A DNA stretch of 53,359 nt, taken from positions 1 to 53,359 of the forward strand of contig JAUNDJ010000005.1 of assembly GCA_030526175.1 (NCBI GenBank). The letters run 5' to 3'. Within the stretch, counting starts at the first letter, position 1. Each line of letters opens with the position of its first letter. A program made the position numbers and the translations under genes. The stretch comes from Bacillota bacterium. GTDB lineage: Bacteria; Bacillota_I; Bacilli_A; Erysipelotrichales; Erysipelotrichaceae. Shown here in pieces: positions 1 through 53,359 of the stretch. The notes beneath the pieces were generated by a model that worked only from the letters and a program-made list of their open reading frames with translations, had not been told where the DNA came from and did not search any database.

Positions 1-45
1 GGGTTTACCCCTGCCAAGATAGCAAGCTGCCGGGTCTTTTATTTT

Positions 46-68
46 GCCTTCTCAGAAGGGCTTTTTTT
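46..68 (+). terminator. Intrinsic terminator at left edge
   Basis: GCCTTC pairs with GAAGGGC (one bulged G), followed by seven T. It ends a plus-strand transcript entering from the left. Bases 1-45 contain short self-complementary pieces (ACCC at 7-10 with GGGT at 32-35) but no reading frame I can assign. They could be the 3' end of a structured RNA or an upstream gene. Confidence 0.6.
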
Positions 69-95
69 ATTATTAGAAGTTTCTCTTTCATATCT

Positions 96-125
96 AAAAA
101 AAGAGAGATTTCAATCATCTCTCTT
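96..125 (-). terminator. Terminator of the HAD phosphatase gene
   Basis: On the minus strand AAGAGAGAT pairs with ATCTCTCTT around a 7-nt loop, followed by a T-run (A-run at 96-102). It lies 7 bases past the stop of the gene at 132. Confidence 0.85.
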
Positions 126-131
126 AATGAA

Positions 132-971
132 TTAAATTAGTTTTAAATACTTAAATGCGTTCCATAATCCATCTTCGTTAACATCTGTAGTAATATAATC
201 AGCAGCAGCTTTGATTTCTTCTCCACCATTACCCATTGCTACATTATATGCACATAGTTCAAACATAGATAGGTCAATTTTTGCATCACCAAATGAAATA
301 GTATCTTTTTGATCAGCTCCAAGATAATCTAATAACACTTCAATGGCGTGTTTTTTTGTAATCCCTGCTGGTCCTAAATCTCCGAATAAGGCAACTTCAC
401 CTTTACCTCCCCATGTGTTTGCGATAAGATTAGGGAATTCAACTTTTGAATCCAAGTGGTCTTGATAAGTGCTAAGAATAAAGCTGATTTTATTTACATC
501 TTCACGATATAAATCTTCTCCTTGAAGGTGGATAAATCCATTAATAAATGAATCGGCACTATTTTTTGCATTTTCTAAATCGGCACCTTTACCTTGTGCA
601 TATTTAATCATTGTAGCTGGTCCTTGTTCTAACATATAATCGTTACAATACATTCCAGAATTTGCTTCTAAATAGAATCCTAAATGTCTTTCATTACACC
701 AGTCTACAATATGTTTAACATCTTCTTTTGATAATCCTTGGTGCATCACGACTTTACCATTATCTTCTACATATGCCCCATTTCCACCAATCATACCGTC
801 TAAGTCACATAGATCGCGTTGTAAAATTTCAGCTTTAGAACAACCTGTACAAATATATACTTTGTGTCCATTTGCACGAGCTAGATCTACTGCTTTTCCT
901 GCTGAAGCTGGCATTTTTGCTTCATAATCAATCAATGTTCCATCTACATCTAAAAATACAATTTTACTCAT
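132..971 (-). CDS. Cof-type HAD-superfamily hydrolase
   Basis: Predicted 279-residue cytosolic phosphatase of the HAD superfamily, Cof/YidA-like subfamily, which usually acts on sugar phosphates or other phosphometabolites; the substrate is unknown here. Motif I FLDVDGT carries the nucleophile Asp8 and Asp10. Motif II is ICTGCS, the motif III lysine is near ITKKHAI, and the C-terminal motif is SFGDAKIDLSMF, with AKID replacing the usual NDxxD spacing. The start at 971 is chosen because a GGAGGA ribosome site (977-982) precedes it at good spacing and the next residues begin the HAD fold; the longer open frame up to 1028 adds a hydrophobic stretch with no ribosome site. It is a single-gene unit with its own terminator. 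Confidence 0.88.
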   Translation of the reverse strand: MSKIVFLDVDGTLIDYEAKMPASAGKAVDLARANGHKVYICTGCSKAEILQRDLCDLDGMIGGNGAYVEDNGKVVMHQGLSKEDVKHIVDWCNERHLGFYLEANSGMYCNDYMLEQGPATMIKYAQGKGADLENAKNSADSFINGFIHLQGEDLYREDVNKISFILSTYQDHLDSKVEFPNLIANTWGGKGEVALFGDLGPAGITKKHAIEVLLDYLGADQKDTISFGDAKIDLSMFELCAYNVAMGNGGEEIKAAADYITTDVNEDGLWNAFKYLKLI

Positions 972-1026
972 AATAATCCTCCAACTATATTTATTATATA
1001 TGAAAGGGATTACAATTTCTATGAAC

Positions 1027-1051
1027 AAAAAAAGAGATGTTTTACATCTCT
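1027..1051 (-). terminator. Terminator of the rsmF-rsuA operon
   Basis: Minus strand hairpin AGAGATG/CATCTCT with a 5-nt loop and a following T-run (A-run 1027-1033), just past the stop of the pseudouridine synthase gene. Confidence 0.88.
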
Positions 1052-1055
1052 CATG

Positions 1056-1742
1056 TTAAAGATTTTGCAGAGTAGAGATTTCATCTTCCGTTAAATATCT
1101 AGATTCACCTAATTCTAAATCTCCTAGTGTTAATGGACCAAATTTATCTCTTCTCAAATATGTAACAGTACAACCAACTTTTTCAAACATACGTTTTACT
1201 TGATGAAATTTTCCTTCAGAAATTGTTAGATTTGCGCTTGTTTCCGATAAAACTTCAAGTTTGGCAGGTTGAGTAATAAAATCATCCAAATCCATTGGTT
1301 GTGAAAATATCTCTTGTGCATCTGCTGGAATCGGTGCATCCACTTCTACATAATATGTTTTATCCACATGGCTTTTTGGAGATAAGAGTTTATGATTCAT
1401 TTGCCCATCGTTTGTGATTAAAATCAATCCTTCTGTATCCACATCCAATCGTCCAACAGGAACTAGATCTTTACGAATTGTATCCACTAATTCCATAATG
1501 ACAGGATAATATCGATCTTCTAGAGCACAAACATAATCTTGTGGTTTATTTAGAACAATATATTCATATTCCACATATTCAATCAAGTCATCGTCTACAT
1601 AGATTTCATCGTCCAAAGAAACTTTATAATCTGCTTTGGTGATTATATTTCCATTTATTTGAACTCGTTTTTTCTTAATTATTTCTTTTACTTCCTTTCG
1701 AGTTCCAAATGACATATCTGCCAAAAATTTATCTAATCTCAT
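1056..1742 (-). CDS. rsuA: 16S rRNA pseudouridine synthase, RsuA/RluB family
   Basis: A 228-residue enzyme that isomerises a uridine in rRNA to pseudouridine. Residues 1-60 form an S4 RNA-binding domain (RLDKFLADM, then RVQING). The catalytic motif GRLDVDTEGL has the likely nucleophile Asp100. The C-terminal KFHQVKRMFE is typical of the family and the length is normal. The start codon overlaps the stop of the upstream methyltransferase gene by 4 bases, so the two rRNA-modification genes are translationally coupled. RsuA (U516 of 16S rRNA) is the best guess; RluB/RluE-type specificity cannot be excluded from sequence alone. Confidence 0.88.
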   Translation of the reverse strand: MRLDKFLADMSFGTRKEVKEIIKKKRVQINGNIITKADYKVSLDDEIYVDDDLIEYVEYEYIVLNKPQDYVCALEDRYYPVIMELVDTIRKDLVPVGRLDVDTEGLILITNDGQMNHKLLSPKSHVDKTYYVEVDAPIPADAQEIFSQPMDLDDFITQPAKLEVLSETSANLTISEGKFHQVKRMFEKVGCTVTYLRRDKFGPLTLGDLELGESRYLTEDEISTLQNL

Positions 1743-3049
1743 CTATAAATCCATCCTTTCGGGTATTTATTCTTACAAATTCCTTTTGATACTTTCGCAA
1801 AACCAAGGGGGAAAGTATCTACACAAATTAAGACATATCCATCTTTAGACTTTATATCTTTCGTATCAATTGTTTCTCCTTTTAAATATTTAATAACTCG
1901 AGGATCGCTTGCGCTTAGGTTAATTACATTTTTGCACTCTTTCATACGAAGAGCCAATGCGAGCTGCCCACTTGGTTCAAAACGATTCTTTTTCTGTTCA
2001 CCCAATAATAGCCCTGAACGCAAAATACGAAGCCCCTTAGTGTCAATTAATAAATTTGGAACAAGATATACGTTATCTTTTATTGTCTCTTGATGCGCGT
2101 TTGAAGATGTAATAGAAAAGGATTCAAAACTAAATTTTGTTTCTTTATTACGAGAAGAAACGATATCTGTTTTTTCTCCCTTTTGAAGTAATGAAACAAA
2201 GTGTCCTTCACCTTTTACTCTATGAGGAAATAATTTTGTTCCATATTCGTTCGATACAAATCCAGGATACTGTTGGATTGGTAAGACTTTTAGTTCTGGA
2301 CAAATTGACATAGCGTATTGAATCACTTCTTCATCTTCTTTTGGAGAAAAAGTACATGTTGAATATACTAGTTGGCCACCATTCTTAAGAAGTTTTAAGG
2401 CATTTTCAATAATGCTTTTTTGTATTGGTGCATAATATGAATCGTTTCTTTCTTCATACGCTTTAATCAAGTGTTTCTCTTTTCTAAACATACCCTGACC
2501 ACTACAAGGAGCATCAATTAATATTTTGTCAAAACATTCTGGAAAATAATTCACGAGTTTATCAATATCACAACTTGTGACAATCATATTTTTGGTTCCA
2601 AAGCGTTCTAAATTTTTAATTAAAGCTTGACAACGCGAAGCAGAAATATCATTAGAAACCAGTACTCCCGTATTCTTAAGCTTAGTCGCCAATTTTGTTG
2701 ATTTACCTCCAGGCGCTGCACAAGTATCCAATACCCATTCATTTTCCTGAACAGGAAGTACTTGAGCGGGCAACATAGCCGATGGTTCTTGGATATAGTA
2801 AAGACCTGCATAATAATAAGGATGTTTTGAAACAGGATCCTCACTATTATAGTAGAAACCATCGTTTGTCCAAGGAATCGGTTCTAATTTATACGGAAAT
2901 ATTTCTAAAAAATCTTCCACAGAAATTTTATTTGTGTTTACACGAAGACCAGAATAAGGTTCTTGTTCAAAAGAAGAAATATAGGCATCATATTCCTCTT
3001 TTAAATATTCTTTCATATCTTGTTTATAATTTTCTAATAATTCAGTCAT
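1739..3049 (-). CDS. rsmF: RsmB/RsmF-family rRNA (cytosine-C5) methyltransferase
   Basis: SAM-dependent m5C methyltransferase of the NOL1/NOP2/Sun family, 436 residues from the chosen start. An N-terminal domain ends in GLRVNT. The SAM site is DTCAAPGGKST (about 108-118). The two family cysteines are in DAPCSGQGM (Cys182) and YSTCTFSPKEDEE (Cys232). The C-terminal third resembles the RNA-binding extension of RsmF/YebU-type enzymes. The start at 3049 matches the usual N-terminus (TELLENYKQDM); an in-frame ATG at 3076, preceded closely by AGGAAA, is the alternative. The open frame to 3190 crosses the divergent promoter and is rejected. Confidence 0.87.
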   Translation of the reverse strand: MTELLENYKQDMKEYLKEEYDAYISSFEQEPYSGLRVNTNKISVEDFLEIFPYKLEPIPWTNDGFYYNSEDPVSKHPYYYAGLYYIQEPSAMLPAQVLPVQENEWVLDTCAAPGGKSTKLATKLKNTGVLVSNDISASRCQALIKNLERFGTKNMIVTSCDIDKLVNYFPECFDKILIDAPCSGQGMFRKEKHLIKAYEERNDSYYAPIQKSIIENALKLLKNGGQLVYSTCTFSPKEDEEVIQYAMSICPELKVLPIQQYPGFVSNEYGTKLFPHRVKGEGHFVSLLQKGEKTDIVSSRNKETKFSFESFSITSSNAHQETIKDNVYLVPNLLIDTKGLRILRSGLLLGEQKKNRFEPSGQLALALRMKECKNVINLSASDPRVIKYLKGETIDTKDIKSKDGYVLICVDTFPLGFAKVSKGICKNKYPKGWIYR

Positions 3050-3116
3050 ATCCAAATTATAACAAATCTCTTCCATGTTTCCTATGGAAAGAAAAAAGAG
3101 AATGTTGCACTTATAG

Positions 3117-3140
3117 ATGAAAACGTTTTCATGATATAAT
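3117..3140 (+). promoter_or_regulatory. cre-like palindrome overlapping the promoter of the ABC operon
   Basis: ATGAAAACGTTTTCAT (3117-3132) is a perfect 16-bp palindrome and fits the CcpA operator consensus WTGNAANCGNWNNCW at every fixed position. A TATAAT -10 box follows at 3135-3140, 19 bases before the ATG at 3159. The site sits in the -35/-10 spacer, a position where bound CcpA would block RNA polymerase. It could also affect the divergent methyltransferase gene. Confidence 0.65.
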
Positions 3141-3158
3141 GTTTCGAGAGGTGATTTT

Positions 3159-4454
3159 ATGATTCGTTTGGCATTAAAAATGATACGCAAAGATTTAAAA
3201 TCTTCGGCTTTTTATTTTATCGTTATGACTACAACGATTGCGATTAACTTTGTTTTTACAGCGACTTCGAATGGGAAGATTCTAACACTAGACAAAGTGA
3301 TTACGGATAGTCGGCAATTGTCGACGCTGTATGCTGCTGTACCCGCTAGTGATTATTTAAATATGGTCATTGTTGCGTTCTGTTGTTTCCTCATGTTCTA
3401 TGTCAACAACAACTATATTTACAACAAGAAAAACGAAATTGCGATCTTAAGTGTATCAGGGGCTAGTGATTTTCAAATTATTATTTATTTTTTAATGCAG
3501 ACTGCATTTCTATTTATTCTATCTTGTATTCCAGGTATTTTTCTAGGATGGATAGGCGTACAATTTTTCTTTGATTTCGTATCTTACGCACTAAATACAA
3601 CCATTCCACCAGTAGATAGTACGACAATCACACAATCGTTTATTCTAATCGGTGTTATTTTAATCTACTTAGTATTCTACATTTCGGCTTATGTGTACAA
3701 AATCGATGTGAAAGAATTATTAGCTTCTAGAAATACCGCAAAAATGGTAAATAGAGCTAAGGAATCCAAAATTCCAGATTTTGTATATCTATTATTATAT
3801 CTTGGAATGATTGTTTTAATTTTACTTCCTAACATGCCATACGAGAACTTGAGTACACAATTATTCTTTGGTTTTGTAGGACTATATGGAATTATTAATG
3901 GGGTTATCACAAGATTCGTATTCAAATGGAAGTTAAAAAATTCTTTTAAACAAAAATATAAAACAATTTCTGTATCGAACTATAGTAGTACAATTCTGAC
4001 AAGTAAATTAACTATATTAATCATGATGTTTTCAATTATTATGATGTTTTTTGTAACATTGATTTATTCAGAAAAAGTAAATGAGTTAATCTTATCTTTA
4101 GCAGGATATATTATTGCGGTTGTATTATTATCCTTAACCGTTTCTTTTGACCTAGTGGTTCAGGCTAAACAAAGAGTGGTATATTATGTCAATCTATGGA
4201 AAATTGGATATACTCGCAAACAATTGAAAAAAATTAAGAATCAAGAAATGTTCTTATTCTATACAACAATATTAGTATTGCCGTTGTTGATGATTTGTCC
4301 AATAGGATATCGATATGTTCAAGCAAGAGTATTCGATCAAAAGTTGTGCGTATATATGGTAAGTTTCTTCGTAGGATTTGTGATTATTTCTGGTATTTTG
4401 ACAAGTTTAATATACGGAAACATTATAAATAAATCGATTGTAGGAGAAAAATAA
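3159..4454 (+). CDS. FtsX-like ABC transporter permease
   Basis: A 431-residue membrane protein with about ten hydrophobic segments and no large extracellular domain. It has the first transmembrane segment right after a basic start (MIRLALKMIRKDLKSS), short charged loops, and the SGAS region after segment 2 that resembles the coupling region of FtsX/BceB-type permeases. It begins after a GAGGTGA ribosome site and is followed 1 base later by the first of two ATPase genes, so the three form one operon. BceB-type permeases usually have about 650 residues and a 200-residue extracellular sensor; that sensor is absent here. Export of a peptide, lipid or other toxic compound is likely, but the substrate is not readable. 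Confidence 0.75.
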   Translation: MIRLALKMIRKDLKSSAFYFIVMTTTIAINFVFTATSNGKILTLDKVITDSRQLSTLYAAVPASDYLNMVIVAFCCFLMFYVNNNYIYNKKNEIAILSVSGASDFQIIIYFLMQTAFLFILSCIPGIFLGWIGVQFFFDFVSYALNTTIPPVDSTTITQSFILIGVILIYLVFYISAYVYKIDVKELLASRNTAKMVNRAKESKIPDFVYLLLYLGMIVLILLPNMPYENLSTQLFFGFVGLYGIINGVITRFVFKWKLKNSFKQKYKTISVSNYSSTILTSKLTILIMMFSIIMMFFVTLIYSEKVNELILSLAGYIIAVVLLSLTVSFDLVVQAKQRVVYYVNLWKIGYTRKQLKKIKNQEMFLFYTTILVLPLLMICPIGYRYVQARVFDQKLCVYMVSFFVGFVIISGILTSLIYGNIINKSIVGEK

Positions 4455-4455
4455 T

Positions 4456-5229
4456 ATGGAAAAGAAAGAATTTATAAGAGCCAAAAACATTACTCGTATA
4501 TATGGAGAAGGGACGCCCAATGAAATTGAAGCGCTTCATCCAACAAATCTAACAATCAGCGAGGGAGAATTCGTCGCAATCATGGGTCCGAGCGGAGCGG
4601 GAAAAAGTACTTTATTAACCATTCTTTCTACCTTAGATTTTGCGACACGTGGAGGAATGTATCTTGAAGGAGAAAATGCAGCAGGAATGGATAATAAAGA
4701 GTTGTCAAAATTTAGAAGCAATTTTTTAGGATATATTTCACAAGATTTGACACTTATTGATAGTTTGACAATGAGAGAAAACATTGCGATACCTTTATAT
4801 ATTCAGGGAAAAAGTGCTTCTGAAATCAATTCGAAAGTAGAAGAAGTAGCCAGACTTTGTCATATTGAAAAATTATTGGATAAACTTCCTAGTGAATGCA
4901 GTGGTGGACAAGTACAAAGAGCAACCGTTTGTCGAGGATTGGTGAATGATCCAAAACTAATAGTAGCCGATGAACCCACAGGAAATCTTGATAGTAAAAA
5001 CGCTCATGAAGTGTTAATGATCTTTAGAGAATTGAATAAAAAAGGAACGGGTGTTGTTGTAGTAACACACGATTGTCAAATCGCTTCTTATTCTACAAAG
5101 ACGCTTTATGTATTAGATGGAATGATTAAAGAAACAGTGGAAAGAAATGAAATGAGTCAAGAAGAATACTATGAAAAACTAGTTCAATTGACTTCAGAAG
5201 ATATTGATGAAATTTTTGTAGAAGAATAA
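4456..5229 (+). CDS. ABC transporter ATP-binding protein (first of two)
   Basis: A 257-residue MacB/LolD-type ATPase. The Walker A is GPSGAGKST, the Q-loop is in YISQDLTLIDSLTM, the signature is CSGGQ (in ECSGGQVQRATVCRGL), the Walker B is LIVADEPTGNLDSK and the H-loop is VVVTHD. All catalytic positions are present. The C-terminal tail has the motif MSQEEYYEKLVQL, mirrored in the next gene, which suggests a lineage-specific duplication. The ribosome site AGGAG lies just upstream. Confidence 0.88.
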   Translation: MEKKEFIRAKNITRIYGEGTPNEIEALHPTNLTISEGEFVAIMGPSGAGKSTLLTILSTLDFATRGGMYLEGENAAGMDNKELSKFRSNFLGYISQDLTLIDSLTMRENIAIPLYIQGKSASEINSKVEEVARLCHIEKLLDKLPSECSGGQVQRATVCRGLVNDPKLIVADEPTGNLDSKNAHEVLMIFRELNKKGTGVVVVTHDCQIASYSTKTLYVLDGMIKETVERNEMSQEEYYEKLVQLTSEDIDEIFVEE

Positions 5230-5242
5230 GGTGGTGTGACTT

Positions 5243-6007
5243 ATGAAAAAAGTATTAACGGCAGAAAATGTATATAAAATTTATGGTGCTAAAGGAAAAA
5301 ATCCATTTGAAGCCTTAACCGATATCAATTTTGTGATGGAAGAAGGCGACTTCATTTGTGTTATGGGGCCTAGTGGAGCTGGAAAAAGTACATTCGTAAA
5401 TACATTAAGTACGATTGATATGCCCACAAAAGGAAAAGTAATTGCTCTAGAACACGATGTGCGACAAATGTCTGAAAAGGAAATTGGTGAATTCCGTTAT
5501 GAAAATATTGGCTTCATCTTCCAAGAATTTAACCTAATTGATTCTTTAACTGTTTTTGAAAATATCGCATTACCACTAATTTTGGCAGGAAAACCAAAAG
5601 AAGAAATTATTGAAAAGACTTTGGAACAAATCAAAAGAATTCATATTGAAGATATTCAATCAAAATATCCAAACGAAATCTCTTTGGGACAAAAACAACG
5701 TATCGCGATTGCGAGAGCTATTGTCTCAAAACCAGAAATGATTATTGCTGACGAACCAACAGGAAATCTAGATTCAAAAAACAGTTTTGAAATCTTATCG
5801 TATTTCCACAAAATTAATAAAGAAGACAATATCACGATTTTAATGGTTACACACAATAGCAAGATTGCTTCATATGCGAAAAAGTTCATTTTTATCAAAG
5901 ACGGAAAGATTTCTCATATGATTGATCGAGGAAATATGTCGCAAAAAGAATTCTATTATAAAATCGTGGAAATTAATAACGAAGAATCACAAAGCTTTAT
6001 CAGCTAA
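5243..6007 (+). CDS. ABC transporter ATP-binding protein (second, degenerate signature)
   Basis: A 254-residue ATPase paralogous to its neighbour. The Walker A GPSGAGKST, Q-loop FIFQEFNLIDSLTV, Walker B MIIADEPTGNLDSK and H-loop MVTHN are intact. The signature motif reads SLGQKQ instead of LSGGQ, losing one glycine of the pair. In asymmetric ABC heterodimers one composite ATP site is often degenerate, so the two ATPases may work as a heterodimer under the single permease. The tail MSQKEFYYKIVEI matches the first ATPase. Last gene of the operon; a terminator follows. Confidence 0.85.
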   Translation: MKKVLTAENVYKIYGAKGKNPFEALTDINFVMEEGDFICVMGPSGAGKSTFVNTLSTIDMPTKGKVIALEHDVRQMSEKEIGEFRYENIGFIFQEFNLIDSLTVFENIALPLILAGKPKEEIIEKTLEQIKRIHIEDIQSKYPNEISLGQKQRIAIARAIVSKPEMIIADEPTGNLDSKNSFEILSYFHKINKEDNITILMVTHNSKIASYAKKFIFIKDGKISHMIDRGNMSQKEFYYKIVEINNEESQSFIS

Positions 6008-6008
6008 T

Positions 6009-6031
6009 AAAGGGCCAACTATGGCCTTTTT
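6009..6031 (+). terminator. Terminator of the ABC operon
   Basis: AAAGGGCC and GGCCTTT form a stem around AACTAT, followed by five T, beginning 2 bases past the stop codon. Confidence 0.8.
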
Positions 6032-6068
6032 ATATACAAAAAGAAAGGAGTGTATAAATATACTAAAG

Positions 6069-6097
6069 TTGATGTTAGAAGTTTGAAAATATATAAT
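6069..6097 (+). promoter_or_regulatory. Sigma-A-type promoter for tdk
   Basis: TTGATG (6069-6074), a 17-nt spacer and TATAAT (6092-6097), 36 bases before the ATG of the thymidine kinase gene. Confidence 0.6.
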
Positions 6098-6132
6098 AGA
6101 TACTAGTATTTTATTGAGATGGAGAGGATATA

Positions 6133-6684
6133 ATGATACAAGTATTTACTGGCCCAATGTATGGGGCTAAGTCGCTAAAATTGATAGAAGTCTATCAATA
6201 CACAATTAATAAACAAAAAGATAATGTGTTATGTTTTAAACCAGCTATTGATGTTCGTGATTATGCGAAAATCGCGAGTCGAAACCAAACGTTACAATTA
6301 GATGCCATAATTATTGATAACTTAAACGAGATTAAAGAACATATAACAGAAAAAACACAAGTTGTATTGATTGACGAAGCACAGTTTTTACACGGATCGG
6401 AACGAGAATTGTTAGACTTATCTTTACAAGGAATTGATGTATATGTGGCAGGCCTAGCCTTAACAAGTGAACAAACACCTTTTGGAATCATGCCAAACAT
6501 TATGGCAATCTCCAATAGTGTGATTCATTCCAAAGCACGATGCAACGATTGTGAAACATGGAATGCCGAATATACATATTGTATTGCAGAAAAAAGCGGA
6601 GAGATTCTTGTGGGAAGTGATCAATATATTGCCTTGTGTGAAAGTTGTTTTAGAAAAAGAGTTGTAATTAAAGGAGCAAAATAA
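6133..6684 (+). CDS. tdk: Thymidine kinase (type II, TK1-like), divergent
   Basis: A 183-residue deoxythymidine salvage kinase (ATP + thymidine to dTMP + ADP). The catalytic glutamate is in LIDEAQF (Glu82). The four-cysteine zinc site is formed by RCNDCETW and LCESCF, and the thymidine-binding tail YIALCESCF is recognisable. Two departures stand out. The P-loop reads GPMYGAKS where TK1 enzymes have GPMFSGKS-like sequences, so the second glycine is alanine. The lasso region reads AGLALTSEQTPFGIM and lacks the usual D-DF-G pattern. The TAATG overlap with the next gene means translational coupling. It is clearly of the Tdk family; whether it is fully active is open. Confidence 0.82.
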   Translation: MIQVFTGPMYGAKSLKLIEVYQYTINKQKDNVLCFKPAIDVRDYAKIASRNQTLQLDAIIIDNLNEIKEHITEKTQVVLIDEAQFLHGSERELLDLSLQGIDVYVAGLALTSEQTPFGIMPNIMAISNSVIHSKARCNDCETWNAEYTYCIAEKSGEILVGSDQYIALCESCFRKRVVIKGAK

Positions 6685-8324
6685 TGGAAAGAAAATGGTG
6701 GATGGAACAAATAGGATATCAAATTTATCCAAAAAGTTTCAAAGATACCAACAACGATGGAATTGGAGACATTCCTGGAAATATAGAAAAATTAGATTAT
6801 TTACAAGAGTTAGGTGTGACATTATTGTGGATTTGTCCAGTATACGATTCACCTATGTTTGATAATGGATATGACATTTCCAATTATGAAGGAATATGGC
6901 CAACTTTTGGAACAATGGAAGATATGGATACATTGATCCAAGAAGCAAAAAAACGCGGCATTTCTTTGATGATGGATCTTGTTGTAAATCACTGTAGTGA
7001 TCAACACGAATGGTTCCAACAAGCCATAAAAGATAAGAATAGTAAATATCGTAATTATTTCATTTTCAAAAAAGGAATAGATGGAAAATTACCATGTAAC
7101 TGGCGTTCTGTCTTTGGAGGAAGCGTTTGGGAACCTGTTCCAGGTGAAGAAGACACATATTATTATCATACTTTTGCGAAACAACAACCCGATTTAAACT
7201 GGGAATGTCCAGAATTACGACAAGAAATTATCGATATGATCAATCGTTGGTTAGAACGAGGAATTACAGGATATCGTGTAGATGCGATCAACTTTATCAA
7301 AAAAGGAGAATTTATCGACCGCGAACCAGATGGAGCGGATGGGTTAGCCAACTGCTTTGATTTAATGAGAAATGTTCCAGGAATTGAAGAGTTCTATGCA
7401 CAATTACGCCACGAAGCTTTTGACTTACACGAATGTGCTACAGTGAGTGAAACTGTAGGTGTTGGATATGACATCATTGATACAGTCGTAGGAGAAAAAG
7501 GTTGTTTCTCTATGATGTTCGATTTTAACTACACAAATTTGGATGTAGAAAATGAAGAATATTTCCGTAGAAGAGATTGGACAGTCGATGAATTTAAAAA
7601 AGCCATTTATTTGAGCCAAAAAGAAATTCAAAAAGTGGGATGGTCATCACCATTCTTTGAAAACCACGATTTACCAAGATCGATTCAAAAAAATATCAAA
7701 GACGAAGAATACCAAAATGAAATTGGAGCAAAAGCTTTAGGTGTATTATTCTTCCATTTACGAGGAACACCATTTATCTATCAAGGACAAGAATTAGGAA
7801 TGCCAAACGCAATCCGTTCTTCTATCGATGAATTTGATGACTTAAATGCACACAGTATGTATCAAAGATCTCTTCAAGAAGGATTTAGTGAAGAAGAATC
7901 CTTACGATTTGTGAACTTGCGATCTCGTGATAACGCAAGAACATCAATGCCATGGTCAAATGCTCCATATGGAGGATTCTCAAGTGTAGAACCATGGATT
8001 AAAATGAATGAAACATATCCAACAATCAATGTGGAAAATCAAATCAACGATCCAAATTCTGTATTCTCTTTCTATAAACAAATGATTCAATTAAGAAAAG
8101 ACAATGTGGAAACATTAGTATATGGATTGTTTGAAGAATACGATTGTGGAAATCAAGAAGTCATCTCTTATAGTCGAAATGGAGATAAGAAATTTATCAT
8201 TTTAGTCAACTTATCCAAAGAAGAACAAAAAATCAATTCAGTAGATGGAAAAATTGTATTAAACAATTATGATACGTTTGATAATACATTAAAACCTTAT
8301 CAAGCTATTGTTGTTGAAGCCTAA
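6684..8324 (+). CDS. GH13 alpha-glucosidase (oligo-1,6-glucosidase / DexB-like)
   Basis: A 546-residue cytosolic (no signal peptide) glycoside hydrolase that removes glucose from short malto- or isomalto-oligosaccharides. Conserved regions are MDLVVNHCSDQHEWF (about 97-111), GYRVDAINF with nucleophile Asp200, VSETVG with acid/base Glu256, and FFENHDLPR with Asp329. Length and N-terminus (WWMEQIGYQIYPKSF) fit GH13 subfamilies 29/31. The residue after the nucleophile is Ala rather than the Val common in alpha-1,6 enzymes, so alpha-1,4 preference is possible (inference). Its ATG overlaps the tdk stop by 1 base; no sugar transporter is adjacent. Confidence 0.87.
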   Translation: MERKWWMEQIGYQIYPKSFKDTNNDGIGDIPGNIEKLDYLQELGVTLLWICPVYDSPMFDNGYDISNYEGIWPTFGTMEDMDTLIQEAKKRGISLMMDLVVNHCSDQHEWFQQAIKDKNSKYRNYFIFKKGIDGKLPCNWRSVFGGSVWEPVPGEEDTYYYHTFAKQQPDLNWECPELRQEIIDMINRWLERGITGYRVDAINFIKKGEFIDREPDGADGLANCFDLMRNVPGIEEFYAQLRHEAFDLHECATVSETVGVGYDIIDTVVGEKGCFSMMFDFNYTNLDVENEEYFRRRDWTVDEFKKAIYLSQKEIQKVGWSSPFFENHDLPRSIQKNIKDEEYQNEIGAKALGVLFFHLRGTPFIYQGQELGMPNAIRSSIDEFDDLNAHSMYQRSLQEGFSEEESLRFVNLRSRDNARTSMPWSNAPYGGFSSVEPWIKMNETYPTINVENQINDPNSVFSFYKQMIQLRKDNVETLVYGLFEEYDCGNQEVISYSRNGDKKFIILVNLSKEEQKINSVDGKIVLNNYDTFDNTLKPYQAIVVEA

Positions 8325-8358
8325 AAAAAGGAGTCGCTACTATTTGCGACTCTTTTCT
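8323..8358. terminator. Bidirectional terminator
   Basis: GAGTCGC (8331-8337) pairs with GCGACTC (8346-8352); an A-run lies left and a T-run right, so it can end both the glucosidase transcript and the convergent gene at 8340, whose stop codon lies inside it. Confidence 0.85.
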
Positions 8359-8627
8359 AATGCTTGTTCAACCGTTGAAATTCCTTCTTTTTGCCATTCT
8401 TCAGCAATAGGAGAAATGGCTTCTACAGAAAAAGGAATGTTTGTTTTTTCCAAAATATATTCACAAAATACATTGATAACAGAATAGTGAAAATGATATG
8501 TATTCTGCAATTCTTTAAGAACTCTGGCACCTTCATCACTAATGGTTTCTTTATATCTCAATTTCCGTTCTCGATAGAACTTGAGTGCTAAAAAGTTACT
8601 CGTCTGATCTTCGTATCTATTAAACAT
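8340..8627 (-). CDS. Small DnaB/DnaD-type primosome-domain protein
   Basis: A 95-residue protein resembling only the C-terminal domain (DnaB_2) of Bacillus-type replication initiation protein DnaB or DnaD: a helix with the pattern VINVFCEYILEKTN, then IAEEWQKEGISTVEQALE. The N-terminus MFNRYEDQTSNFLALKFY resembles the segment just before that domain in DnaB. Full DnaB/DnaD proteins have over 200 residues, so this is a stand-alone domain or a remnant. It has its own ribosome site (AGAGGA) and shares a bidirectional terminator with the glucosidase gene. A role in helicase loading is plausible but unproven. Confidence 0.6.
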   Translation of the reverse strand: MFNRYEDQTSNFLALKFYRERKLRYKETISDEGARVLKELQNTYHFHYSVINVFCEYILEKTNIPFSVEAISPIAEEWQKEGISTVEQALEKSRK

Positions 8628-8645
8628 GGAAAAATCCTCTTTTCT

Positions 8646-8695
8646 AAACTAATTATAGTTTTAATTGTATGAAAAAGCTATGTTTTTGGTACAAT
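8646..8695 (+). promoter_or_regulatory. Candidate feo promoter with an upstream inverted repeat
   Basis: AAACTA (8646-8651) and TAGTTT (8656-8661) form an inverted repeat with a 4-nt spacer. A weak -35 (TTGTAT, 8665) and a -10 (TACAAT, 8690-8695) follow at a 19-nt spacing. The repeat could be an operator for an iron or manganese regulator of the DtxR/MntR or Fur type; no exact consensus match is visible. Confidence 0.35.
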
Positions 8696-8724
8696 AATAC
8701 TGTTAAAAATGAAGGATGAAAATT

Positions 8725-11061
8725 ATGAAATTAAGTGAGTTAAAAGTGGGGGAGAATGCCCAAATTCAGTATGTAGGAGGAGAAGGCGTTCTTCGTCAAC
8801 ACTTTTTAGATATGGGTATGATTCCCGGAGCTGAAGTAACTGTTACAAAATTTGCTCCAATGAACGATCCAATGGAATTATCGGTACATGGTTACCAACT
8901 AACAATACGATTGGCAGAAGCCGATCAAATCGAAGTAAAGAAAATTTCTTCTCGATCTCGTATGCATAACACAGCTAAAGATATAGAAGCATCGAATCAC
9001 CCTGGACTGGGAGAAGAAGGAAAGTTTCATACCAAAGGAGATGGAAATCCGCTTCCTGAAAATGAAAAGATTACTTTTGCGCTAGTAGGAAACCAAAATT
9101 GTGGAAAAACAACGTTGTTTAACCAATTAACAGGATCTAACCAGCACGTTGGAAACTTCCCCGGAGTTACTGTAGATAGAAAAACGGGTGTAATAAAAGG
9201 ATACCCTAATACAGAAATCACGGATTTACCAGGCATTTATTCGATGTCGCCATATAGTGCCGAAGAAATTGTATCCAGAAATTTTGTGATAGAAGAAAGA
9301 CCTAAGGCAATTATTAATATTGTGGATGCGACTAATATTGAAAGAAATCTATATTTGTCCATGCAGTTAATGGAAATGAATATTCCTATGGTAATTGCCC
9401 TAAATATGATGGATGAAGTTACAGGAAATGGTGGATATATAGATGTCAACAAAATGGAAGCATCACTAGGTGTTCCTGTGGTTCCTATTTCAGCCATGAA
9501 AAATGAGGGTGTGGATGAACTTGTTCGTCACGCTATGCATATTGCCAAATATCAAGAATGTCCAGGACGACACGATTTTTGTGATGAAAATGATTATGGA
9601 GGTGCTTTACACAGATGCATTCATGCTGTTTGTCATATTCTTCAAGATCGAGCAAAAAAAGCGAATTTACCCTTACGTTTTGCGGCAACAAAGTTGATTG
9701 AAGGCGATGAATTGATCCTAAGAAAATTGAAATTGGATAAAAAGGAATGCGATATTATTCACCAATTGATTGTGCAAATGGAAGAAGAAAGATGCTTGGA
9801 TTCAAAAGCGGCCATTGCGGATATGCGCTATTCTTTTATTGAAAGTGTTTGTGAAAAAACAGTGGTCAAACCAAAAGAATCGAAAGAACATGCTCGTAGT
9901 CAAAAGATTGATAAAATCTTAACGGGAAAATATACGGCTATCCCGTGTTTTATATTGATCATGCTTTCGGTGTTCTATTTAACATTCAATGTGATAGGAG
10001 CATGGTTTCAAAGTTTATTGGAAATGGGAGTGGAAAATGTTACGACAATAGTGGATACAATGTTGGAACAAGCAGGTGTTAATACAGTTATTCATTCTCT
10101 AATTATTGATGGAATATTTGCGGGTGTTGGTAGTGTACTCAGTTTTTTACCCATTATTGTGACATTGTTCTTTTTCTTATCATTAATGGAAGATAGTGGA
10201 TATATTGCCAGAGTTGCCTTTTTTATGGATAAGCTATTAAGGAAAATAGGTTTATCCGGAAGAAGTATTGTTCCTATGTTGATTGGTTTTGGATGTACTG
10301 TACCAGCGGTAATGTCTACTCGAACATTACCAAGTGAACGAGATCGAAAAATGACAATTTTATTAACGCCGTTTATGAGTTGTACCGCAAAATTACCAAT
10401 CTATGCCTTTTTTGTCAGTACATTCTTTCCAAGTCAAGGCGCTTGGATCATGTCAGGTTTATACATTTTAGGTATTGTGGTAGGAATCATTATTGCGCTA
10501 ATTTATAGAAAAACCTTGTTTAAAGGAGATGCTGTACCATTTGTGATGGAACTTCCTAACTATCGTTTACCAGCACGGAAAAATGTAATTCAATTGTTGT
10601 GGGAAAAAGCGAAGGATTTTCTACAAAAGGCATTTAGTGTCATTTTGGTCGCAACCGTATGTATATGGTTCTTACAAAGTTTTGATTTACATTTTAATTA
10701 TATAGACGATTCAAGTCAAAGCATTTTAGCGCAAATCTCAGGCTTTTTAGTTCCGATATTTAGACCAATCGGCTTGGGAGATTGGCGAATTTGTACTTCG
10801 TTAATAAGTGGATTTATGGCTAAAGAAAGTGTTGTTTCGACATTGGAAATTCTTTTTGCGAACCATGTAGCTACATCTCTTTCAGCTGCTTCAGCATCTT
10901 CTCTATTAGTGTTTAGTTTATTATATACCCCTTGTGTTGCCGCTATTTCTTCTATTAAAAGAGAATTGGGAACACAATGGGCTATTGGAGTTGCTCTTTG
11001 GCAATGCATATTAGCTTGGATTGTAGCTTTTGTAGTTTATACAATAATGATAATTGTGTAA
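8725..11061 (+). CDS. feoB: Ferrous iron transporter, FeoA-FeoB fusion
   Basis: A 778-residue inner-membrane Fe2+ importer in which the small SH3-like FeoA domain (about 1-75, KLSELKVGENAQI to DQIEVKKI) is fused to FeoB. The FeoB G domain has G1 GNQNCGKTT, G2 region GNFPGVTVD, G3 DLPGIYS and G4 NMMD. The helical regulatory segment follows, then two Gate-type membrane halves (SGRSIVPMLIGFGCTVPAV and later FMAKESVV) with about eight to ten membrane segments. The start at 8725 is chosen because AAGGATG, which includes the in-frame ATG at 8716, is its ribosome site. FeoA and FeoB are usually separate genes. A PfkB kinase gene follows 31 bases later with no terminator between. Confidence 0.93.
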   Translation: MKLSELKVGENAQIQYVGGEGVLRQHFLDMGMIPGAEVTVTKFAPMNDPMELSVHGYQLTIRLAEADQIEVKKISSRSRMHNTAKDIEASNHPGLGEEGKFHTKGDGNPLPENEKITFALVGNQNCGKTTLFNQLTGSNQHVGNFPGVTVDRKTGVIKGYPNTEITDLPGIYSMSPYSAEEIVSRNFVIEERPKAIINIVDATNIERNLYLSMQLMEMNIPMVIALNMMDEVTGNGGYIDVNKMEASLGVPVVPISAMKNEGVDELVRHAMHIAKYQECPGRHDFCDENDYGGALHRCIHAVCHILQDRAKKANLPLRFAATKLIEGDELILRKLKLDKKECDIIHQLIVQMEEERCLDSKAAIADMRYSFIESVCEKTVVKPKESKEHARSQKIDKILTGKYTAIPCFILIMLSVFYLTFNVIGAWFQSLLEMGVENVTTIVDTMLEQAGVNTVIHSLIIDGIFAGVGSVLSFLPIIVTLFFFLSLMEDSGYIARVAFFMDKLLRKIGLSGRSIVPMLIGFGCTVPAVMSTRTLPSERDRKMTILLTPFMSCTAKLPIYAFFVSTFFPSQGAWIMSGLYILGIVVGIIIALIYRKTLFKGDAVPFVMELPNYRLPARKNVIQLLWEKAKDFLQKAFSVILVATVCIWFLQSFDLHFNYIDDSSQSILAQISGFLVPIFRPIGLGDWRICTSLISGFMAKESVVSTLEILFANHVATSLSAASASSLLVFSLLYTPCVAAISSIKRELGTQWAIGVALWQCILAWIVAFVVYTIMIIV

Positions 11062-11092
11062 TATAGTAGTTAGGAAATTATGAGGTGAAAAA

Positions 11093-12001
11093 ATGTCAAT
11101 AGTAGCAGTGGGACCAATCTATGTAGATATTAAAGGGTTTCCTTTAGAAGGATATATTCCTACGGGAAGAAATGCAGGATTTATTGAATATGTATATGGT
11201 GGCGTGAGTCACAACGTGATTCGTGATATCGCAAGCTTAAATGTAAATACAACATTCGTTTCCATGGTCGATAATAGTGCCATTGGACAAGATATTTTGC
11301 GTGGATTGGAAGATCGTAAGATTCATACAGAATATATGCAAGTTTGTGAAAATGGAATGGGAACGTGGCTTGCGGTATTTAATGAAAAAAAGGATGTAGC
11401 TGGTTCGATTTCGGCAAGACCTAATTTGGCTCCTTTACTACAAATGTTGAAAGATACGGGGAACGAGATCATTTCGAAAGCTGATTCGGTCGTTGTGGAA
11501 ATGGATGTGGATATTGAAATTGTAGAAAGAATGATTTCTTTAGCAAAAAGACACAACAAGAAAATCTTTGGGGTTGTTGCCAATATGAGTATTGCCAGAG
11601 AACGAAAAGAACTTCTAAAAGAATTGGATTGTTTTGTATGTAATGAACAAGAAGCAGAACAGTTATTTTATACAGAATATGTGGATAAACCTATTGAAGA
11701 AGTACAAGCATCACTTTTGAAAAAAGTCAAAAAATGGGGATATAAATCAATTATCGTAACATTGGGGTCAAAAGGTTGTATATATGCAACAAGTAATGGA
11801 GATGCTGGATTTGTATCGAGTCAAAAAGTGAATGTTGTGGATACAACAGGAGCAGGTGATGCATTTTTTGCCGGAGTTACTGTAGGACTTACGTATAATA
11901 AATCGTACGAAGAAGCTTGTAAGATTGGAACAAAGCTGGCTTGTAACGTTATTCAGTCAACAGAAAGTGTGTGTTCGTATATCGAAAGTTTTGAAAAATA
12001 G
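11093..12001 (+). CDS. PfkB-family carbohydrate/nucleoside kinase
   Basis: A 302-residue ribokinase-like ATP-dependent kinase. The N-terminal substrate-side motif is YGGVSHNVIRD, and the C-terminal PfkB signature is DTTGAGDAFFAGV with the catalytic base Asp of GAGD. Length is normal. The GG-x-S-H-N form resembles pseudouridine or ribonucleoside kinases more than fructokinases, but the substrate cannot be fixed from sequence. A TGAGGTGA ribosome site precedes the ATG. It lies in the feo transcript and is closed by a strong terminator. Confidence 0.83.
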   Translation: MSIVAVGPIYVDIKGFPLEGYIPTGRNAGFIEYVYGGVSHNVIRDIASLNVNTTFVSMVDNSAIGQDILRGLEDRKIHTEYMQVCENGMGTWLAVFNEKKDVAGSISARPNLAPLLQMLKDTGNEIISKADSVVVEMDVDIEIVERMISLAKRHNKKIFGVVANMSIARERKELLKELDCFVCNEQEAEQLFYTEYVDKPIEEVQASLLKKVKKWGYKSIIVTLGSKGCIYATSNGDAGFVSSQKVNVVDTTGAGDAFFAGVTVGLTYNKSYEEACKIGTKLACNVIQSTESVCSYIESFEK

Positions 12002-12004
12002 AAG

Positions 12005-12033
12005 TGCAGAGACGAAAGTCTCTGCATTTCTTT
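12005..12033 (+). terminator. Terminator of the feo-pfkB transcript
   Basis: TGCAGAGAC and GTCTCTGCA form a perfect 9-bp stem capped by a GAAA tetraloop, followed by TTTCTTT. Confidence 0.9.
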
Positions 12034-12886
12034 ACGGTTTAAAGGTTGCCCAATTTAGTTTTTCAATCTTCTTGAGATAAGACTCATATTTTCTAAAATC
12101 TTTTTTCAAATAGATCGCATAAAAAGAAAGTGTTGCTGATGAATCTGTAATAGGAATATAGATTCTTTGTTCCTTGTTTTTGTGACTTGTAATCGATAGA
12201 TTGGTTCGAAATAAGGCGATATCTGCATTTTGATTTAAAATCTGATAGATTTCTTCATCTTCTTCTACGATTAATTTACTATCTTTAAGGAATTTTTCCT
12301 TAACCATTTTCCATTGTCCAATCGATGATCGCATTAATAAAGGATAACCATTTATATCTTGAAAAGAAAGTTGTGAAAAGGTAGCTAATGGATGAGAAGG
12401 TTTGAGTGCAAGATATAACTGTTCATCCAATATTTTCTGACAAATAACATTTGGATTGGAAATAGGCTCAGAAAGAATAATAATATCGTATTGTCGATTT
12501 TTTAATCCTTTTATTAGTTTTTCACTTTGTGTAACCAAAGAGCTTTCAATTGGAGTATCAAATACTTGTGAAATAGCCCATAAAGGAGTCGGAGCAATTG
12601 AACCAATTCGAAGAATATGATTCGTTAGATAATTGTTTGTTGATTCTGAAATTAATTCTTGCATCTCTTCTAGAATTCTTTGTGCATGTTTAAGAACAAT
12701 TTGTCCTTCTTGATTAAAAAAAAGACGGTGGTTTTCTCTTGTGAACAAAGGAAAACCTAGTTCTTCTTCCAATTTCTGAATAGCTTTTGTGATTGATGGT
12801 TGCGAAACATGAAGTTCTTGCGCTGCTTTAGAAATGGTTTTGTGTCGGTCTATGGCGACTAGATATTCAAGTTGGTATTTTTCCAT
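12032..12886 (-). CDS. LysR-family transcriptional regulator
   Basis: A 284-residue regulator. The N-terminal winged helix-turn-helix (about 1-60) reads YLVAIDRHKTISKAAQEL, then VSQPSITKAIQKLEEELG and FTRENHRL. The periplasmic-binding-like effector domain follows (from about residue 90, RIGSIAPTP). It has a GGAGGCG ribosome site and is transcribed divergently from the phosphatase gene, the classic arrangement for control of a neighbour. The effector is unknown. Confidence 0.88.
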   Translation of the reverse strand: MEKYQLEYLVAIDRHKTISKAAQELHVSQPSITKAIQKLEEELGFPLFTRENHRLFFNQEGQIVLKHAQRILEEMQELISESTNNYLTNHILRIGSIAPTPLWAISQVFDTPIESSLVTQSEKLIKGLKNRQYDIIILSEPISNPNVICQKILDEQLYLALKPSHPLATFSQLSFQDINGYPLLMRSSIGQWKMVKEKFLKDSKLIVEEDEEIYQILNQNADIALFRTNLSITSHKNKEQRIYIPITDSSATLSFYAIYLKKDFRKYESYLKKIEKLNWATFKP

Positions 12887-12905
12887 AACGCCTCCTATAT
12901 AGATA

Positions 12906-12963
12906 ATAGCTATAATTATATTCTTAATATGAAATATAATATATATCTATATTATACTATAAT
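12906..12963. promoter_or_regulatory. Divergent LysR / phosphatase control region
   Basis: The very AT-rich gap holds the 8-bp palindrome ATAGCTAT (12906-12913), a candidate LysR-type site near its own gene, and a plus-strand TATAAT (12958-12963) 32 bases before the phosphatase ATG. No clear -35 box is seen. Confidence 0.35.
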
Positions 12964-12994
12964 GAAGTCAGAAATGGAAAAGGAGAACTTCAAT

Positions 12995-13480
12995 ATGAAA
13001 ACGATTTATTTAATGAGACATGGACAAACGCTTTTTAATGTACAACACAAAATTCAGGGATGGTGCGATTCACCTCTTACAGAAGTTGGTAAAGAACAAG
13101 CTAAAATTGCTGGTAAATGGTTTGAAAATCAAGGAATTGTATTGGATAAGGCGTATTGTTCTACAAGTGAAAGATGCAGTGATACGTTAGAATTAATCAC
13201 GGATCTTCCTTATAAGCGTATGAAAAGTTTGAAAGAATGGAATTTTGGAAAAATGGAAGGAGAAGGGGAACATTTAAATCCACCATTTCCTTATTTGAAT
13301 TGGTTTAAAGAAAATGCAGGTGGAGAATCACAAGAAGAAGTTGTGGCTCGTATTAATGAAGCCATGAAAGAAATTGTACAAGATGATTTCACCAATGCCT
13401 TGGTGGTTTCGCATGGTGCAGCTTGTGCCAACTTCATTCGTAGTCATGAGGATACGAATAAGGAACATTATCGTTGGTGA
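12995..13480 (+). CDS. Histidine phosphatase family protein, C-terminally short
   Basis: A 161-residue phosphoglycerate-mutase-like phosphatase. The catalytic histidine is in YLMRHGQT (RHG motif). The second histidine is in VVSHGAACANFIR, and an acidic residue follows in SLKEWNFGKMEG. The start at 12995 is fixed by AGGAG at 12981-12985 and by the family start KTIYLMRHGQT. Homologues usually run 30-50 residues past the SHGA motif to a final beta strand; here the protein stops after EHYRW. The ICE begins within about 15-100 bases of this point, so the gene was probably cut by integration or carries the attachment site in its 3' end. Confidence 0.8.
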   Translation: MKTIYLMRHGQTLFNVQHKIQGWCDSPLTEVGKEQAKIAGKWFENQGIVLDKAYCSTSERCSDTLELITDLPYKRMKSLKEWNFGKMEGEGEHLNPPFPYLNWFKENAGGESQEEVVARINEAMKEIVQDDFTNALVVSHGAACANFIRSHEDTNKEHYRW

Positions 13481-13494
13481 ATAGTTAAAATGAT

Positions 13495-13526
13495 GAAAAA
13501 ACCTCGATAAAATCGAGGCTTTTTTT
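13495..13526. terminator. Bidirectional terminator near the ICE left end
   Basis: CCTCGAT and ATCGAGG form a 7-bp stem with an A-run on the left (13495-13501) and a T-run on the right (13520-13526). It insulates the phosphatase gene from the integrase gene. Confidence 0.88.
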
Positions 13527-13538
13527 GTGGAATAGCGT

Positions 13539-13560
13539 TTTATACGTGATTTATACGTGA
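13539..13560. repeat. Tandem 11-bp direct repeats by the integrase gene
   Basis: TTTATACGTGA occurs twice back to back (13539-13549 and 13550-13560), between the terminal hairpin and the integrase stop codon. Position and spacing suit arm-type binding sites for the N-terminal domain of a Tn916/lambda-type integrase. Confidence 0.6.
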
Positions 13561-13581
13561 TTTTGAACGGAGAAATGCATA

Positions 13582-14793
13582 TTATTCGTCGTTTTCGTCC
13601 TCTAAATTGAGGTCGACTAGATCGGCGACGAACTTCTGACGAGCATGTAATACATCTGTATATGTATCAGCGGTAATATTAATATCACTATGACCAAGAT
13701 GAGCAGATACAGTCTTTAGATCAACATCATTCATCAGTAATAGTGTTGCATTCGTATGACGCAAGAAGTGAACGGTTATGTATTCATAGTCCGTTCCTTT
13801 TTTTATTGAAGCAAGTCTAGATGATACAGTATGACGATTAATGTAATTACCAGTATTACCTGCAAAGACTAGATTATGATCTTCATATACATTACATAAA
13901 GCTTTCTTCTTTTCATACTGATCTTCCTTGACGAGTTTGAGTAAGTTCATAAGTGTATCAGATATATATAAAGTTCTAAAACCATTATCGGTTTTTGGTG
14001 GACCAACATAAATATTACCACTAATGATGTTGACAGTTTTATTTACTTTGATTGTTCTTTTCTTAAAATCAACATCATCCCAGGTAAGTGCTAAGGTTTC
14101 ACCAATTCGCATGCCTGTATAAATCTGAAATTGAAGAACAGCATTGAGTACTGTAAATTCTGTGGTTTTCTTAATTATATCCTTTATTTGATGAAGTTCC
14201 AACGGTGGCTTCTTTTCTGTTTTATTCTTTTTAGGGCGGATTGCATTTTCACATGGATTTTCTTTAATCCATCCTTGAGATATAGCTACCTGAAAGATAC
14301 GACTAAGTGTCGAATGGATTGCACGTACATAACTATCCTTATAGTATTGTTTAGGGCGATGTGGTCTGCCTGTTTCTTTATCTTTTATAACAGCGACTTC
14401 ATTAAGAAATTGAGTAATACGTGCTGTTGTAAAATCACCAATCTTTATGAATCCTAGATCAGGTATGACTTTATTTTCCATGATCTGAGTAATCAGATCG
14501 ATTGTAGATTCTCTTAAACGATTAGGAGCATAAAAGTTTTTATACCAGTGCCATACTTCTATAAGTTGCTTTTCGCTGCCTAAGTTTTCTTTTCTTTCGA
14601 ATTGTCTAAGCATTTCTAGTTCCATTTCACGAGCAATGCTTCTGGCTTTTCGAATACTCATATCTTTAGGTGGTTTAAATGTCTTATATTTTCTGTTTTG
14701 GACTTTATTTCCATGAACATCGAGTTTATAGCCATCATTAACTGTAATATCAAATACGATACCTGATTTATTTTTTCTTTCTCTTATAGGCAT
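13582..14793 (-). CDS. int: Tyrosine site-specific integrase
   Basis: A 403-residue tyrosine recombinase that excises and integrates the element. It has an N-terminal arm-binding segment (about 1-60, AP2-like), a SAM-like core-binding domain (about 70-180) and a C-terminal catalytic domain. The catalytic set is visible: Arg in TGMRIGETLAL, the beta-strand Lys region VGPPKTDNG, HFLRHTNATLLL (HxxR), LGHSDINIT (His) and the nucleophile Tyr in TADTYTDV. The gene points toward the element end and lies next to 11-bp direct repeats. Its start overlaps the upstream XRE gene by 26 bases, so excision is coupled to the regulators. Confidence 0.93.
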   Translation of the reverse strand: MPIRERKNKSGIVFDITVNDGYKLDVHGNKVQNRKYKTFKPPKDMSIRKARSIAREMELEMLRQFERKENLGSEKQLIEVWHWYKNFYAPNRLRESTIDLITQIMENKVIPDLGFIKIGDFTTARITQFLNEVAVIKDKETGRPHRPKQYYKDSYVRAIHSTLSRIFQVAISQGWIKENPCENAIRPKKNKTEKKPPLELHQIKDIIKKTTEFTVLNAVLQFQIYTGMRIGETLALTWDDVDFKKRTIKVNKTVNIISGNIYVGPPKTDNGFRTLYISDTLMNLLKLVKEDQYEKKKALCNVYEDHNLVFAGNTGNYINRHTVSSRLASIKKGTDYEYITVHFLRHTNATLLLMNDVDLKTVSAHLGHSDINITADTYTDVLHARQKFVADLVDLNLEDENDE

Positions 14794-15148
14794 AATCCTT
14801 ATCCTCCTCGATTAAGTTTAATAAAAAATCTTTAAAGTCATCGAGTTTAACTTTTTGATTACGTAAGGTTTTAAGTATTTCGATGCTTTTATCATCTAGA
14901 AATAGTACTTCTTTTACAAAATCATCATGTGTAGGGTAACAATCCTCGTAAAATAGATAATCTAGTGAAACTTTGTATAAACCAGGTAAAAAGTGCAGTA
15001 CTTTATTTCCTGGATATTCATATCCTGTTTCACAGTTACCTAATGAATTTCTTGAAATAAAACCAGATATATCACAAACATCTTTTTGGGAGTATCCGGC
15101 ATTTATCCTTGCATATTTTAAACGATTAGGCATAACTTTTCTTTTCAT
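14768..15148 (-). CDS. XRE-family helix-turn-helix protein (proximal)
   Basis: A 126-residue protein with an N-terminal HTH of Cro/CI type (about 5-60: LKYARINAGYSQKDVCDISG, then SRNSLGNCETGYEYPG) and a helical C-terminal half. It overlaps both neighbours: its start shares 4 bases with the stop of the upstream XRE gene and its end runs 26 bases into int. It may act as excisionase-like factor or repressor; no small basic Xis protein is seen elsewhere near int. Confidence 0.78.
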   Translation of the reverse strand: MKRKVMPNRLKYARINAGYSQKDVCDISGFISRNSLGNCETGYEYPGNKVLHFLPGLYKVSLDYLFYEDCYPTHDDFVKEVLFLDDKSIEILKTLRNQKVKLDDFKDFLLNLIEEDKDYAYKRKKK

Positions 15149-15504
15149 AACTGCTCTCCATATTGTGAGTGAATGTAATCATTGATTTTACGATAAATCT
15201 TTTCATTTTTGATGCTTTCTAGAAGCTGCAAGAAGTATTCGGTTAATCCTAGAACATTTTTGGTATACTCAATGTGATTTTTATAAGGATCAAGTACTAA
15301 TAAATAGTCTAATGAAACATCTAGATAACGATGCATTTCAATTAATGTTTCCATCTTTGGATAAGTATTTGCTTTTTCATAATTAAGAATAGCTCTACGC
15401 TTTAATCCTAGATAGTAAGCTAATTGTTCTTGTGTTAAGTTTTTATCCAATCTGCATTTCAAGAAACGATTGGGTAAACGCTTATCTCGATAATAAGTTG
15501 CCAT
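15145..15504 (-). CDS. XRE-family helix-turn-helix protein (distal, first in the int operon)
   Basis: A 119-residue protein with a clear Cro/CI HTH (about 10-65: LTQEQLAYYLGLKRRAILNYEKANTYP). The start at 15504 is set by the GGAGGA ribosome site at 15511-15516; the open frame up to 15552 lacks a site. Promoter-proximal gene of the leftward XRE-XRE-int operon and divergent from the ParB-like gene, so it is the best candidate for the switch that keeps the element quiet. It resembles the second XRE protein in domain layout (SLDYLF / SLDYLLV), indicating duplication. Confidence 0.8.
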   Translation of the reverse strand: MATYYRDKRLPNRFLKCRLDKNLTQEQLAYYLGLKRRAILNYEKANTYPKMETLIEMHRYLDVSLDYLLVLDPYKNHIEYTKNVLGLTEYFLQLLESIKNEKIYRKINDYIHSQYGEQL

Positions 15505-15583
15505 TGTGATTCCTCCTTGTTTCAAACAGGTGGCGTGCCTGTTATATGGCAATCTTACAAATTAATTTTTTTTAAATCAAAGG

Positions 15584-15604
15584 TGCAATTTTTACTGCAA
15601 TTTT
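15584..15604. promoter_or_regulatory. Direct-repeat operator candidate in the divergent control region
   Basis: TGCAATTTT occurs at 15584-15592 and 15596-15604, one repeat every 12 bp, flanked by AAGG and CCTT. It lies between the XRE operon and the rightward genes, where an XRE repressor would be expected to bind. The rest of the gap 15505-15763 is AT-rich and otherwise carries only the hairpin at 15710. Confidence 0.4.
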
Positions 15605-15709
15605 CCTTCTTTGTTATATAGTTCATGTTTATTCGTGAAATTAGTTGAGAGACTTAGCTGGTAATAAAATATCAGTTATCGTTTTTAAAATTAAATATGA
15701 AAATTTTTT

Positions 15710-15748
15710 GAGCGAATGCCTAACTTATGGGTGTTCGCTCTTTTTTTT
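15710..15748 (+). terminator. Leader terminator/attenuator before the first ParB-like gene
   Basis: GAGCGAA and TTCGCTC close an 11-bp stem (inner pairs partly G-U) followed by eight T. It lies immediately upstream of the AGGAGAG ribosome site (15749-15755) of the next gene. A terminator here means rightward transcription must read through it, or the hairpin ends a leader RNA. Confidence 0.7.
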
Positions 15749-15763
15749 AGGAGAGTGAACTAT

Positions 15764-16636
15764 ATGGAGTATGTATTCAAAGTTGTGGATCTATCCCAAC
15801 TTGATGAATTTCCGAACCATCCATATCAGGTGAGGATAGATGAAGATTTAAGAAATCTTCAAAACAGTATTAGTGAAAGAGGTGTAGATGAACCACTGAT
15901 AGTAAGAAACATCCATGATCGCTATCAAGTTATCTCAGGGCATCGAAGAATGAAAGCCTGTGAACTTGCTGGTATTCATGATATCCCTATTAGAGTTGTA
16001 GATCTCGATGATGATGAAGCAGTTATCATGATGGTTGATAGCAATTTACACAGAAGAAAATTATTAAAGAGTGAGTTAGCATTTGCCTATCGAATGAAGT
16101 ATGAGGCGCTTAGACATCAAGGGAAAGTGCTTGATGATCCAACTTCGTACCAAGTTGGTACGAAGTACAACACAGATTCTGCGCAACAAATAGCAACTGA
16201 AAGAGGAACGAGTAGAACGCAGATATTCCGTTATATTCGATTAACTTATTTAAATAAAGGATTATTAGATCTAGTAGATGAAGAACGTATCGCAATTAAT
16301 CCTGCTTATGAGCTTTCATTTTTAAGCGAAGAACAACAGGATCAATTACTCAATATTATTGAAGAGTTAGATGCAACACCCAGTCTTTCACAGGCAAAGT
16401 TTTTTAAGGAGATGGCACAGGACGAACAGCTGGATGAAGAATTAATGTATGACGAACTGTCAGAAGAAAAACCAAATCAGAAGGAAAAATTGAAATTAGA
16501 AACGAGTAAATTAAGGCAATATTTCCCTAGAGGAACAACTCCAAGGGAAATGAGCGAAGCTATTTATTATTTGTTGGAAGAACATGCTGATGAGTTGGAA
16601 CACATTCGTTCCAATGATTATGAGTTGAAAATATAA
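15764..16636 (+). CDS. ParB/Spo0J-like DNA-binding protein (first)
   Basis: A 290-residue protein. The N-terminal ParB/Srx domain (about 5-100) has GVDEPLIVRN, then YQVISGHRRMKACELAG, the conserved GHRR nucleotide-binding box, and the helix DSNLHRRKLLKSELAFAY. A central HTH (RGTSRTQIFRYIRLTYL) follows, then an acidic C-terminal region. Such ParB-like genes are typical of the leading control region of Gram-positive ICEs and plasmids. The start at 15764 is fixed by AGGAGAG. The gene contains a 25-bp palindrome (16142-16166) that may be its own binding site. No parA lies directly beside it; parA is two genes downstream. Confidence 0.85.
   Translation: MEYVFKVVDLSQLDEFPNHPYQVRIDEDLRNLQNSISERGVDEPLIVRNIHDRYQVISGHRRMKACELAGIHDIPIRVVDLDDDEAVIMMVDSNLHRRKLLKSELAFAYRMKYEALRHQGKVLDDPTSYQVGTKYNTDSAQQIATERGTSRTQIFRYIRLTYLNKGLLDLVDEERIAINPAYELSFLSEEQQDQLLNIIEELDATPSLSQAKFFKEMAQDEQLDEELMYDELSEEKPNQKEKLKLETSKLRQYFPRGTTPREMSEAIYYLLEEHADELEHIRSNDYELKI
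16142..16166. repeat. 25-bp perfect palindrome inside the ParB-like gene (parS candidate)
   Basis: ACTTCGTACCAA (16142-16153) and its exact reverse complement TTGGTACGAAGT (16155-16166) flank a single central G. It lies in codons for a TSYQVGTK stretch. In Bacillus subtilis a parS site lies inside the ParB (spo0J) gene, a precedent for this placement. Confidence 0.8.
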
Positions 16637-16688
16637 AAACACAAGTAAGAAAAGCTTAGTTGTCTATTTACCTGTAGGAGAGAGAAAG

Positions 16689-17621
16689 ATGATCAGTAGC
16701 AATGTATTTATAAGGTTCCAGACCTTTAATGATGAAGAAAGTATCAGGAACTTTATCAAGGAAAAACAGGAATTTAAATCAAATTCAAAGACATGGGAAG
16801 AAGACATCAATAAGTTGATGAGATATAAGAAAAAGCATTTAAGAAAGTTTGATAAGGATAGTAATTATCGTAACATTCATGGTTATTACTTAAAGATTAT
16901 GATCCCTTATGAAATGAAACAAAGAGAAGCTGAATATGTAAGAGATGTAATGCTTCAAATAGATAAAAGATTTTTACAAGATCTTTATGTGTTTAAAGTA
17001 ACAACAGAAGGTCATGGATCTTATGCAGAGATTGTCTGTTTTACTCGCTATGTTTTAAAACGACCAACTAACAGGGTGAAAAAATATAACAGGGACTACT
17101 ACTACAATCCCAGTACTGGAAGATTATGCAAGAAAGATGATGATGGTGCAGTTCTTAAGGGTAAGAAAGGTGATCCAGTATTGGATAAAGATGGTAATCA
17201 GGTAAGTGAGTTAGTAGAAGTTAAAGCAGTTGAAGATAGAATCTTTGTTTATAAATCTATTCAGGAATTAACACAAAGATTAAAGAAAGCTGTAGCTGAA
17301 GTTGTTATGGCTATTAAAAATAGTGATTTAATCGTCAGAATCATTTCAAGAATTACAGTCAGTGAAGATGACTGTGAAAGTATGAGAAGGTACAAGTTCA
17401 AAAGAAATCGAATGATCAGAAGGGTAAATGATATTCTAGAACAGTTTGTTGAAGGAATGATACTAGGTAGTCTTTGTGATTTAGAAGAGATTGAAGCATT
17501 AAATGCTGCCTGGTGTGGTGAAGCAGACAAGATGATCCATGAAGAAAACAAGAATTTTGATCAGGTTATTGATGTTTTAAAAGATCATTGGAATAAGGAA
17601 TTTCTTGTAGGAATGATTTAG
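16689..17621 (+). CDS. Conserved-looking ICE protein of unknown function
   Basis: A 310-residue soluble protein I do not recognise. It is rich in Lys, Arg and Tyr in the middle (FTRYVLKRPTNRVKKYN), has a basic N-terminal half and a helical C-terminal half (IRRVNDILEQFVEGMILG). There is no signal peptide, membrane segment, P-loop or HTH that I can see. AGGAG at 16676-16680 gives the start. It sits between the first ParB-like gene and parA, so a role in element replication or partition is likely by context only. A 16-bp copy of the dispersed palindrome begins at the base after its stop codon. Confidence 0.55.
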   Translation: MISSNVFIRFQTFNDEESIRNFIKEKQEFKSNSKTWEEDINKLMRYKKKHLRKFDKDSNYRNIHGYYLKIMIPYEMKQREAEYVRDVMLQIDKRFLQDLYVFKVTTEGHGSYAEIVCFTRYVLKRPTNRVKKYNRDYYYNPSTGRLCKKDDDGAVLKGKKGDPVLDKDGNQVSELVEVKAVEDRIFVYKSIQELTQRLKKAVAEVVMAIKNSDLIVRIISRITVSEDDCESMRRYKFKRNRMIRRVNDILEQFVEGMILGSLCDLEEIEALNAAWCGEADKMIHEENKNFDQVIDVLKDHWNKEFLVGMI

Positions 17622-17637
17622 AAGGTAAATTTACCTT
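17622..17637. repeat. Dispersed palindrome, copy 1
   Basis: AAGGTAAATTTACCTT directly abuts the TAG stop of the preceding gene; the right flank GT keeps the longer consensus, the left does not. It lies about 90 bases before parA. Confidence 0.85.
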
Positions 17638-17725
17638 GTAGATTTGTACCTTTGTTTAGTGATGACGATTTAAAGAAAATAGAAGCAGAAAGGTTCCAGT
17701 AATGACTGGATTAAGGAAAAACAGA

Positions 17726-18580
17726 ATGAAAGTTATAAGTGTAATTAATCAAAAAGGTGGCGTTGGTAAAACGCAGACAAGTATCAATTTAGCAGTAGGA
17801 CTTAGCAGAAAAGGTAAAAAAGTACTATTGATTGATGGTGATGCACAAGGTAACGCAACTAGTTATTTTATGAATGATGTCAATAAAGTGGACCTATTGA
17901 AATTGGTACAAATGGAAGTTACTAATGAAGATCCATTAGTTTGGTTAGAAAAAGCATTGGGTGAAGCTGAATATGAAAAAGATATCAATGATGTTTTATT
18001 AGGTGAATGTGACATTATGGAAGCTGCCTATTTAACAGGAATTGATAATTTGTACATTGTACCATCAACTGAGACAAGACTTATCAATACGGATCAGTTA
18101 ATAAAGACTACAAATAAACTTCAACATAATCGTTTGAAGAAAGCTTTAAGAAGTATCAGAAAGGATTTTGATTATGTAGTCATCGATAATGCTCCTACAT
18201 TTAATACGATTACTTTAAATACTTTATATGCAAGTGATGAAGTGATCATTCCATTAAAGATTGGAAGATTTGAATTAGCTGGGTTTATTCAGACTATGAA
18301 AGAGCTAGAAAATCTAATGAATGACTTTGAATGTTTCTATAAGATCTATGTGTTATTCAATATGATTCCTAGAGGCAAAAGACCTTTATATCATGCATTT
18401 ATAGAAAAAATGAAACAGTTATTTACAAACAATGACATGAAAGTGTTGGAAACAACGATAGGATATCAGGAAGCAGTTGCTTCTAAGTCAGGCATGGCCT
18501 GTCAGTTACTGGTAGATACAAAAAGTAAGATTGCTGATGATTACAGAGCATTGGCTGATGAAATTTCAATGGAAGGATAG
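17726..18580 (+). CDS. parA: ParA-family partition ATPase
   Basis: A 284-residue Walker-type ATPase of the ParA/Soj family. The deviant Walker A is KGGVGKTQTS (after MKVISVINQ), Walker A' is LLIDGDAQGNAT, and Walker B is FDYVVIDNAPTFN. The start at 17726 fits AAGGA at 17713-17717 and the family N-terminus; an upstream ATG at 17702 adds eight residues. It is followed by a second ParB-like gene with 9 bases between, forming a normal parAB pair. It should move or position the element's circular form, or tether it to the nucleoid. Confidence 0.9.
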   Translation: MKVISVINQKGGVGKTQTSINLAVGLSRKGKKVLLIDGDAQGNATSYFMNDVNKVDLLKLVQMEVTNEDPLVWLEKALGEAEYEKDINDVLLGECDIMEAAYLTGIDNLYIVPSTETRLINTDQLIKTTNKLQHNRLKKALRSIRKDFDYVVIDNAPTFNTITLNTLYASDEVIIPLKIGRFELAGFIQTMKELENLMNDFECFYKIYVLFNMIPRGKRPLYHAFIEKMKQLFTNNDMKVLETTIGYQEAVASKSGMACQLLVDTKSKIADDYRALADEISMEG

Positions 18581-18589
18581 GTGATAAAG

Positions 18590-19300
18590 ATGAGTTTAAC
18601 AGATCTACAAGATATGAAGCCTAAGATGAATCATCTTCAGTCACTAAGAAAAGTTGATATAGAAGATATCAGAGAAAATGTTCATAACATATTCGCTCAA
18701 AGAGATATTGAAGAATTAAAGGAAAATATAAAAAAAGATGGATTATTAAAACCATTAGAAGTTTATCAGGATGGTGATCAGTATATCTTGATTGGTGGTC
18801 ATCGTAGATATAATGCACTTTTAGAACTTTATATGGAAGATGCAGTAGAACCAGAAATTAACTGTATCGTTTATCCAAAACCTAACAGTGAAAATGATGA
18901 AATGCTTCAGATTATTACCTCAAATGCTCAAAGAAACATGAGCAAAGATGAGATGGTAGAAGTAACAAAGATCTTATTAAAAGTTTTGGAAAATGAACCG
19001 GATAGAAAACCATATCTGATGGATAGAAGAACATGGATTGGTGGTTATCTTGGAGTATGTGGTAAAACTGCCCAGGAATATATCAATATTGCCAATGGTA
19101 AAGAAACTAAAAAGAAAGCTAAAGTAGTAGATCATACTTTTGATTATGCAGAACAGCTATTAAGAAATAAGTTCCGTACCAAAGCGAAAATTACAAAAAA
19201 CAAACTAACGTTATCGTTTAGCGATGTAGCAGATTTGAATAGAATTTTAGAAATGATGGACTGTCTAGAAGAGTCATCAATGGAGGTAGCAAATGTTTAA
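18590..19300 (+). CDS. parB: ParB-like partition protein (second)
   Basis: A 236-residue ParB-family protein: N-terminal region RKVDIEDIRENVHNIF, then the ParB nuclease/CTPase-like domain with DGLLKPLEV and YILIGGHRRYNALLEL (GHRR box), the ITSNAQRNMSKDEMVEV helix and a C-terminal KNKLTLSFSDVADLNRIL. The start at 18590 uses the AGGTG ribosome site; a GTG at 18581 lies within that site. Cognate partner of the upstream ParA by position. The next gene overlaps it by 8 bases. Confidence 0.85.
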   Translation: MSLTDLQDMKPKMNHLQSLRKVDIEDIRENVHNIFAQRDIEELKENIKKDGLLKPLEVYQDGDQYILIGGHRRYNALLELYMEDAVEPEINCIVYPKPNSENDEMLQIITSNAQRNMSKDEMVEVTKILLKVLENEPDRKPYLMDRRTWIGGYLGVCGKTAQEYINIANGKETKKKAKVVDHTFDYAEQLLRNKFRTKAKITKNKLTLSFSDVADLNRILEMMDCLEESSMEVANV

Positions 19301-19586
19301 AGTTATTTTATGTGGAAAGATCAGCAGTGATATTTCTGTAAAAGAAGTAGGAGACAGTAAGGTATGCAACTTTACTGTTGCCTGTAAGAATTCATTTGGT
19401 AAATATGAATCTCATGTCAGATGTTCAGTCTGGGGATCATTTGTAGATGAATTAGTAAATGAAGATTATAAAGATAAGCTAGTTTTAATTGAAGGTGAAG
19501 GTACAAATAAGCTAATGGATAAAAATGATGGCAATCGCCATTACATCTTCAATGTTAAATGCTCAAGAATTGAAAAGTTGGGATAA
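19293..19586 (+). CDS. Single-stranded DNA-binding protein, short
   Basis: A 97-residue OB-fold protein of the SSB family: MFKVILCGKISSD, then CNFTVACKNSFGKYESHVRCSVWG, then LVLIEGEGTN. It lacks the Gly/Pro linker and acidic DDxIPF-type tail of housekeeping SSB, so it has only the DNA-binding domain. It probably coats the transferred strand or helps element replication. It overlaps parB by 8 bases. Confidence 0.85.
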   Translation: MFKVILCGKISSDISVKEVGDSKVCNFTVACKNSFGKYESHVRCSVWGSFVDELVNEDYKDKLVLIEGEGTNKLMDKNDGNRHYIFNVKCSRIEKLG

Positions 19587-19639
19587 GAGACTTTCGCCCT
19601 GAATAGGCAAATAAACAATAGACGTAAGTCGGCGGTCTC
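19587..19639 (+). ncRNA. Candidate structured RNA / leader between ssb and the TOPRIM gene
   Basis: GAGAC (19587-19591) pairs with GTCTC (19635-19639), and CGCC (19595-19598) with GGCG (19631-19634) across a 3-nt bulge. Inside, GAC-GTAA-GTC (19621-19630) is a hairpin with a GNRA-type loop. GCC (19596-19598) can instead pair with GGC (19606-19608), giving a second fold. There is no T-run after it, so it is not a simple terminator. It ends just upstream of the next ribosome site. No known riboswitch class is recognised. Confidence 0.4.
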
Positions 19640-19662
19640 TCTCCCTTTTAAGGATGATGAAA

Positions 19663-20610
19663 ATGGATATAAAACTAAGAAGAAAAGAGACAAAGGTTTA
19701 TGATCTTGTTGCATTATCAGCTGACTTGGGATTTACACCTGTTAGAGTCAGTAATCGCTATTATTCATTAGAAGAACATGATTCTGTAATGATTGATACA
19801 GTCAGAAATACCTTTAAGCAGTATTCTACCAATGCATTTGGTGATGCAGTTGCCTTTTGTATGTCACTTGGATTGGAAGCTAATGAAAAGTTTAAGAGCC
19901 TAACATATGCTTTAAAATATGTTGAGGAAAGAATAAAAGACAACCCTCAAAGTAAGGTAGATGTTCAAAATGTTAAGCATACTTTTATCAAGAAAGATTT
20001 GAACATGCCACAGGCTGCAAGAGATAACAAAAGAGTTTATCGATATATGGATCAAAGATGTATTGATGAAGAAATTGTTGATGAATTTATTAGAAACAAA
20101 TGGCTTTACCAGGAAAAGCAACATAACAATCTGGTGTTTGTATCCTATAAGGATAATCAGCCAGTATTTATTACAGAAAAAGGAATAATTCAGGAATTAA
20201 GATTCATGAAAGAATATCCAGGCAATGATTATGATCATTGTTTTTTTATTGACTATAAAAGCGATACATTAGTTGTAACTGAAGCAATTGTTGATATGAT
20301 GTCGTTCATGACTTTAGATATAGAGCATTATAAAGAATCATCATATCTTTCAATTAATTCAACAACGAAAGATAATGCAATTTATAAGCAGCTTGAAGCT
20401 CATCCTGAAATAACAAAAGTAAAGTTAAGGCTGGATCATGATGAAGCAGGTATTAATGCAACAACCAGAATTCAAAATAATCTGAAGGAATTATTTCCTT
20501 CAATTGAAGTGGATATAGATTATCCACCTAGTGAAAAGGACTGGAATGATTATTTAGTATATGACGTTAATGGGAAGGAGAAGTTAGATGAGTTCTCAAT
20601 CATTTTTTAA
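19663..20610 (+). CDS. TOPRIM-domain protein (DUF3991/Toprim_2-like primase-related)
   Basis: A 315-residue protein. The N-terminal half resembles DUF3991 (LVALSADLGFTPVRVSNRYYSL). The C-terminal half has TOPRIM features: VVTEAIVDMMSF with the catalytic-type Glu, then KLRLDHDEAGINAT with the D-x-D pair, and a final DYPPSEKDWNDYL as in element-encoded TOPRIM proteins. These are thought to act in DNA priming or processing during element replication or transfer. The start at 19663 is favoured by AAGGA spacing over ATGs at 19654 and 19657. The CHC2 zinc finger of full DnaG primases is not present. Confidence 0.75.
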   Translation: MDIKLRRKETKVYDLVALSADLGFTPVRVSNRYYSLEEHDSVMIDTVRNTFKQYSTNAFGDAVAFCMSLGLEANEKFKSLTYALKYVEERIKDNPQSKVDVQNVKHTFIKKDLNMPQAARDNKRVYRYMDQRCIDEEIVDEFIRNKWLYQEKQHNNLVFVSYKDNQPVFITEKGIIQELRFMKEYPGNDYDHCFFIDYKSDTLVVTEAIVDMMSFMTLDIEHYKESSYLSINSTTKDNAIYKQLEAHPEITKVKLRLDHDEAGINATTRIQNNLKELFPSIEVDIDYPPSEKDWNDYLVYDVNGKEKLDEFSIIF

Positions 20611-21202
20611 AACAGCATTGAAGATATCACTGGTATCAATGATGATGCTTTGTTTAGTGGGATGTCATTCAAAAAATAAAGAAAACATCTATAAGGTAAA
20701 AGAAGATACAACAATAGATGAGTACTTAATGTTATCTAATCAAGGCATTGATTATTTTATTCCAAGATTAGATTCGAAATATTGGAATGAATTTAGAACT
20801 ATTAATAATGAAACGAAAGTCGCTAAAAGTAAGAATAAGGAAGCAGCTTTCTATATTATCAGAGCTGAAGATATAGGTGATGGTAAAGAGTTTAAAACAA
20901 CATTGGATGAGGCATCTTTAAAGAAAATATTAAATAAAGAAGCGGAGATTTATGTTGGTGAACTTAACGAAAAGAGAAACAGTATCAATTACGAAAAGGA
21001 TATTAAATACTTTGATGCTAAAGGAACGATTGCTGATAAGCATTATTATGCATCTTACTTTCAATCTAATTGTGAGATTCCTTCAGTAAGTATTCGTTAT
21101 GTACCAACTCTATATGTCATTGTTTATGAAAATCAAAATGATGAAGATGACATTATCGATATGGTACAGACAATCAAGGAATGGACATTCAGATTAGATT
21201 AA
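20588..21202 (+). CDS. Predicted lipoprotein
   Basis: A 204-residue protein with a basic start, a hydrophobic segment and a lipobox LCLVGC about 27 residues in, so it should be lipid-anchored on the outer face of the membrane. The mature part is charged and of unknown fold (FIPRLDSKYWNEF, EWTFRLD). It overlaps the TOPRIM gene by 23 bases and is translated from an ATG within it. It may be a surface or entry-exclusion factor of the element; that is context only. Confidence 0.7.
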   Translation: MSSQSFFKTALKISLVSMMMLCLVGCHSKNKENIYKVKEDTTIDEYLMLSNQGIDYFIPRLDSKYWNEFRTINNETKVAKSKNKEAAFYIIRAEDIGDGKEFKTTLDEASLKKILNKEAEIYVGELNEKRNSINYEKDIKYFDAKGTIADKHYYASYFQSNCEIPSVSIRYVPTLYVIVYENQNDEDDIIDMVQTIKEWTFRLD

Positions 21203-21263
21203 TTTGTACATTTTTATTAATGATGGATGCAACGTATAGTAATAGTGAGGAGAGTGATGAAAG

Positions 21264-21923
21264 ATGAAAAGAAAATTCATGATGTTATTTGCTTTTTTGC
21301 TGATGACTGGGTTTGGTTTATGCTTGATCGACGCAAACAACGAAAGAAACGTAAAAGAAGAAAACCAAACTGGTATAACTGATGTTGTTAAGGAAGAAAA
21401 GAAAGATAACAGTTCACCTGTTAATGTTGAAGATGCTGCTGAAAAGAAATCAGAAGTTAATAAGGAAACAGCAACAGAAACAAATAAAAATGATGCCGTT
21501 ACCAAAATAACAACATCAACAAAGAAAGTATCTGATACAACAGTTAAGAATACCAATACTAGTAAAACAAATAACACAACTAATACTACAAATAAACAAA
21601 CTGTAACGAAGACAGATACAACAAATACTGAAAAGAAAGAGAATGTTACTAAGGTAGATTCACCAACTGTAAAAGTTGAAGATAAAACACCTGCCAAAGA
21701 AGAACCTAAAAAGGAAGTAACACCTCCAAAGGAAACTAAACCTGTGACATATAATTATGACATTGGTAACTGTGGTAAGCTATATGACAGTGAAGCAAAA
21801 GCGTATGCTGCAGCTGAAGCTAAATTTAATGACTTCAGTGATCCTGACAGATATGTAAGTAATTATATGGTATACTCTACATACGACAAATGGTCGATTA
21901 ATTACTATTACGAACATTATTAA
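21264..21923 (+). CDS. Secreted protein with a Thr/Lys-rich linker
   Basis: A 219-residue protein: an N-terminal signal peptide or membrane anchor (MKRKFMMLFAFLLMTGFGLCLI), about 120 residues of low-complexity Thr/Lys/Asn/Glu sequence, a Pro-rich stretch (KEEPKKEVTPPKETKP), and a small C-terminal domain of about 50 residues (YDSEAKAYAAAEAKFNDF, ending WSINYYYEHY). The linker looks like a cell-wall spanning stalk that presents the terminal domain. The ribosome site GAGGAG is upstream. I do not recognise the C-terminal domain. Confidence 0.65.
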   Translation: MKRKFMMLFAFLLMTGFGLCLIDANNERNVKEENQTGITDVVKEEKKDNSSPVNVEDAAEKKSEVNKETATETNKNDAVTKITTSTKKVSDTTVKNTNTSKTNNTTNTTNKQTVTKTDTTNTEKKENVTKVDSPTVKVEDKTPAKEEPKKEVTPPKETKPVTYNYDIGNCGKLYDSEAKAYAAAEAKFNDFSDPDRYVSNYMVYSTYDKWSINYYYEHY

Positions 21924-21942
21924 GCAGTAGAGGTATTGATTT

Positions 21943-22368
21943 ATGGAAAAATGGGATGGGGAATATAAAGTAATATTTGAAAATGAGTATATCTATATAT
22001 TTCATCATAGCTTTCATGTTGTTGAAGATAGAATTGCTATTTTCTTTTTGAGAGTGATGAATAAATGTGACTTCGATCTAAGAAAGAAAACAACAAAGAT
22101 GATAGATAAAGGAGTCGAAGTTGAATTTAACCCTAGAGGAAAATACATGAATCATAAATTAGTACCAGGTAAATTAGAAGGTTTAACTATTATGATTGAT
22201 TATGATAAGGAATGTGATGATATCATAGAATATAAACAAGAATTTGAAATCTATATTGATAAGCCAAGAAAACTATTATTTGATACTCATATTCATATCA
22301 AGGTAGATACTTATCTAGAAGAATATGAATTTGTTGAAATAACAGATCAGACAGTAATAAACAATTAG
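21943..22368 (+). CDS. Hypothetical protein, 141 residues
   Basis: A soluble acidic protein with alternating beta-strand-like hydrophobic pattern (GEYKVIFENEYIYIFHHSF, KLLFDTHIHIKVDTYLEEYEF) and no signal peptide or known motif. It follows the secreted protein gene by 19 bases and is closed by a terminator that starts at the base after its stop. Function unknown. Confidence 0.5.
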   Translation: MEKWDGEYKVIFENEYIYIFHHSFHVVEDRIAIFFLRVMNKCDFDLRKKTTKMIDKGVEVEFNPRGKYMNHKLVPGKLEGLTIMIDYDKECDDIIEYKQEFEIYIDKPRKLLFDTHIHIKVDTYLEEYEFVEITDQTVINN

Positions 22369-22394
22369 GACAAATCAGCGATGGTTTGTCTTTT
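22369..22394 (+). terminator. Terminator ending the left ICE transcript
   Basis: GACAAA pairs with TTTGTC around a loop, followed by TTTT. A close relative of this hairpin lies at 24211, so the two bracket the synthetase pseudogene. Confidence 0.7.
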
Positions 22395-22500
22395 GATATA
22401 TCAAATAGTTTATTATAAATTCCAATTATTTGATTCACGAGATTAAATAAGTGTTACATTATAAAATTTTTAAGAGTTTTATGATGAGGAGAATTTAAAT

Positions 22501-24197
22501 ATGGAAAATAAACTGAGACCTTCCGTTATTAAACCATGGAAAAAGTATTATGATTTAGATATTGATAAGCTGGAAGTACCAGCAATGACAATTTATGAAT
22601 ATGCATGGAGAAATAATCAAGAACATTTAGAAGAGATAATGTTCAATTATTATGGTACAGAAATAAGTTTTAGATCCTTTTTTTGTTTGGTTAATATAAT
22701 TGCTGATGTTATGAGTGAAAAAGGTGTGAAAAAAGGTGATATTGTTACAATTATGTCTATGCAAACACCAGAAACAATAGCCACATTATATGCAATAAAT
22801 AAAATAGGTGCGATTGCGAATATGGTATATTTGACATATACATCTGATAGAGTATTAGCAACATTACAAGATACGAATTCAAAGTTATTTTTTGTTTTAG
22901 ATAATGTTATCAAAACAGTTGAGGAAATAAAAAATAAAATACATATCCCGGTAATTGTTTACTCATTAACTGATTCAATGCCATTAACACTAAGAATATT
23001 ATCAAAACTAAAACAACCTAAAATTGATAAAGAATTTATTACTTTTAAGAAATTCTGTGAAACACAAACAACTAGGCAGGTAAATAGTGTTGGTGCATTC
23101 AATGATCCTGCAATTATAGTTTATACTAGTGGTACAACCGGATTACCAAAAGGTGTGGTCTTAAGCAATAATAACCTTAATGCTTTGGTTTATCAGTATT
23201 GTTACACAGATATTCATTTTGGTAGAAGAGAAACTTTTTTAGATGTATTGCCAACATTTATTGGCTTTGGGATAGGAATGATGGTCATTGCGGTATGCAA
23301 TGGCATTAAGACTTATTTATGGTTAGAGCCGACTGCTGAAAAAATATCAGAACAATTTTGGAAGATTAAACCTAATCATATTGAGTTAGGTAAAGCGCAT
23401 GCATTAAAAATAATAGAGAATAAAAGAGAAGATGTGGTTTTAGATTTTGTGATAAACTTTGCTAGTGGTGGAGTTGCGTTTTCTGAAAACGAAGAAAATA
23501 GTATAAATGAATTTTTAGCTAACCAGGGTGCTAATTCAAAATTTGTTTATGGATATGGTATGACTGAATGCGCTTCATCTGTATGTACAAATTCAAATAA
23601 AGCTTATAAAAATGGTAGTTTAGGAATCCCCCTTCCTCTTACAACAATAAAAATTGTAGATATCGATACCGGAGAAGAATTAGGATATAATGAAAAAGGG
23701 GAAATTTTAATTAAATCACCTAATCTAATGCTTGAATATTATAAGAACAACGAGGAAACTAATAAAGTAATTGAATTTGACAATGATGGCAATAAATGGC
23801 TTCACTCAGGAGACTTAGATATATAGACGAAGATGGATTTGTTTTCTTGAAAGGAAGACTGAAAAGAATATATACTGTAAAGGGAAAGGATAATTATATT
23901 TATAAATTATTCCCTCAACATATTGAAGACGTAATTAAAGAATACGATATTGTAAAATCTTCAGCTGTTATAGTGTTAGAAGATGAAGAAAGATACCATA
24001 TTCCAATTTCCTTTATTACTATTCATCAGACAGAACTCTCAAAAAAAGAATTAATTAAGGATATATATGAATATTTATCTTGTAGTTTAGATGAATATTG
24101 CATTCCTAAAGAGATACTGATAGTAGACGACTTACCAGTTACTGTTGGTGGAAAAATCGACTATGAAAAAATAAAAAAAGGGTATTTAGAAAACTAA
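22501..24197 (+). pseudogene. Acyl-CoA synthetase-like ANL enzyme, frameshifted
   Basis: An AMP-binding (ANL superfamily) synthetase that would activate a carboxylic acid with ATP. The adenylation signature IVYTSGTTGLPKGVVLSN and the YGYGMTECASS motif are intact in the first 441 codons. The frame then reads GDLDI and stops at 23824-23826. A frame shift of one base at about 23816 would restore GDL-x-YIDEDGFVFLKGRLKRI, the conserved hinge, and continue to 24197 with the C-terminal subdomain, including the lysine region VTVGGKIDYEKI. One base appears to be missing from a glycine codon. It stands alone between twin terminators as cargo. A sequencing error or a programmed slip are alternatives. 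Confidence 0.8.
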
Positions 24198-24210
24198 ATT
24201 TATAATTAAT

Positions 24211-24241
24211 GACAAATCATATTTGTGGTTTGTCTCTTTTT
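24211..24241 (+). terminator. Terminator after the synthetase pseudogene
   Basis: GACAAA and TTTGTC form the outer stem, followed by a T-rich run. It is similar in outer stem and opening bases (GACAAATCA) to the terminator at 22369. Confidence 0.7.
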
Positions 24242-24245
24242 ATTT

Positions 24246-24265
24246 ACAAGGTAAATTTACCTTGT
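24246..24265. repeat. Dispersed palindrome, copy 2 (full 20 bp)
   Basis: ACAAGGTAAATTTACCTTGT, perfect 20-bp palindrome, immediately upstream of a ribosome-site-like GGAAAGGA and a short leader frame before the adhesin gene. Confidence 0.9.
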
Positions 24266-24277
24266 GGAAAGGAACTT

Positions 24278-24304
24278 ATGAAAAATAGAATAAGAAGTCC
24301 ATGA
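24278..24304 (+). other. Possible 8-codon leader peptide before the adhesin
   Basis: ATG at 24278 after GGAAAGGA opens a frame reading MKNRIRSP and stopping at 24304, followed closely by an intrinsic terminator. This arrangement resembles an attenuation leader, but the peptide has no run of one amino acid. Confidence 0.3.
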
Positions 24305-24315
24305 AGGATATGTAG

Positions 24316-24346
24316 GAACAGTGTTAATTGATGCTGTTCTTTTTTT
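24316..24346 (+). terminator. Leader terminator upstream of the adhesin gene
   Basis: GAACAG (24316-24321) pairs with CTGTTC (24334-24339), followed by seven T. It lies 30 bases before the adhesin start, so it must be bypassed for adhesin expression if the promoter is upstream. Confidence 0.75.
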
Positions 24347-24375
24347 ATGCAAATTAAAACGAAAGGATGATTAAA

Positions 24376-25885
24376 ATGAACATTAGAAAATTATTTAAGA
24401 AGACAATGGTATGTCTTACCAGTGCATTTATTGTTGGATCAACGTGTTTAAGTGGCGTCTCTGCTGCTACTTATACAACAGGATCAGTTCATCATGATGA
24501 TTGGATTCTTACGAAACCAGATGGAAGTACGCATGGTCATGAAGGGCAATTACAAGTTAATGGTGTTGATGCCTATTGCGTGGATTATGAAACAACATTC
24601 CACAAAAATAAGACAGTAGTTGCAGGAACCTATAAAGATATTGGATTAACTGCTGAAAAAGCCAAAAGATTAGCAGTTATTGCTTATTATGGCCATAAGG
24701 TATCAGGGAGAACAGGTACTGACTGGTATGCGATTACGCAAGGATTACTTTGGAGAGAAATTGAAGGTAGAACAGATTTAGAGTTTGTTTCTTGTAAAAC
24801 TGCTCCAACTTATGCTGATCAACAAAAATGCTGGAATGCTATCTTAGCTGATGTTGATCGTTATTATACCGCACCATCATTTGCAAAGAACACTTATACA
24901 GTAGATGCAGATGGATCTATTACATTAACAGATACAAATAATGTATTAAGTGATATGGTTGTAGCTAATGCAGGTGGATTGGATGTAAGCATTTCTGGTA
25001 ATAAACTTACAATCAAAGGTAAAAGTGGTGTTACTGGAAAAGTAAATCTAGTATTAAAGAAAAATATTCCAGTTGCTGAAACTGGAACAACAATTGTTTA
25101 TACAGCTGATGATTGTCAGGCTGTAGCTCAGTTTAAGATTTCAGATCCATTCCAAGCTTCATTAAGCGTTGAAATTCAAGAATATGGAAACATTGAATTA
25201 ACTAAATACAACGAAGATAAAAGTGGATTAGTTCCTAATACTGAATATCGTATTACAGGTGTTGGTTATGATAAAACATTTACGACAGATGCAAACGGTA
25301 AAATCAGTATTGAGAGATTAAAAGTTGGATCTTACAAGATTACTGAAGTAAAAGCTAGTGAAGGTTATTTAATCAATACAGGAAGCATGACTGTAACAGT
25401 TGAAGCAAACAAAACTGCAAAAGCTGAATTTACAAACAATGAACCAACAGGTAAAGTTACCTTCACAAAATCTATTGATTTAAATCAGACAAATAACTTA
25501 AAAGGTGATGCTAATGTTGAAGGTGTTACTTATCAGTTAGTAGCAGATGAAAAGATTACAAATAAAGCTGGAACAAAAACATTCTTTAATAAGGGTGATG
25601 TTGTAGAAAGCAAGAAAACTGATGCAAACGGAAAGATTACATGGGATGATCTTCCATTAGGACATTATGTGATCAAGGAAACAAAAACTAACGGAACACT
25701 TGTATTAAATGAACAAACTTATAAGGTTAGTATTGAATATGAAGGACAAACAGTTGCTAAAGTATCAAGAATGGCTGAAGGTTCAGACAGAGTCAATATG
25801 CAAAAGATTCAAATCTTCAAGTCAGGAACTAAAGATGGCATCTCCGATTTAGTTAAAGGATTACAAGGTGCTGAATTTACATTCA
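24376..25885 (+). CDS. Thioester-domain CnaB surface adhesin, exon 1 (split by group II intron)
   Basis: The first 503 codons of a protein of about 1297 residues. It has a signal peptide (cleavage after GVSA, about residue 30) and then a TQxA/thioester domain: Cys68 in VDAYCVDY and Gln122 in AITQGLLW should form the internal thioester that binds host or donor-cell surfaces covalently. CnaB/SpaA-like modules follow, with likely isopeptide Lys in ELTKYN and Glu in YKITEVKA. The start at 24376 has AAAGGA at 24362-24367. At 25886 a group II intron begins; unspliced reading stops 18 bases in. Splicing joins base 25885 to 28609 in frame, giving FTF-KLKSEVDHVGW. It probably helps mating-pair contact. 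Confidence 0.85.
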
Positions 25886-26606
25886 GTGCGACACGTTCAT
25901 AATTGAAAAGATTATGCACTAAGTCGTTGTATATATACAATTGAATAACTTAGGAGAACTAGTTGTTTGAAGAGTGGAATGATAGAGTAACGTCTAAAAA
26001 CGCTCTCGCTAATACTCCGATTGGCAAAAGGTATGTAATGACCTGATGTCAAAAGCTCGGTGAAGTCGGCAGAGAATTACCCTAACATATAATGGTGAGG
26101 AAAGTCATGTAGAGGTATATGATGTAATCTATATGCCGGGCGTCGATTATCTATGGTGAGAATGTGTTTCAAAACACTGACAAAGTTCCGAATGTACGGG
26201 TCTAGATGAATAAATTGTCGAAAGGCAATTCTCCAAATTGGAGGTACACGTGGTAAAGTAAGATTTGCATGTATGAAATACCATATAACGTTACAGGCGT
26301 TAAGTTGGATAGGCAATGTGTACAGGACTATAGGAGCCACCTAAGGATAATTAATGATAGAACAACTGGAACGTGGAAAGCTAGAAACAAAGAGGTTATT
26401 ACAGACCGTTGACGTGTAAAATAGGAAAGGTATGAATAATACTATAACTATTTGAATTCTAGTGAGAGTAGAGGCACAGTACCAGTGAAGCCATGATAAT
26501 AAGTGGTGGAGGGATAGCCTCAAGTCGATTATTTGAAAGGAGATTGAAAACATAATAAACATAGCTTCGAGTATGACAAAGAAAACCATTGAAAGGAATG
26601 GTGCCT

Positions 26607-28469
26607 ATGTTGACTTCGAACAAACATAAAACGATTAAAAAATTAAGATATTTAGAATATTACGATATGCAAAAGATAACTGATGAATTGTACGAAAAGA
26701 GTAGTAAAGGAAATATATTCAAAAATCTAATGTCTCTTATTACTGCTGATGCAAATATCAAATTAGCATATAGAACCATTAAATCCAATAGAGGTAGCTA
26801 TACACCTGGAATAGATGGTAGAACTATAAAAGACATTGCAAAGCTTAAAGAAGATGAATATGTTAACTTGATTAAGAAACAATTTGCATTCTACAAGCCT
26901 AGAGCCGTTAAGAGGGTCGAAATACCTAAAGCAAATGGTAAAACACGACCTTTAGGTATCCCAACAATTGTAGATAGGATTGTTCAACAATGTATACTGC
27001 AAATCCTAGAACCGATTTGTGAAGCAAAATTTTATAAATATTCTTTGGGATTTAGACCAAACTGTTCGGCGGAGCACGCAATAGCAACATGCAGTAAATA
27101 TATGCAACTGAGTAATCTTCATTACGTGGTAGACTTGGATATAAAGGGCTTCTTTGACAATGTAAACCATTCAAAACTTATTAAACAAATTTGGAGTTTC
27201 GGTATTAGGGATAAGAAGTTAATATGTATTATCAAGGAAACCTTAAAAGCGCCTATAGTCATGCCTGACAAAAAGGTGGTATTTCCATCCAAAGGTACAC
27301 CACAAGGCGGTATATTATCACCTTTATTATCTTTGATAGTCCTTAATGAGCTGGATTGGTGGATATCAAGTCAATGGGAAAGTTTCCCGACCAGATATTC
27401 ATACAAATTAAAAGTGCATAAAAATGGGACGTTAGATAGGGGTCATATCTATAGGGAACTAAGGAAAACAAAACTCAAAGAGGTTTATATAGTTAGGTAT
27501 GCGGATGATTTTAAATTATTTTGTAGAGACTATATCACTGCTAAGAAAATGTTTATCGCAACTCAAAAATGGCTTAAAGAAAGACTGAAATTAGATATAA
27601 GTGAAGAAAAATCAAAAATAGTCAATTTAAAAAAGAACTACTCGGAATTTCTTGGATTCAAAATGAAAGTAATACCAAGAAAGAAGAAATATATAGTACA
27701 ATCACATATCACAAATAAAGCAATCGATAAGATTGAAAAATCATTGATGCGTCAAATTAAAGAGATAGAATATCCAAAGAGCAAAAAGGATGAAAGCAAA
27801 GCTATCAATAAATATAACTTAAAAGTTATAGGGATACATCAATACTACTGTTTGGCTACATTAGTAAGCGAAGATTTTCGCAAGATTTCTTACAAGATTA
27901 ATAAGAGGCTAAACAATAGAATATCGGGATTGAAAAAAGATGGCGTATTAGAAAATCATTTCTATGAGAAGAAATACGGAAAAAGCAGTTCTCTACGCTA
28001 TGTTCGAGAGAATGTGATATTACCAATAAATTATGTAAGAATGAAGATAACACATATGAAAAAACCTTTAATTAACAAATATACCATTAAGGGTCGTTCA
28101 TTAATACATGATAACCTCATTCTGGATAACAGTATGATGCAATGGTTATTAAATAATCCTTTGAAGGAAGCAACAATAGAACGAGCAGATAATGCTTTAT
28201 CACTATATTCCTCACAAAAAGGACGATGTCATTTAACAGGATTAGATTTAGAACCGAATTTTATCCATTACCTCTACAAAAAACAACTCAATGATGTAGA
28301 GAAAGATGTCTATAAAAATCTAAGGTTAATATCAAGCGTAGGAAAGGTGCTTATATTCAGTAAAGATATTGAATCAGTTAGATATGCAATAAATAAACTA
28401 AACTTAAAGACAAAATATATAAAAAGAATAAATGAATATCGAAAACTAAATAATTTAGAAATACTTTAG
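26607..28469 (+). CDS. ltrA: Group II intron reverse transcriptase/maturase
   Basis: A 620-residue multifunctional intron protein that splices the intron and reverse transcribes it. RT blocks are visible: PKANGKTRPLGIPTIVDRI, YSLGFRPNCSAEHAI, VVDLDIKGFFDNV, GTPQGGILSPLL, and the catalytic YADD in VRYADDFKLF. The maturase (X) region follows. The C-terminal HNH-type endonuclease domain looks decayed: CHLTG and NLRLIS are kept, but the HH pair reads IHY and the last histidine is lost (VGKVLI). The start at 26607 is chosen by AAAGGA spacing; a TTG at 26589 opens the frame. It lies in intron domain IV. Confidence 0.92.
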   Translation: MLTSNKHKTIKKLRYLEYYDMQKITDELYEKSSKGNIFKNLMSLITADANIKLAYRTIKSNRGSYTPGIDGRTIKDIAKLKEDEYVNLIKKQFAFYKPRAVKRVEIPKANGKTRPLGIPTIVDRIVQQCILQILEPICEAKFYKYSLGFRPNCSAEHAIATCSKYMQLSNLHYVVDLDIKGFFDNVNHSKLIKQIWSFGIRDKKLICIIKETLKAPIVMPDKKVVFPSKGTPQGGILSPLLSLIVLNELDWWISSQWESFPTRYSYKLKVHKNGTLDRGHIYRELRKTKLKEVYIVRYADDFKLFCRDYITAKKMFIATQKWLKERLKLDISEEKSKIVNLKKNYSEFLGFKMKVIPRKKKYIVQSHITNKAIDKIEKSLMRQIKEIEYPKSKKDESKAINKYNLKVIGIHQYYCLATLVSEDFRKISYKINKRLNNRISGLKKDGVLENHFYEKKYGKSSSLRYVRENVILPINYVRMKITHMKKPLINKYTIKGRSLIHDNLILDNSMMQWLLNNPLKEATIERADNALSLYSSQKGRCHLTGLDLEPNFIHYLYKKQLNDVEKDVYKNLRLISSVGKVLIFSKDIESVRYAINKLNLKTKYIKRINEYRKLNNLEIL

Positions 28470-28526
28470 TAAAGTTCGAAGTGTGTAAATTATGTTTAAA
28501 AAATTAAAATCAAATAATCGATGGAA

Positions 28527-28605
28527 CGCCGTGTGCGATGAAAGTCGCATGCACGGTGTGGAGCGGGGGAAAAGATGGAGATTATATCAAAATCTTACCT
28601 ATCGC
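28527..28605 (+). ncRNA. Group II intron domains V and VI
   Basis: Domain V: CGCCGTGTGCGAT, a GAAA loop, and the 3' arm TCGCATGCACGG (28527-28560), with the catalytic CGC triad at the start. Domain VI: AAGAT...ATCTT stem (28572-28596) that should hold the bulged branch-point A. Confidence 0.85.
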
Positions 28606-28608
28606 TAT

Positions 28609-30992
28609 AATTAAAATCAGAAGTAGATCATGTTGGATGGGATAGTGCACCTGCGTATGCAATTGTTGTAACTGACAAAAATGGTAAGGCAAATACATCT
28701 TATTTACCTTATGGAACATATTTGGTTAGGGAAACTAAAACGCCTGCAGATTATATTACTGCACCAGACTTCACAGTTTCAGTAACAAAAGACTATACAG
28801 AATTTGATGATGTTGAACAGGTTAAACGTATTAATGTAAATAACAGACCTTTCACATCTCAATTAAAACTTGTTAAAAAAGATAAAGAAACAGGCAAAAC
28901 TGTTACTTTAAACAGTGCATCATTCAAAATTAAAGATGCAAATGGTAACTATGTGACTCAAAAAGTATCAGGAAAGAAATATGATACTTTCACAACAAAC
29001 TCAAAAAATCAGGTAGTTGTATTTGATGGTAATAATGGTGAAGTATTCTTACCATTATCTTTAGATGTAGGAACTTACAGCGTAGAAGAAGTTAAAGTTC
29101 CTGAAGGATTCCTTGAATTAGAATCACCAGTAACATTTACAATTACAAACACTAGAAACTATGATGTTGATGGTGATGAAGATCCAATCGTTACTGTTCA
29201 GGTTAAAAATGACAGATGTTATGGTAAGTTAGAAGTTAAAAAGTACATTGAAGCATTTGAAGCAGATAAGACTTTAGTTAATAGAGAAGACTTATCAGGA
29301 TTTGAATTCTCTTTATATGCTAAAAAAGATATTATTTCTCCAATTGATGGAAGTGTCTTATTAAAAGCAAATGAAAAATATGGAACTTACTTAACAGATA
29401 AGGAAGGTAAGATTTTTGTCTCAAAGATTCCAATGGGATCATATATTTTAAAAGAAACAAAAACAAAAGATGGATTCGTTTTAGATGATAAAGAAACAGC
29501 CATTACATTTAAACAAACAGATACGGTAACTAAAGAATACACAGTTACTGCTGATATTGAAAACAAGACAACTAAATATGAATTCTCTAAGAAATCAGTT
29601 ACTGGTGATGATGAATTAGAAGGTGCTAATTTAACAGTTACTGATAAAGATGGAAACATCATTGATGAATGGACTTCAGGCAAAGAAACTCATATGATTG
29701 AAGGTTTAACTGTAAATCGAGTTTACACATTAACTGAAGAAATTGCTCCAGATGGATATGTTAAAGCAACAACTATTTATTTCACTGTAGAAAATACAGG
29801 TAAGGTTCAAAAGATTACGATGATTGATAAAACTGTATCAATGTCAAAAGTTGATGTAGGTGGTAAAGAAATTGAAGGTGCTACTATTCAGGTCAAAGAT
29901 AAAGATGGAAATATTGTTGATGAATGGGTATCAACTACTGAAAGTCATTTAATCAAAGGTCTTGAAGAAGGACAAACTTATATCTTACATGAAGAAGTTG
30001 CAGCTGACGGATATGTAAAAGCTACTGATATAGAATTTACTGTTTCTAAAGAAAAGACAGATGATAAAGTGACAATGATTGATAAGATTGTGGATATGTC
30101 TAAAGTCGATGTTGCAGGGAAAGAAGTACCTGGTGCTAAGATTCAAGTCTTTGATGAAGATGGTAATATTGTAGATGAATGGACTTCAACAACAGAGCCA
30201 CACAAAATCAAAGGATTAGAAGAAGGTAAAAAGTACATCTTACATGAAGAAGTAGGTCCTGAAGGCTATGTTGTAGCTACTGACGTAGAATTCACTGTTA
30301 CAGAAGAAAAAGAAAATCAACATCTTGAATTAACTGATAAACAGTTATTCGTTAAGAAAATGGATCAGTTAGACAAATATGTAGAAGGTGCTAAATTACA
30401 GGTATTAGATAAAGAAGGTAATGTGATTGCTGAATGGGATACTAAAGAAGATTATGCTGTTTCTGGATTAAAAGCTGGAGAAACATATATCTTACATGAA
30501 GTAGAAGCACCTGAAAATTATATTAAAGCTGAAGATATCGAATTCACAGTTAAAGATGACAAAGAAAATCAGTATGTAGAAATGATTGATATCAAAACTG
30601 ATGATGTAGATATCACAAAATATGATGCAACAAGCAAGAAAGAATTACCAGGTGCTCATTTAGAAATCAGAGACAAAAATGGTAAGTTAATCGAAGAATG
30701 GATCTCCACAGAAGAACAACATAAAGTAAAATTAGTTGTTGGTGAAACATACACTCTAACTGAAACAATTGCACCAGATGGTTATAAAGTGGCCGAAACA
30801 ATTGAATTTACTGTTGAAGACAATGGTAAAGTTGTACAACAGGTACAAATGTTTGATGAATTATTACCAGCAAGACAAATTGTAAATACTGGTGATAATT
30901 CAAATATCATGCTTTATGCATTATTAGCTTCAGGCAGTGCAGTTGCATTACTTGGAACATATTATTTTGAAAGAAAAAAAGAAGAGGAATAA
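28609..30992 (+). CDS. Thioester-domain CnaB surface adhesin, exon 2
   Basis: The last 794 codons of the split adhesin. From LKSEVDHVGWDSAPAYA it continues a CnaB module, then several more CnaB/SpaA domains. Five tandem repeats of about 73 residues follow (patterns DGNIVDEW, YILHEEVAADGYVKATDIEFTV, with KVDVGGKE and ALVT-like starts), and last the cell-wall sorting signal: IVNTG, a hydrophobic helix (IMLYALLASGSAVALLGTYY) and RKKEEE. The sorting motif IVNTG differs from LPXTG, so a non-housekeeping sortase may act. No sortase gene lies in the window. Repeats suit a long stalk stiffened by isopeptide bonds. An ATG at 28722 is internal, not a separate gene start. Confidence 0.88.
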
Positions 30993-31000
30993 TTTAGACT

Positions 31001-31036
31001 AGTCAGTAGGTTTTATGCTTACTGGCTTTTCTTTTT
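31001..31036 (+). terminator. Terminator of the adhesin gene
   Basis: AGTCAGTA and TACTGGCT pair (one G-U), followed by TTTTCTTTTT. It ends 13 bases before the next start. Confidence 0.75.
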
Positions 31037-31048
31037 AAGGCGAAGATA

Positions 31049-31618
31049 ATGAAAACATTAGAGAGATTATTAAATGATAGAGTAACAATTCAATTGAAAT
31101 CAGAAGTTGAAAGATATTTAGAAGGGGCATTAGAAGGTGGTGAATATCTAATTCATACAGATACAGAATGCTTCAATAATATTACTGTAAAAGTGATTGG
31201 ATCTGATGAAAAGACACTAGCTTTTATGTCTGGATACTATATTCAGTTTCATGATTATAAGGATTTAATCTTTAATGCCGATGGGCATGATGAAAACTTT
31301 TATAACATTGTAAGTAATGTTGAAGAACATGTATCAAAGATCAAGGAACCACAAAGCATCTATTTTAATTTATTTATTAATGCAAAGATGTCTTGTGCAG
31401 TAGAAGCACAATTATATATTCATCTGAAGGATATGATTTATACAGTTCTTCATTATGTTCCTGAATATGTTGCCGGATATATTCGTAAGGAAACATGGAA
31501 TATGGTAGGAAGAGAGCTTACTAAACAGGGATTTAAAGTCATTAATGAAGATATTGATTGTTTAGAAATTTTATGTAAAGGTAATGAAGAATGCAGAAGC
31601 GTTACATTGTGGGGATAG
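31049..31618 (+). CDS. Hypothetical protein at the head of the transfer operon
   Basis: A 189-residue cytosolic acidic protein of unknown family. Sequence alternates beta-like and helical stretches (VKVIGSDEKTLAFMSGYYIQF, AKMSCAVEAQLYIHL) with no signal peptide. It overlaps the next gene by 28 bases, so it belongs to the conjugation operon. Confidence 0.5.
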   Translation: MKTLERLLNDRVTIQLKSEVERYLEGALEGGEYLIHTDTECFNNITVKVIGSDEKTLAFMSGYYIQFHDYKDLIFNADGHDENFYNIVSNVEEHVSKIKEPQSIYFNLFINAKMSCAVEAQLYIHLKDMIYTVLHYVPEYVAGYIRKETWNMVGRELTKQGFKVINEDIDCLEILCKGNEECRSVTLWG

Positions 31619-31842
31619 AACTGGCAGTATTGCTGGTTCTTTTTCTTTTGATGTCATTCTTCTGGTCAATTCAACAGGCAATATTGGTAATTGTTCCTTT
31701 AAGTATCTGTACATTTGAAGGGACAATTCTTATATGGTTGAGTTGTATCATCACCAAACACTTTAAACAGAAGTTTAATGAACAGAAAGAAACATTTATA
31801 GAAGAATTCGATAAGACAAAAAACTATTATCGAGGGAGGTAG
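31591..31842 (+). CDS. Small two-segment membrane protein
   Basis: 83 residues: two hydrophobic segments (IELAVLLVLFLLMSFFW and AILVIVPLSICTFEGTILIW) and a charged cytosolic tail (KQKFNEQKETFIEEFDK). It starts inside the upstream gene and ends 3 bases before the next. Probably a small component of the mating channel; no family recognised. Confidence 0.55.
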   Translation: MQKRYIVGIELAVLLVLFLLMSFFWSIQQAILVIVPLSICTFEGTILIWLSCIITKHFKQKFNEQKETFIEEFDKTKNYYRGR

Positions 31843-31845
31843 ACG

Positions 31846-32151
31846 ATGGATAAACTATTAATGTTAAAGAATAAAGCTATGATGGCACCTGTAGTGCTAT
31901 CAGGTATTAATGAAGGTGAATTAGAAAAATGGATTAAAGGTTATACTGATCCAATTACAAACTTATTAATCTGGTTAATTCCTATTGGTGGAGTTATTGC
32001 CAGTCTTGTCACAATTGTTGTGTGGTTTACGAAAGATGAAGAAATGAAACAGAGAGATAATCCATACAGAATTGTGAAGAAAATTGTTTTCTGGTGTCTT
32101 GTTGGAGAAGGTATGCTTGCCATCTTCAAAGCATTAGGAATTACATCATAA
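31846..32151 (+). CDS. VirB2-like small membrane protein
   Basis: 101 residues with two hydrophobic segments (LLIWLIPIGGVIASLVTIVVW and KIVFWCLVGEGMLAIFKAL) separated by a charged loop. Size, topology and position just before the VirB6/TrbL-like gene match the VirB2/Maff2-type proteins of Gram-positive ICEs. A GGGAGGT ribosome site precedes it. The assignment rests mostly on position and topology. Confidence 0.55.
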   Translation: MDKLLMLKNKAMMAPVVLSGINEGELEKWIKGYTDPITNLLIWLIPIGGVIASLVTIVVWFTKDEEMKQRDNPYRIVKKIVFWCLVGEGMLAIFKALGITS

Positions 32152-32187
32152 GATAACTGACTGTAATAAGTGAGAGGTGGTGATACA

Positions 32188-33930
32188 TTGTCAAAGATTA
32201 TTACAGCTATTACAGGATGGTTTAGATCGTTATTATGGAGTATCGCTGAGATATTCCTTTTTTTATTGGACTGCTTATGGCAGGTTGTTTTAAAAGTAGG
32301 AACATTAAATATTGGTGGCAGTAAAGTAACAACAAGATTCTTTGCAGTGATGAGTGTGTGTATGCTGATATTTATTGTTTTTAAGCTGGTGAAGATATAT
32401 ATCAAGTTCTTTATTGATAATGACTATAGAGAAAGAATTAACTTATCTAAAGTACTGATCAGTCTTTCTTTAGCAGCAACTTTAATATCAGGATTACCAC
32501 TTGGTTATAAGATTGTCTGTAATATGTCGAGTGAAGCAATCGCAAATGTCAATTACTGGATTCCTTCTGATTTTGCAGAAGCATCTAAGGATGTAGATAA
32601 AATCAATATGTCAGATGTACTGATTCAATCAGGACGAGTCAATCTTTCTAATCGTGAAGCTGATCTGGGTGAAGAGATAAAGCTGGATGAAAACTTTGAT
32701 ATCAATGCAACATATGACAGGTCTGATTATGTAAATGATTTATTCAGTAATATTGGTTCTTTAGATGAAGAATCCATGACTTCAGAAAACTCAGTAGAAA
32801 TTATGAAAAGTATTGCAGGTATTATTGGTTATGGAAGTAAGACATACAAGTACTTTCCTACCTGGTCCTCTATTATATTAGAGATCCTTTTATCAGTAGT
32901 TGCACTGTTTATATTTGCATTAACCGCAATACAAATAGCAATGCGATCGGTAATATGTTCTATGAAATATCTTTTAGCACCTTATATGGTGGCTTCTATT
33001 ATTGATCCTGAAGATAACAGTTTTGGCACCTGGCTAAGAAGTATTGGAGGAGATTTGATTGCCAACTTCTGTCAGATCTATTTCACATACTTCGTATTGA
33101 TATTATGCAGCAATTCATCTATTCAGAATGCTTTAGGTAATGATTGGATAGGTATTTTTTCTAAGATTGCTTTATTTATTGGTGGATTACTTGCAATCCA
33201 GGAAATACCAAACTTCATCAGCCAGTTCTTTGGAAGTTCAGGTCAAAGTATGATGGAAACCATGAGAGGAACAATGATGATGGGATCTATGCTGATGCTT
33301 ACAGGTGGGGCTGCAGCTAAAACTGTTGGTATGGGGATTGGTGCAGGTAAATTTGCCTACCAGACTGGTAAGGCGATGACTGCTTCATACAGTGAAGCTG
33401 GTGGCGGTATGAATGGTATTAAAAGTGCTGGGAGTGAATTTATTGGTGGTGTATTTGGAAAAGGAGGTTCTCATTCAAATACTAACAATACCAATGAGGA
33501 AGGAATATCACAAAACAACAATCATACAAACTTTAGAGAAGAACATAAAGAATCATCTAACCACAGTCAAGGCGAACATACTGATAACAATAATGTAAAT
33601 CCTACAAATCCAAATAATCAGAAGATGAATTCATTTAATGATATGGGTAAAGAAATGTTGAACCCATTAAATGATGATATTGGTGGTAAAGCATATATTT
33701 CACCTGAATATCAGGGTAATGAAGATTACGACAGTTATTTAAATGCTGCTAAGTATTATGGAATTGAAAATGCTGAGTCAATGAGTAAAGATGAACTTAA
33801 AGCAGCATTAAATCAAAAAGGATATAAATATACTTCAATGAAGAATTTTAGAGGATCATTTAATAACGAATCTTATAAAACAAACATTAGAAGTATTAAA
33901 GAAAAGAACAAGAAAGGAAAGAAGAAATAA
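32188..33930 (+). CDS. VirB6/TrbL-like conjugation channel protein
   Basis: A 580-residue polytopic membrane protein. About seven hydrophobic segments lie within residues 10-400, including IILEILLSVVALFIFALTAIQIAMRSVICSMKY, a VirB6/TrbL-like central core, and IALFIGGLLAIQEIPNFISQFFG. A Gly-rich and Met-rich segment follows, then a long hydrophilic Asn/Ser-rich C-terminal tail of about 170 residues. The GAGAGGTGG ribosome site selects a TTG start at 32188; a GTG at 32170 is the alternative. It forms part of the membrane channel of the type IV secretion system. It overlaps the PrgI gene by 1 base. Confidence 0.75.
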   Translation: MSKIITAITGWFRSLLWSIAEIFLFLLDCLWQVVLKVGTLNIGGSKVTTRFFAVMSVCMLIFIVFKLVKIYIKFFIDNDYRERINLSKVLISLSLAATLISGLPLGYKIVCNMSSEAIANVNYWIPSDFAEASKDVDKINMSDVLIQSGRVNLSNREADLGEEIKLDENFDINATYDRSDYVNDLFSNIGSLDEESMTSENSVEIMKSIAGIIGYGSKTYKYFPTWSSIILEILLSVVALFIFALTAIQIAMRSVICSMKYLLAPYMVASIIDPEDNSFGTWLRSIGGDLIANFCQIYFTYFVLILCSNSSIQNALGNDWIGIFSKIALFIGGLLAIQEIPNFISQFFGSSGQSMMETMRGTMMMGSMLMLTGGAAAKTVGMGIGAGKFAYQTGKAMTASYSEAGGGMNGIKSAGSEFIGGVFGKGGSHSNTNNTNEEGISQNNNHTNFREEHKESSNHSQGEHTDNNNVNPTNPNNQKMNSFNDMGKEMLNPLNDDIGGKAYISPEYQGNEDYDSYLNAAKYYGIENAESMSKDELKAALNQKGYKYTSMKNFRGSFNNESYKTNIRSIKEKNKKGKKK

Positions 33931-34262
33931 TGCAATTCTATTGTCCAAGAGATTATAAAAATGGAAAGTATTACTTCAACAAGTATGATGCATTTGACTT
34001 AATGGTCATGGTACCTTTAGTAGTCATTGGTACATTTCTAAGCGTCATTTCATTATCAATGATGTCACAAGGTAATTTTACCTTCTCAGTTATTGGACTT
34101 ACTTTAGGATTACTGATTGTAGGTACTACATTAATTCTATTTATGCCTTATAAGATCTATCACAATATCTTAAACAGACTCATTGTGGAAATAAGGTTTC
34201 AGTTAAGACAAAAAGACTTCTTATGGTATGGATATAACTTTAATAACTATGAGGATGAATAA
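33930..34262 (+). CDS. PrgI family protein (VirB3-like)
   Basis: 110 residues: a short N-terminal segment (FYCPRDYKNGKYYFNKYDAFD), two membrane segments (VMVPLVVIGTFLSVISLSMM and VIGLTLGLLIVGTTLILF) and a basic C-terminal tail. This is the standard size and layout of PrgI/VirB3 proteins, which sit in the channel and contact VirB4. Usually the VirB4 gene follows directly; here a 2.6-kb block intervenes. A copy of the dispersed palindrome lies inside the gene. Confidence 0.75.
   Translation: MQFYCPRDYKNGKYYFNKYDAFDLMVMVPLVVIGTFLSVISLSMMSQGNFTFSVIGLTLGLLIVGTTLILFMPYKIYHNILNRLIVEIRFQLRQKDFLWYGYNFNNYEDE
34069..34084. repeat. Dispersed palindrome, copy 3 (inside prgI-like gene)
   Basis: AAGGTAATTTTACCTT with the left flank AC preserved. 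Central two bases TT instead of AT. It encodes QGNFTF within the membrane protein. Confidence 0.75.
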
Positions 34263-34307
34263 ATACTTGTTATAATATAATTCATATCAGTTGAAGAAGG
34301 TGACATT

Positions 34308-35807
34308 ATGCTTTTTAAGAAAATGTATGAAAAATTTAATAACAGATATGATTTTGATCAAAAACCAGATAATGATTATGGACTTCGTGATTTAGCGAAG
34401 GTAATAAAATATAATGTTGATGTTATTGAAGAAATGCTCGAAAGTGAAAATCGCATTTTTCCATTTAATTGCATTGGAAGTTCTGGTAATGAAATTTCAG
34501 TATTAAACGATGAACGATTTCAATTGAAAAATGGAGATATGCTATGGGATAGAGATGAAAATGAAATTATAGAAATATTGACTAACGATAGACGTAGAGG
34601 AAATCCTAAAAGTAGTACTATAGAAAGTCATTTAAAAAAGATGCATATTCCAAAACCTCTTGAAGGAACGCAAGATTATTATGAGTATTTGCAAATACTT
34701 TATTTCTTATATATGACAAAATTTATTGCATTTCCTAGCATTAACATATTCAAGTTAATCACGGAAAATACAACGGATAGTAATGTTGGTGAATATGGAG
34801 AGAAAGGTAATTGCATGACTTTTATATTGACTAATGTATTAGAAAGTGAAAAATGTGCTGTCAATTATTATGCTGTTCATGATACTATAACAAAATTGCT
34901 AACTACTATTGATCACTACTTACAAAAGTGGTATGTGTGGGATAAATATGAAAAAATATCTTATTTGGATAAGAAAATCAATGATGAAATAGCAGATTTA
35001 TTAAGTAACAAACAAAGTTATCTATCTAATATCGGAGCTAAATATGATATTGACGAATCTCCATTGGAAAAGTTCATGTACGGTATTTATCGATTTTCGT
35101 TTGTGTCATTTTCAACAGATATTTTAAAGAATTTAAAAGGAAAAAAAGAAAACTTCCGTTGTTCTGAACTTGAATTTGAGGATTTGTTTTGTGATTTTGT
35201 GACACATGCAAATTATGAGTATATACAAATTGGTTCAAAATATAATAGTGATATGATAGATAGTTATGTTTCGGAAGATATAGTTATTATGTACTGCTTA
35301 CAGAAAGAAAAGTTAGTATCGAAGGATAAAACAGATTTTTTAAAGCATCAAGCTGTAAACTTTCTACATAGATTCATATCAGAAGAAATAGATTATTTGG
35401 GCAAAGGTATTGAAAGTTCATTTGTAGAATTAGATCAAAATCAATTTAGAATAAAAAAAGCTTATGTTCTTGCTATTCTTATGGCATATAGAGAAATAAA
35501 CTTTAAAGTGTACATGAAGTATTATGATGGTGAACAAACAAGACCAACAAGATCTTTAAATGCTCATTTATCCAATGGCTCATTTAATAATCCAATAAAT
35601 ATAGCCATTAAGGAATTATTTAATATTTGCTTTCATTCAGAATACTATAATATTACACGAGGCTATGGCTATTTTTATTTTTTTAAGCAAGTAGATTTAG
35701 AAAGATATATCATGTTTTTTGAAATATTAAACACTTTTTTTACAAGCGATAATCATATTGTTTGGATTGTATTGCTAAATGAAATAGCTAAGTATCTAGA
35801 GATTTAA
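34308..35807 (+). CDS. Unknown 499-residue protein inserted in the transfer operon
   Basis: I do not recognise this protein. It is soluble, rich in Tyr, Phe, Asn and Ile, without signal peptide, membrane segment, P-loop or visible catalytic motif. Sections such as DYYEYLQILYFLYMTKF and HQAVNFLHRFISEEIDYLG suggest an all-helical fold. A TATAAT (34272-34277) lies in the 45-base gap upstream and a hairpin with a short T-run (about 35845-35870) lies after it, so it seems to have its own transcription unit. It separates prgI from virB4, which are normally adjacent, so it looks like a later insertion. A role in defence, exclusion or regulation is possible but is only inference. Confidence 0.55.
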   Translation: MLFKKMYEKFNNRYDFDQKPDNDYGLRDLAKVIKYNVDVIEEMLESENRIFPFNCIGSSGNEISVLNDERFQLKNGDMLWDRDENEIIEILTNDRRRGNPKSSTIESHLKKMHIPKPLEGTQDYYEYLQILYFLYMTKFIAFPSINIFKLITENTTDSNVGEYGEKGNCMTFILTNVLESEKCAVNYYAVHDTITKLLTTIDHYLQKWYVWDKYEKISYLDKKINDEIADLLSNKQSYLSNIGAKYDIDESPLEKFMYGIYRFSFVSFSTDILKNLKGKKENFRCSELEFEDLFCDFVTHANYEYIQIGSKYNSDMIDSYVSEDIVIMYCLQKEKLVSKDKTDFLKHQAVNFLHRFISEEIDYLGKGIESSFVELDQNQFRIKKAYVLAILMAYREINFKVYMKYYDGEQTRPTRSLNAHLSNGSFNNPINIAIKELFNICFHSEYYNITRGYGYFYFFKQVDLERYIMFFEILNTFFTSDNHIVWIVLLNEIAKYLEI

Positions 35808-35893
35808 GTTGGGAAATCTTTGTGAACTTTTCCGCAGGGTAGTTCAAAAGAGGTATGCTATCCTTTTAGTGTAAAGAAAGGATGGTGTTACTT

Positions 35894-36586
35894 ATGTGTA
35901 ACGAAGATTACATTTTACAAATGTTTAATTTAAACGAAAGAATCTATATTGATACTTCTACTTTGATGGAAGTCTATGGGTTAAGATCATTTATTGAAAA
36001 GGTTCGACCTATATGTAGAGAAAAAGGGCATCGCATTATTGTGACTGATTCAGTATGTGCTGAATTAGAAAAACATATGCATTCACTTAATGAATTTAAG
36101 AAAAGCAAAGCTGCTGAAGCTATGCTATTGGTTTGTCAAAATAGTGATATTTTTCAGATTGAGGATATCAGTAGCAAAAGATTAAGGGAAGAAAAGTTCA
36201 TTAACTCATTTGCTGATCCAGAACTTATAAAAGAGATATTAAGTAACAAGTTTAATCATACTCAGCTACTAATTACCAATGACAGAAAACTTTCTTCTGA
36301 TGTATATGATTTGAATACCTTTGAATCATGTAGAGGTAAAAGAATAGCAGTATGTTATCTAAATTCTACCGGAAATCTTATGATGTGTGATTGTGCAAGA
36401 AATCAAACTGTTGAAGATCCAAAAATTGAAGAAACAAAGCCTTCTATTCAATATGTTGATAGAATCATAGTCAGAGAACCAGATGGATTTCATAAACATG
36501 GTATTCCAACATTAACATTTGCTGGTGGTTTGGCGTGTGCTTGTGGATGGAAACCTTTAGTTAAATTTGTTAAATCGTTACTATAG
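35894..36586 (+). CDS. PIN-domain-like protein with C-terminal extension
   Basis: A 230-residue protein. The N-terminal half shows PIN-type acidic motifs in order: RIYIDTSTLMEV (first Asp), VTDSVCAELEKH (Glu) and LLITNDRKLSSDV (Asp). PIN domains are Mg-dependent RNases, often toxins. The C-terminal third has NLMMCDCARN and a Gly-rich hydrophobic end (TFAGGLACACGWKPLVKFV) that may associate with membrane. No antitoxin-like HTH gene is adjacent. The start at 35894 follows AAAGGATG; an ATG at 35882 overlaps that site. It lies in the insertion between prgI and virB4. Confidence 0.65.
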   Translation: MCNEDYILQMFNLNERIYIDTSTLMEVYGLRSFIEKVRPICREKGHRIIVTDSVCAELEKHMHSLNEFKKSKAAEAMLLVCQNSDIFQIEDISSKRLREEKFINSFADPELIKEILSNKFNHTQLLITNDRKLSSDVYDLNTFESCRGKRIAVCYLNSTGNLMMCDCARNQTVEDPKIEETKPSIQYVDRIIVREPDGFHKHGIPTLTFAGGLACACGWKPLVKFVKSLL

Positions 36587-36599
36587 GAGGATCAATCAA

Positions 36600-36908
36600 A
36601 TGAACGATAACTTATACAAAACAATTTCTACTTGCATTTTAACAGCTGGAGCATGTTTCATCAGCTATGAAGTAATTAATAACAAAACACCATTCTTATG
36701 TGAGTATGATATTGAATCGAAAAAAATAAGATTTGGTATGAATGGAGGAAATCCGAAAGCTTTAGAAAACAATCAAAAAGTTGTTAAGCCATCTTTAGAT
36801 ACCACACCTGTTGTTAATGAGGATGCAAAGACTAAAGAGTTAAAGAATGCCACCGCAAAAACTAAAACGATAGTTGAAAATATATATGTTGATCAACAAT
36901 CCAATTAG
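36600..36908 (+). CDS. Small membrane-anchored hypothetical protein
   Basis: 102 residues: an N-terminal hydrophobic segment (TISTCILTAGACFISYEVI), then a hydrophilic region ending in KTKTIVENIYVDQQSN. AGGAGG at 36585-36590 fixes the start. It follows the PIN-domain gene by 13 bases and its stop lies inside a terminator. It may act as a partner of the PIN protein; unproven. Confidence 0.5.
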   Translation: MNDNLYKTISTCILTAGACFISYEVINNKTPFLCEYDIESKKIRFGMNGGNPKALENNQKVVKPSLDTTPVVNEDAKTKELKNATAKTKTIVENIYVDQQSN

Positions 36909-36926
36909 TGGATTGTTTTTCTTTTT
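36895..36926 (+). terminator. Terminator of the inserted block
   Basis: AACAATCC and GGATTGTT form an 8-bp stem followed by TTTTCTTTTT, spanning the stop codon of the preceding gene. A terminator in the middle of a conjugation operon supports the view that this block is foreign to it. Confidence 0.85.
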
Positions 36927-36944
36927 GCCTGGAAGGAGGATTTA

Positions 36945-37610
36945 ATGAATAAAGAAAAACGATTATTAAAGGAACAAAAGAAAAAGGAAAAGCAACTTAA
37001 AAAGAAGAAACAAAAACGTATTAAAGAATTAAAAAACATTCTAGATTGGATGCATATTCAAGCAATTGATGAATATGGCATTTACTTATCTAAAGGTAAT
37101 AAGGATATGGTTGTTAGGGGATTGGTTTTATCTTCTAACAACATTTTTCTTAAAGAAAGTTACGCAAAGGCTAGAGATGTATTTGCATTATCTTCAGCTT
37201 TTGACAGATTAAAAGGTGTTACTTATTTTAAGTTTGTTAAGACACCAATCAGACTTAGCAGTAATGTTAACCGGTTAAGTGAAGATCTTGAAATAGAGAA
37301 GAACCCAGGTAGAAGAAAGCTAATGAAAATCTCAATAGATAAAATGGATGATGCAATGCAAGTACGTAAAGAGATGGCGTTTTATGTATTAGTGCAAGAT
37401 AAACCAGATGTTATTGATAAAAGGTTATATGCATTAAAACAGGAAATGAATCTTGCTGGATTACATCCGCAGGTAATGGGTATTACAGACTATGAAGCTG
37501 TAGTGGCTCAACAGTTTGAAAATGAAATAGTCAATGAATACATGTATAGCAGTTTAATCGTAGATCAGGAGGTGTATCAAAATGCGATTGACCAAGTCAA
37601 AGCGTGCTAG
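36945..37610 (+). CDS. VirB4-linked protein (N-terminal-domain-like)
   Basis: A 221-residue protein with a very basic first 30 residues (KKKEKQLKKKKQKRIKEL), then a globular part (DEYGIYLSKGNKDMVVRGLVLSS, FKFVKTPIRL, EMAFYVLVQDKPDVI) that resembles the N-terminal domain found before the ATPase core of many VirB4/TraC proteins. The next gene starts 29 bases inside it and encodes the ATPase core, so the pair may be a split VirB4. A GGAAGGAGG ribosome site precedes the ATG. Confidence 0.55.
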   Translation: MNKEKRLLKEQKKKEKQLKKKKQKRIKELKNILDWMHIQAIDEYGIYLSKGNKDMVVRGLVLSSNNIFLKESYAKARDVFALSSAFDRLKGVTYFKFVKTPIRLSSNVNRLSEDLEIEKNPGRRKLMKISIDKMDDAMQVRKEMAFYVLVQDKPDVIDKRLYALKQEMNLAGLHPQVMGITDYEAVVAQQFENEIVNEYMYSSLIVDQEVYQNAIDQVKAC

Positions 37611-39444
37611 AAGAACAACAATTGCCCCTAAAGGATTATTAGAAAGAAATAACTATTATATTTTAGGTGATACTTATGTAAGGGTACTTACTATTTCAGC
37701 ACTTCCTAATGAATTTGGTGAAGGCTTTTTAGCGCAGTTTATCAATGATCATCGTTTCCATATAGATATTTCTACAAGTATTATGAATGAAGATGTTTCT
37801 TCATTCTTACAAAAGGAAATTAATGAATTAGAAAGCAAGATTGATAAATGTGATAACGATATTAACAGAGAAATCTTAATTAAAAGATATAGATCATATC
37901 AAGATTCCTTAAAACAGTTGGTTGCCAATAACTCGAGAACAATCAATACTGTTATTAACTTGTACATTCATGCTAAATCATTACAGGATTTAGAAGAGTA
38001 TACTAAGGAACTTAAGGAATTCTTTTATTCAACAGGACTGTCCGTTCGCTTGGATACATTACCTCGATTACAGGTAGGTACAATGCAGAAGAACAGTCCT
38101 TTATTTATTGGAAATTCATTAGATCGATACAGTAACTATCATATTGGATTAATGATGCCTTCGTTGTCTGTTGCTGGATTGTGGCCATTTATTTTTGATT
38201 CTATGGATGATAAATATGGATCATTCATTGGTGTTGAAGCGAATACAGGAGGAAAAATTGTCTTTGATCAGTTTGCCTATATCAATGATAAAAACGCAAG
38301 ATATCAGGGTAGAACAGCAGGTAATATGATTATTGTTGGTAGAACTGGTATGGGTAAAACGACCATTATTAATCTGTTAGTCAATTCTCATTTAATTAAT
38401 AAAAGAAAGGTCATCTGGTGTGATCCAGAAAATAAGAATAAGAAACTAACAAATGAGTTAGGTGGGAACTACATTGAATTTGGTGTTGATAAAAACATTA
38501 TCAATATTTTTGATTTAAGACCAGTAACGACAGATGATGAAAACAGAGAAGATGACAGTGTCATGTATGATACGATTACTGCAATCAGTAATGTTGTTGA
38601 AGATTTAACGATTACATTTAGATTGCTATGGCCAACGATTACAGAAAATGAATTAGATATGGTAAATGAAATCACAGTGAAAACTTATAGAAGTGCTGGT
38701 ATTGATGGCAGTGAGTCGTTTAAGTACTATACACCAAAGGATTATCCAACATTTACTGACTTTTCAGGTACGATAGATGAGTTAATTGATGAATACAGTA
38801 AGAACTTATCATTGTATAAAAGAGAGTATGATGCATTAAAAGATCTACAGATGAGAATGAGAAATCTGGTAGGCACACCTGATGTTCCGGGACAAAATGC
38901 CAGATATTTTAATGGTAAGACAAATATTGATTTTGAGGCATTAGAAGATATTGGTTTATTATCATTTGGTATGAAACATTTGTCTTCTACACCTATTGGT
39001 GTAAGAAATGCATTATTAAGACTTGTATTTAACTATGCCTGGTCTAAATGCTTATCTACAGATGAAGAAACAGTATTTGTATCAGATGAAGATCATGAAT
39101 TCATTTCTATTGAAGAAATTGCTTCAATCAAAGCTCAGTTTCAACGAAGAGCAAGAAAGTACAATACTGTCACAATCTCAGGGACACAGCAGGTAAGAGA
39201 CTATTGTGATGAAAAGATTCTAACTTATGGACGAGCCATTTTTGAAAACAGTACATATCAGATGTATTTCAATATGTATAAAAGTTCAGTAGAAGACTTG
39301 TCACAGTTAATCGTACTAACAGATCAGGAGAAAGAACAGTTGGTAAATTTACCACCTTATACATGTTTAACAGAAGTTGGTAATCGTAAGATTCCTATTC
39401 GTATATTGCTTACAGATGAAGAAGATAGATTAATAGGTAAATAG
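37582..39444 (+). CDS. virB4: VirB4-like conjugation ATPase
   Basis: A 620-residue ATPase that powers the mating channel. The Walker A is VGRTGMGKTT (about residue 253). The Walker B-like segment is TVFVSDEDHEFISIEE, with VSDED in place of the usual hydrophobic-DE-A form. Motif GTQQVRDY and the final NLPPYTCLTEVG are also family-like. Preceded by a perfect AGGAGGTG ribosome site and overlapping the upstream gene by 29 bases. The N-terminal part is shorter than in single-chain VirB4 proteins (about 800 residues). The cell-wall hydrolase starts at the next base after its stop. Confidence 0.88.
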   Translation: MRLTKSKRARRTTIAPKGLLERNNYYILGDTYVRVLTISALPNEFGEGFLAQFINDHRFHIDISTSIMNEDVSSFLQKEINELESKIDKCDNDINREILIKRYRSYQDSLKQLVANNSRTINTVINLYIHAKSLQDLEEYTKELKEFFYSTGLSVRLDTLPRLQVGTMQKNSPLFIGNSLDRYSNYHIGLMMPSLSVAGLWPFIFDSMDDKYGSFIGVEANTGGKIVFDQFAYINDKNARYQGRTAGNMIIVGRTGMGKTTIINLLVNSHLINKRKVIWCDPENKNKKLTNELGGNYIEFGVDKNIINIFDLRPVTTDDENREDDSVMYDTITAISNVVEDLTITFRLLWPTITENELDMVNEITVKTYRSAGIDGSESFKYYTPKDYPTFTDFSGTIDELIDEYSKNLSLYKREYDALKDLQMRMRNLVGTPDVPGQNARYFNGKTNIDFEALEDIGLLSFGMKHLSSTPIGVRNALLRLVFNYAWSKCLSTDEETVFVSDEDHEFISIEEIASIKAQFQRRARKYNTVTISGTQQVRDYCDEKILTYGRAIFENSTYQMYFNMYKSSVEDLSQLIVLTDQEKEQLVNLPPYTCLTEVGNRKIPIRILLTDEEDRLIGK

Positions 39445-40632
39445 ATGAATACATTAAAGTATTTGATGAATAAAATGACGAGAAAAGTTGGAGTGACTCT
39501 TCTCGTTTTTATTTTGGCAATGGGTGCAATATTAACACCATTTGTCGCAATGAATGAATATCTTAAACATCCAATATCCATTACATATGACATCATCTTT
39601 GGTGATTTTTTTAAGATTGAACTAGGAGGAAATATCAATGTTAAAGTACTTCAGTATAAAGCAGAGATAGAGAAGTGGACATCAAAGGAAAAAAATGGTT
39701 ATTATGATTTGTCTCCATATGAAAATGTTTTATTTGCATTGATGATGACAGAAAGTGGTGGGAATGGTAATGATCCTATGCAGTCAAGTGAATGCGGTAA
39801 GAATACTAGATATTCTCATAAACCTAATTCCATTACTGATCCTAAGTATTCCATTGAATGTGGTGTAAAGAATTTTGCGGATGCTATGTCACGAGCAACA
39901 TCAAAAGGACTAACAGGAAGTGATGCCTTATATAATGCAATTGATGGATACAATAAAGGCTTTGGTGTAATCAGTAAACATGCAGAAGTAGGACATTATT
40001 CTTTAGAAACAAGCTGTAAGTTTTGTTATGACCATAGATTCAGTGATCAAAAGAAATCATACAGTACAGCAGCTACATTAAAAAGTCAGTATAATTTAAA
40101 GTCAAATAATTACTGGGATGGTGGCAGCTGGAGATGGAACTATGGCAATATGTTTTATGTCTATAAGGTATTAAGCTATCTTAAAATATCAGATGATACA
40201 GTTATTCCATACGATGGAACAATAGGCAGTATGATAGCTGCTGAAGCACAAAAGAAAATAGGATGTAGATACTGGTATGGTGAAGAAGGTCCAAATTATT
40301 TTGACTGTTCTGGTTTAGTATACTGGTGTTGTAAACAGGCAGGTATGAGCATTACCAGAGAAGGTGCTAATACTTATTCAAAAATGGGAAAAGCTATTGC
40401 TTATAAAGATTTAAAACCAGGAGATGTTGTTACATTTGACTGGGATAATGACAATAAAGCTGAGCATATAGGAATCTATATAGGTGGAGGTTTTATGATT
40501 CATGCACATGGTGATAGCTATGTACATGGCAATTATGCCAAGTTTGTAGTTGAAAAGAAAAGTATTAGTTCGGGGTACTATCATGATCATATCTTTAGAT
40601 GCAGAAGACTTTATTGGAGAAAAATGCTATAA
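39445..40632 (+). CDS. VirB1-like cell-wall hydrolase (lysozyme-like + NlpC/P60)
   Basis: A 395-residue secreted or membrane-anchored hydrolase that opens peptidoglycan for the channel. A membrane anchor lies at about 15-40 (VGVTLLVFILAMGAILTPFV). A lysozyme-like transglycosylase domain follows with catalytic Glu in LFALMMTESGGNGNDPMQ, and last an NlpC/P60 endopeptidase with Cys288 in YFDCSGLVYW and His in AEHIGIYIGGG, plus IHAHGD. This two-domain layout matches Tn916 Orf14/CwlT and PrgK-type proteins. Last gene of the T4SS cluster before the cargo block. Confidence 0.9.
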   Translation: MNTLKYLMNKMTRKVGVTLLVFILAMGAILTPFVAMNEYLKHPISITYDIIFGDFFKIELGGNINVKVLQYKAEIEKWTSKEKNGYYDLSPYENVLFALMMTESGGNGNDPMQSSECGKNTRYSHKPNSITDPKYSIECGVKNFADAMSRATSKGLTGSDALYNAIDGYNKGFGVISKHAEVGHYSLETSCKFCYDHRFSDQKKSYSTAATLKSQYNLKSNNYWDGGSWRWNYGNMFYVYKVLSYLKISDDTVIPYDGTIGSMIAAEAQKKIGCRYWYGEEGPNYFDCSGLVYWCCKQAGMSITREGANTYSKMGKAIAYKDLKPGDVVTFDWDNDNKAEHIGIYIGGGFMIHAHGDSYVHGNYAKFVVEKKSISSGYYHDHIFRCRRLYWRKML

Positions 40633-40715
40633 TTGACTAGTGAATAAGAAAGACCAATTAGAATTTAAGGAATAAATAAATTAAAATATTCCAACTGATG
40701 AAGAGGTGAAAATCA

Positions 40716-41531
40716 ATGGATTATCATTTAAAAAACATAACAAATATTAAAAATTTACCTTTTAACTTATCAGTATTTGATGCTTCAACAGCTATGGAAA
40801 AACATGTTTATCCAAGACATTTTCATTCTCATTTAGAAATCGTATTTACAATTGAGGGGAAAGGTGATATATGGGTTGATGGGAATCAATACAATATTAC
40901 TAGTGAGAATGTGTTTTTGATAAGTCCAAATTCTATTCATCAGGTGACTGGCTATCCACCATATGAGAATAATATTGGTTATTGTCTTCAGATTGATTTA
41001 GAACATTTCAAACCACTTTTCCCAGAATTAGGTGAATCTTATCATATGACATGTAGCAAAGATTTATCTTTAAATATCATTCGTCAATGTAAACTATTGC
41101 ATCAAGAAATTGATGAAGATAAAGATGAATTTGATTTAGTAATTAGAATAATTAAAATACTACAATTAATTAAAGAAAATGCGATAAAAAAATCTATACC
41201 AAAAGATTATCATAGGGATTTAATCTTAAAAGTCTCAAAGTATATTCAAAACCATTATGATGAAGCTTTGACAATAGAATTGTTAGCCAAAAAATTCAAT
41301 TTTTCCGTAAGTTATCTTCAAAAAATATGTAAAGACTATTTCCAACAGTCCATTCATCAATATATTACAGACATACGTATGGAACATGCTTTAGCTGATT
41401 TGAAACATACAAATCTGTCAATCATAGAAATTGCGATAAAGAATGGTTTTAGTGATAGTAAGTCCTTTACAAGAGAATTTAAAAAACGTTTTGAAATAAC
41501 ACCAGCAGTTTATCGAAAAGAGATAAAATGA
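40716..41531 (+). CDS. AraC-family transcriptional regulator
   Basis: A 271-residue regulator: an N-terminal cupin-like sensor (about 1-120, YPRHFHSHLEIVFTIEGKG and NSIHQVTGY) and a C-terminal double HTH (about 170-268, LTIELLAKKFNFSVSYLQKI, then LSIIEIAIKNGFSDSKSFTREFKKRF with the PAVYRKE ending). AraC proteins of this type often sense sugars or aromatic acids. It lies just before an esterase whose promoter is flanked by a long inverted repeat, a likely target. A GAGGTGA ribosome site precedes the ATG. Confidence 0.88.
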   Translation: MDYHLKNITNIKNLPFNLSVFDASTAMEKHVYPRHFHSHLEIVFTIEGKGDIWVDGNQYNITSENVFLISPNSIHQVTGYPPYENNIGYCLQIDLEHFKPLFPELGESYHMTCSKDLSLNIIRQCKLLHQEIDEDKDEFDLVIRIIKILQLIKENAIKKSIPKDYHRDLILKVSKYIQNHYDEALTIELLAKKFNFSVSYLQKICKDYFQQSIHQYITDIRMEHALADLKHTNLSIIEIAIKNGFSDSKSFTREFKKRFEITPAVYRKEIK

Positions 41532-41551
41532 CCATAATTTAAAGAGAAAAT

Positions 41552-41602
41552 GTCCTTCTTAACTTTTTTATAAAAACTATAATGAAAACAGTTAAGGAGG
41601 AC
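41552..41602 (+). promoter_or_regulatory. Esterase promoter framed by a 13-bp inverted repeat
   Basis: GTCCTTCTTAACT (41552-41564) and AGTTAAGGAGGAC (41590-41602) are inverted repeats matching at 12 of 13 positions. TATAAT (41578-41583) lies between them, and the right arm contains the AAGGAGG ribosome site of the esterase gene. An AraC-type operator is likely. Confidence 0.5.
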
Positions 41603-41609
41603 TTTTATT

Positions 41610-42416
41610 ATGATTCATGAAACAATAAATTATACAGAAGATGGGCGTGTGAATTTACAAACTTATATTCCTGAAGTTAAAGGTGGTCCATTAATGCCAG
41701 CGCTTATTTCATGTCCTGGTGGGGCATGGACAAAACTTACAAACACCGAAGGAGAAATGGTGGCATTAACATTCATGAAAGAACGATATGCAAGTTTTGT
41801 GTTAAGTTATTCTATAGGGGATTACAGTGAATTTCCGAATCCATTAGTTGAAATTGGATGGGCTATTTCAACCATCAGAAAGAACGCTGAAAAATGGCAC
41901 ATTGATCCACGTAAGATTGCAGTTGCAGGTTTCTCTGCTGGTGCGAGCGTCGCTTCTATGTCAGCGACACAGTGGAAAAATGAAGAAATCGCAAGTAAGT
42001 TAGGTGTAAAAGTGGAAGATTTAAAACCAAATGCAGCTATTCTAGGATACTGCTGTAATGATTTATCAACGATTTTTGATAATCAAGATGATGATCTTGT
42101 AATACCTGAACCAGGTAAGATTACAGCTGACCGTACACCGCAGATTGATATCGTTAACTATGTGACAAAAGATACATCACCAATTTTTTTCTATCATTGT
42201 CGCTATGATGAATATGTACCTGTTAAAAACACATGGTTACTTGCAAGTAGACTAGGAGAGCAGGGTTTACCATTTGAAATGCATATCTTCCAGACAGGTC
42301 ACCATGGGATGTCTGTCAATAATAAACTAACATTAGAACATGATCCAGTTGATCCATGTGTCACACAGTGGGTACCACTTTGTTTAAACTGGTTAGATCA
42401 GTTATTTAAAGATTAA
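41610..42416 (+). CDS. Alpha/beta hydrolase (esterase/lipase, BD-FAE/acetyl-esterase-like)
   Basis: A 268-residue cytosolic esterase. The oxyanion region is SCPGGAWTKL, the nucleophile elbow is AGFSAGAS (Ser109), the acid is in CRYDEYVP and the histidine in TGHHGMS. It resembles xylan acetyl-esterases or BD-FAE-like hydrolases that remove acyl groups from sugars. Preceded by an AraC regulator and an inverted-repeat promoter. In the cargo block it adds a substrate-processing step. Confidence 0.83.
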   Translation: MIHETINYTEDGRVNLQTYIPEVKGGPLMPALISCPGGAWTKLTNTEGEMVALTFMKERYASFVLSYSIGDYSEFPNPLVEIGWAISTIRKNAEKWHIDPRKIAVAGFSAGASVASMSATQWKNEEIASKLGVKVEDLKPNAAILGYCCNDLSTIFDNQDDDLVIPEPGKITADRTPQIDIVNYVTKDTSPIFFYHCRYDEYVPVKNTWLLASRLGEQGLPFEMHIFQTGHHGMSVNNKLTLEHDPVDPCVTQWVPLCLNWLDQLFKD

Positions 42417-42433
42417 TTCACTTACGATATGAC

Positions 42434-42449
42434 AAATCCCAGTTTGTAG
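42434..42449. repeat. Direct repeat copy 1 flanking the MerR module
   Basis: AAATCCCAGTTTGTAG, identical to 44158-44173. Each copy can form a short ACAAA/TTTGT-type hairpin (complete in copy 1). The pair brackets the MerR gene and its neighbouring hydrolase gene. Confidence 0.7.
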
Positions 42450-42513
42450 AGATAAATTAGAATTTGTAAGGAAATAATAAATTCAAATTCTTTCTTTTAT
42501 TGAGAAAATATTG

Positions 42514-42546
42514 TAAAAATAAATGCCAGATCTTATACCTGGCGTT
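42514..42546 (-). terminator. Terminator of the merR-like gene
   Basis: On the minus strand AACGCCAG pairs with CTGGCATT, followed by a T-rich run (A-rich 42514-42523), just past the stop at 42552. Confidence 0.7.
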
Positions 42547-42551
42547 AATTA

Positions 42552-42989
42552 TTATTCGTGAGCTTTATTATAGAGTTCTTGAATGCCTTTTGGAAGATTG
42601 TTAGGAAGCATGGCATTTATACCATCTTCATTACCATCTGCTATAGCTTTATCATAGTACCAGCATTTGTACTCTAGCATAGCTAAAGTTCTTTCAAGAT
42701 GTTTTATTTCTGAAAGAACTGCCTTTTTACGTTTTTCAAATAATCGTTTTCTATCAGGATAACTCGAAGGACCATCAGTAACCCATTTGAAAAATTGTTT
42801 GATATCTTTTATCTCTAATCCTGATTCTTTCAAACATTCAATAATATGAATTGCTTCAATTTCAGAATCACCAAAATAGCGAATATTTCCCTTTCTTTCA
42901 ATATTAGGGAAAAAGCCTTCTTTATCGTAATATCTAAGTGTTGAAATAGGAAGGTTAAACATTTTAGAAACTTGACCAATTGTATACAT
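42552..42989 (-). CDS. MerR-family transcriptional regulator
   Basis: 145 residues: an N-terminal winged HTH (MYTIGQVSKMFNLPISTLRYYDKEGFFP), then a coiled-coil dimer helix (about 80-115, KKAVLSEIKHLERTLAMLEYK) and a short C-terminal segment without a paired-Cys metal site. This form resembles the AdhR/NmlR-like MerR regulators that respond to aldehydes or electrophiles. It is divergent from the hydrolase gene at 43115, whose promoter has the long 19-bp spacer these regulators act on. Confidence 0.87.
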   Translation of the reverse strand: MYTIGQVSKMFNLPISTLRYYDKEGFFPNIERKGNIRYFGDSEIEAIHIIECLKESGLEIKDIKQFFKWVTDGPSSYPDRKRLFEKRKKAVLSEIKHLERTLAMLEYKCWYYDKAIADGNEDGINAMLPNNLPKGIQELYNKAHE

Positions 42990-43019
42990 ATAAATTCTCC
43001 TAAAAAAATAAAAATATGC

Positions 43020-43050
43020 TTGACCTAAAGTTAGGTTTAGGCTGTATTAT
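43020..43050 (+). promoter_or_regulatory. MerR-type promoter with 19-bp spacer
   Basis: TTGACC (-35, 43020-43025) and TATTAT (-10, 43045-43050) are 19 bp apart. The spacer carries the dyad CCTAAA-N6-TTTAGG (43024-43041). The overlong spacer with a dyad in it is the hallmark of MerR activation by DNA untwisting. Confidence 0.75.
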
Positions 43051-43114
43051 GCTTACATGATAAAACAAAATCAATGTTTTATCAAGATGATTTTTGATTT
43101 TTGGAGGTATAAAA

Positions 43115-44113
43115 ATGTTAAAAATGGCAGAACTTAATTTAGTAACAGATTGGGATAAAACATTCCCAAAAAGTGATAAAGTGAATCACAAAAAAGCAAC
43201 TTTTATAAACAAATACGGTATTACTTTAGCAGCAGATATGTATATTCCAATGAATGTTGAAGGTAAGTTAAGCGCAATTGCAGTATGTGGACCATTTGGT
43301 GCAGTAAAAGAACAATGTTCTGGTTTATATGCACAAACTATGGCAGAAAGAGGTTATCTTACTATTGCATTCGATCCATCATTTACAGGAGAGAGTGGTG
43401 GACAGCCAAGATATATGGCTTCTCCAGATATTAATACGGAAGATTTTATGGCGGCGGTAGATTTCTTATCAGTGCAAGATAATGTTGATGCAGATAAGAT
43501 TGGTATTATTGGAATCTGTGGTTGGGGTGGTATGGCCCTTAATACAGCAGCACTTGATACGAGAATCAAGGCAACAATTGTTTCTACAATGTATGATATG
43601 ACAAGAGTAAATGCTAATGGATATTTTGATTCTGAGAATACTGAGGAACAGAGATACGAAAAGAAGAAAGCTATGAACATGCTTAGAACTGAAGAATATA
43701 AAAAAGGTGAATATTCTCGTGCTGGAGGATGCTTACCTCTTCCAGTTCCAGAAGAAGCGCCATTCTATGTAAAAGATTATAGTGAATACTATAAGGGAAG
43801 ATGCTATCATGCAAGAAGCCTTAATTCTAACGAAGGATGGAACAGTCTTGGATGTCAATCATTTATGAATCAGCCAATTCTTAAGTACAGTAATGAAATT
43901 AGGAGTGCAGTCCTTATTATGCATGGAGACAAGGCCCATAGCTATTACTTTGGTAAGGATGCTTACGATGCGATGGTAAAAGATAGTCAGTATACAGCTA
44001 ATAAAGAATTGCTTACTATTCCAGGTGCAGTTCATACAGATCTTTATGATAATTTAGAAGTAATTCCTTTTGATAAAATGGAAAAATTCTTTATTGAAAA
44101 TGGAGTAGATTAA
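43115..44113 (+). CDS. Alpha/beta hydrolase, dienelactone-hydrolase-like with Cys nucleophile
   Basis: A 332-residue hydrolase. The nucleophile elbow is GICGWGG (Cys135), as in dienelactone hydrolases, where most hydrolases have Ser. The acid is probably in LIMHGDKAHS and the histidine in GAVHTDLYD. GGAGGT at 43103-43108 fixes the start at 43115; the open frame back to 43094 has no site. It is controlled by the divergent MerR-like gene. Substrate unknown; electrophile or lactone detoxification fits the context. Confidence 0.78.
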   Translation: MLKMAELNLVTDWDKTFPKSDKVNHKKATFINKYGITLAADMYIPMNVEGKLSAIAVCGPFGAVKEQCSGLYAQTMAERGYLTIAFDPSFTGESGGQPRYMASPDINTEDFMAAVDFLSVQDNVDADKIGIIGICGWGGMALNTAALDTRIKATIVSTMYDMTRVNANGYFDSENTEEQRYEKKKAMNMLRTEEYKKGEYSRAGGCLPLPVPEEAPFYVKDYSEYYKGRCYHARSLNSNEGWNSLGCQSFMNQPILKYSNEIRSAVLIMHGDKAHSYYFGKDAYDAMVKDSQYTANKELLTIPGAVHTDLYDNLEVIPFDKMEKFFIENGVD

Positions 44114-44157
44114 CTTAAAAGATATAAATATTGGATACTTAAATTTATTAAGTAGAA

Positions 44158-44173
44158 AAATCCCAGTTTGTAG
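44158..44173. repeat. Direct repeat copy 2 flanking the MerR module
   Basis: AAATCCCAGTTTGTAG, exact copy of 42434-42449, downstream of the hydrolase gene. Confidence 0.7.
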
Positions 44174-44201
44174 TGAAATTATTTGATAATAATAAATTTA
44201 C

Positions 44202-44234
44202 AAAAAAAGTGATTTTTCCATTCTGAAAAATCAC
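44202..44234 (-). terminator. Terminator of the tetR-like gene
   Basis: GTGATTTTTC and GAAAAATCAC form a perfect 10-bp stem; on the minus strand a T-run follows (A-run 44202-44208). Confidence 0.85.
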
Positions 44235-44251
44235 AAAAGATTCGATTAAAA

Positions 44252-44887
44252 TTATAAATTTTTTAGAATTATTGTTATGAAATGAGTAAATGATTCAACA
44301 AAATCAATTTCATCAATTTCAAGTTGGGCTATCTTCATAGCCTCAATATAAATATCATGATAGAATACACGATCAAATAAATAGACACCGTGATAAAGAA
44401 TGGTTAGGTAAATGTTGAACCATTCTTTTTCTTTAATATTAAGAGTTTTATTAACAATAGAGTATAAATTAGAAACATATGTATTGTTTTTAATTTTAAA
44501 GTCAGCAAGTTTCTCAACTGATACATTTGTTTCTACAATTGAATTTAAAATCTGATGATATTTAAGAAAATCTATATGTTTATACAATGCTTGACTAAAA
44601 GCATCAGCGATGCTTTCGATAGTTTGAACATTGTTAGATAAAGCACTACATACATCGTTTACGAATGCTCCTTCTTTTTGTAAGTAAATACTTAAAAAGA
44701 TTTCTTCTTTAGAACTTACGTATTTATATAAACCACCTCTAGCTAAGTTTAGCTTTTTAGAAATAAGTGATAATGTAATATCATGGTAAGTTGAATTATG
44801 AAATAAATGGTCTGTTACATCCATTATCTGTTGATAGCGGATGTTTTTGTTTTCTTTACTTTTTGCACGTTGAAAATGACCGTCCAT
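44252..44887 (-). CDS. TetR-family transcriptional regulator
   Basis: 211 residues: an N-terminal HTH (about 15-60, QQIMDVTDHLFHNSTYHDITLSLISKKLNLARGGLYKYVSSKEEIF) and an all-helical ligand domain. A TCCTCC complement gives its ribosome site. It is divergent from the alcohol dehydrogenase gene, and two near-identical inverted repeats lie in the gap. It should repress the dehydrogenase until an inducer binds. Confidence 0.87.
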   Translation of the reverse strand: MDGHFQRAKSKENKNIRYQQIMDVTDHLFHNSTYHDITLSLISKKLNLARGGLYKYVSSKEEIFLSIYLQKEGAFVNDVCSALSNNVQTIESIADAFSQALYKHIDFLKYHQILNSIVETNVSVEKLADFKIKNNTYVSNLYSIVNKTLNIKEKEWFNIYLTILYHGVYLFDRVFYHDIYIEAMKIAQLEIDEIDFVESFTHFITIILKNL

Positions 44888-44932
44888 TTTTAAATCCTCC
44901 TGGCGTTATCATTATAAATGATAAAATATATA

Positions 44933-44991
44933 TTGACAAGAGACAATGTGTCACTTATAATTTACATGTAATAAGAGACGAAGCGTCACTT
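44933..44991 (+). promoter_or_regulatory. Dehydrogenase promoter with two TetR-type operators
   Basis: TTGACA (44933-44938) and TATAAT (44956-44961) with a 17-bp spacer. AAGAGACAATGTGTCACTT (44938-44956) fills the spacer and AAGAGACGAAGCGTCACTT (44973-44991) follows after the -10; they match at 17 of 19 positions and each is a near palindrome (AAGAGAC / GTCACTT). Confidence 0.8.
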
Positions 44992-45007
44992 AAAATAGGA
45001 GGGTTAT

Positions 45008-46153
45008 ATGAAATCATTTATTTATCAAATGCCTGTAAAGGTATATTTTGGTCAAAACGGTGTTAAGGAACATTTAGAAAGTGAACTAAAAAAATATGGT
45101 CCAAATATCATGTTGGCTTATGGAAAAGGTGCAATTAAAAGAATTGGCTTATATGATGAATTATTAGAAATTTTAGAAAACTGTGGAAAGAATGTTATTG
45201 AATTATCTGACATTCCCGCAAATCCTACATATGAAAAAGTTCAAGAAGGAATTCAACTTTATAGACAACACAGTGTTGATTTAGTCATTGCAGCTGGTGG
45301 TGGTTCAGTTGTTGACTGTGTAAAAGTCATAACAGCAGGTGTTTATGAAGAAGGTGATTTATGGCAGGCACAGATGGATTATGGGAAAATAGCTCAAAAG
45401 ATGGGTAATTATGCAGTTATTTTGACATTATCTGGTGCAGGAGCAGAAATGGATAATTTGGGTGCCATTACAAAAGAAAATGATAAGAAAACTTTTGTAG
45501 GCTCATATGCAAAATTTGTCATTTTAGATCCTACTTATATTAAAGATGTTCCATTTTCTTCATTTATGCCAGGAGCATTTGATAGTTTAACGCATTGTAT
45601 GGAAACTTATTTTGGACAAGGTTATAATGTCTCAGATCGTATGAATGAAGGAATCATGAAAGATATTATTGAAAATATGTATGCTATGATTAATGGTAAT
45701 GATAGTTTAGAGGTAAGATCAAATCTAATGTGGGATTCTTCATTAATTCAAACATTCTTATTTAATGTAGGAAAACCAGGGGATTTCCAAGCACATACTA
45801 TTGAAAATACATTAGGTGCATATAGTCATGGTACACATGGAAAACAATTAGCAATCATTCAACCAGCTTATTATCGTGCAGTCTATGAAAATGCGATTGT
45901 TAAGTTTGCGACTTTTGCAAGAAATGTATTTGATGTAAACGAAAATAATGATAAAAAGGCTGCAGAATTAGGATTAGATTGTTTAGAAAAACTTATTGAT
46001 GATTCAAGATTGCCTCGTACATTTAAGGAGGCAGGATATGAATTAACTGAAGAAGTAGCTAACGCTGTTTCAATGAAATGTTCAGTTTCTGAAAATGGTC
46101 CAAGGATGATGTCTCGAGAAGAAATCTATAACATGTTAATGAAATTACGATAA
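45008..46153 (+). CDS. Iron-containing alcohol dehydrogenase (butanol dehydrogenase-like)
   Basis: A 381-residue group III NAD(P)H-dependent dehydrogenase interconverting alcohols and aldehydes. The nucleotide-binding GGGS motif is AAGGGSVVDCVKV. Metal ligands are in PGAFDSLTHCMETYF (Asp and His) and in HTIENTLGAYSHGTHGKQLAI (two His). Length is normal. Resembles BdhA/YqhD-type enzymes that reduce reactive aldehydes. Its promoter carries two TetR operators. AGGAGGG is the ribosome site. With the MerR/hydrolase pair it suggests an aldehyde or electrophile detoxification cargo. Confidence 0.9.
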   Translation: MKSFIYQMPVKVYFGQNGVKEHLESELKKYGPNIMLAYGKGAIKRIGLYDELLEILENCGKNVIELSDIPANPTYEKVQEGIQLYRQHSVDLVIAAGGGSVVDCVKVITAGVYEEGDLWQAQMDYGKIAQKMGNYAVILTLSGAGAEMDNLGAITKENDKKTFVGSYAKFVILDPTYIKDVPFSSFMPGAFDSLTHCMETYFGQGYNVSDRMNEGIMKDIIENMYAMINGNDSLEVRSNLMWDSSLIQTFLFNVGKPGDFQAHTIENTLGAYSHGTHGKQLAIIQPAYYRAVYENAIVKFATFARNVFDVNENNDKKAAELGLDCLEKLIDDSRLPRTFKEAGYELTEEVANAVSMKCSVSENGPRMMSREEIYNMLMKLR

Positions 46154-46174
46154 TAATTTTAAAGCGATGAATAG

Positions 46175-46208
46175 AGGTATTGATTAAGTTCAATACCTTT
46201 TTAATTTT
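46175..46208 (+). terminator. Terminator of the dehydrogenase gene
   Basis: AGGTATTGA and TCAATACCT form a 9-bp stem, followed by a T-rich run. Confidence 0.85.
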
Positions 46209-46221
46209 GGAAGGAGAAAAG

Positions 46222-47226
46222 ATGAATTTAGATATTATGATTAAAGATTTTGTAATTGAATCTGTTGATTTTAAAGAAAGTAATAATGCCAAAAAATATG
46301 TAAATATGAAGGAGGAAGTGAATGAGTAATTAAGTGCTTATCGTAATTATGTTAATCACGTTGCTGAAGTGATGAATGATCAAGTTGATTATTCTGTTGA
46401 TGCATTCTAGGTAGAAAAGCCTAATGATACTTATTATGGATTAAGGTTTCTAATAGATGAAACTATGGGATTATGCTTTGATATGCATCAAGAATACGAA
46501 GACTATCAAAGAGGTAAAGGTATAGGTCAAACAGTTGCTTTTCTAAAAGAAGTCGTAGACAATGAAAGAAATAAGATGAATGCTTTTGATGAACATTCAT
46601 TGTTAGAAAATTTAAGTAATTATGAATTTATTAAAGAAAGATTAGTTGTAGAAGCTATCAACTTTTCAAATAATGAAGAGTTCTTAGAATTTGTTCCACA
46701 TCAGACAATAGGTGATGTTTCCTGTGTCTATCGTGTGGTTATCAACGAATTTAAGGACGAAGAAAAAAGAGCAAGTTTCGTGATTAGGAATGATATGCTT
46801 AAACAATGGCATATTTCAGAGGACCAGTTACATAATGATGCAGTGAATAATTCTATGAAAGTAGAACCAATGACAATTAAAGAATTTGATACGATGGGAC
46901 TACCTGAGGCACCGTTTAAGATTTGTACAACACCAAATCAGATGAATGGCTCAGGTGTTTTATTTTATGAAAACTTTGGTGATGTTATTAATCAAAATGG
47001 ATTAGGAGATTGTTATATTATCCCGTCATCAGTTCATGAATTACTGCTTTGTCCTAAAAGTAAAGGCTTTGATCCAGATACCTTAACAGACATGCTTATA
47101 GAAGTTAACGCAACACAGGTAGACATTAAAGAACAGTTAGCCAATCATATTTTTGAATATGACAGTAAGTCAAAAGAAGTGATTCCTTTATTTGAAGAAT
47201 CACTAGATATAAGTTTAGTAGCATAG
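46222..47226 (+). pseudogene. DUF5688-like protein gene with two in-frame stops
   Basis: Reading from the ATG at 46222 (ribosome site GGAAGGAG), the frame hits TAA at 46327-46329 and TAG at 46408-46410, then continues open to 47226. The body (LSNYEFIKERLVVEAINFS, EFVPHQTIGDVSCVYRVV, IRNDMLKQWHISEDQLHNDA) fits DUF5688, a family of unknown role found on Gram-positive mobile elements. The N-terminal part YYGLRFLIDETMGLCFDM also fits, so the coding region starts well before the first ATG after the stops (46465). Both stops could arise from Gln codons by single C-to-T changes. A shortened protein from 46465 might still be made, but no ribosome site is seen there. Confidence 0.72.
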
Positions 47227-47269
47227 GAATATCTTAAAAGATGTCCTTTTTTATTGGAGGAGAAAAAAG

Positions 47270-47386
47270 ATGGAAGATTTAAAAGAAAAATTTGGTTTAC
47301 CAATCCATATATATAATGAAGGGATTACTTATGATGATTTAGTCCTAGCACTTCAACAGTATAAGGAGGAAACACAAGATGAATAG
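47270..47386 (+). CDS. Small protein, 38 residues
   Basis: After a GGAGGAG ribosome site the frame reads MEDLKEKFGLPIHIYNEG and ends in EETQDE. It overlaps the next gene by 8 bases and its last codons contain that gene's AAGGAGG ribosome site. Translationally linked to the DprA-like gene; function unknown. Confidence 0.55.
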   Translation: MEDLKEKFGLPIHIYNEGITYDDLVLALQQYKEETQDE

Positions 47387-47828
47387 ATCCATTGAAGATA
47401 CCATTATGGCATTTAGTGAAAAGTATGAAGGTGATTTTAGAAGAATTTATCAAGCGATTGCTACAAAAGAAAGATTAACAGATGAAGAAATCAGTCAGTA
47501 TATTGATGACATTGAAGAAGTTTCATTAAATATCCTAGCACCTGATTATCCACAGTCATTAAAGGATATGGACTGTCCGCCATTTGTTGTATTTTTTGAA
47601 GGCAATCCAGATATCATTGAGAATGAAATTTATTGTCTAGCTAATCCGTATGACAATTCAAAAAGAGTTTTCTTTAGTATTGAACCAACAAAACAGGGAA
47701 TGGAATTCTTTGTGGGCTGTGAAAACAGGAATGACTTAGAACCATTATATGATTTCTTTATTGAACAGCACCCAGAACTAAACTTTATGGATTATAAAGC
47801 AAAGGAAGGTGAAGCAGTATGCCTTTAG
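47379..47828 (+). CDS. DprA N-terminal-like protein
   Basis: 149 residues. The segment LNILAPDYPQSLKDMDCPPFVVFFEGNPDII matches the start of the Rossmann-like DprA/Smf domain (YP..L......P..L...GN). The rest of DprA, with the ssDNA-binding Rossmann core, is missing, so it is only the first part of the family fold. Such short DprA-like proteins occur on ICEs near ArdC and may act on incoming single-stranded DNA. It overlaps small genes at both ends. Confidence 0.65.
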   Translation: MNRSIEDTIMAFSEKYEGDFRRIYQAIATKERLTDEEISQYIDDIEEVSLNILAPDYPQSLKDMDCPPFVVFFEGNPDIIENEIYCLANPYDNSKRVFFSIEPTKQGMEFFVGCENRNDLEPLYDFFIEQHPELNFMDYKAKEGEAVCL

Positions 47829-47932
47829 AAATACTAGATCAGTTTGATTTTGATGAAGTCAATCCATATGACAATGAAGAAAGTGAAGATACTGTTTATA
47901 CGTTAGAGGAGCTTGCAGATGAAACAAAATAA
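47819..47932 (+). CDS. Small acidic protein, 37 residues
   Basis: ATG at 47819 within the end of the DprA-like gene; the protein is strongly acidic (FDFDEVNPYDNEESEDTVY). Its 3' end carries GAGGAG, the ribosome site of ardC, and overlaps that gene by 14 bases. A DNA-mimic or coupling role is possible; nothing more can be seen. Confidence 0.5.
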   Translation: MPLEILDQFDFDEVNPYDNEESEDTVYTLEELADETK

Positions 47933-49214
47933 AGCCAGAGAAGAGATTGTTAAGTTATTTGTTGATTGTCTAGAAAAGGAAGATTTACCTTGGCATCAGG
48001 GATTCATACCATCTAGAACATCATTCAATCCCATTACAAATACAACCTATAAAAACAGTAATCGATTCATTCTCTATTTAAATGAATATATCCATCAGTA
48101 TGATGATCCTAGATGGATGACATTCAAGCAGGCATCAGAAAAGGGCTACCATATTCATAAAGGTGAAAAGGGTGTGCCCATTGAATACTGGAGTATCTAT
48201 GATACCAAAGAAAAGAAGAAACTAACCTATTCACAGTTACATGATTTGTTAAATAAAGAACCTGATAGAAAAGATGATATCAGATATATCTCACAGGTTT
48301 ATACTGTATTTAATGCGAAACAGATGGATGGTATTGAACCATATAAAGAAAACAAAGCTATTATTAAAGATGAAATAGATGATCAGTTTTCGTTACCTTA
48401 TTATCTGCTTTATGAATTTGCTCATGAAACTGGATTAAATCTTAATGAAGATCATAAGGTAAATACTCCATTTTATAATTTAAATGATGATAAGGTTGTA
48501 GTTCCTGATCATCATCGATATAAATTAACTGATGCATTCTTTAGTGATGCATTTCATGAAGTATCACATTCAACAGCACATCAAACAAGATTAAATAGAC
48601 CAATTAAATACTTCATGGAAGATCGAGAAGCATATGCAATAGAAGAACTGAGAGCCGAAATTGGCTCTTCTTTTATTTGTAATGATTTAGGGATTATTCC
48701 TCAAAAGAATGAAGATTACTTAGAAAACAGTCAGGCATATATTCAAAGCTGGTTAAAAGCTATTAAAGAGAAACCTAATACATTGTTTGCCGCTATTAAG
48801 GATGCAGAAAGTATCTGTGATTATATTTTGGATAAAGGACATTATGAACGACTGGTAAAGATAGAAACATCTATTAATGAAGCTATTGTTGATGGAAGTT
48901 ATAAGGAAAATGCAATCAGTAAAGATGAACTAAGAATGATTTTAAGAAATGGTTACCAAGAAGTTGATCCAAAGGAAATGACAACTTTAGTTGATGACTG
49001 GAGTAATCAAAAAGAAGTTGAACCTAAGATTTATTATACTTTTGATGATGAAAAAATTGTATGTGCTGATAATACTTCTAACGATATGTTTATGGAAGAA
49101 TTTAATAAAGAAGATTATCTGTTAGCTTTTCTTTGGATGGCTAAAGGAATGGCAATGGATGAAGTGATGAGTCTAAAGTTTCAGGACTCTAAAGATGCAA
49201 TTGCAGTAAAGTAG
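47919..49214 (+). CDS. ardC: ArdC-like antirestriction protein (ssDNA-binding + zincin)
   Basis: A 431-residue protein. The N-terminal ArdC domain (about 1-130: WHQGFIPSRTSFNPITNTTYKNSNRFIL, GEKGVPIEYW, YTVFNAKQMDG) binds single-stranded DNA. The zincin metallopeptidase-like domain has HEVSHSTAH (HExxH) and the downstream Glu in AIEELRAEIGSSF. The C-terminal region includes QSWLKAIKEKPNTLFAAIKDAESICDYI. ArdC protects incoming conjugative DNA from host restriction. The ATG at 47919 with GAGGAG is preferred to a TTG at 47913. It sits among early-transfer genes near the relaxase, as expected. Confidence 0.88.
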   Translation: MKQNKAREEIVKLFVDCLEKEDLPWHQGFIPSRTSFNPITNTTYKNSNRFILYLNEYIHQYDDPRWMTFKQASEKGYHIHKGEKGVPIEYWSIYDTKEKKKLTYSQLHDLLNKEPDRKDDIRYISQVYTVFNAKQMDGIEPYKENKAIIKDEIDDQFSLPYYLLYEFAHETGLNLNEDHKVNTPFYNLNDDKVVVPDHHRYKLTDAFFSDAFHEVSHSTAHQTRLNRPIKYFMEDREAYAIEELRAEIGSSFICNDLGIIPQKNEDYLENSQAYIQSWLKAIKEKPNTLFAAIKDAESICDYILDKGHYERLVKIETSINEAIVDGSYKENAISKDELRMILRNGYQEVDPKEMTTLVDDWSNQKEVEPKIYYTFDDEKIVCADNTSNDMFMEEFNKEDYLLAFLWMAKGMAMDEVMSLKFQDSKDAIAVK

Positions 49215-49421
49215 GTGATCATAATCGCAGGCACAAGAATCAAATACAATAAGGTTAAATATCCAATAAAAGTAGGCACCAAGTCCTTTGGATGGACCAT
49301 GGTAGCATCCTATACACATCATAATGTATGGGAAAGAATAACAAGATCAGGCGTTCCAATCAGAACGTCTTTTTTTAAGGACGAAGTTCCTAATGAAAAT
49401 GCGACGTATACATGGGATTAA
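49215..49421 (+). CDS. Small hypothetical protein, 68 residues
   Basis: A GTG start at 49215 follows the ardC stop directly. The peptide (KYNKVKYPIKVGTKSFGWTMVASYTHHNVWERI) is basic and Trp/Tyr-rich. The ribosome site is weak, and the true start may differ. I do not recognise the family; linked to ardC by position. Confidence 0.45.
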   Translation: MIIIAGTRIKYNKVKYPIKVGTKSFGWTMVASYTHHNVWERITRSGVPIRTSFFKDEVPNENATYTWD

Positions 49422-49436
49422 TTAAGGCATAAAAAA

Positions 49437-49550
49437 TGCATATGCAATGTTTACGTTATAGAAGTGAAAAAACATCGATAAACTCAACGTTGTTGAGTTG
49501 TACAGGAAGGTAATGTATGCGTGATGTTCACATTTAGGCATACATTATCC
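49437..49550. other. Candidate origin of transfer (oriT)
   Basis: In the 160-base gap before the relaxosome genes lie three inverted repeats: the palindrome TGCATATGCA (49437-49446), AACTCAAC/GTTGAGTT (49481-49499, 3-nt loop), and TAATGTATGC/GCATACATTA (49511-49547, 17-nt loop that itself contains GTGA/TCAC). No T-run follows any of them. Stacked inverted repeats just upstream of accessory and relaxase genes are the usual layout of oriT. The nic site cannot be named. Confidence 0.5.
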
Positions 49551-49582
49551 CTTATCCTGCTAAAGAAAGGAGAAGAATACAT

Positions 49583-49903
49583 ATGGCTAATGATGGCAAT
49601 CTAAGTATTAGATGTACTAATCATACTAAAGAAATGTTTAATGCAATTGCAAAAAAGAATGCTCATTTATCAAAGGGAGAGTTATTAGAAGAAATGATTA
49701 ATAGATATCAAGCAGTAGAGACTATTAATAATGATGCGATTAATGAAGTACTAAAATTAACCCAGCTAAATCATGAATATATTGCATTTATGATGAAGTG
49801 TAATAAATCAATTCCAACCAATGTTGCTACAGTAATTAAACTTATTAACGAAGAAGCAATGTGCGAAAAGTACATCAGAATGAAGTTGAGAAAGGAAATA
49901 TAG
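49583..49903 (+). CDS. RHH-type relaxosome accessory protein (MobC-like, first)
   Basis: 106 residues. The N-terminal segment NLSIRCTNHTKEMFNAIAKK, then LSKGELLEEMINRYQ, matches a ribbon-helix-helix DNA-binding fold (beta strand, then two helices). It likely binds oriT repeats and helps the relaxase nick. AAAGGAGAAG is the ribosome site. It is next to the proposed oriT and a full dispersed palindrome begins 3 bases after its stop. Confidence 0.65.
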   Translation: MANDGNLSIRCTNHTKEMFNAIAKKNAHLSKGELLEEMINRYQAVETINNDAINEVLKLTQLNHEYIAFMMKCNKSIPTNVATVIKLINEEAMCEKYIRMKLRKEI

Positions 49904-49905
49904 TT

Positions 49906-49925
49906 ACAAGGTAATTTTACCTTGT
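49906..49925. repeat. Dispersed palindrome, copy 4 (full 20 bp)
   Basis: ACAAGGTAATTTTACCTTGT, central TT variant, in the 31-base gap between the two accessory genes, 9 bases before the next ATG. Confidence 0.9.
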
Positions 49926-49934
49926 GGTTTTATT

Positions 49935-50210
49935 ATGAACATAAGAAAAGCGTATTGGGTAAGTAAAGATTTTGATAAGAAACTTCAAGAAATGCAAGAG
50001 TATATGAAGGATGTTTGTCATTTGGATTATACAGTAGCTGATTTGTTTGATGAGATGATGTCACTGTATGAGGCTAGAATAAAATTTAATGCAAATATTC
50101 TTAACGAATTATTTAGAGAACATGATGAAGCTATGTTAGATCAATTTTTAATCAGTAATGCTGAAATGCTAAATTCATTAAAGGAGTATATAGAAGGAGT
50201 TACAAGGTAA
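49935..50210 (+). CDS. Second small relaxosome accessory-like protein
   Basis: 91 residues of helical, RHH-like character: MNIRKAYWVSKDFDKKLQEM, then LDYTVADLFDEMMSLYEARIKFN. It resembles its upstream neighbour in size, layout and the final leucine/alanine helices, so they may be diverged paralogues that bind as a pair. No clear ribosome site is seen; the palindrome occupies that place. Its own stop codon TAA falls inside the next palindrome. Confidence 0.6.
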   Translation: MNIRKAYWVSKDFDKKLQEMQEYMKDVCHLDYTVADLFDEMMSLYEARIKFNANILNELFREHDEAMLDQFLISNAEMLNSLKEYIEGVTR

Positions 50211-50221
50211 ATTTACCTTGT
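50202..50221. repeat. Dispersed palindrome, copy 5 (full 20 bp)
   Basis: ACAAGGTAAATTTACCTTGT, overlapping the end and stop codon of the preceding gene, 7 bases before the relaxase ATG. Confidence 0.9.
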
Positions 50222-50228
50222 TGGAATT

Positions 50229-51404
50229 ATGAAGATAACGAAGATAAGATTTTTTGAATATGGACAAAAGCCACCAAAGAATTCAAGATTTAAAGATACA
50301 ATCTCGAATGAAACAGTTGGTGGTTATTTTGATTACACAGGCAGAGAAGAAGCTAAAGATGTTGATAAAGAAATTGTGAAACAAGAAGATGGCTATTTTG
50401 GATATACGGGCAGCCATAGTGTTGGAACTTATAGTTCAAGTGGTGAATTAAATACCAAAGAAGAAAGGGATGCCTTTAAAAAAGAAATAGATCAATGTTT
50501 TCATAAAGATGGTAATCTTTGCTGGGATTATGTCATTTCATTAGAGAATGATAAAGAAGCATATAATTTGGGATTAGAGAACACAGAACAATGGTTATCA
50601 GCAGTCAAAGAATTTCTGCCAAAAATGCTGAAGGAATATCATATTGATTACAACAATACCTTATGGTGGTTTGATCTTCATCGTAATACTGAACATCCAC
50701 ATATCCATCTTGTATTTATGGAAAAGCATCAAACAAGGACTAGAGGTAAACTTACTCCAAGAGAAATGAAAAATGTAAAAAGACATATTTATTCATCATT
50801 AAGTGCGAGAGCAAAACTAAAAGAAAGAACTGGTAAGGATTATAGAACTTTCTTCCAGGAAAAAGATATGTCACTAAAGGAACTGATGACATCAATCGAG
50901 AAAAAGGATTTAAAGAAAAATCCAAAGCTTAGAGATTTATATAAAGTATTACCTAAGACTGGAAGGCTTCAATACAATTCATACAATATGAAGCAATATC
51001 AATCAATGATTAAATCTATTATTGATGATCTGATTCAAAATGATGATGAACTAAATAAAGCGTTTAATGAATATCTAGGTAAGCTGGATCAGTTAGAAGA
51101 GGTGATGAATGAAGAAGGAAATGATGTTGCGACAATAAAAGAAACTGAATTAGAAAAGTTTTATTCTAAAGTAGGCAACTACATACTTCAAAACTTTAAG
51201 AAGACCGAATATGTTGAAGAATCTAAGAAAGATGATAACAAGGTAAATTTACCTTCTAAAACTAAAAAGACCTATAAAAAGAAATATTTAACTGAAGCTA
51301 AACTAAAAGGATATATTCATAAACTTGCCAACGAACAACAAAGTGAAATTGATAAGGCTATTGAAGAATATAATCGAAGAATGGAAGAACAATTACTGGT
51401 ATAA
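50229..51404 (+). CDS. Conjugative relaxase (MobP/MobL-like)
   Basis: A 391-residue DNA relaxase that nicks oriT and leads the strand to the recipient. The metal-binding three-histidine motif is in LHRNTEHPHIHLVF. Candidate catalytic tyrosines are Tyr33 and Tyr36 in GGYFDYTGREEA, a pattern seen in MobP2-type relaxases. The C-terminal part is a Lys-rich, helical region. There is no helicase domain. VirD4 follows 38 bases later. Two dispersed palindromes flank it and one lies inside its 3' part. Confidence 0.85.
   Translation: MKITKIRFFEYGQKPPKNSRFKDTISNETVGGYFDYTGREEAKDVDKEIVKQEDGYFGYTGSHSVGTYSSSGELNTKEERDAFKKEIDQCFHKDGNLCWDYVISLENDKEAYNLGLENTEQWLSAVKEFLPKMLKEYHIDYNNTLWWFDLHRNTEHPHIHLVFMEKHQTRTRGKLTPREMKNVKRHIYSSLSARAKLKERTGKDYRTFFQEKDMSLKELMTSIEKKDLKKNPKLRDLYKVLPKTGRLQYNSYNMKQYQSMIKSIIDDLIQNDDELNKAFNEYLGKLDQLEEVMNEEGNDVATIKETELEKFYSKVGNYILQNFKKTEYVEESKKDDNKVNLPSKTKKTYKKKYLTEAKLKGYIHKLANEQQSEIDKAIEEYNRRMEEQLLV
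51240..51255. repeat. Dispersed palindrome, copy 6 (inside relaxase gene)
   Basis: AAGGTAAATTTACCTT with left flank AC present and right flank CT; coding for KVNLPS in a low-complexity linker of the relaxase. Confidence 0.85.
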
Positions 51405-51409
51405 AGGTT

Positions 51410-51429
51410 ACAAGGTAAATTTACCTTGT
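51410..51429. repeat. Dispersed palindrome, copy 7 (full 20 bp)
   Basis: ACAAGGTAAATTTACCTTGT in the relaxase-virD4 gap, directly followed by the GGAAGGGAG ribosome site of virD4. Confidence 0.9.
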
Positions 51430-51442
51430 GGAAGGGAGATGT

Positions 51443-53359
51443 ATGGATAAGAAGAAAATATTGATATCCTGGGTAGTAAGTTTATTTATTGTGTATTTTA
51501 TAGGAATGCAGCTTGCATACCTATTTTCAGGTAACGTTGGAATTACAGTAAATCCAAAGTATCTGTTTATCAATGGTTCGTATTTTATAGGATTAACGAT
51601 GTTTACATTAATAGTTCCTTTGTTTTTGCTGATGAATAAGATGAATGATAAAGATACAAGTGATAAGGATAACTATTCATCTTTAACGGATATGGACTAC
51701 TATAAGAAACAGATGACACCATTATATTTCGATAAGCAATGTCACATTACAACATCACCAATGGATTTAAGAGTTAAAAAGTTTAATAGCTATTTGAATA
51801 TGAAATTACCAATTAAGTCTGCTCATGATAAGAGTGGACTTATTTTTATGTCTTATAAAGATCATGTCTATGTTGATGACAGTGACTCTCATAGCTTAAT
51901 TATTGGTTCGTCTGGCTCAGGTAAATCATTCAGTTTTATGCTGCCTATGTTATGTCTGATGGCGATGACTGGAGAATCTGGATTGACGGTTGACATTAAA
52001 GGTGAACTATCAGAAAAAACTGCTGAACTGTTTAAAGCACAAGGCTATGATGTTTATTTTATTGACTTTATTGATCCAGATAACAGTGATTGCTGGAATC
52101 CATTATATTTAGGTGCAAGTGAATATGTTAGACAGTTAGCTATTCAAAATGAGCAGTTAGAACACTATCACAGGATGAAAGATGCAATTGATAAGGAATA
52201 TCAGACTTTATATGGTGATGGTGCTATACCAAATTATGAATCTTATTTTGGTACAAATGATGCAGGTGATTATATTTACGACAAATATCGACAAGAATTC
52301 AGAACAACAGCTGATTTTTCATCAGCTCAGGAATATTTCAGAGATGTTGTACAAGCTATTACTTCAGGCAAAAAAGAAGCAAATGAAGATAACTTTTGGA
52401 ATGAAGAAGCTGGTCGTGTATTAGAAGGATATATTCATTTACTGGCTGAAAGTGGCAATATTGATGTCATCAATATACCTGCAGTAGCTAGAGTGATGCT
52501 TGAAGGTGATGAAGTCAAAAAGAAAACATCACGAGGTAATGTTTCCTGGTTAGAGTATTACTTGCAAAATCATAAGACAAATAGTGATCTAAGTAAGGAA
52601 AAGCTGATGTCTTATGTAGACAGTGCTGAACAGACAAGAAAGTCATCACGTAATGTCCTTACTAAACATCTAAACAGTATTGTTACCAATGATGCGATTA
52701 AAAAGATGCTGTCTAATAATGATATTGATCTAGAGAATATTGGTAATAAAAAGACAATGATTTATCTGAAGGTTCATGATGAAAAACAGACTTACTATCC
52801 ATTAGTTACATTATTTATTAAACAGTTATGGCAAAGCCTTGTTAAGACGGCAAGATCATCACCAAATCTAAGACTTCCTATACCATTTCATATTATGTTC
52901 GATGAAATGGGCCAGTTCCCAGCATTTGACGAGATTACTAATGTATTAACCGCAGGTCGTTCAAGAGGTGTAAGACTGACTGCTGTTGTTCAGGGATATG
53001 ACCAGTTAGATAATGCCTATGGCAAAAATACTGCCAAGACAATCAAGAACAATGCAAAGAATACTGTCTATCTGTTAAGTGGTGATTATGAAACATTAGA
53101 TGAACTATCTAAACGATGTGGATCACATTACATTACCAGAAATGGAAGAAAAGAATTAGAAAGGGTAATTACACCTGATAGATTACAGAACTTTAAATTT
53201 GGTGAAGCCTTGATTCTTAGACAAAGAGAAAAAGCTTTTATCACAAAGGTTATCCCTTTTAATCAGTATGTATTCTATCCATCACTAGTTGATTACAAAC
53301 TTAGTGTTAGTGTCAATATAAAATGTGCCAAAAGTTGCCGAATAAGAATAGCCAATTTT
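51443..53359 (+). CDS. virD4: VirD4/TraG-type coupling protein, runs off the window
   Basis: At least 639 codons, open to the last base, so the stop lies outside or very near the edge. It is the ATPase that links the relaxosome to the channel. Two N-terminal membrane segments (ILISWVVSLFIVYFIGMQLAY and YFIGLTMFTLIVPLFLL) are followed by the Walker A GSSGSGKSFS (about residue 155), then GLTVDIKGEL, and the Walker B IMFDEMGQFP (about 480) followed by TAGRSRGVRLTAVVQ. The ribosome site is GAAGGGAG; an ATG at 51439 is out of frame. The last dozen codons after DYKLSVSVN look atypical; in the next frame the same bases read PKVAE and stop, so a small indel near 53325 is possible. Confidence 0.88.
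   Translation, partial: MDKKKILISWVVSLFIVYFIGMQLAYLFSGNVGITVNPKYLFINGSYFIGLTMFTLIVPLFLLMNKMNDKDTSDKDNYSSLTDMDYYKKQMTPLYFDKQCHITTSPMDLRVKKFNSYLNMKLPIKSAHDKSGLIFMSYKDHVYVDDSDSHSLIIGSSGSGKSFSFMLPMLCLMAMTGESGLTVDIKGELSEKTAELFKAQGYDVYFIDFIDPDNSDCWNPLYLGASEYVRQLAIQNEQLEHYHRMKDAIDKEYQTLYGDGAIPNYESYFGTNDAGDYIYDKYRQEFRTTADFSSAQEYFRDVVQAITSGKKEANEDNFWNEEAGRVLEGYIHLLAESGNIDVINIPAVARVMLEGDEVKKKTSRGNVSWLEYYLQNHKTNSDLSKEKLMSYVDSAEQTRKSSRNVLTKHLNSIVTNDAIKKMLSNNDIDLENIGNKKTMIYLKVHDEKQTYYPLVTLFIKQLWQSLVKTARSSPNLRLPIPFHIMFDEMGQFPAFDEITNVLTAGRSRGVRLTAVVQGYDQLDNAYGKNTAKTIKNNAKNTVYLLSGDYETLDELSKRCGSHYITRNGRKELERVITPDRLQNFKFGEALILRQREKAFITKVIPFNQYVFYPSLVDYKLSVSVNIKCAKSCRIRIANF

Follow-up and report, generated by a model that had tools for sequence, protein, structure and literature searches.

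KorB of plasmid RK2 is described as a ParB-type protein whose CTP clamps let it act both close to promoters and at a distance from them (PMC11790492). For IncC plasmid R55, 14 scattered parS sites were reported, which are 22-bp palindromes distributed over the backbone with one at parAB, and R55 ParB bound sites in gel shifts with three probes, two of them plasmid sites (PMC10954446). In the chromosomal pairs ParB-parS and Noc-NBS, specificity is reported to depend on a small number of residues in or close to the recognition helix (PMC7383237). The ICE SXT/R391 carries SrpMRC, an actin-type partition locus whose centromere was assigned upstream of srpM (PMC4489591).

We analyzed a window of 53,359 nucleotides (the whole stretch of DNA under study) from a bacterium of the Erysipelotrichaceae, in which a palindrome is dispersed over a mobile element. 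On sequence grounds, we consider it likely that these palindromes are parS or operator sites of a ParB protein of the element, here called ParB2, dispersed sites of a ParABS system that works like RK2 KorB or IncC ParB. The likeness to RK2 lies in a ParB-type protein and an operator (OB) repeated on a conjugative element (PMC11790492), but here each relative has its private site, no KorB domain is among the Pfam matches, and regulation is an analogy. With R55 the element shares palindromes scattered over the backbone, one of them at parAB (PMC10954446); R55, however, is a plasmid with one site sequence, whereas here we deal with ICEs, many sequences and residue-level covariation. Chromosomal ParB and Noc belong to the same protein family by profile, but their site sequences are different, and here the sites are confined to a mobile element. 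SXT/R391 is likewise an ICE with a stabilising partition locus, although SrpMRC is of the actin type (PMC4489591).

A pattern scan of the window detected seven exact AAGGTAAWTTTACCTT sites, all inside the mobile element, so exact matching confirmed the seven-copy palindrome of the initial annotation. The 16-mers start at 17622, 24248, 34069, 49908, 50204, 51240 and 51412, and four copies reach the full 20-bp form ACAAGGTAAWTTTACCTTGT, as had been claimed. The coordinates first given point to these copies but mix two frames: 24246, 49906, 50202 and 51410 are starts of 20-mers, while 17622, 34069 and 51240 are starts of 16-mers. The view that the copies are not due to chance was upheld, with 22 strand matches at up to 3 mismatches against 3.09 expected and 0 of 100 shuffles reaching 22. 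None of the seven sites lies in the flank from 1 to 13.5 kb, again as annotated; the nearest approach there is a 3-mismatch match at 388. The proposed search of the host genome (2.85 Mb) returned 7 sites, all on the element's contig, and a control pattern gave 0. Beyond the palindrome, a short TTAC...GTGG context is common to 3-4 window copies. The features of the element are listed below.

14768..15552, minus strand: two XRE-type regulators (HTH_3)
15716..16636, plus strand: ParB1, a second ParB (ParB_N and HTH_ParB), at the left end of the element
16689..17621, plus strand: 310-aa protein, function unassigned (no Pfam match), near parAB in many relatives
17622..17637: site 1, AAGGTAAATTTACCTT, directly past the stop codon that ends the 310-aa gene, with parA downstream
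17702..18580, plus strand: ParA ATPase (Pfam AAA_31, 3.2e-44, and others)
18581..19300, plus strand: ParB2, proposed reader (ParB_N, 2.7e-07), with an HTH at about residues 149-175 and Lys162 as proposed specificity residue
24246..24265: site 2, full 20-bp palindrome, with an adhesin gene about 100 bp downstream
25448..25463: possible degenerate copy within the adhesin gene, 2 mismatches to the 16-mer, 1 of them outside the two centre bases; could be chance
34069..34084: site 3, within a PrgI-like T4SS gene
47976..47991: possible degenerate copy within an ArdC-like gene, 2 mismatches; could be chance
49583..50210, plus strand: two small genes upstream of the relaxase gene (no Pfam match), homologs in 8/22 and 6/22 relative pieces
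49906..49925: site 4, full 20-bp palindrome between the two small genes, the 16-bp core ending 11 bp before the second ATG
50202..50221: site 5, full 20-bp palindrome over a stop codon, the 16-bp core ending 9 bp before the relaxase ATG
50229..51404, plus strand: MobL/MobP3-like relaxase (Pfam MobL, 2.3e-25; NCBIfam MobP3, 122.4 bits, under the cut-off of 150)
51240..51255: site 6, within the relaxase gene
51410..51429: site 7, full 20-bp palindrome immediately past the relaxase stop codon

Five copies are intergenic or on a stop codon and two lie in coding sequence (34069 and 51240), in agreement with the initial annotation. The link to transfer that it suggested stands in part: a site precedes the relaxase gene by at most about 50 bp in 6 of the 15 pieces with both, yet the sites span the whole element. 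Placement ahead of genes was frequent, with 52 of 118 sites 9-35 bp before a start versus 19% expected. The two small genes upstream of the relaxase might, as a guess, encode relaxosome accessory proteins.

The parA gene ends directly upstream of parB2. The ParB2-family profile matches solved ParB, Noc and Spo0J, and the match to Noc extends beyond the N domain. ParB_N was found in 13 of 16 family members, and Gly73, Arg76, Ala79 and Asn115, which we take to be part of the ParB CTP-pocket motifs, are invariant in 16/16. General HTH models each match 1-2 of the 16 members, but in the Pfam scan ParB2 itself did not reach HTH_ParB. Pfam has a model for the KorB domain; this domain was absent from the families listed for ParB2 and 16 family members at E values up to 0.01. 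Single-sequence AlphaFold models of the 310-aa protein and of ParB2 both had a mean pLDDT of 39.9 and were kept out of fold searches.

Of 17 related genomes, 15 have a dispersed palindrome of their own, in 2-25 copies each and in most cases built on a GGCAA-like half-site. At up to 2 mismatches this amounts to 199 sites over 19 contig pieces, a count that takes in the match at 388, which lies in the window but not in the element. No palindrome family was found in the short contigs of G295 or G197. Absence of the motif from related elements with the same genes had been named as an argument against an element-specific site. The exact motif is indeed absent from them, yet most carry a diverged site of the same kind, so the case for an element-specific site is strengthened despite the literal absence. 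In whole genomes the sites were confined as well: 22/22 of G235 fell within 38.5 kb, and 8/8 of G084, 12/12 of G300 and 9/10 of G294 on one contig.

The large palindrome families scored 1e-11 to 1e-49 in the motif finder. In a control of 20 ParB1-type loci, which lie in other elements, chance palindromes scored 1e-4 to 1e-11 with 3-6 copies in 17 loci, at slightly different finder settings from the main run; three loci gave nothing. By count alone, families of 2-4 copies (G285 C82, G085 C5, L334-L342) are no better than control noise; the G088 C44 family (5 copies, 1e-12) is alone among the later small families in being slightly above it. The window's own motif ranked second, at 1e-6, a consequence of the high count expected for its A+T-rich core. 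With loose settings the finder was swamped by A+T-rich chance matches, and a different run was used instead.

ParA and ParB2 are present together in 13 of the 17 related genomes, and in the other four the compared stretch covers 3-33 kb around the relaxase. Counted by contig pieces, both occur in 15 of 22, although the ParA match of G306 stands apart by more than 12 kb. The window and G285, G300, G294, G293, G302, G306, G014, G023, G271, G307, G287 and G309 C18 have a site inside parA or parB2 or no further than about 300 bp from one of them; there was none at that distance in G235, G084 and G289. At the junction equivalent to site 1, G307 and G287 carry a site with the GGTAA core, and G285 carries sites of the GGCAA type. 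A GGTAA-core site of G287 (L362) also stands ahead of a gene that, as judged by eye, resembles the one downstream of site 4.

Further, we compared divergence of the motif with divergence of the proteins, using one representative per near-identical pair (13 elements, 12 with relaxase, 11 with all four proteins). Motif divergence followed the HTH of ParB2 (Mantel, r = 0.60, p = 0.0001, 13 elements), with lower values in the same set for the ParB2 N domain (r = 0.11) and ParA (r = 0.16); over 11 elements ParA gave r = 0.33, p = 0.027. The whole relaxase gave r = 0.47-0.53, and single relaxase windows reached r = 0.66, as high as the HTH, so covariation with the motif is not exclusive to the ParB2 HTH. 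With the relaxase controlled, the HTH retained r = 0.41 (p = 0.0016). For 19 elements with de novo half-sites, the HTH gave r = 0.44 (p = 0.0001) and the N domain 0.02.

The set was extended to 23 elements, with the half-sites of G023 and G271c20 re-anchored on GG, which lowers the HTH value of the first 13 from r = 0.60 to 0.43. Ten later elements gave HTH r of 0.42-0.46 (p = 0.004-0.008); they are not independent, since at least three half-sites (G307, G309 C18, G085 C14) were found by searching for the predicted core. Six later elements, left without those three and G309 C8 and with de novo half-sites, gave 0.35-0.38 for the HTH (p = 0.12-0.19) and 0.32-0.36 for the N domain, and on their own do not discriminate between the two. 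The nearest HTH predicted the 5-base core in 11 of 23 elements, the nearest N domain in 8 of 23.

Within the HTH, Lys162 pairs with GGTAA in 4/4 elements and Arg with GGT in 0/16; these tallies and those of R-[ST]-x-Q were counted by hand, and Fisher tests were computed from them. The Lys162/GGTAA pairing has two origins on the tree. Exceptions are L335-type proteins with R-T-x-Q but GGAAA, G014 with GGCAA but without Arg, and G023 with GGT and Ala. By alignment, position 162 is one residue away from Arg173 of ParB, which is reported to read a parS base (PMC7383237). The core was predicted correctly in 5 of 7 elements; G310 (15.6 kb) and G287 C83 (8.7 kb) yielded no predicted site. For G307 and G287 the predicted outer bases were wrong, and dispersal is unsupported, with 3 and 2 matches and equally 3 and 2 in the control.

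The initial annotation had named a ParB-like or XRE protein as the reader. The ParB half of this proposal is probably right, with ParB2 favoured over ParB1 and over the XRE proteins. ParB1 is the ParB with a recognisable HTH domain, alone among ten scanned window proteins in reaching Pfam HTH_ParB, and G285 has a clear ortholog, the only one among the relative pieces compared. We nevertheless regard it as quite unlikely that the sites belong to ParB1, as the site-rich G300, G294, G289, G306 and G014 have no ortholog in the stretches compared, and the twenty ParB1-relative loci from the same family sit in other element types, with no palindrome family exceeding five copies and most at noise level. 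A transfer regulon read by an XRE-type repressor, the 310-aa protein, or the relaxase with accessory proteins is unlikely too, though not to the same degree. The relatives are defined by the relaxase, whose divergence correlates with the motif and near which four sites cluster in the window, but this correlation vanishes (0.05) once the ParB2 HTH is controlled. The 310-aa protein, present in 14 of 22 relative pieces, was not found in G084 and correlates with the motif at r = 0.30 over 11 elements, and XRE homologs were not found in the pieces of G300, G289, G306 and G023.

Two further explanations were weighed. Since 123 of 199 sites are intergenic, often near stops and starts, they might be RNA hairpins serving as translation, processing or termination signals. 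The 49908 copy fits this, as it has a T-rich stretch behind it and was flagged terminator-like on both strands, contrary to the annotation that no T-run follows. This explanation is very improbable, however: other copies lie inside genes, arm mismatches are without a G-U bias (15 G-T, 17 A-C) and give no sign of RNA pairing, each element's private sequence tracks a DNA-binding domain, and Rfam at gathering scores found nothing but a group II intron in the window. That a miniature transposon or REP-like repeat spread by copying, with no protein to read it, is hardly credible, even with several near-identical copies inside one element. There is little common sequence outside the palindrome, no long shared flanks or target duplications were seen, and the positions in relatives that match window sites carry diverged but still mostly symmetrical sequence.

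Outside the element no cluster of the exact motif was found. Among 271 further genomes of the family, one held a match, a single copy, and assembled genome contigs gave five, all lone copies; in three of these five loci, for which genes were listed, there was no trace of this element. Viral contigs gave at least 120 stretches with a match, and among the loci read, four had a weaker second match but there was no cluster. With ParB1 and ParA as queries, viral contigs yielded no relative, and plasmid searches with ParB1, the relaxase, the 310-aa protein and ParB2 gave distant matches or none. ParB1 relatives were also considered as kin of this element; the 20 loci examined (36 genomes matched) were other element types. 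Weaker second ParB matches were seen in G307 and G287.

In summary, the assignment to ParB2 is supported by the sites themselves, by their restriction to the element, by their reappearance in relatives that have these genes, and by covariation with the ParB2 HTH. We infer physical binding by ParB2, in which a dimer would place one recognition helix on each half-site (AAGGTAA and TTACCTT) and hardly read the two central bases. By analogy with other ParB proteins, each site would be a place where ParB2 loads as a CTP-bound clamp, from which it slides onto the adjoining DNA. Because sites occur over the full length of the element, often just behind stops and just before starts and also beside parA and the relaxase gene, an element-wide network is likely. 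Such a network would probably both provide the excised circle with a partition complex and, like KorB on RK2, tune par and transfer genes. A more tentative and rather doubtful possibility is that, in this large ICE family, ParB clamps at up to about 25 private sites give each element its own nucleoprotein domain, silenced and segregated as a unit, with site codes driven apart so that elements sharing a cell do not cross-read. Five genomes contain two such elements with differing codes, and the pieces compared show one cross-hit; this is weak support for selection, as any pair drawn from the set will usually have different codes.

These elements provide a natural series of about 20 ParB-site pairs, some on 1-3 copies, with a candidate specificity residue, and a route to recognising such elements by their sequence alone. 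Should the KorB-like interpretation be true, control of conjugation by ParB clamps would extend well beyond the plasmids studied so far. It also becomes testable whether private ParB codes set the compatibility of ICEs sharing a cell.

We searched the host genome for the palindrome core AAGGTAA-WT-TTACCTT. The initial annotation had reported seven copies dispersed over a mobile element, four of them extended to 20 bp and none in the flanking chromosome. Matching the motif to the window confirmed all seven palindromes as exact copies, four of them in the 20-bp form. In the host genome we detected 7 places, all on contig C112; the remaining 185 contigs had none, and a control pattern gave 0 matches. 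The element carries the following genes:

tyrosine integrase
two XRE proteins
15716-16636, first ParB protein (ParB1)
16689-17621, 310-aa protein
17702-18580, ParA
18581-19300, second ParB protein (ParB2)
Toprim protein
VirB4/TraG-type ATPase
lysozyme/NlpC protein
ArdC-like protein
MobL relaxase

PrgI-like and VirB6-like labels were read from the sequence by eye, without a family search. Since it combines integrase, par, T4SS-type and relaxase genes, the region looks like an integrative conjugative element (ICE), the right end of which lies outside what the window shows. A large SpaA-type adhesin gene is interrupted by a group II intron that includes a reverse transcriptase (25954-28608), and both flanking halves (24367-25902 and 28722-30992) were matched by a single long ORF (13916-18391) of the related genome G285. 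The gene of an AMP-binding enzyme (22501-24197; the scan concerned the first part) is seemingly split into overlapping frames, 22501-23826 and 23796-24197, apparently by a frameshift.

The exact motif was found as a single copy in 1 of 271 other genomes of the family. In the genome_contigs collection (84,980 species, possibly without records close to the window's genome) the 20-mer matched five times, always as a lone copy. ParB1 was rejected as a route to relatives, as its matches were other element types. A relaxase search within the order identified 15 other genomes with E-values of 1e-60 or lower, 9 of them from a second family. In G285 the relaxase was 54% identical to that of the window and the gene order was the same from integrase through relaxase. 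With G271 and G023, obtained from another relative search (8 of its 22 genomes were retrieved), 17 related genomes were examined; the relaxase is universal among them because the set was chosen by it.

We then searched the relatives for repeated palindromes with no assumption on sequence. Several relatives were represented by short contigs. A palindrome family of their own was present in 15 of the 17 genomes (shuffled-sequence control in one of the searches, at most 3); none was found in the contigs of G295 and G197 (only 3.3 and 10.8 kb). The weak cases were G309 (three copies, two beside the relaxase on its contig and one on another), G070 and G056 (5 and 3 copies), and small families found later did not rise above the finder's noise level. 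Allowing up to 2 mismatches, we counted 199 sites over 19 contig pieces.

Examples of repeated palindromes of related elements
G285: ACGGCAA-NN-TTGCCGT
G300: ATGGCAA-NN-TTGCCAT
G294, G293: GTGGCAA-NN-TTGCCAC
G289: GTAGCAA-NN-TTGCTAC
G306: ATGGAAC-NN-GTTCCAT
G302: CCCGTCA-N4-TGACGGG
G014, G235, G084, G023, G271: palindromes with one central base

Whole-genome scans for TGGCAA-N(1-2)-TTGCCA placed all 22 copies of G235 inside 38.5 kb of a 2.6-Mb genome; on the element contig were 8/8 copies in G084, 12/12 in G300 and 9/10 in G294. Copies were spread in G293 (14 on four contigs) and G309 (3 on two contigs), and the window's genome had one stray copy, as did the control. Among the matches listed for G271, at least 5 TGGCAA-N-TTGCCA sites on contig C10 perhaps mark a further element. 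In the genomes with two elements (G271, G285, G309, G085, G088) the palindrome differed per element, and comparison of the pieces gave a single cross-hit. In a subgroup of six genomes (G112, G118, G117, G111, G109, G119; loci L334-L337, L340, L341), possibly smaller mobilizable elements, a relaxase gene was close to a ParB2-like gene. Five of the six (all except G117) had two or three palindromes near the latter gene, GTGGAAA-N-TTTCCAC or, in G119, GTAGCAA-N-TTGCTAC.

The profile of each window protein was searched against the ORFs of all relatives. ParA and ParB2, the latter assigned to the ParB/Noc family, were detected in 15/22 relative pieces (13/17 genomes); G070, G056, G197 and G295 had no par genes in the relaxase contigs examined (33.0, 6.0, 10.8 and 3.3 kb). 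The 310-aa protein was present in 14/22 pieces and absent from G084. It lies near parAB in many elements and had no Pfam match; 1 of 12 of its relatives matched MobA_MobL (8.7e-06). No XRE homologs were found by profile in the pieces of G300, G289, G306 and G023. The profile of ParB1 drifted towards ParB2 proteins; a clear separate ortholog was seen in G285 and weaker second ParB matches in G307 and G287. Structure models of ParB2 and the 310-aa protein were of low confidence.

Half-site distance was correlated with distance in the ParB2 helix-turn-helix (HTH; r = 0.60, p = 0.0001, 13 elements) and was uncorrelated with that of the ParB2 N-terminal domain (r = 0.11, p = 0.26) or ParA (r = 0.16, p = 0.13). 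In the 11 elements with all proteins, the values were 0.60 for HTH, 0.53 for relaxase, 0.33 for ParA (p = 0.027), 0.30 for the 310-aa protein and 0.22 for the N domain. The HTH correlation was 0.41 (p = 0.0016) when controlled for relaxase, and that of relaxase 0.05 when controlled for HTH. Scanned by segments, ParB2 peaked at the HTH region (0.60-0.65); C-terminal segments of the relaxase also reached 0.66, so the scan by itself does not decide the reader. Ten later elements, in which some half-sites were located via the predicted core, gave 0.42-0.46 for HTH; the six with de novo half-sites gave 0.35-0.38 for HTH and 0.32-0.36 for the N domain, neither significant. Over all 19 elements with de novo half-sites, HTH gave 0.44 (p = 0.0001) and the N domain 0.02. 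The nearest HTH predicted the 5-base core correctly in 11/23 cases, the nearest N domain in 8/23.

Core predictions for single elements followed the HTH alignment; by then, scanning the same pieces for motifs (for G309 C18, in an earlier scan) had not revealed the sites. The predicted GGTAA was right in G307 and G287 C20 (each with a single site at the parA junction, and G287 with another on C21) and, as a hedged prediction, in G309 C18 (two sites flanking parB2). The predicted core was also right in G085 C14 and G088 C22 (GTGGCAA-N-TTGCCAC, one each), and predicted sites were not found in G310 or G287 C83. As G307/G287 and G085/G088 are near-identical pairs, the independent tally is 3/5 cases. 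The full half-site of the window was absent from G287 and occurred once in G307, on a different contig, so the outer bases were predicted wrongly; relaxing the pattern yielded 3 matches in G307 and 2 in G287 (controls, 3 and 2).

Residue 162 (window numbering) starts the recognition helix. Lys162 accompanied GGT in 4/4 sequences (window, G307, G287, G309 C18) and Arg in 0/16 (Fisher p = 0.0002 for the Lys/Arg contrast), with one exception, G023, which has GGT with Ala. An R-[ST]-x-Q helix went with C at that base in 10/11, other helices in 2/12. These tallies were made by hand on sequences, which are not independent events; the tree requires two origins of the GGTAA label. Arg173 of Caulobacter ParB bonds a guanine of parS, and Gln there in Noc accompanies adenine (PMC7383237); by our alignment, residue 162 is one place further on.

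By mechanical gene calls, 123/199 sites were intergenic, while intergenic DNA made up 2-14% of the span. A stop codon preceded the site start by at most 10 bp in 57/119 intergenic sites (15% expected), and a start codon followed the site end by 9-35 bp in 52/118 (19% expected). Certain site positions recurred between elements. The upstream junction of parA held a site in the window, a GGTAA core in G307 and G287 and two GGCAA-type sites in G285. Both arms of these sites change in step between relatives, as expected if a symmetrical site is under selection. The relaxase gene had a site within about 50 bp upstream in 6/15 pieces containing both (window, G285, G300, G235, G084, G023).

Dispersed sites of this kind in such ICEs were not described among the top open-licence literature matches. 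We liken the probable ParB2 sites to the scattered sites of two ParB proteins. On IncC plasmid R55 there are 14 such sites, and gel shifts with three probes showed that ParB binds (PMC10954446). KorB of RK2 is loaded at its operators, slides along DNA with CTP and silences distant promoters together with KorA (PMC11790492). That sites precede parA and, in certain elements, also the relaxase and T4SS genes suggests that they may serve regulation as well as partition.

Follow-up and report, generated by a model that had tools for sequence, protein, structure and literature searches.

Within the window, the 53,359-nucleotide stretch of DNA analyzed here, sequence comparisons confirm that a complete group II intron splits the gene for a predicted thioester/SpaA adhesin in frame. 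The best explanation, to which a probability of about 0.85 is assigned, is that a mobile intron entered a SpaA-domain codon of an adhesin gene belonging to a conjugative element by EBS/IBS-guided reverse splicing. Following transcription, the ribozyme and its own maturase would then splice at 25885/28609, and the ligated exons would give a wall-anchored thioester adhesin of 1,297 codons. In its favor are the intact ribozyme core, the exon pairings, the restored frame, and the existence of empty-site homologues; against it are one mismatch between EBS1 and IBS1 and the loss of all four conserved endonuclease histidines. The positions of the relevant features are provided in Table 1. The window corresponds to contig C112 of an assembly of 2.85 Mb that is ∼90% complete with 6% contamination.

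Table 1 Features of the split adhesin gene, its intron, and the surrounding conjugative element.
Feature	Positions	Strand	Basis or remarks
Adhesin exon 1	24376..25885	+	signal peptide, thioester domain, two SpaA/CnaB domains, start of a third
Adhesin exon 2	28609..30992	+	remainder of split CnaB domain, more SpaA repeats, IVNTG sorting-like signal, membrane segment, charged tail
Group II intron (GTGCGAC...CTAT)	25886..28608	+	2,723 nt; Rfam, EBS/IBS pairing, intronless homologues
5' domain region	25954..26150	+	RF02004 (group-II-D1D4-5) match, 167.9 bits
D5 and D6	28524..28608	+	Rfam Intron_gpII, 62.3 bits; match ends exactly at 28608
Predicted branch-point A	28601	+	inspection
GA at -13/-12	25873..25874	+
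IBS2 (ATTTA)	25875..25879	+
IBS1 (CATTCA)	25880..25885	+
EBS2	26207..26211	+	5/5 pairs with IBS2, one G-U
EBS1 (TGCATG)	26266..26271	+	5/6 pairs with IBS1; C.T mismatch at -3
EBS3 (T)	26331	+	pairs with exon 2 base +1 (A at 28609)
Intron-encoded reverse transcriptase/maturase	26607..28469	+	YADD kept, endonuclease histidines lost
Stop codon met by unspliced mRNA	25900..25902	+	17 nt into intron
Tyrosine integrase of conjugative element	13582..14793	-
Conjugation gene block	31049..40632	+	TrbL-like, VirB4-like ATPase, lysozyme-NlpC/P60
MobL relaxase	50229..51404	+

From the ATG at 24376, exon 1 provides 503 codons plus one base. The first two bases of exon 2 (AA) complete a lysine codon divided as A and AA, and 793 further codons then lead to the stop at 30992, such that the joined frame totals 503 + 1 + 793 = 1,297 codons. 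Both exons remain open, and the predicted anchor lies in exon 2. The thioester domain is recognized by the Pfam TED model (1.4e-7, 32.3 bits versus a cut-off of 22) and also matches the solved SaTIE-TED; the predicted thioester bond, its residues picked by inspection, would link Cys 68 and Gln 122. The SpaA/CnaB repeats match with values of 2e-24 and 3e-98. For one SpaA domain, a short peptide spanning the junction scores 52.3 bits as opposed to 43.6 bits for the exon 2 piece alone, and thus the junction is placed inside a CnaB module. The IVNTG-membrane-charged tail arrangement, as read by inspection, constitutes a non-canonical sorting-like signal. The single open frame of about 1297 codons and the joining of two halves of a CnaB module, both put forward in the preliminary description, are therefore borne out, as are the intron ends that it gave.

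Three lines of evidence, independent of one another, define those ends: the Rfam matches, covarying EBS1, EBS2, and EBS3 pairs, and ungapped intronless homologues. The covariation analysis drew on 79 loci that encode maturase relatives, and both ends could be defined for 54 introns, including that of the window. Over these 54, the best EBS1 column showed a mean pairing of 0.926 with exon bases -1 to -6 (shuffled maximum 0.58-0.59), and the EBS2 pairing reached 0.80 versus ∼0.53 for shuffled data. A single column, EBS3, forms a pair with base +1 of exon 2 in 53 of the 54 introns, the next best column reaching 0.57. Fewer than six EBS1-IBS1 pairs are formed in 12/54 introns, and the window copy is among those with a mismatch. 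A shifted 5' splice site of the type known from Clostridium tetani was considered and rejected, the canonical site scoring above the best alternative.

Uninterrupted homologues of the adhesin, for which the preliminary description had advised a search, were indeed found. Three relatives from the same family (L007, L008, and L009) are colinear across the junction and show precisely the residues expected there, and closer homologues came from a search of the order. There, the 240-base joined flank aligns to ten homologues at 70-77% identity, eight of which show no gap at the predicted junction (71-77% DNA identity). One of the homologues, L137, carries the target site GAATTTACATTCAAA, identical to that in the window. 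The full-length homologues L140-L142 display ∼58% protein identity to exon 1; that of L142 contains both TED and SpaA domains. ParA and ParB genes are found in its vicinity, and the element in the window likewise has such genes upstream of its adhesin. Because the boundaries are fixed by both covarying EBS/IBS pairs and ungapped intronless homologues, they are not attributable to chance. Contig C11 of genome G305 carries the intronless L137 homologue and also, in L153, a VirD4-like gene interrupted by a related intron.

Several hallmarks of a mobile group II intron are present, namely catalytic 5' domains together with D5/D6, the EBS1, EBS2, and EBS3 pairings, and a reverse transcriptase/maturase. 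The frame of the latter is open from TTG 26589, with the ATG at 26607, preceded by AAAGGA, chosen as the start by inspection. The product of this frame is recognized by RVT_1 and by TIGR04416, the NCBIfam model for group II reverse transcriptase/maturase proteins (330.9 bits, cut-off 300). No deviations are observed at the 57 conserved columns of D5/D6; there are six at 181 columns in the 5' 521 nt of the intron (median 3.5) and two at 132 columns of the reverse transcriptase (median 4). The endonuclease domain deviates at four of 13 conserved columns (median 0), every one a histidine. Specifically, the conserved His 562, 563, 586, and 590 of the HNH DNA endonuclease domain are all changed; an HH pair is kept in 64 of 72 aligned proteins. 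HNH domains are present in many group II introns, not in all, and are not required for membership. The window's maturase sits on a long, weakly supported branch of the tree and is therefore not assigned a sister group.

One somewhat doubtful refinement, which the best explanation would accommodate, is that the intron has lost its mobility and persists solely owing to the adhesin's need for its splicing. The changed histidines alongside the retained reverse transcriptase and D5/D6 would fit such a history, as would the single copy of the intron in the ∼90% complete assembly. Two introns that likewise lack the endonuclease histidines (L112 and L113), however, are 94.2% identical to one another whereas the surrounding VirD4 exons are only 62-65% identical. 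This difference indicates that they moved recently between diverged host genes, after the histidines had been lost, either alone or with a helper, and it weakens the notion that endonuclease loss means immobility.

Production of the full-length adhesin very probably depends on splicing, as the preliminary description had proposed; the early stop in the intron and the frame restored at the junction strongly support that proposal. The predicted unspliced product is 508 residues in length and has the signal peptide and the thioester domain but no wall anchor. These features, together with the mismatch between EBS1 and IBS1, the position of the adhesin beside conjugation genes, and the isoforms made by alternative splicing of a C. 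tetani surface-layer gene (PMC3919590), could be taken to mean that splicing serves as a switch between an anchored adhesin and a secreted thioester fragment, the ratio of which affects mating contact. Such a role is nevertheless very unlikely: every reading frame stops early in these introns such that the early stop is not special, C. tetani splicing changed little with growth conditions (PMC3919590), the Rfam scan found no regulatory RNA family, and the best alternative 5' site falls below the canonical one in score. No sign of regulated splicing was seen in the sequence. Control on mating contact, reasonable given the neighboring conjugation genes, is possible but unsupported.

Given the EBS1-IBS1 mismatch in the window copy, splicing may be inefficient. 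Taken with the lost endonuclease histidines, the mismatch might even suggest an intron that now splices poorly and an adhesin gene that is effectively knocked out. The conserved ribozyme and reverse transcriptase/maturase, and an intact exon 2 that retains all 793 codons and the predicted anchor, render this highly improbable. Under the best explanation, namely a mobile intron spliced out with the help of its own maturase, splicing would occur in the cell and constitutively, with adhesin output lowered somewhat rather than regulated; by analogy with Ll.LtrB, a modest drop in expression is the likely effect of the intron.

Related introns place that of the window in a wider context. The frame test was applied to 52 introns with enough flanking sequence, and in 45 of these the exons join into one frame by an automatic procedure (p ∼3e-15 versus 1/3). 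Three more do so by inspection (L081 and L110, both in RadC, and L032 in a pilin-like gene, as in L152), for a total of 48/52. Among the hosts are VirD4, interrupted at several positions, TrbL, lysozyme-like and NlpC/P60 proteins, ParA, RadC, UvrD-type helicases, a UmuC-type polymerase, GyrB, topoisomerase, DnaE, methyltransferases, and phage capsid proteins, with conjugation genes being frequent hosts. The RadC, UvrD, UmuC, VirD4 (except L046), and NlpC hosts were named by eye from junction peptides, and the others were scanned against Pfam. Several individual cases were observed. A second SpaA surface protein from the same bacterial family is split in frame elsewhere by a related intron (L114). 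Phage capsid genes carry introns of the lineage in L042:5320-11165 and L043:933-7984, and in L042 two introns divide a single capsid gene into three exons. The intron sites of L034 and L066, shared by their respective same-site relatives, both fall in the VirD4 motif DEFG(T), at a distance of three bases from each other.

When the target sites were grouped by hand into 38 distinct ones, insertion was found to be in phase 1, after the first codon base, in 33 (34 with L151 read in the NlpC frame). GA occurs at -13/-12 in 22 of the 38. This motif explains the phase bias only partly because 12 of the 16 sites without it are also in phase 1 (13 if L151 is re-read). Early stops as the sole cause of the bias were rejected because the phase 0 frame is likewise closed by nt 21 and that of phase 2 by a median of nt 37. 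Several of the insertions interrupt conserved motifs, for example DEFG of VirD4, HNHPSG of RadC, and DEYQD of UvrD, a pattern that recalls inteins. It is conceivable, albeit unlikely, that the lineage is specialized for protein genes in an intein-like manner, with the GA and EBS rule matching codon structure in such a way that insertions come to lie in phase 1 at conserved codons, often those of active sites, in genes for conjugation and DNA handling. On this view, the adhesin copy would determine how much thioester protein is anchored relative to how much is secreted. The intron is best read as another member of a gene-dwelling, mobile lineage. Of the roles envisaged in the preliminary description, the neutral passenger fits best, as a selfish element tolerated by splicing well enough; most relatives lie in frame in unrelated genes.

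The adhesin and its intron sit in an integrative conjugative element, with the ParA and ParB genes upstream of the adhesin and conjugation genes adjoining it. At 22501-24197, immediately upstream of the adhesin and within the element, lies an AMP-binding enzyme; after it comes an open frame that overlaps it in a different frame, perhaps its frameshifted C-terminal part. The adhesin is the only TED protein in the ∼90% complete source assembly. No intron-free conjugative element nearly identical to that of the window was found, the TrbL matches in the family being only 28-35% identical, and a search of viral contigs gave no adhesin relatives.

Several known systems bear comparison. C.te.I1 of the C. 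tetani surface-layer gene (PMC3919590) is likewise a group II intron with a GUGCG end in a Gram-positive surface-protein gene, and its splicing fuses reading frames as predicted for the window. It encodes no protein, however, its 5' site is displaced by 8 nt, and it employs four 3' sites, whereas the single in-frame intron in the window combines canonical sites with a maturase of its own. Ll.LtrB, in the relaxase gene of pRS01, is a maturase-bearing intron in a conjugative-element gene whose product needs splicing, as predicted here; it reduces relaxase mRNA and lowers conjugation 3- to 4-fold via an intron-mRNA interaction (PMC6003770). The host is a relaxase rather than an adhesin, and the effect on conjugation was measured for Ll.LtrB only. 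Group II introns B.th.I1 and B.th.I2 of plasmid pAW63 also occupy conjugation genes of a T4SS, specifically a Tn916 ORF14-like gene and VirD4, although I2 has no encoded protein (PMC1196294); on this precedent the conjugation-gene setting is not new in kind. Group II introns in coding regions of phage genes were similarly backed by intronless homologues (PMC12350094), the hosts there being phages rather than a conjugative-element adhesin.

The arrangement is thus real but of a known kind, the intron family being often inside protein genes, many of them for conjugation, and the lineage-wide pattern is of more interest than the single adhesin. According to a review, most bacterial group II introns are located outside housekeeping genes (PMC4424553). 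Members of the lineage described here lie mostly within protein genes and strongly favor phase 1, and the lineage offers a testable target rule. One member resides in an adhesin on which the conjugative element may rely, which would make this a natural case of a surface protein dependent on a ribozyme.
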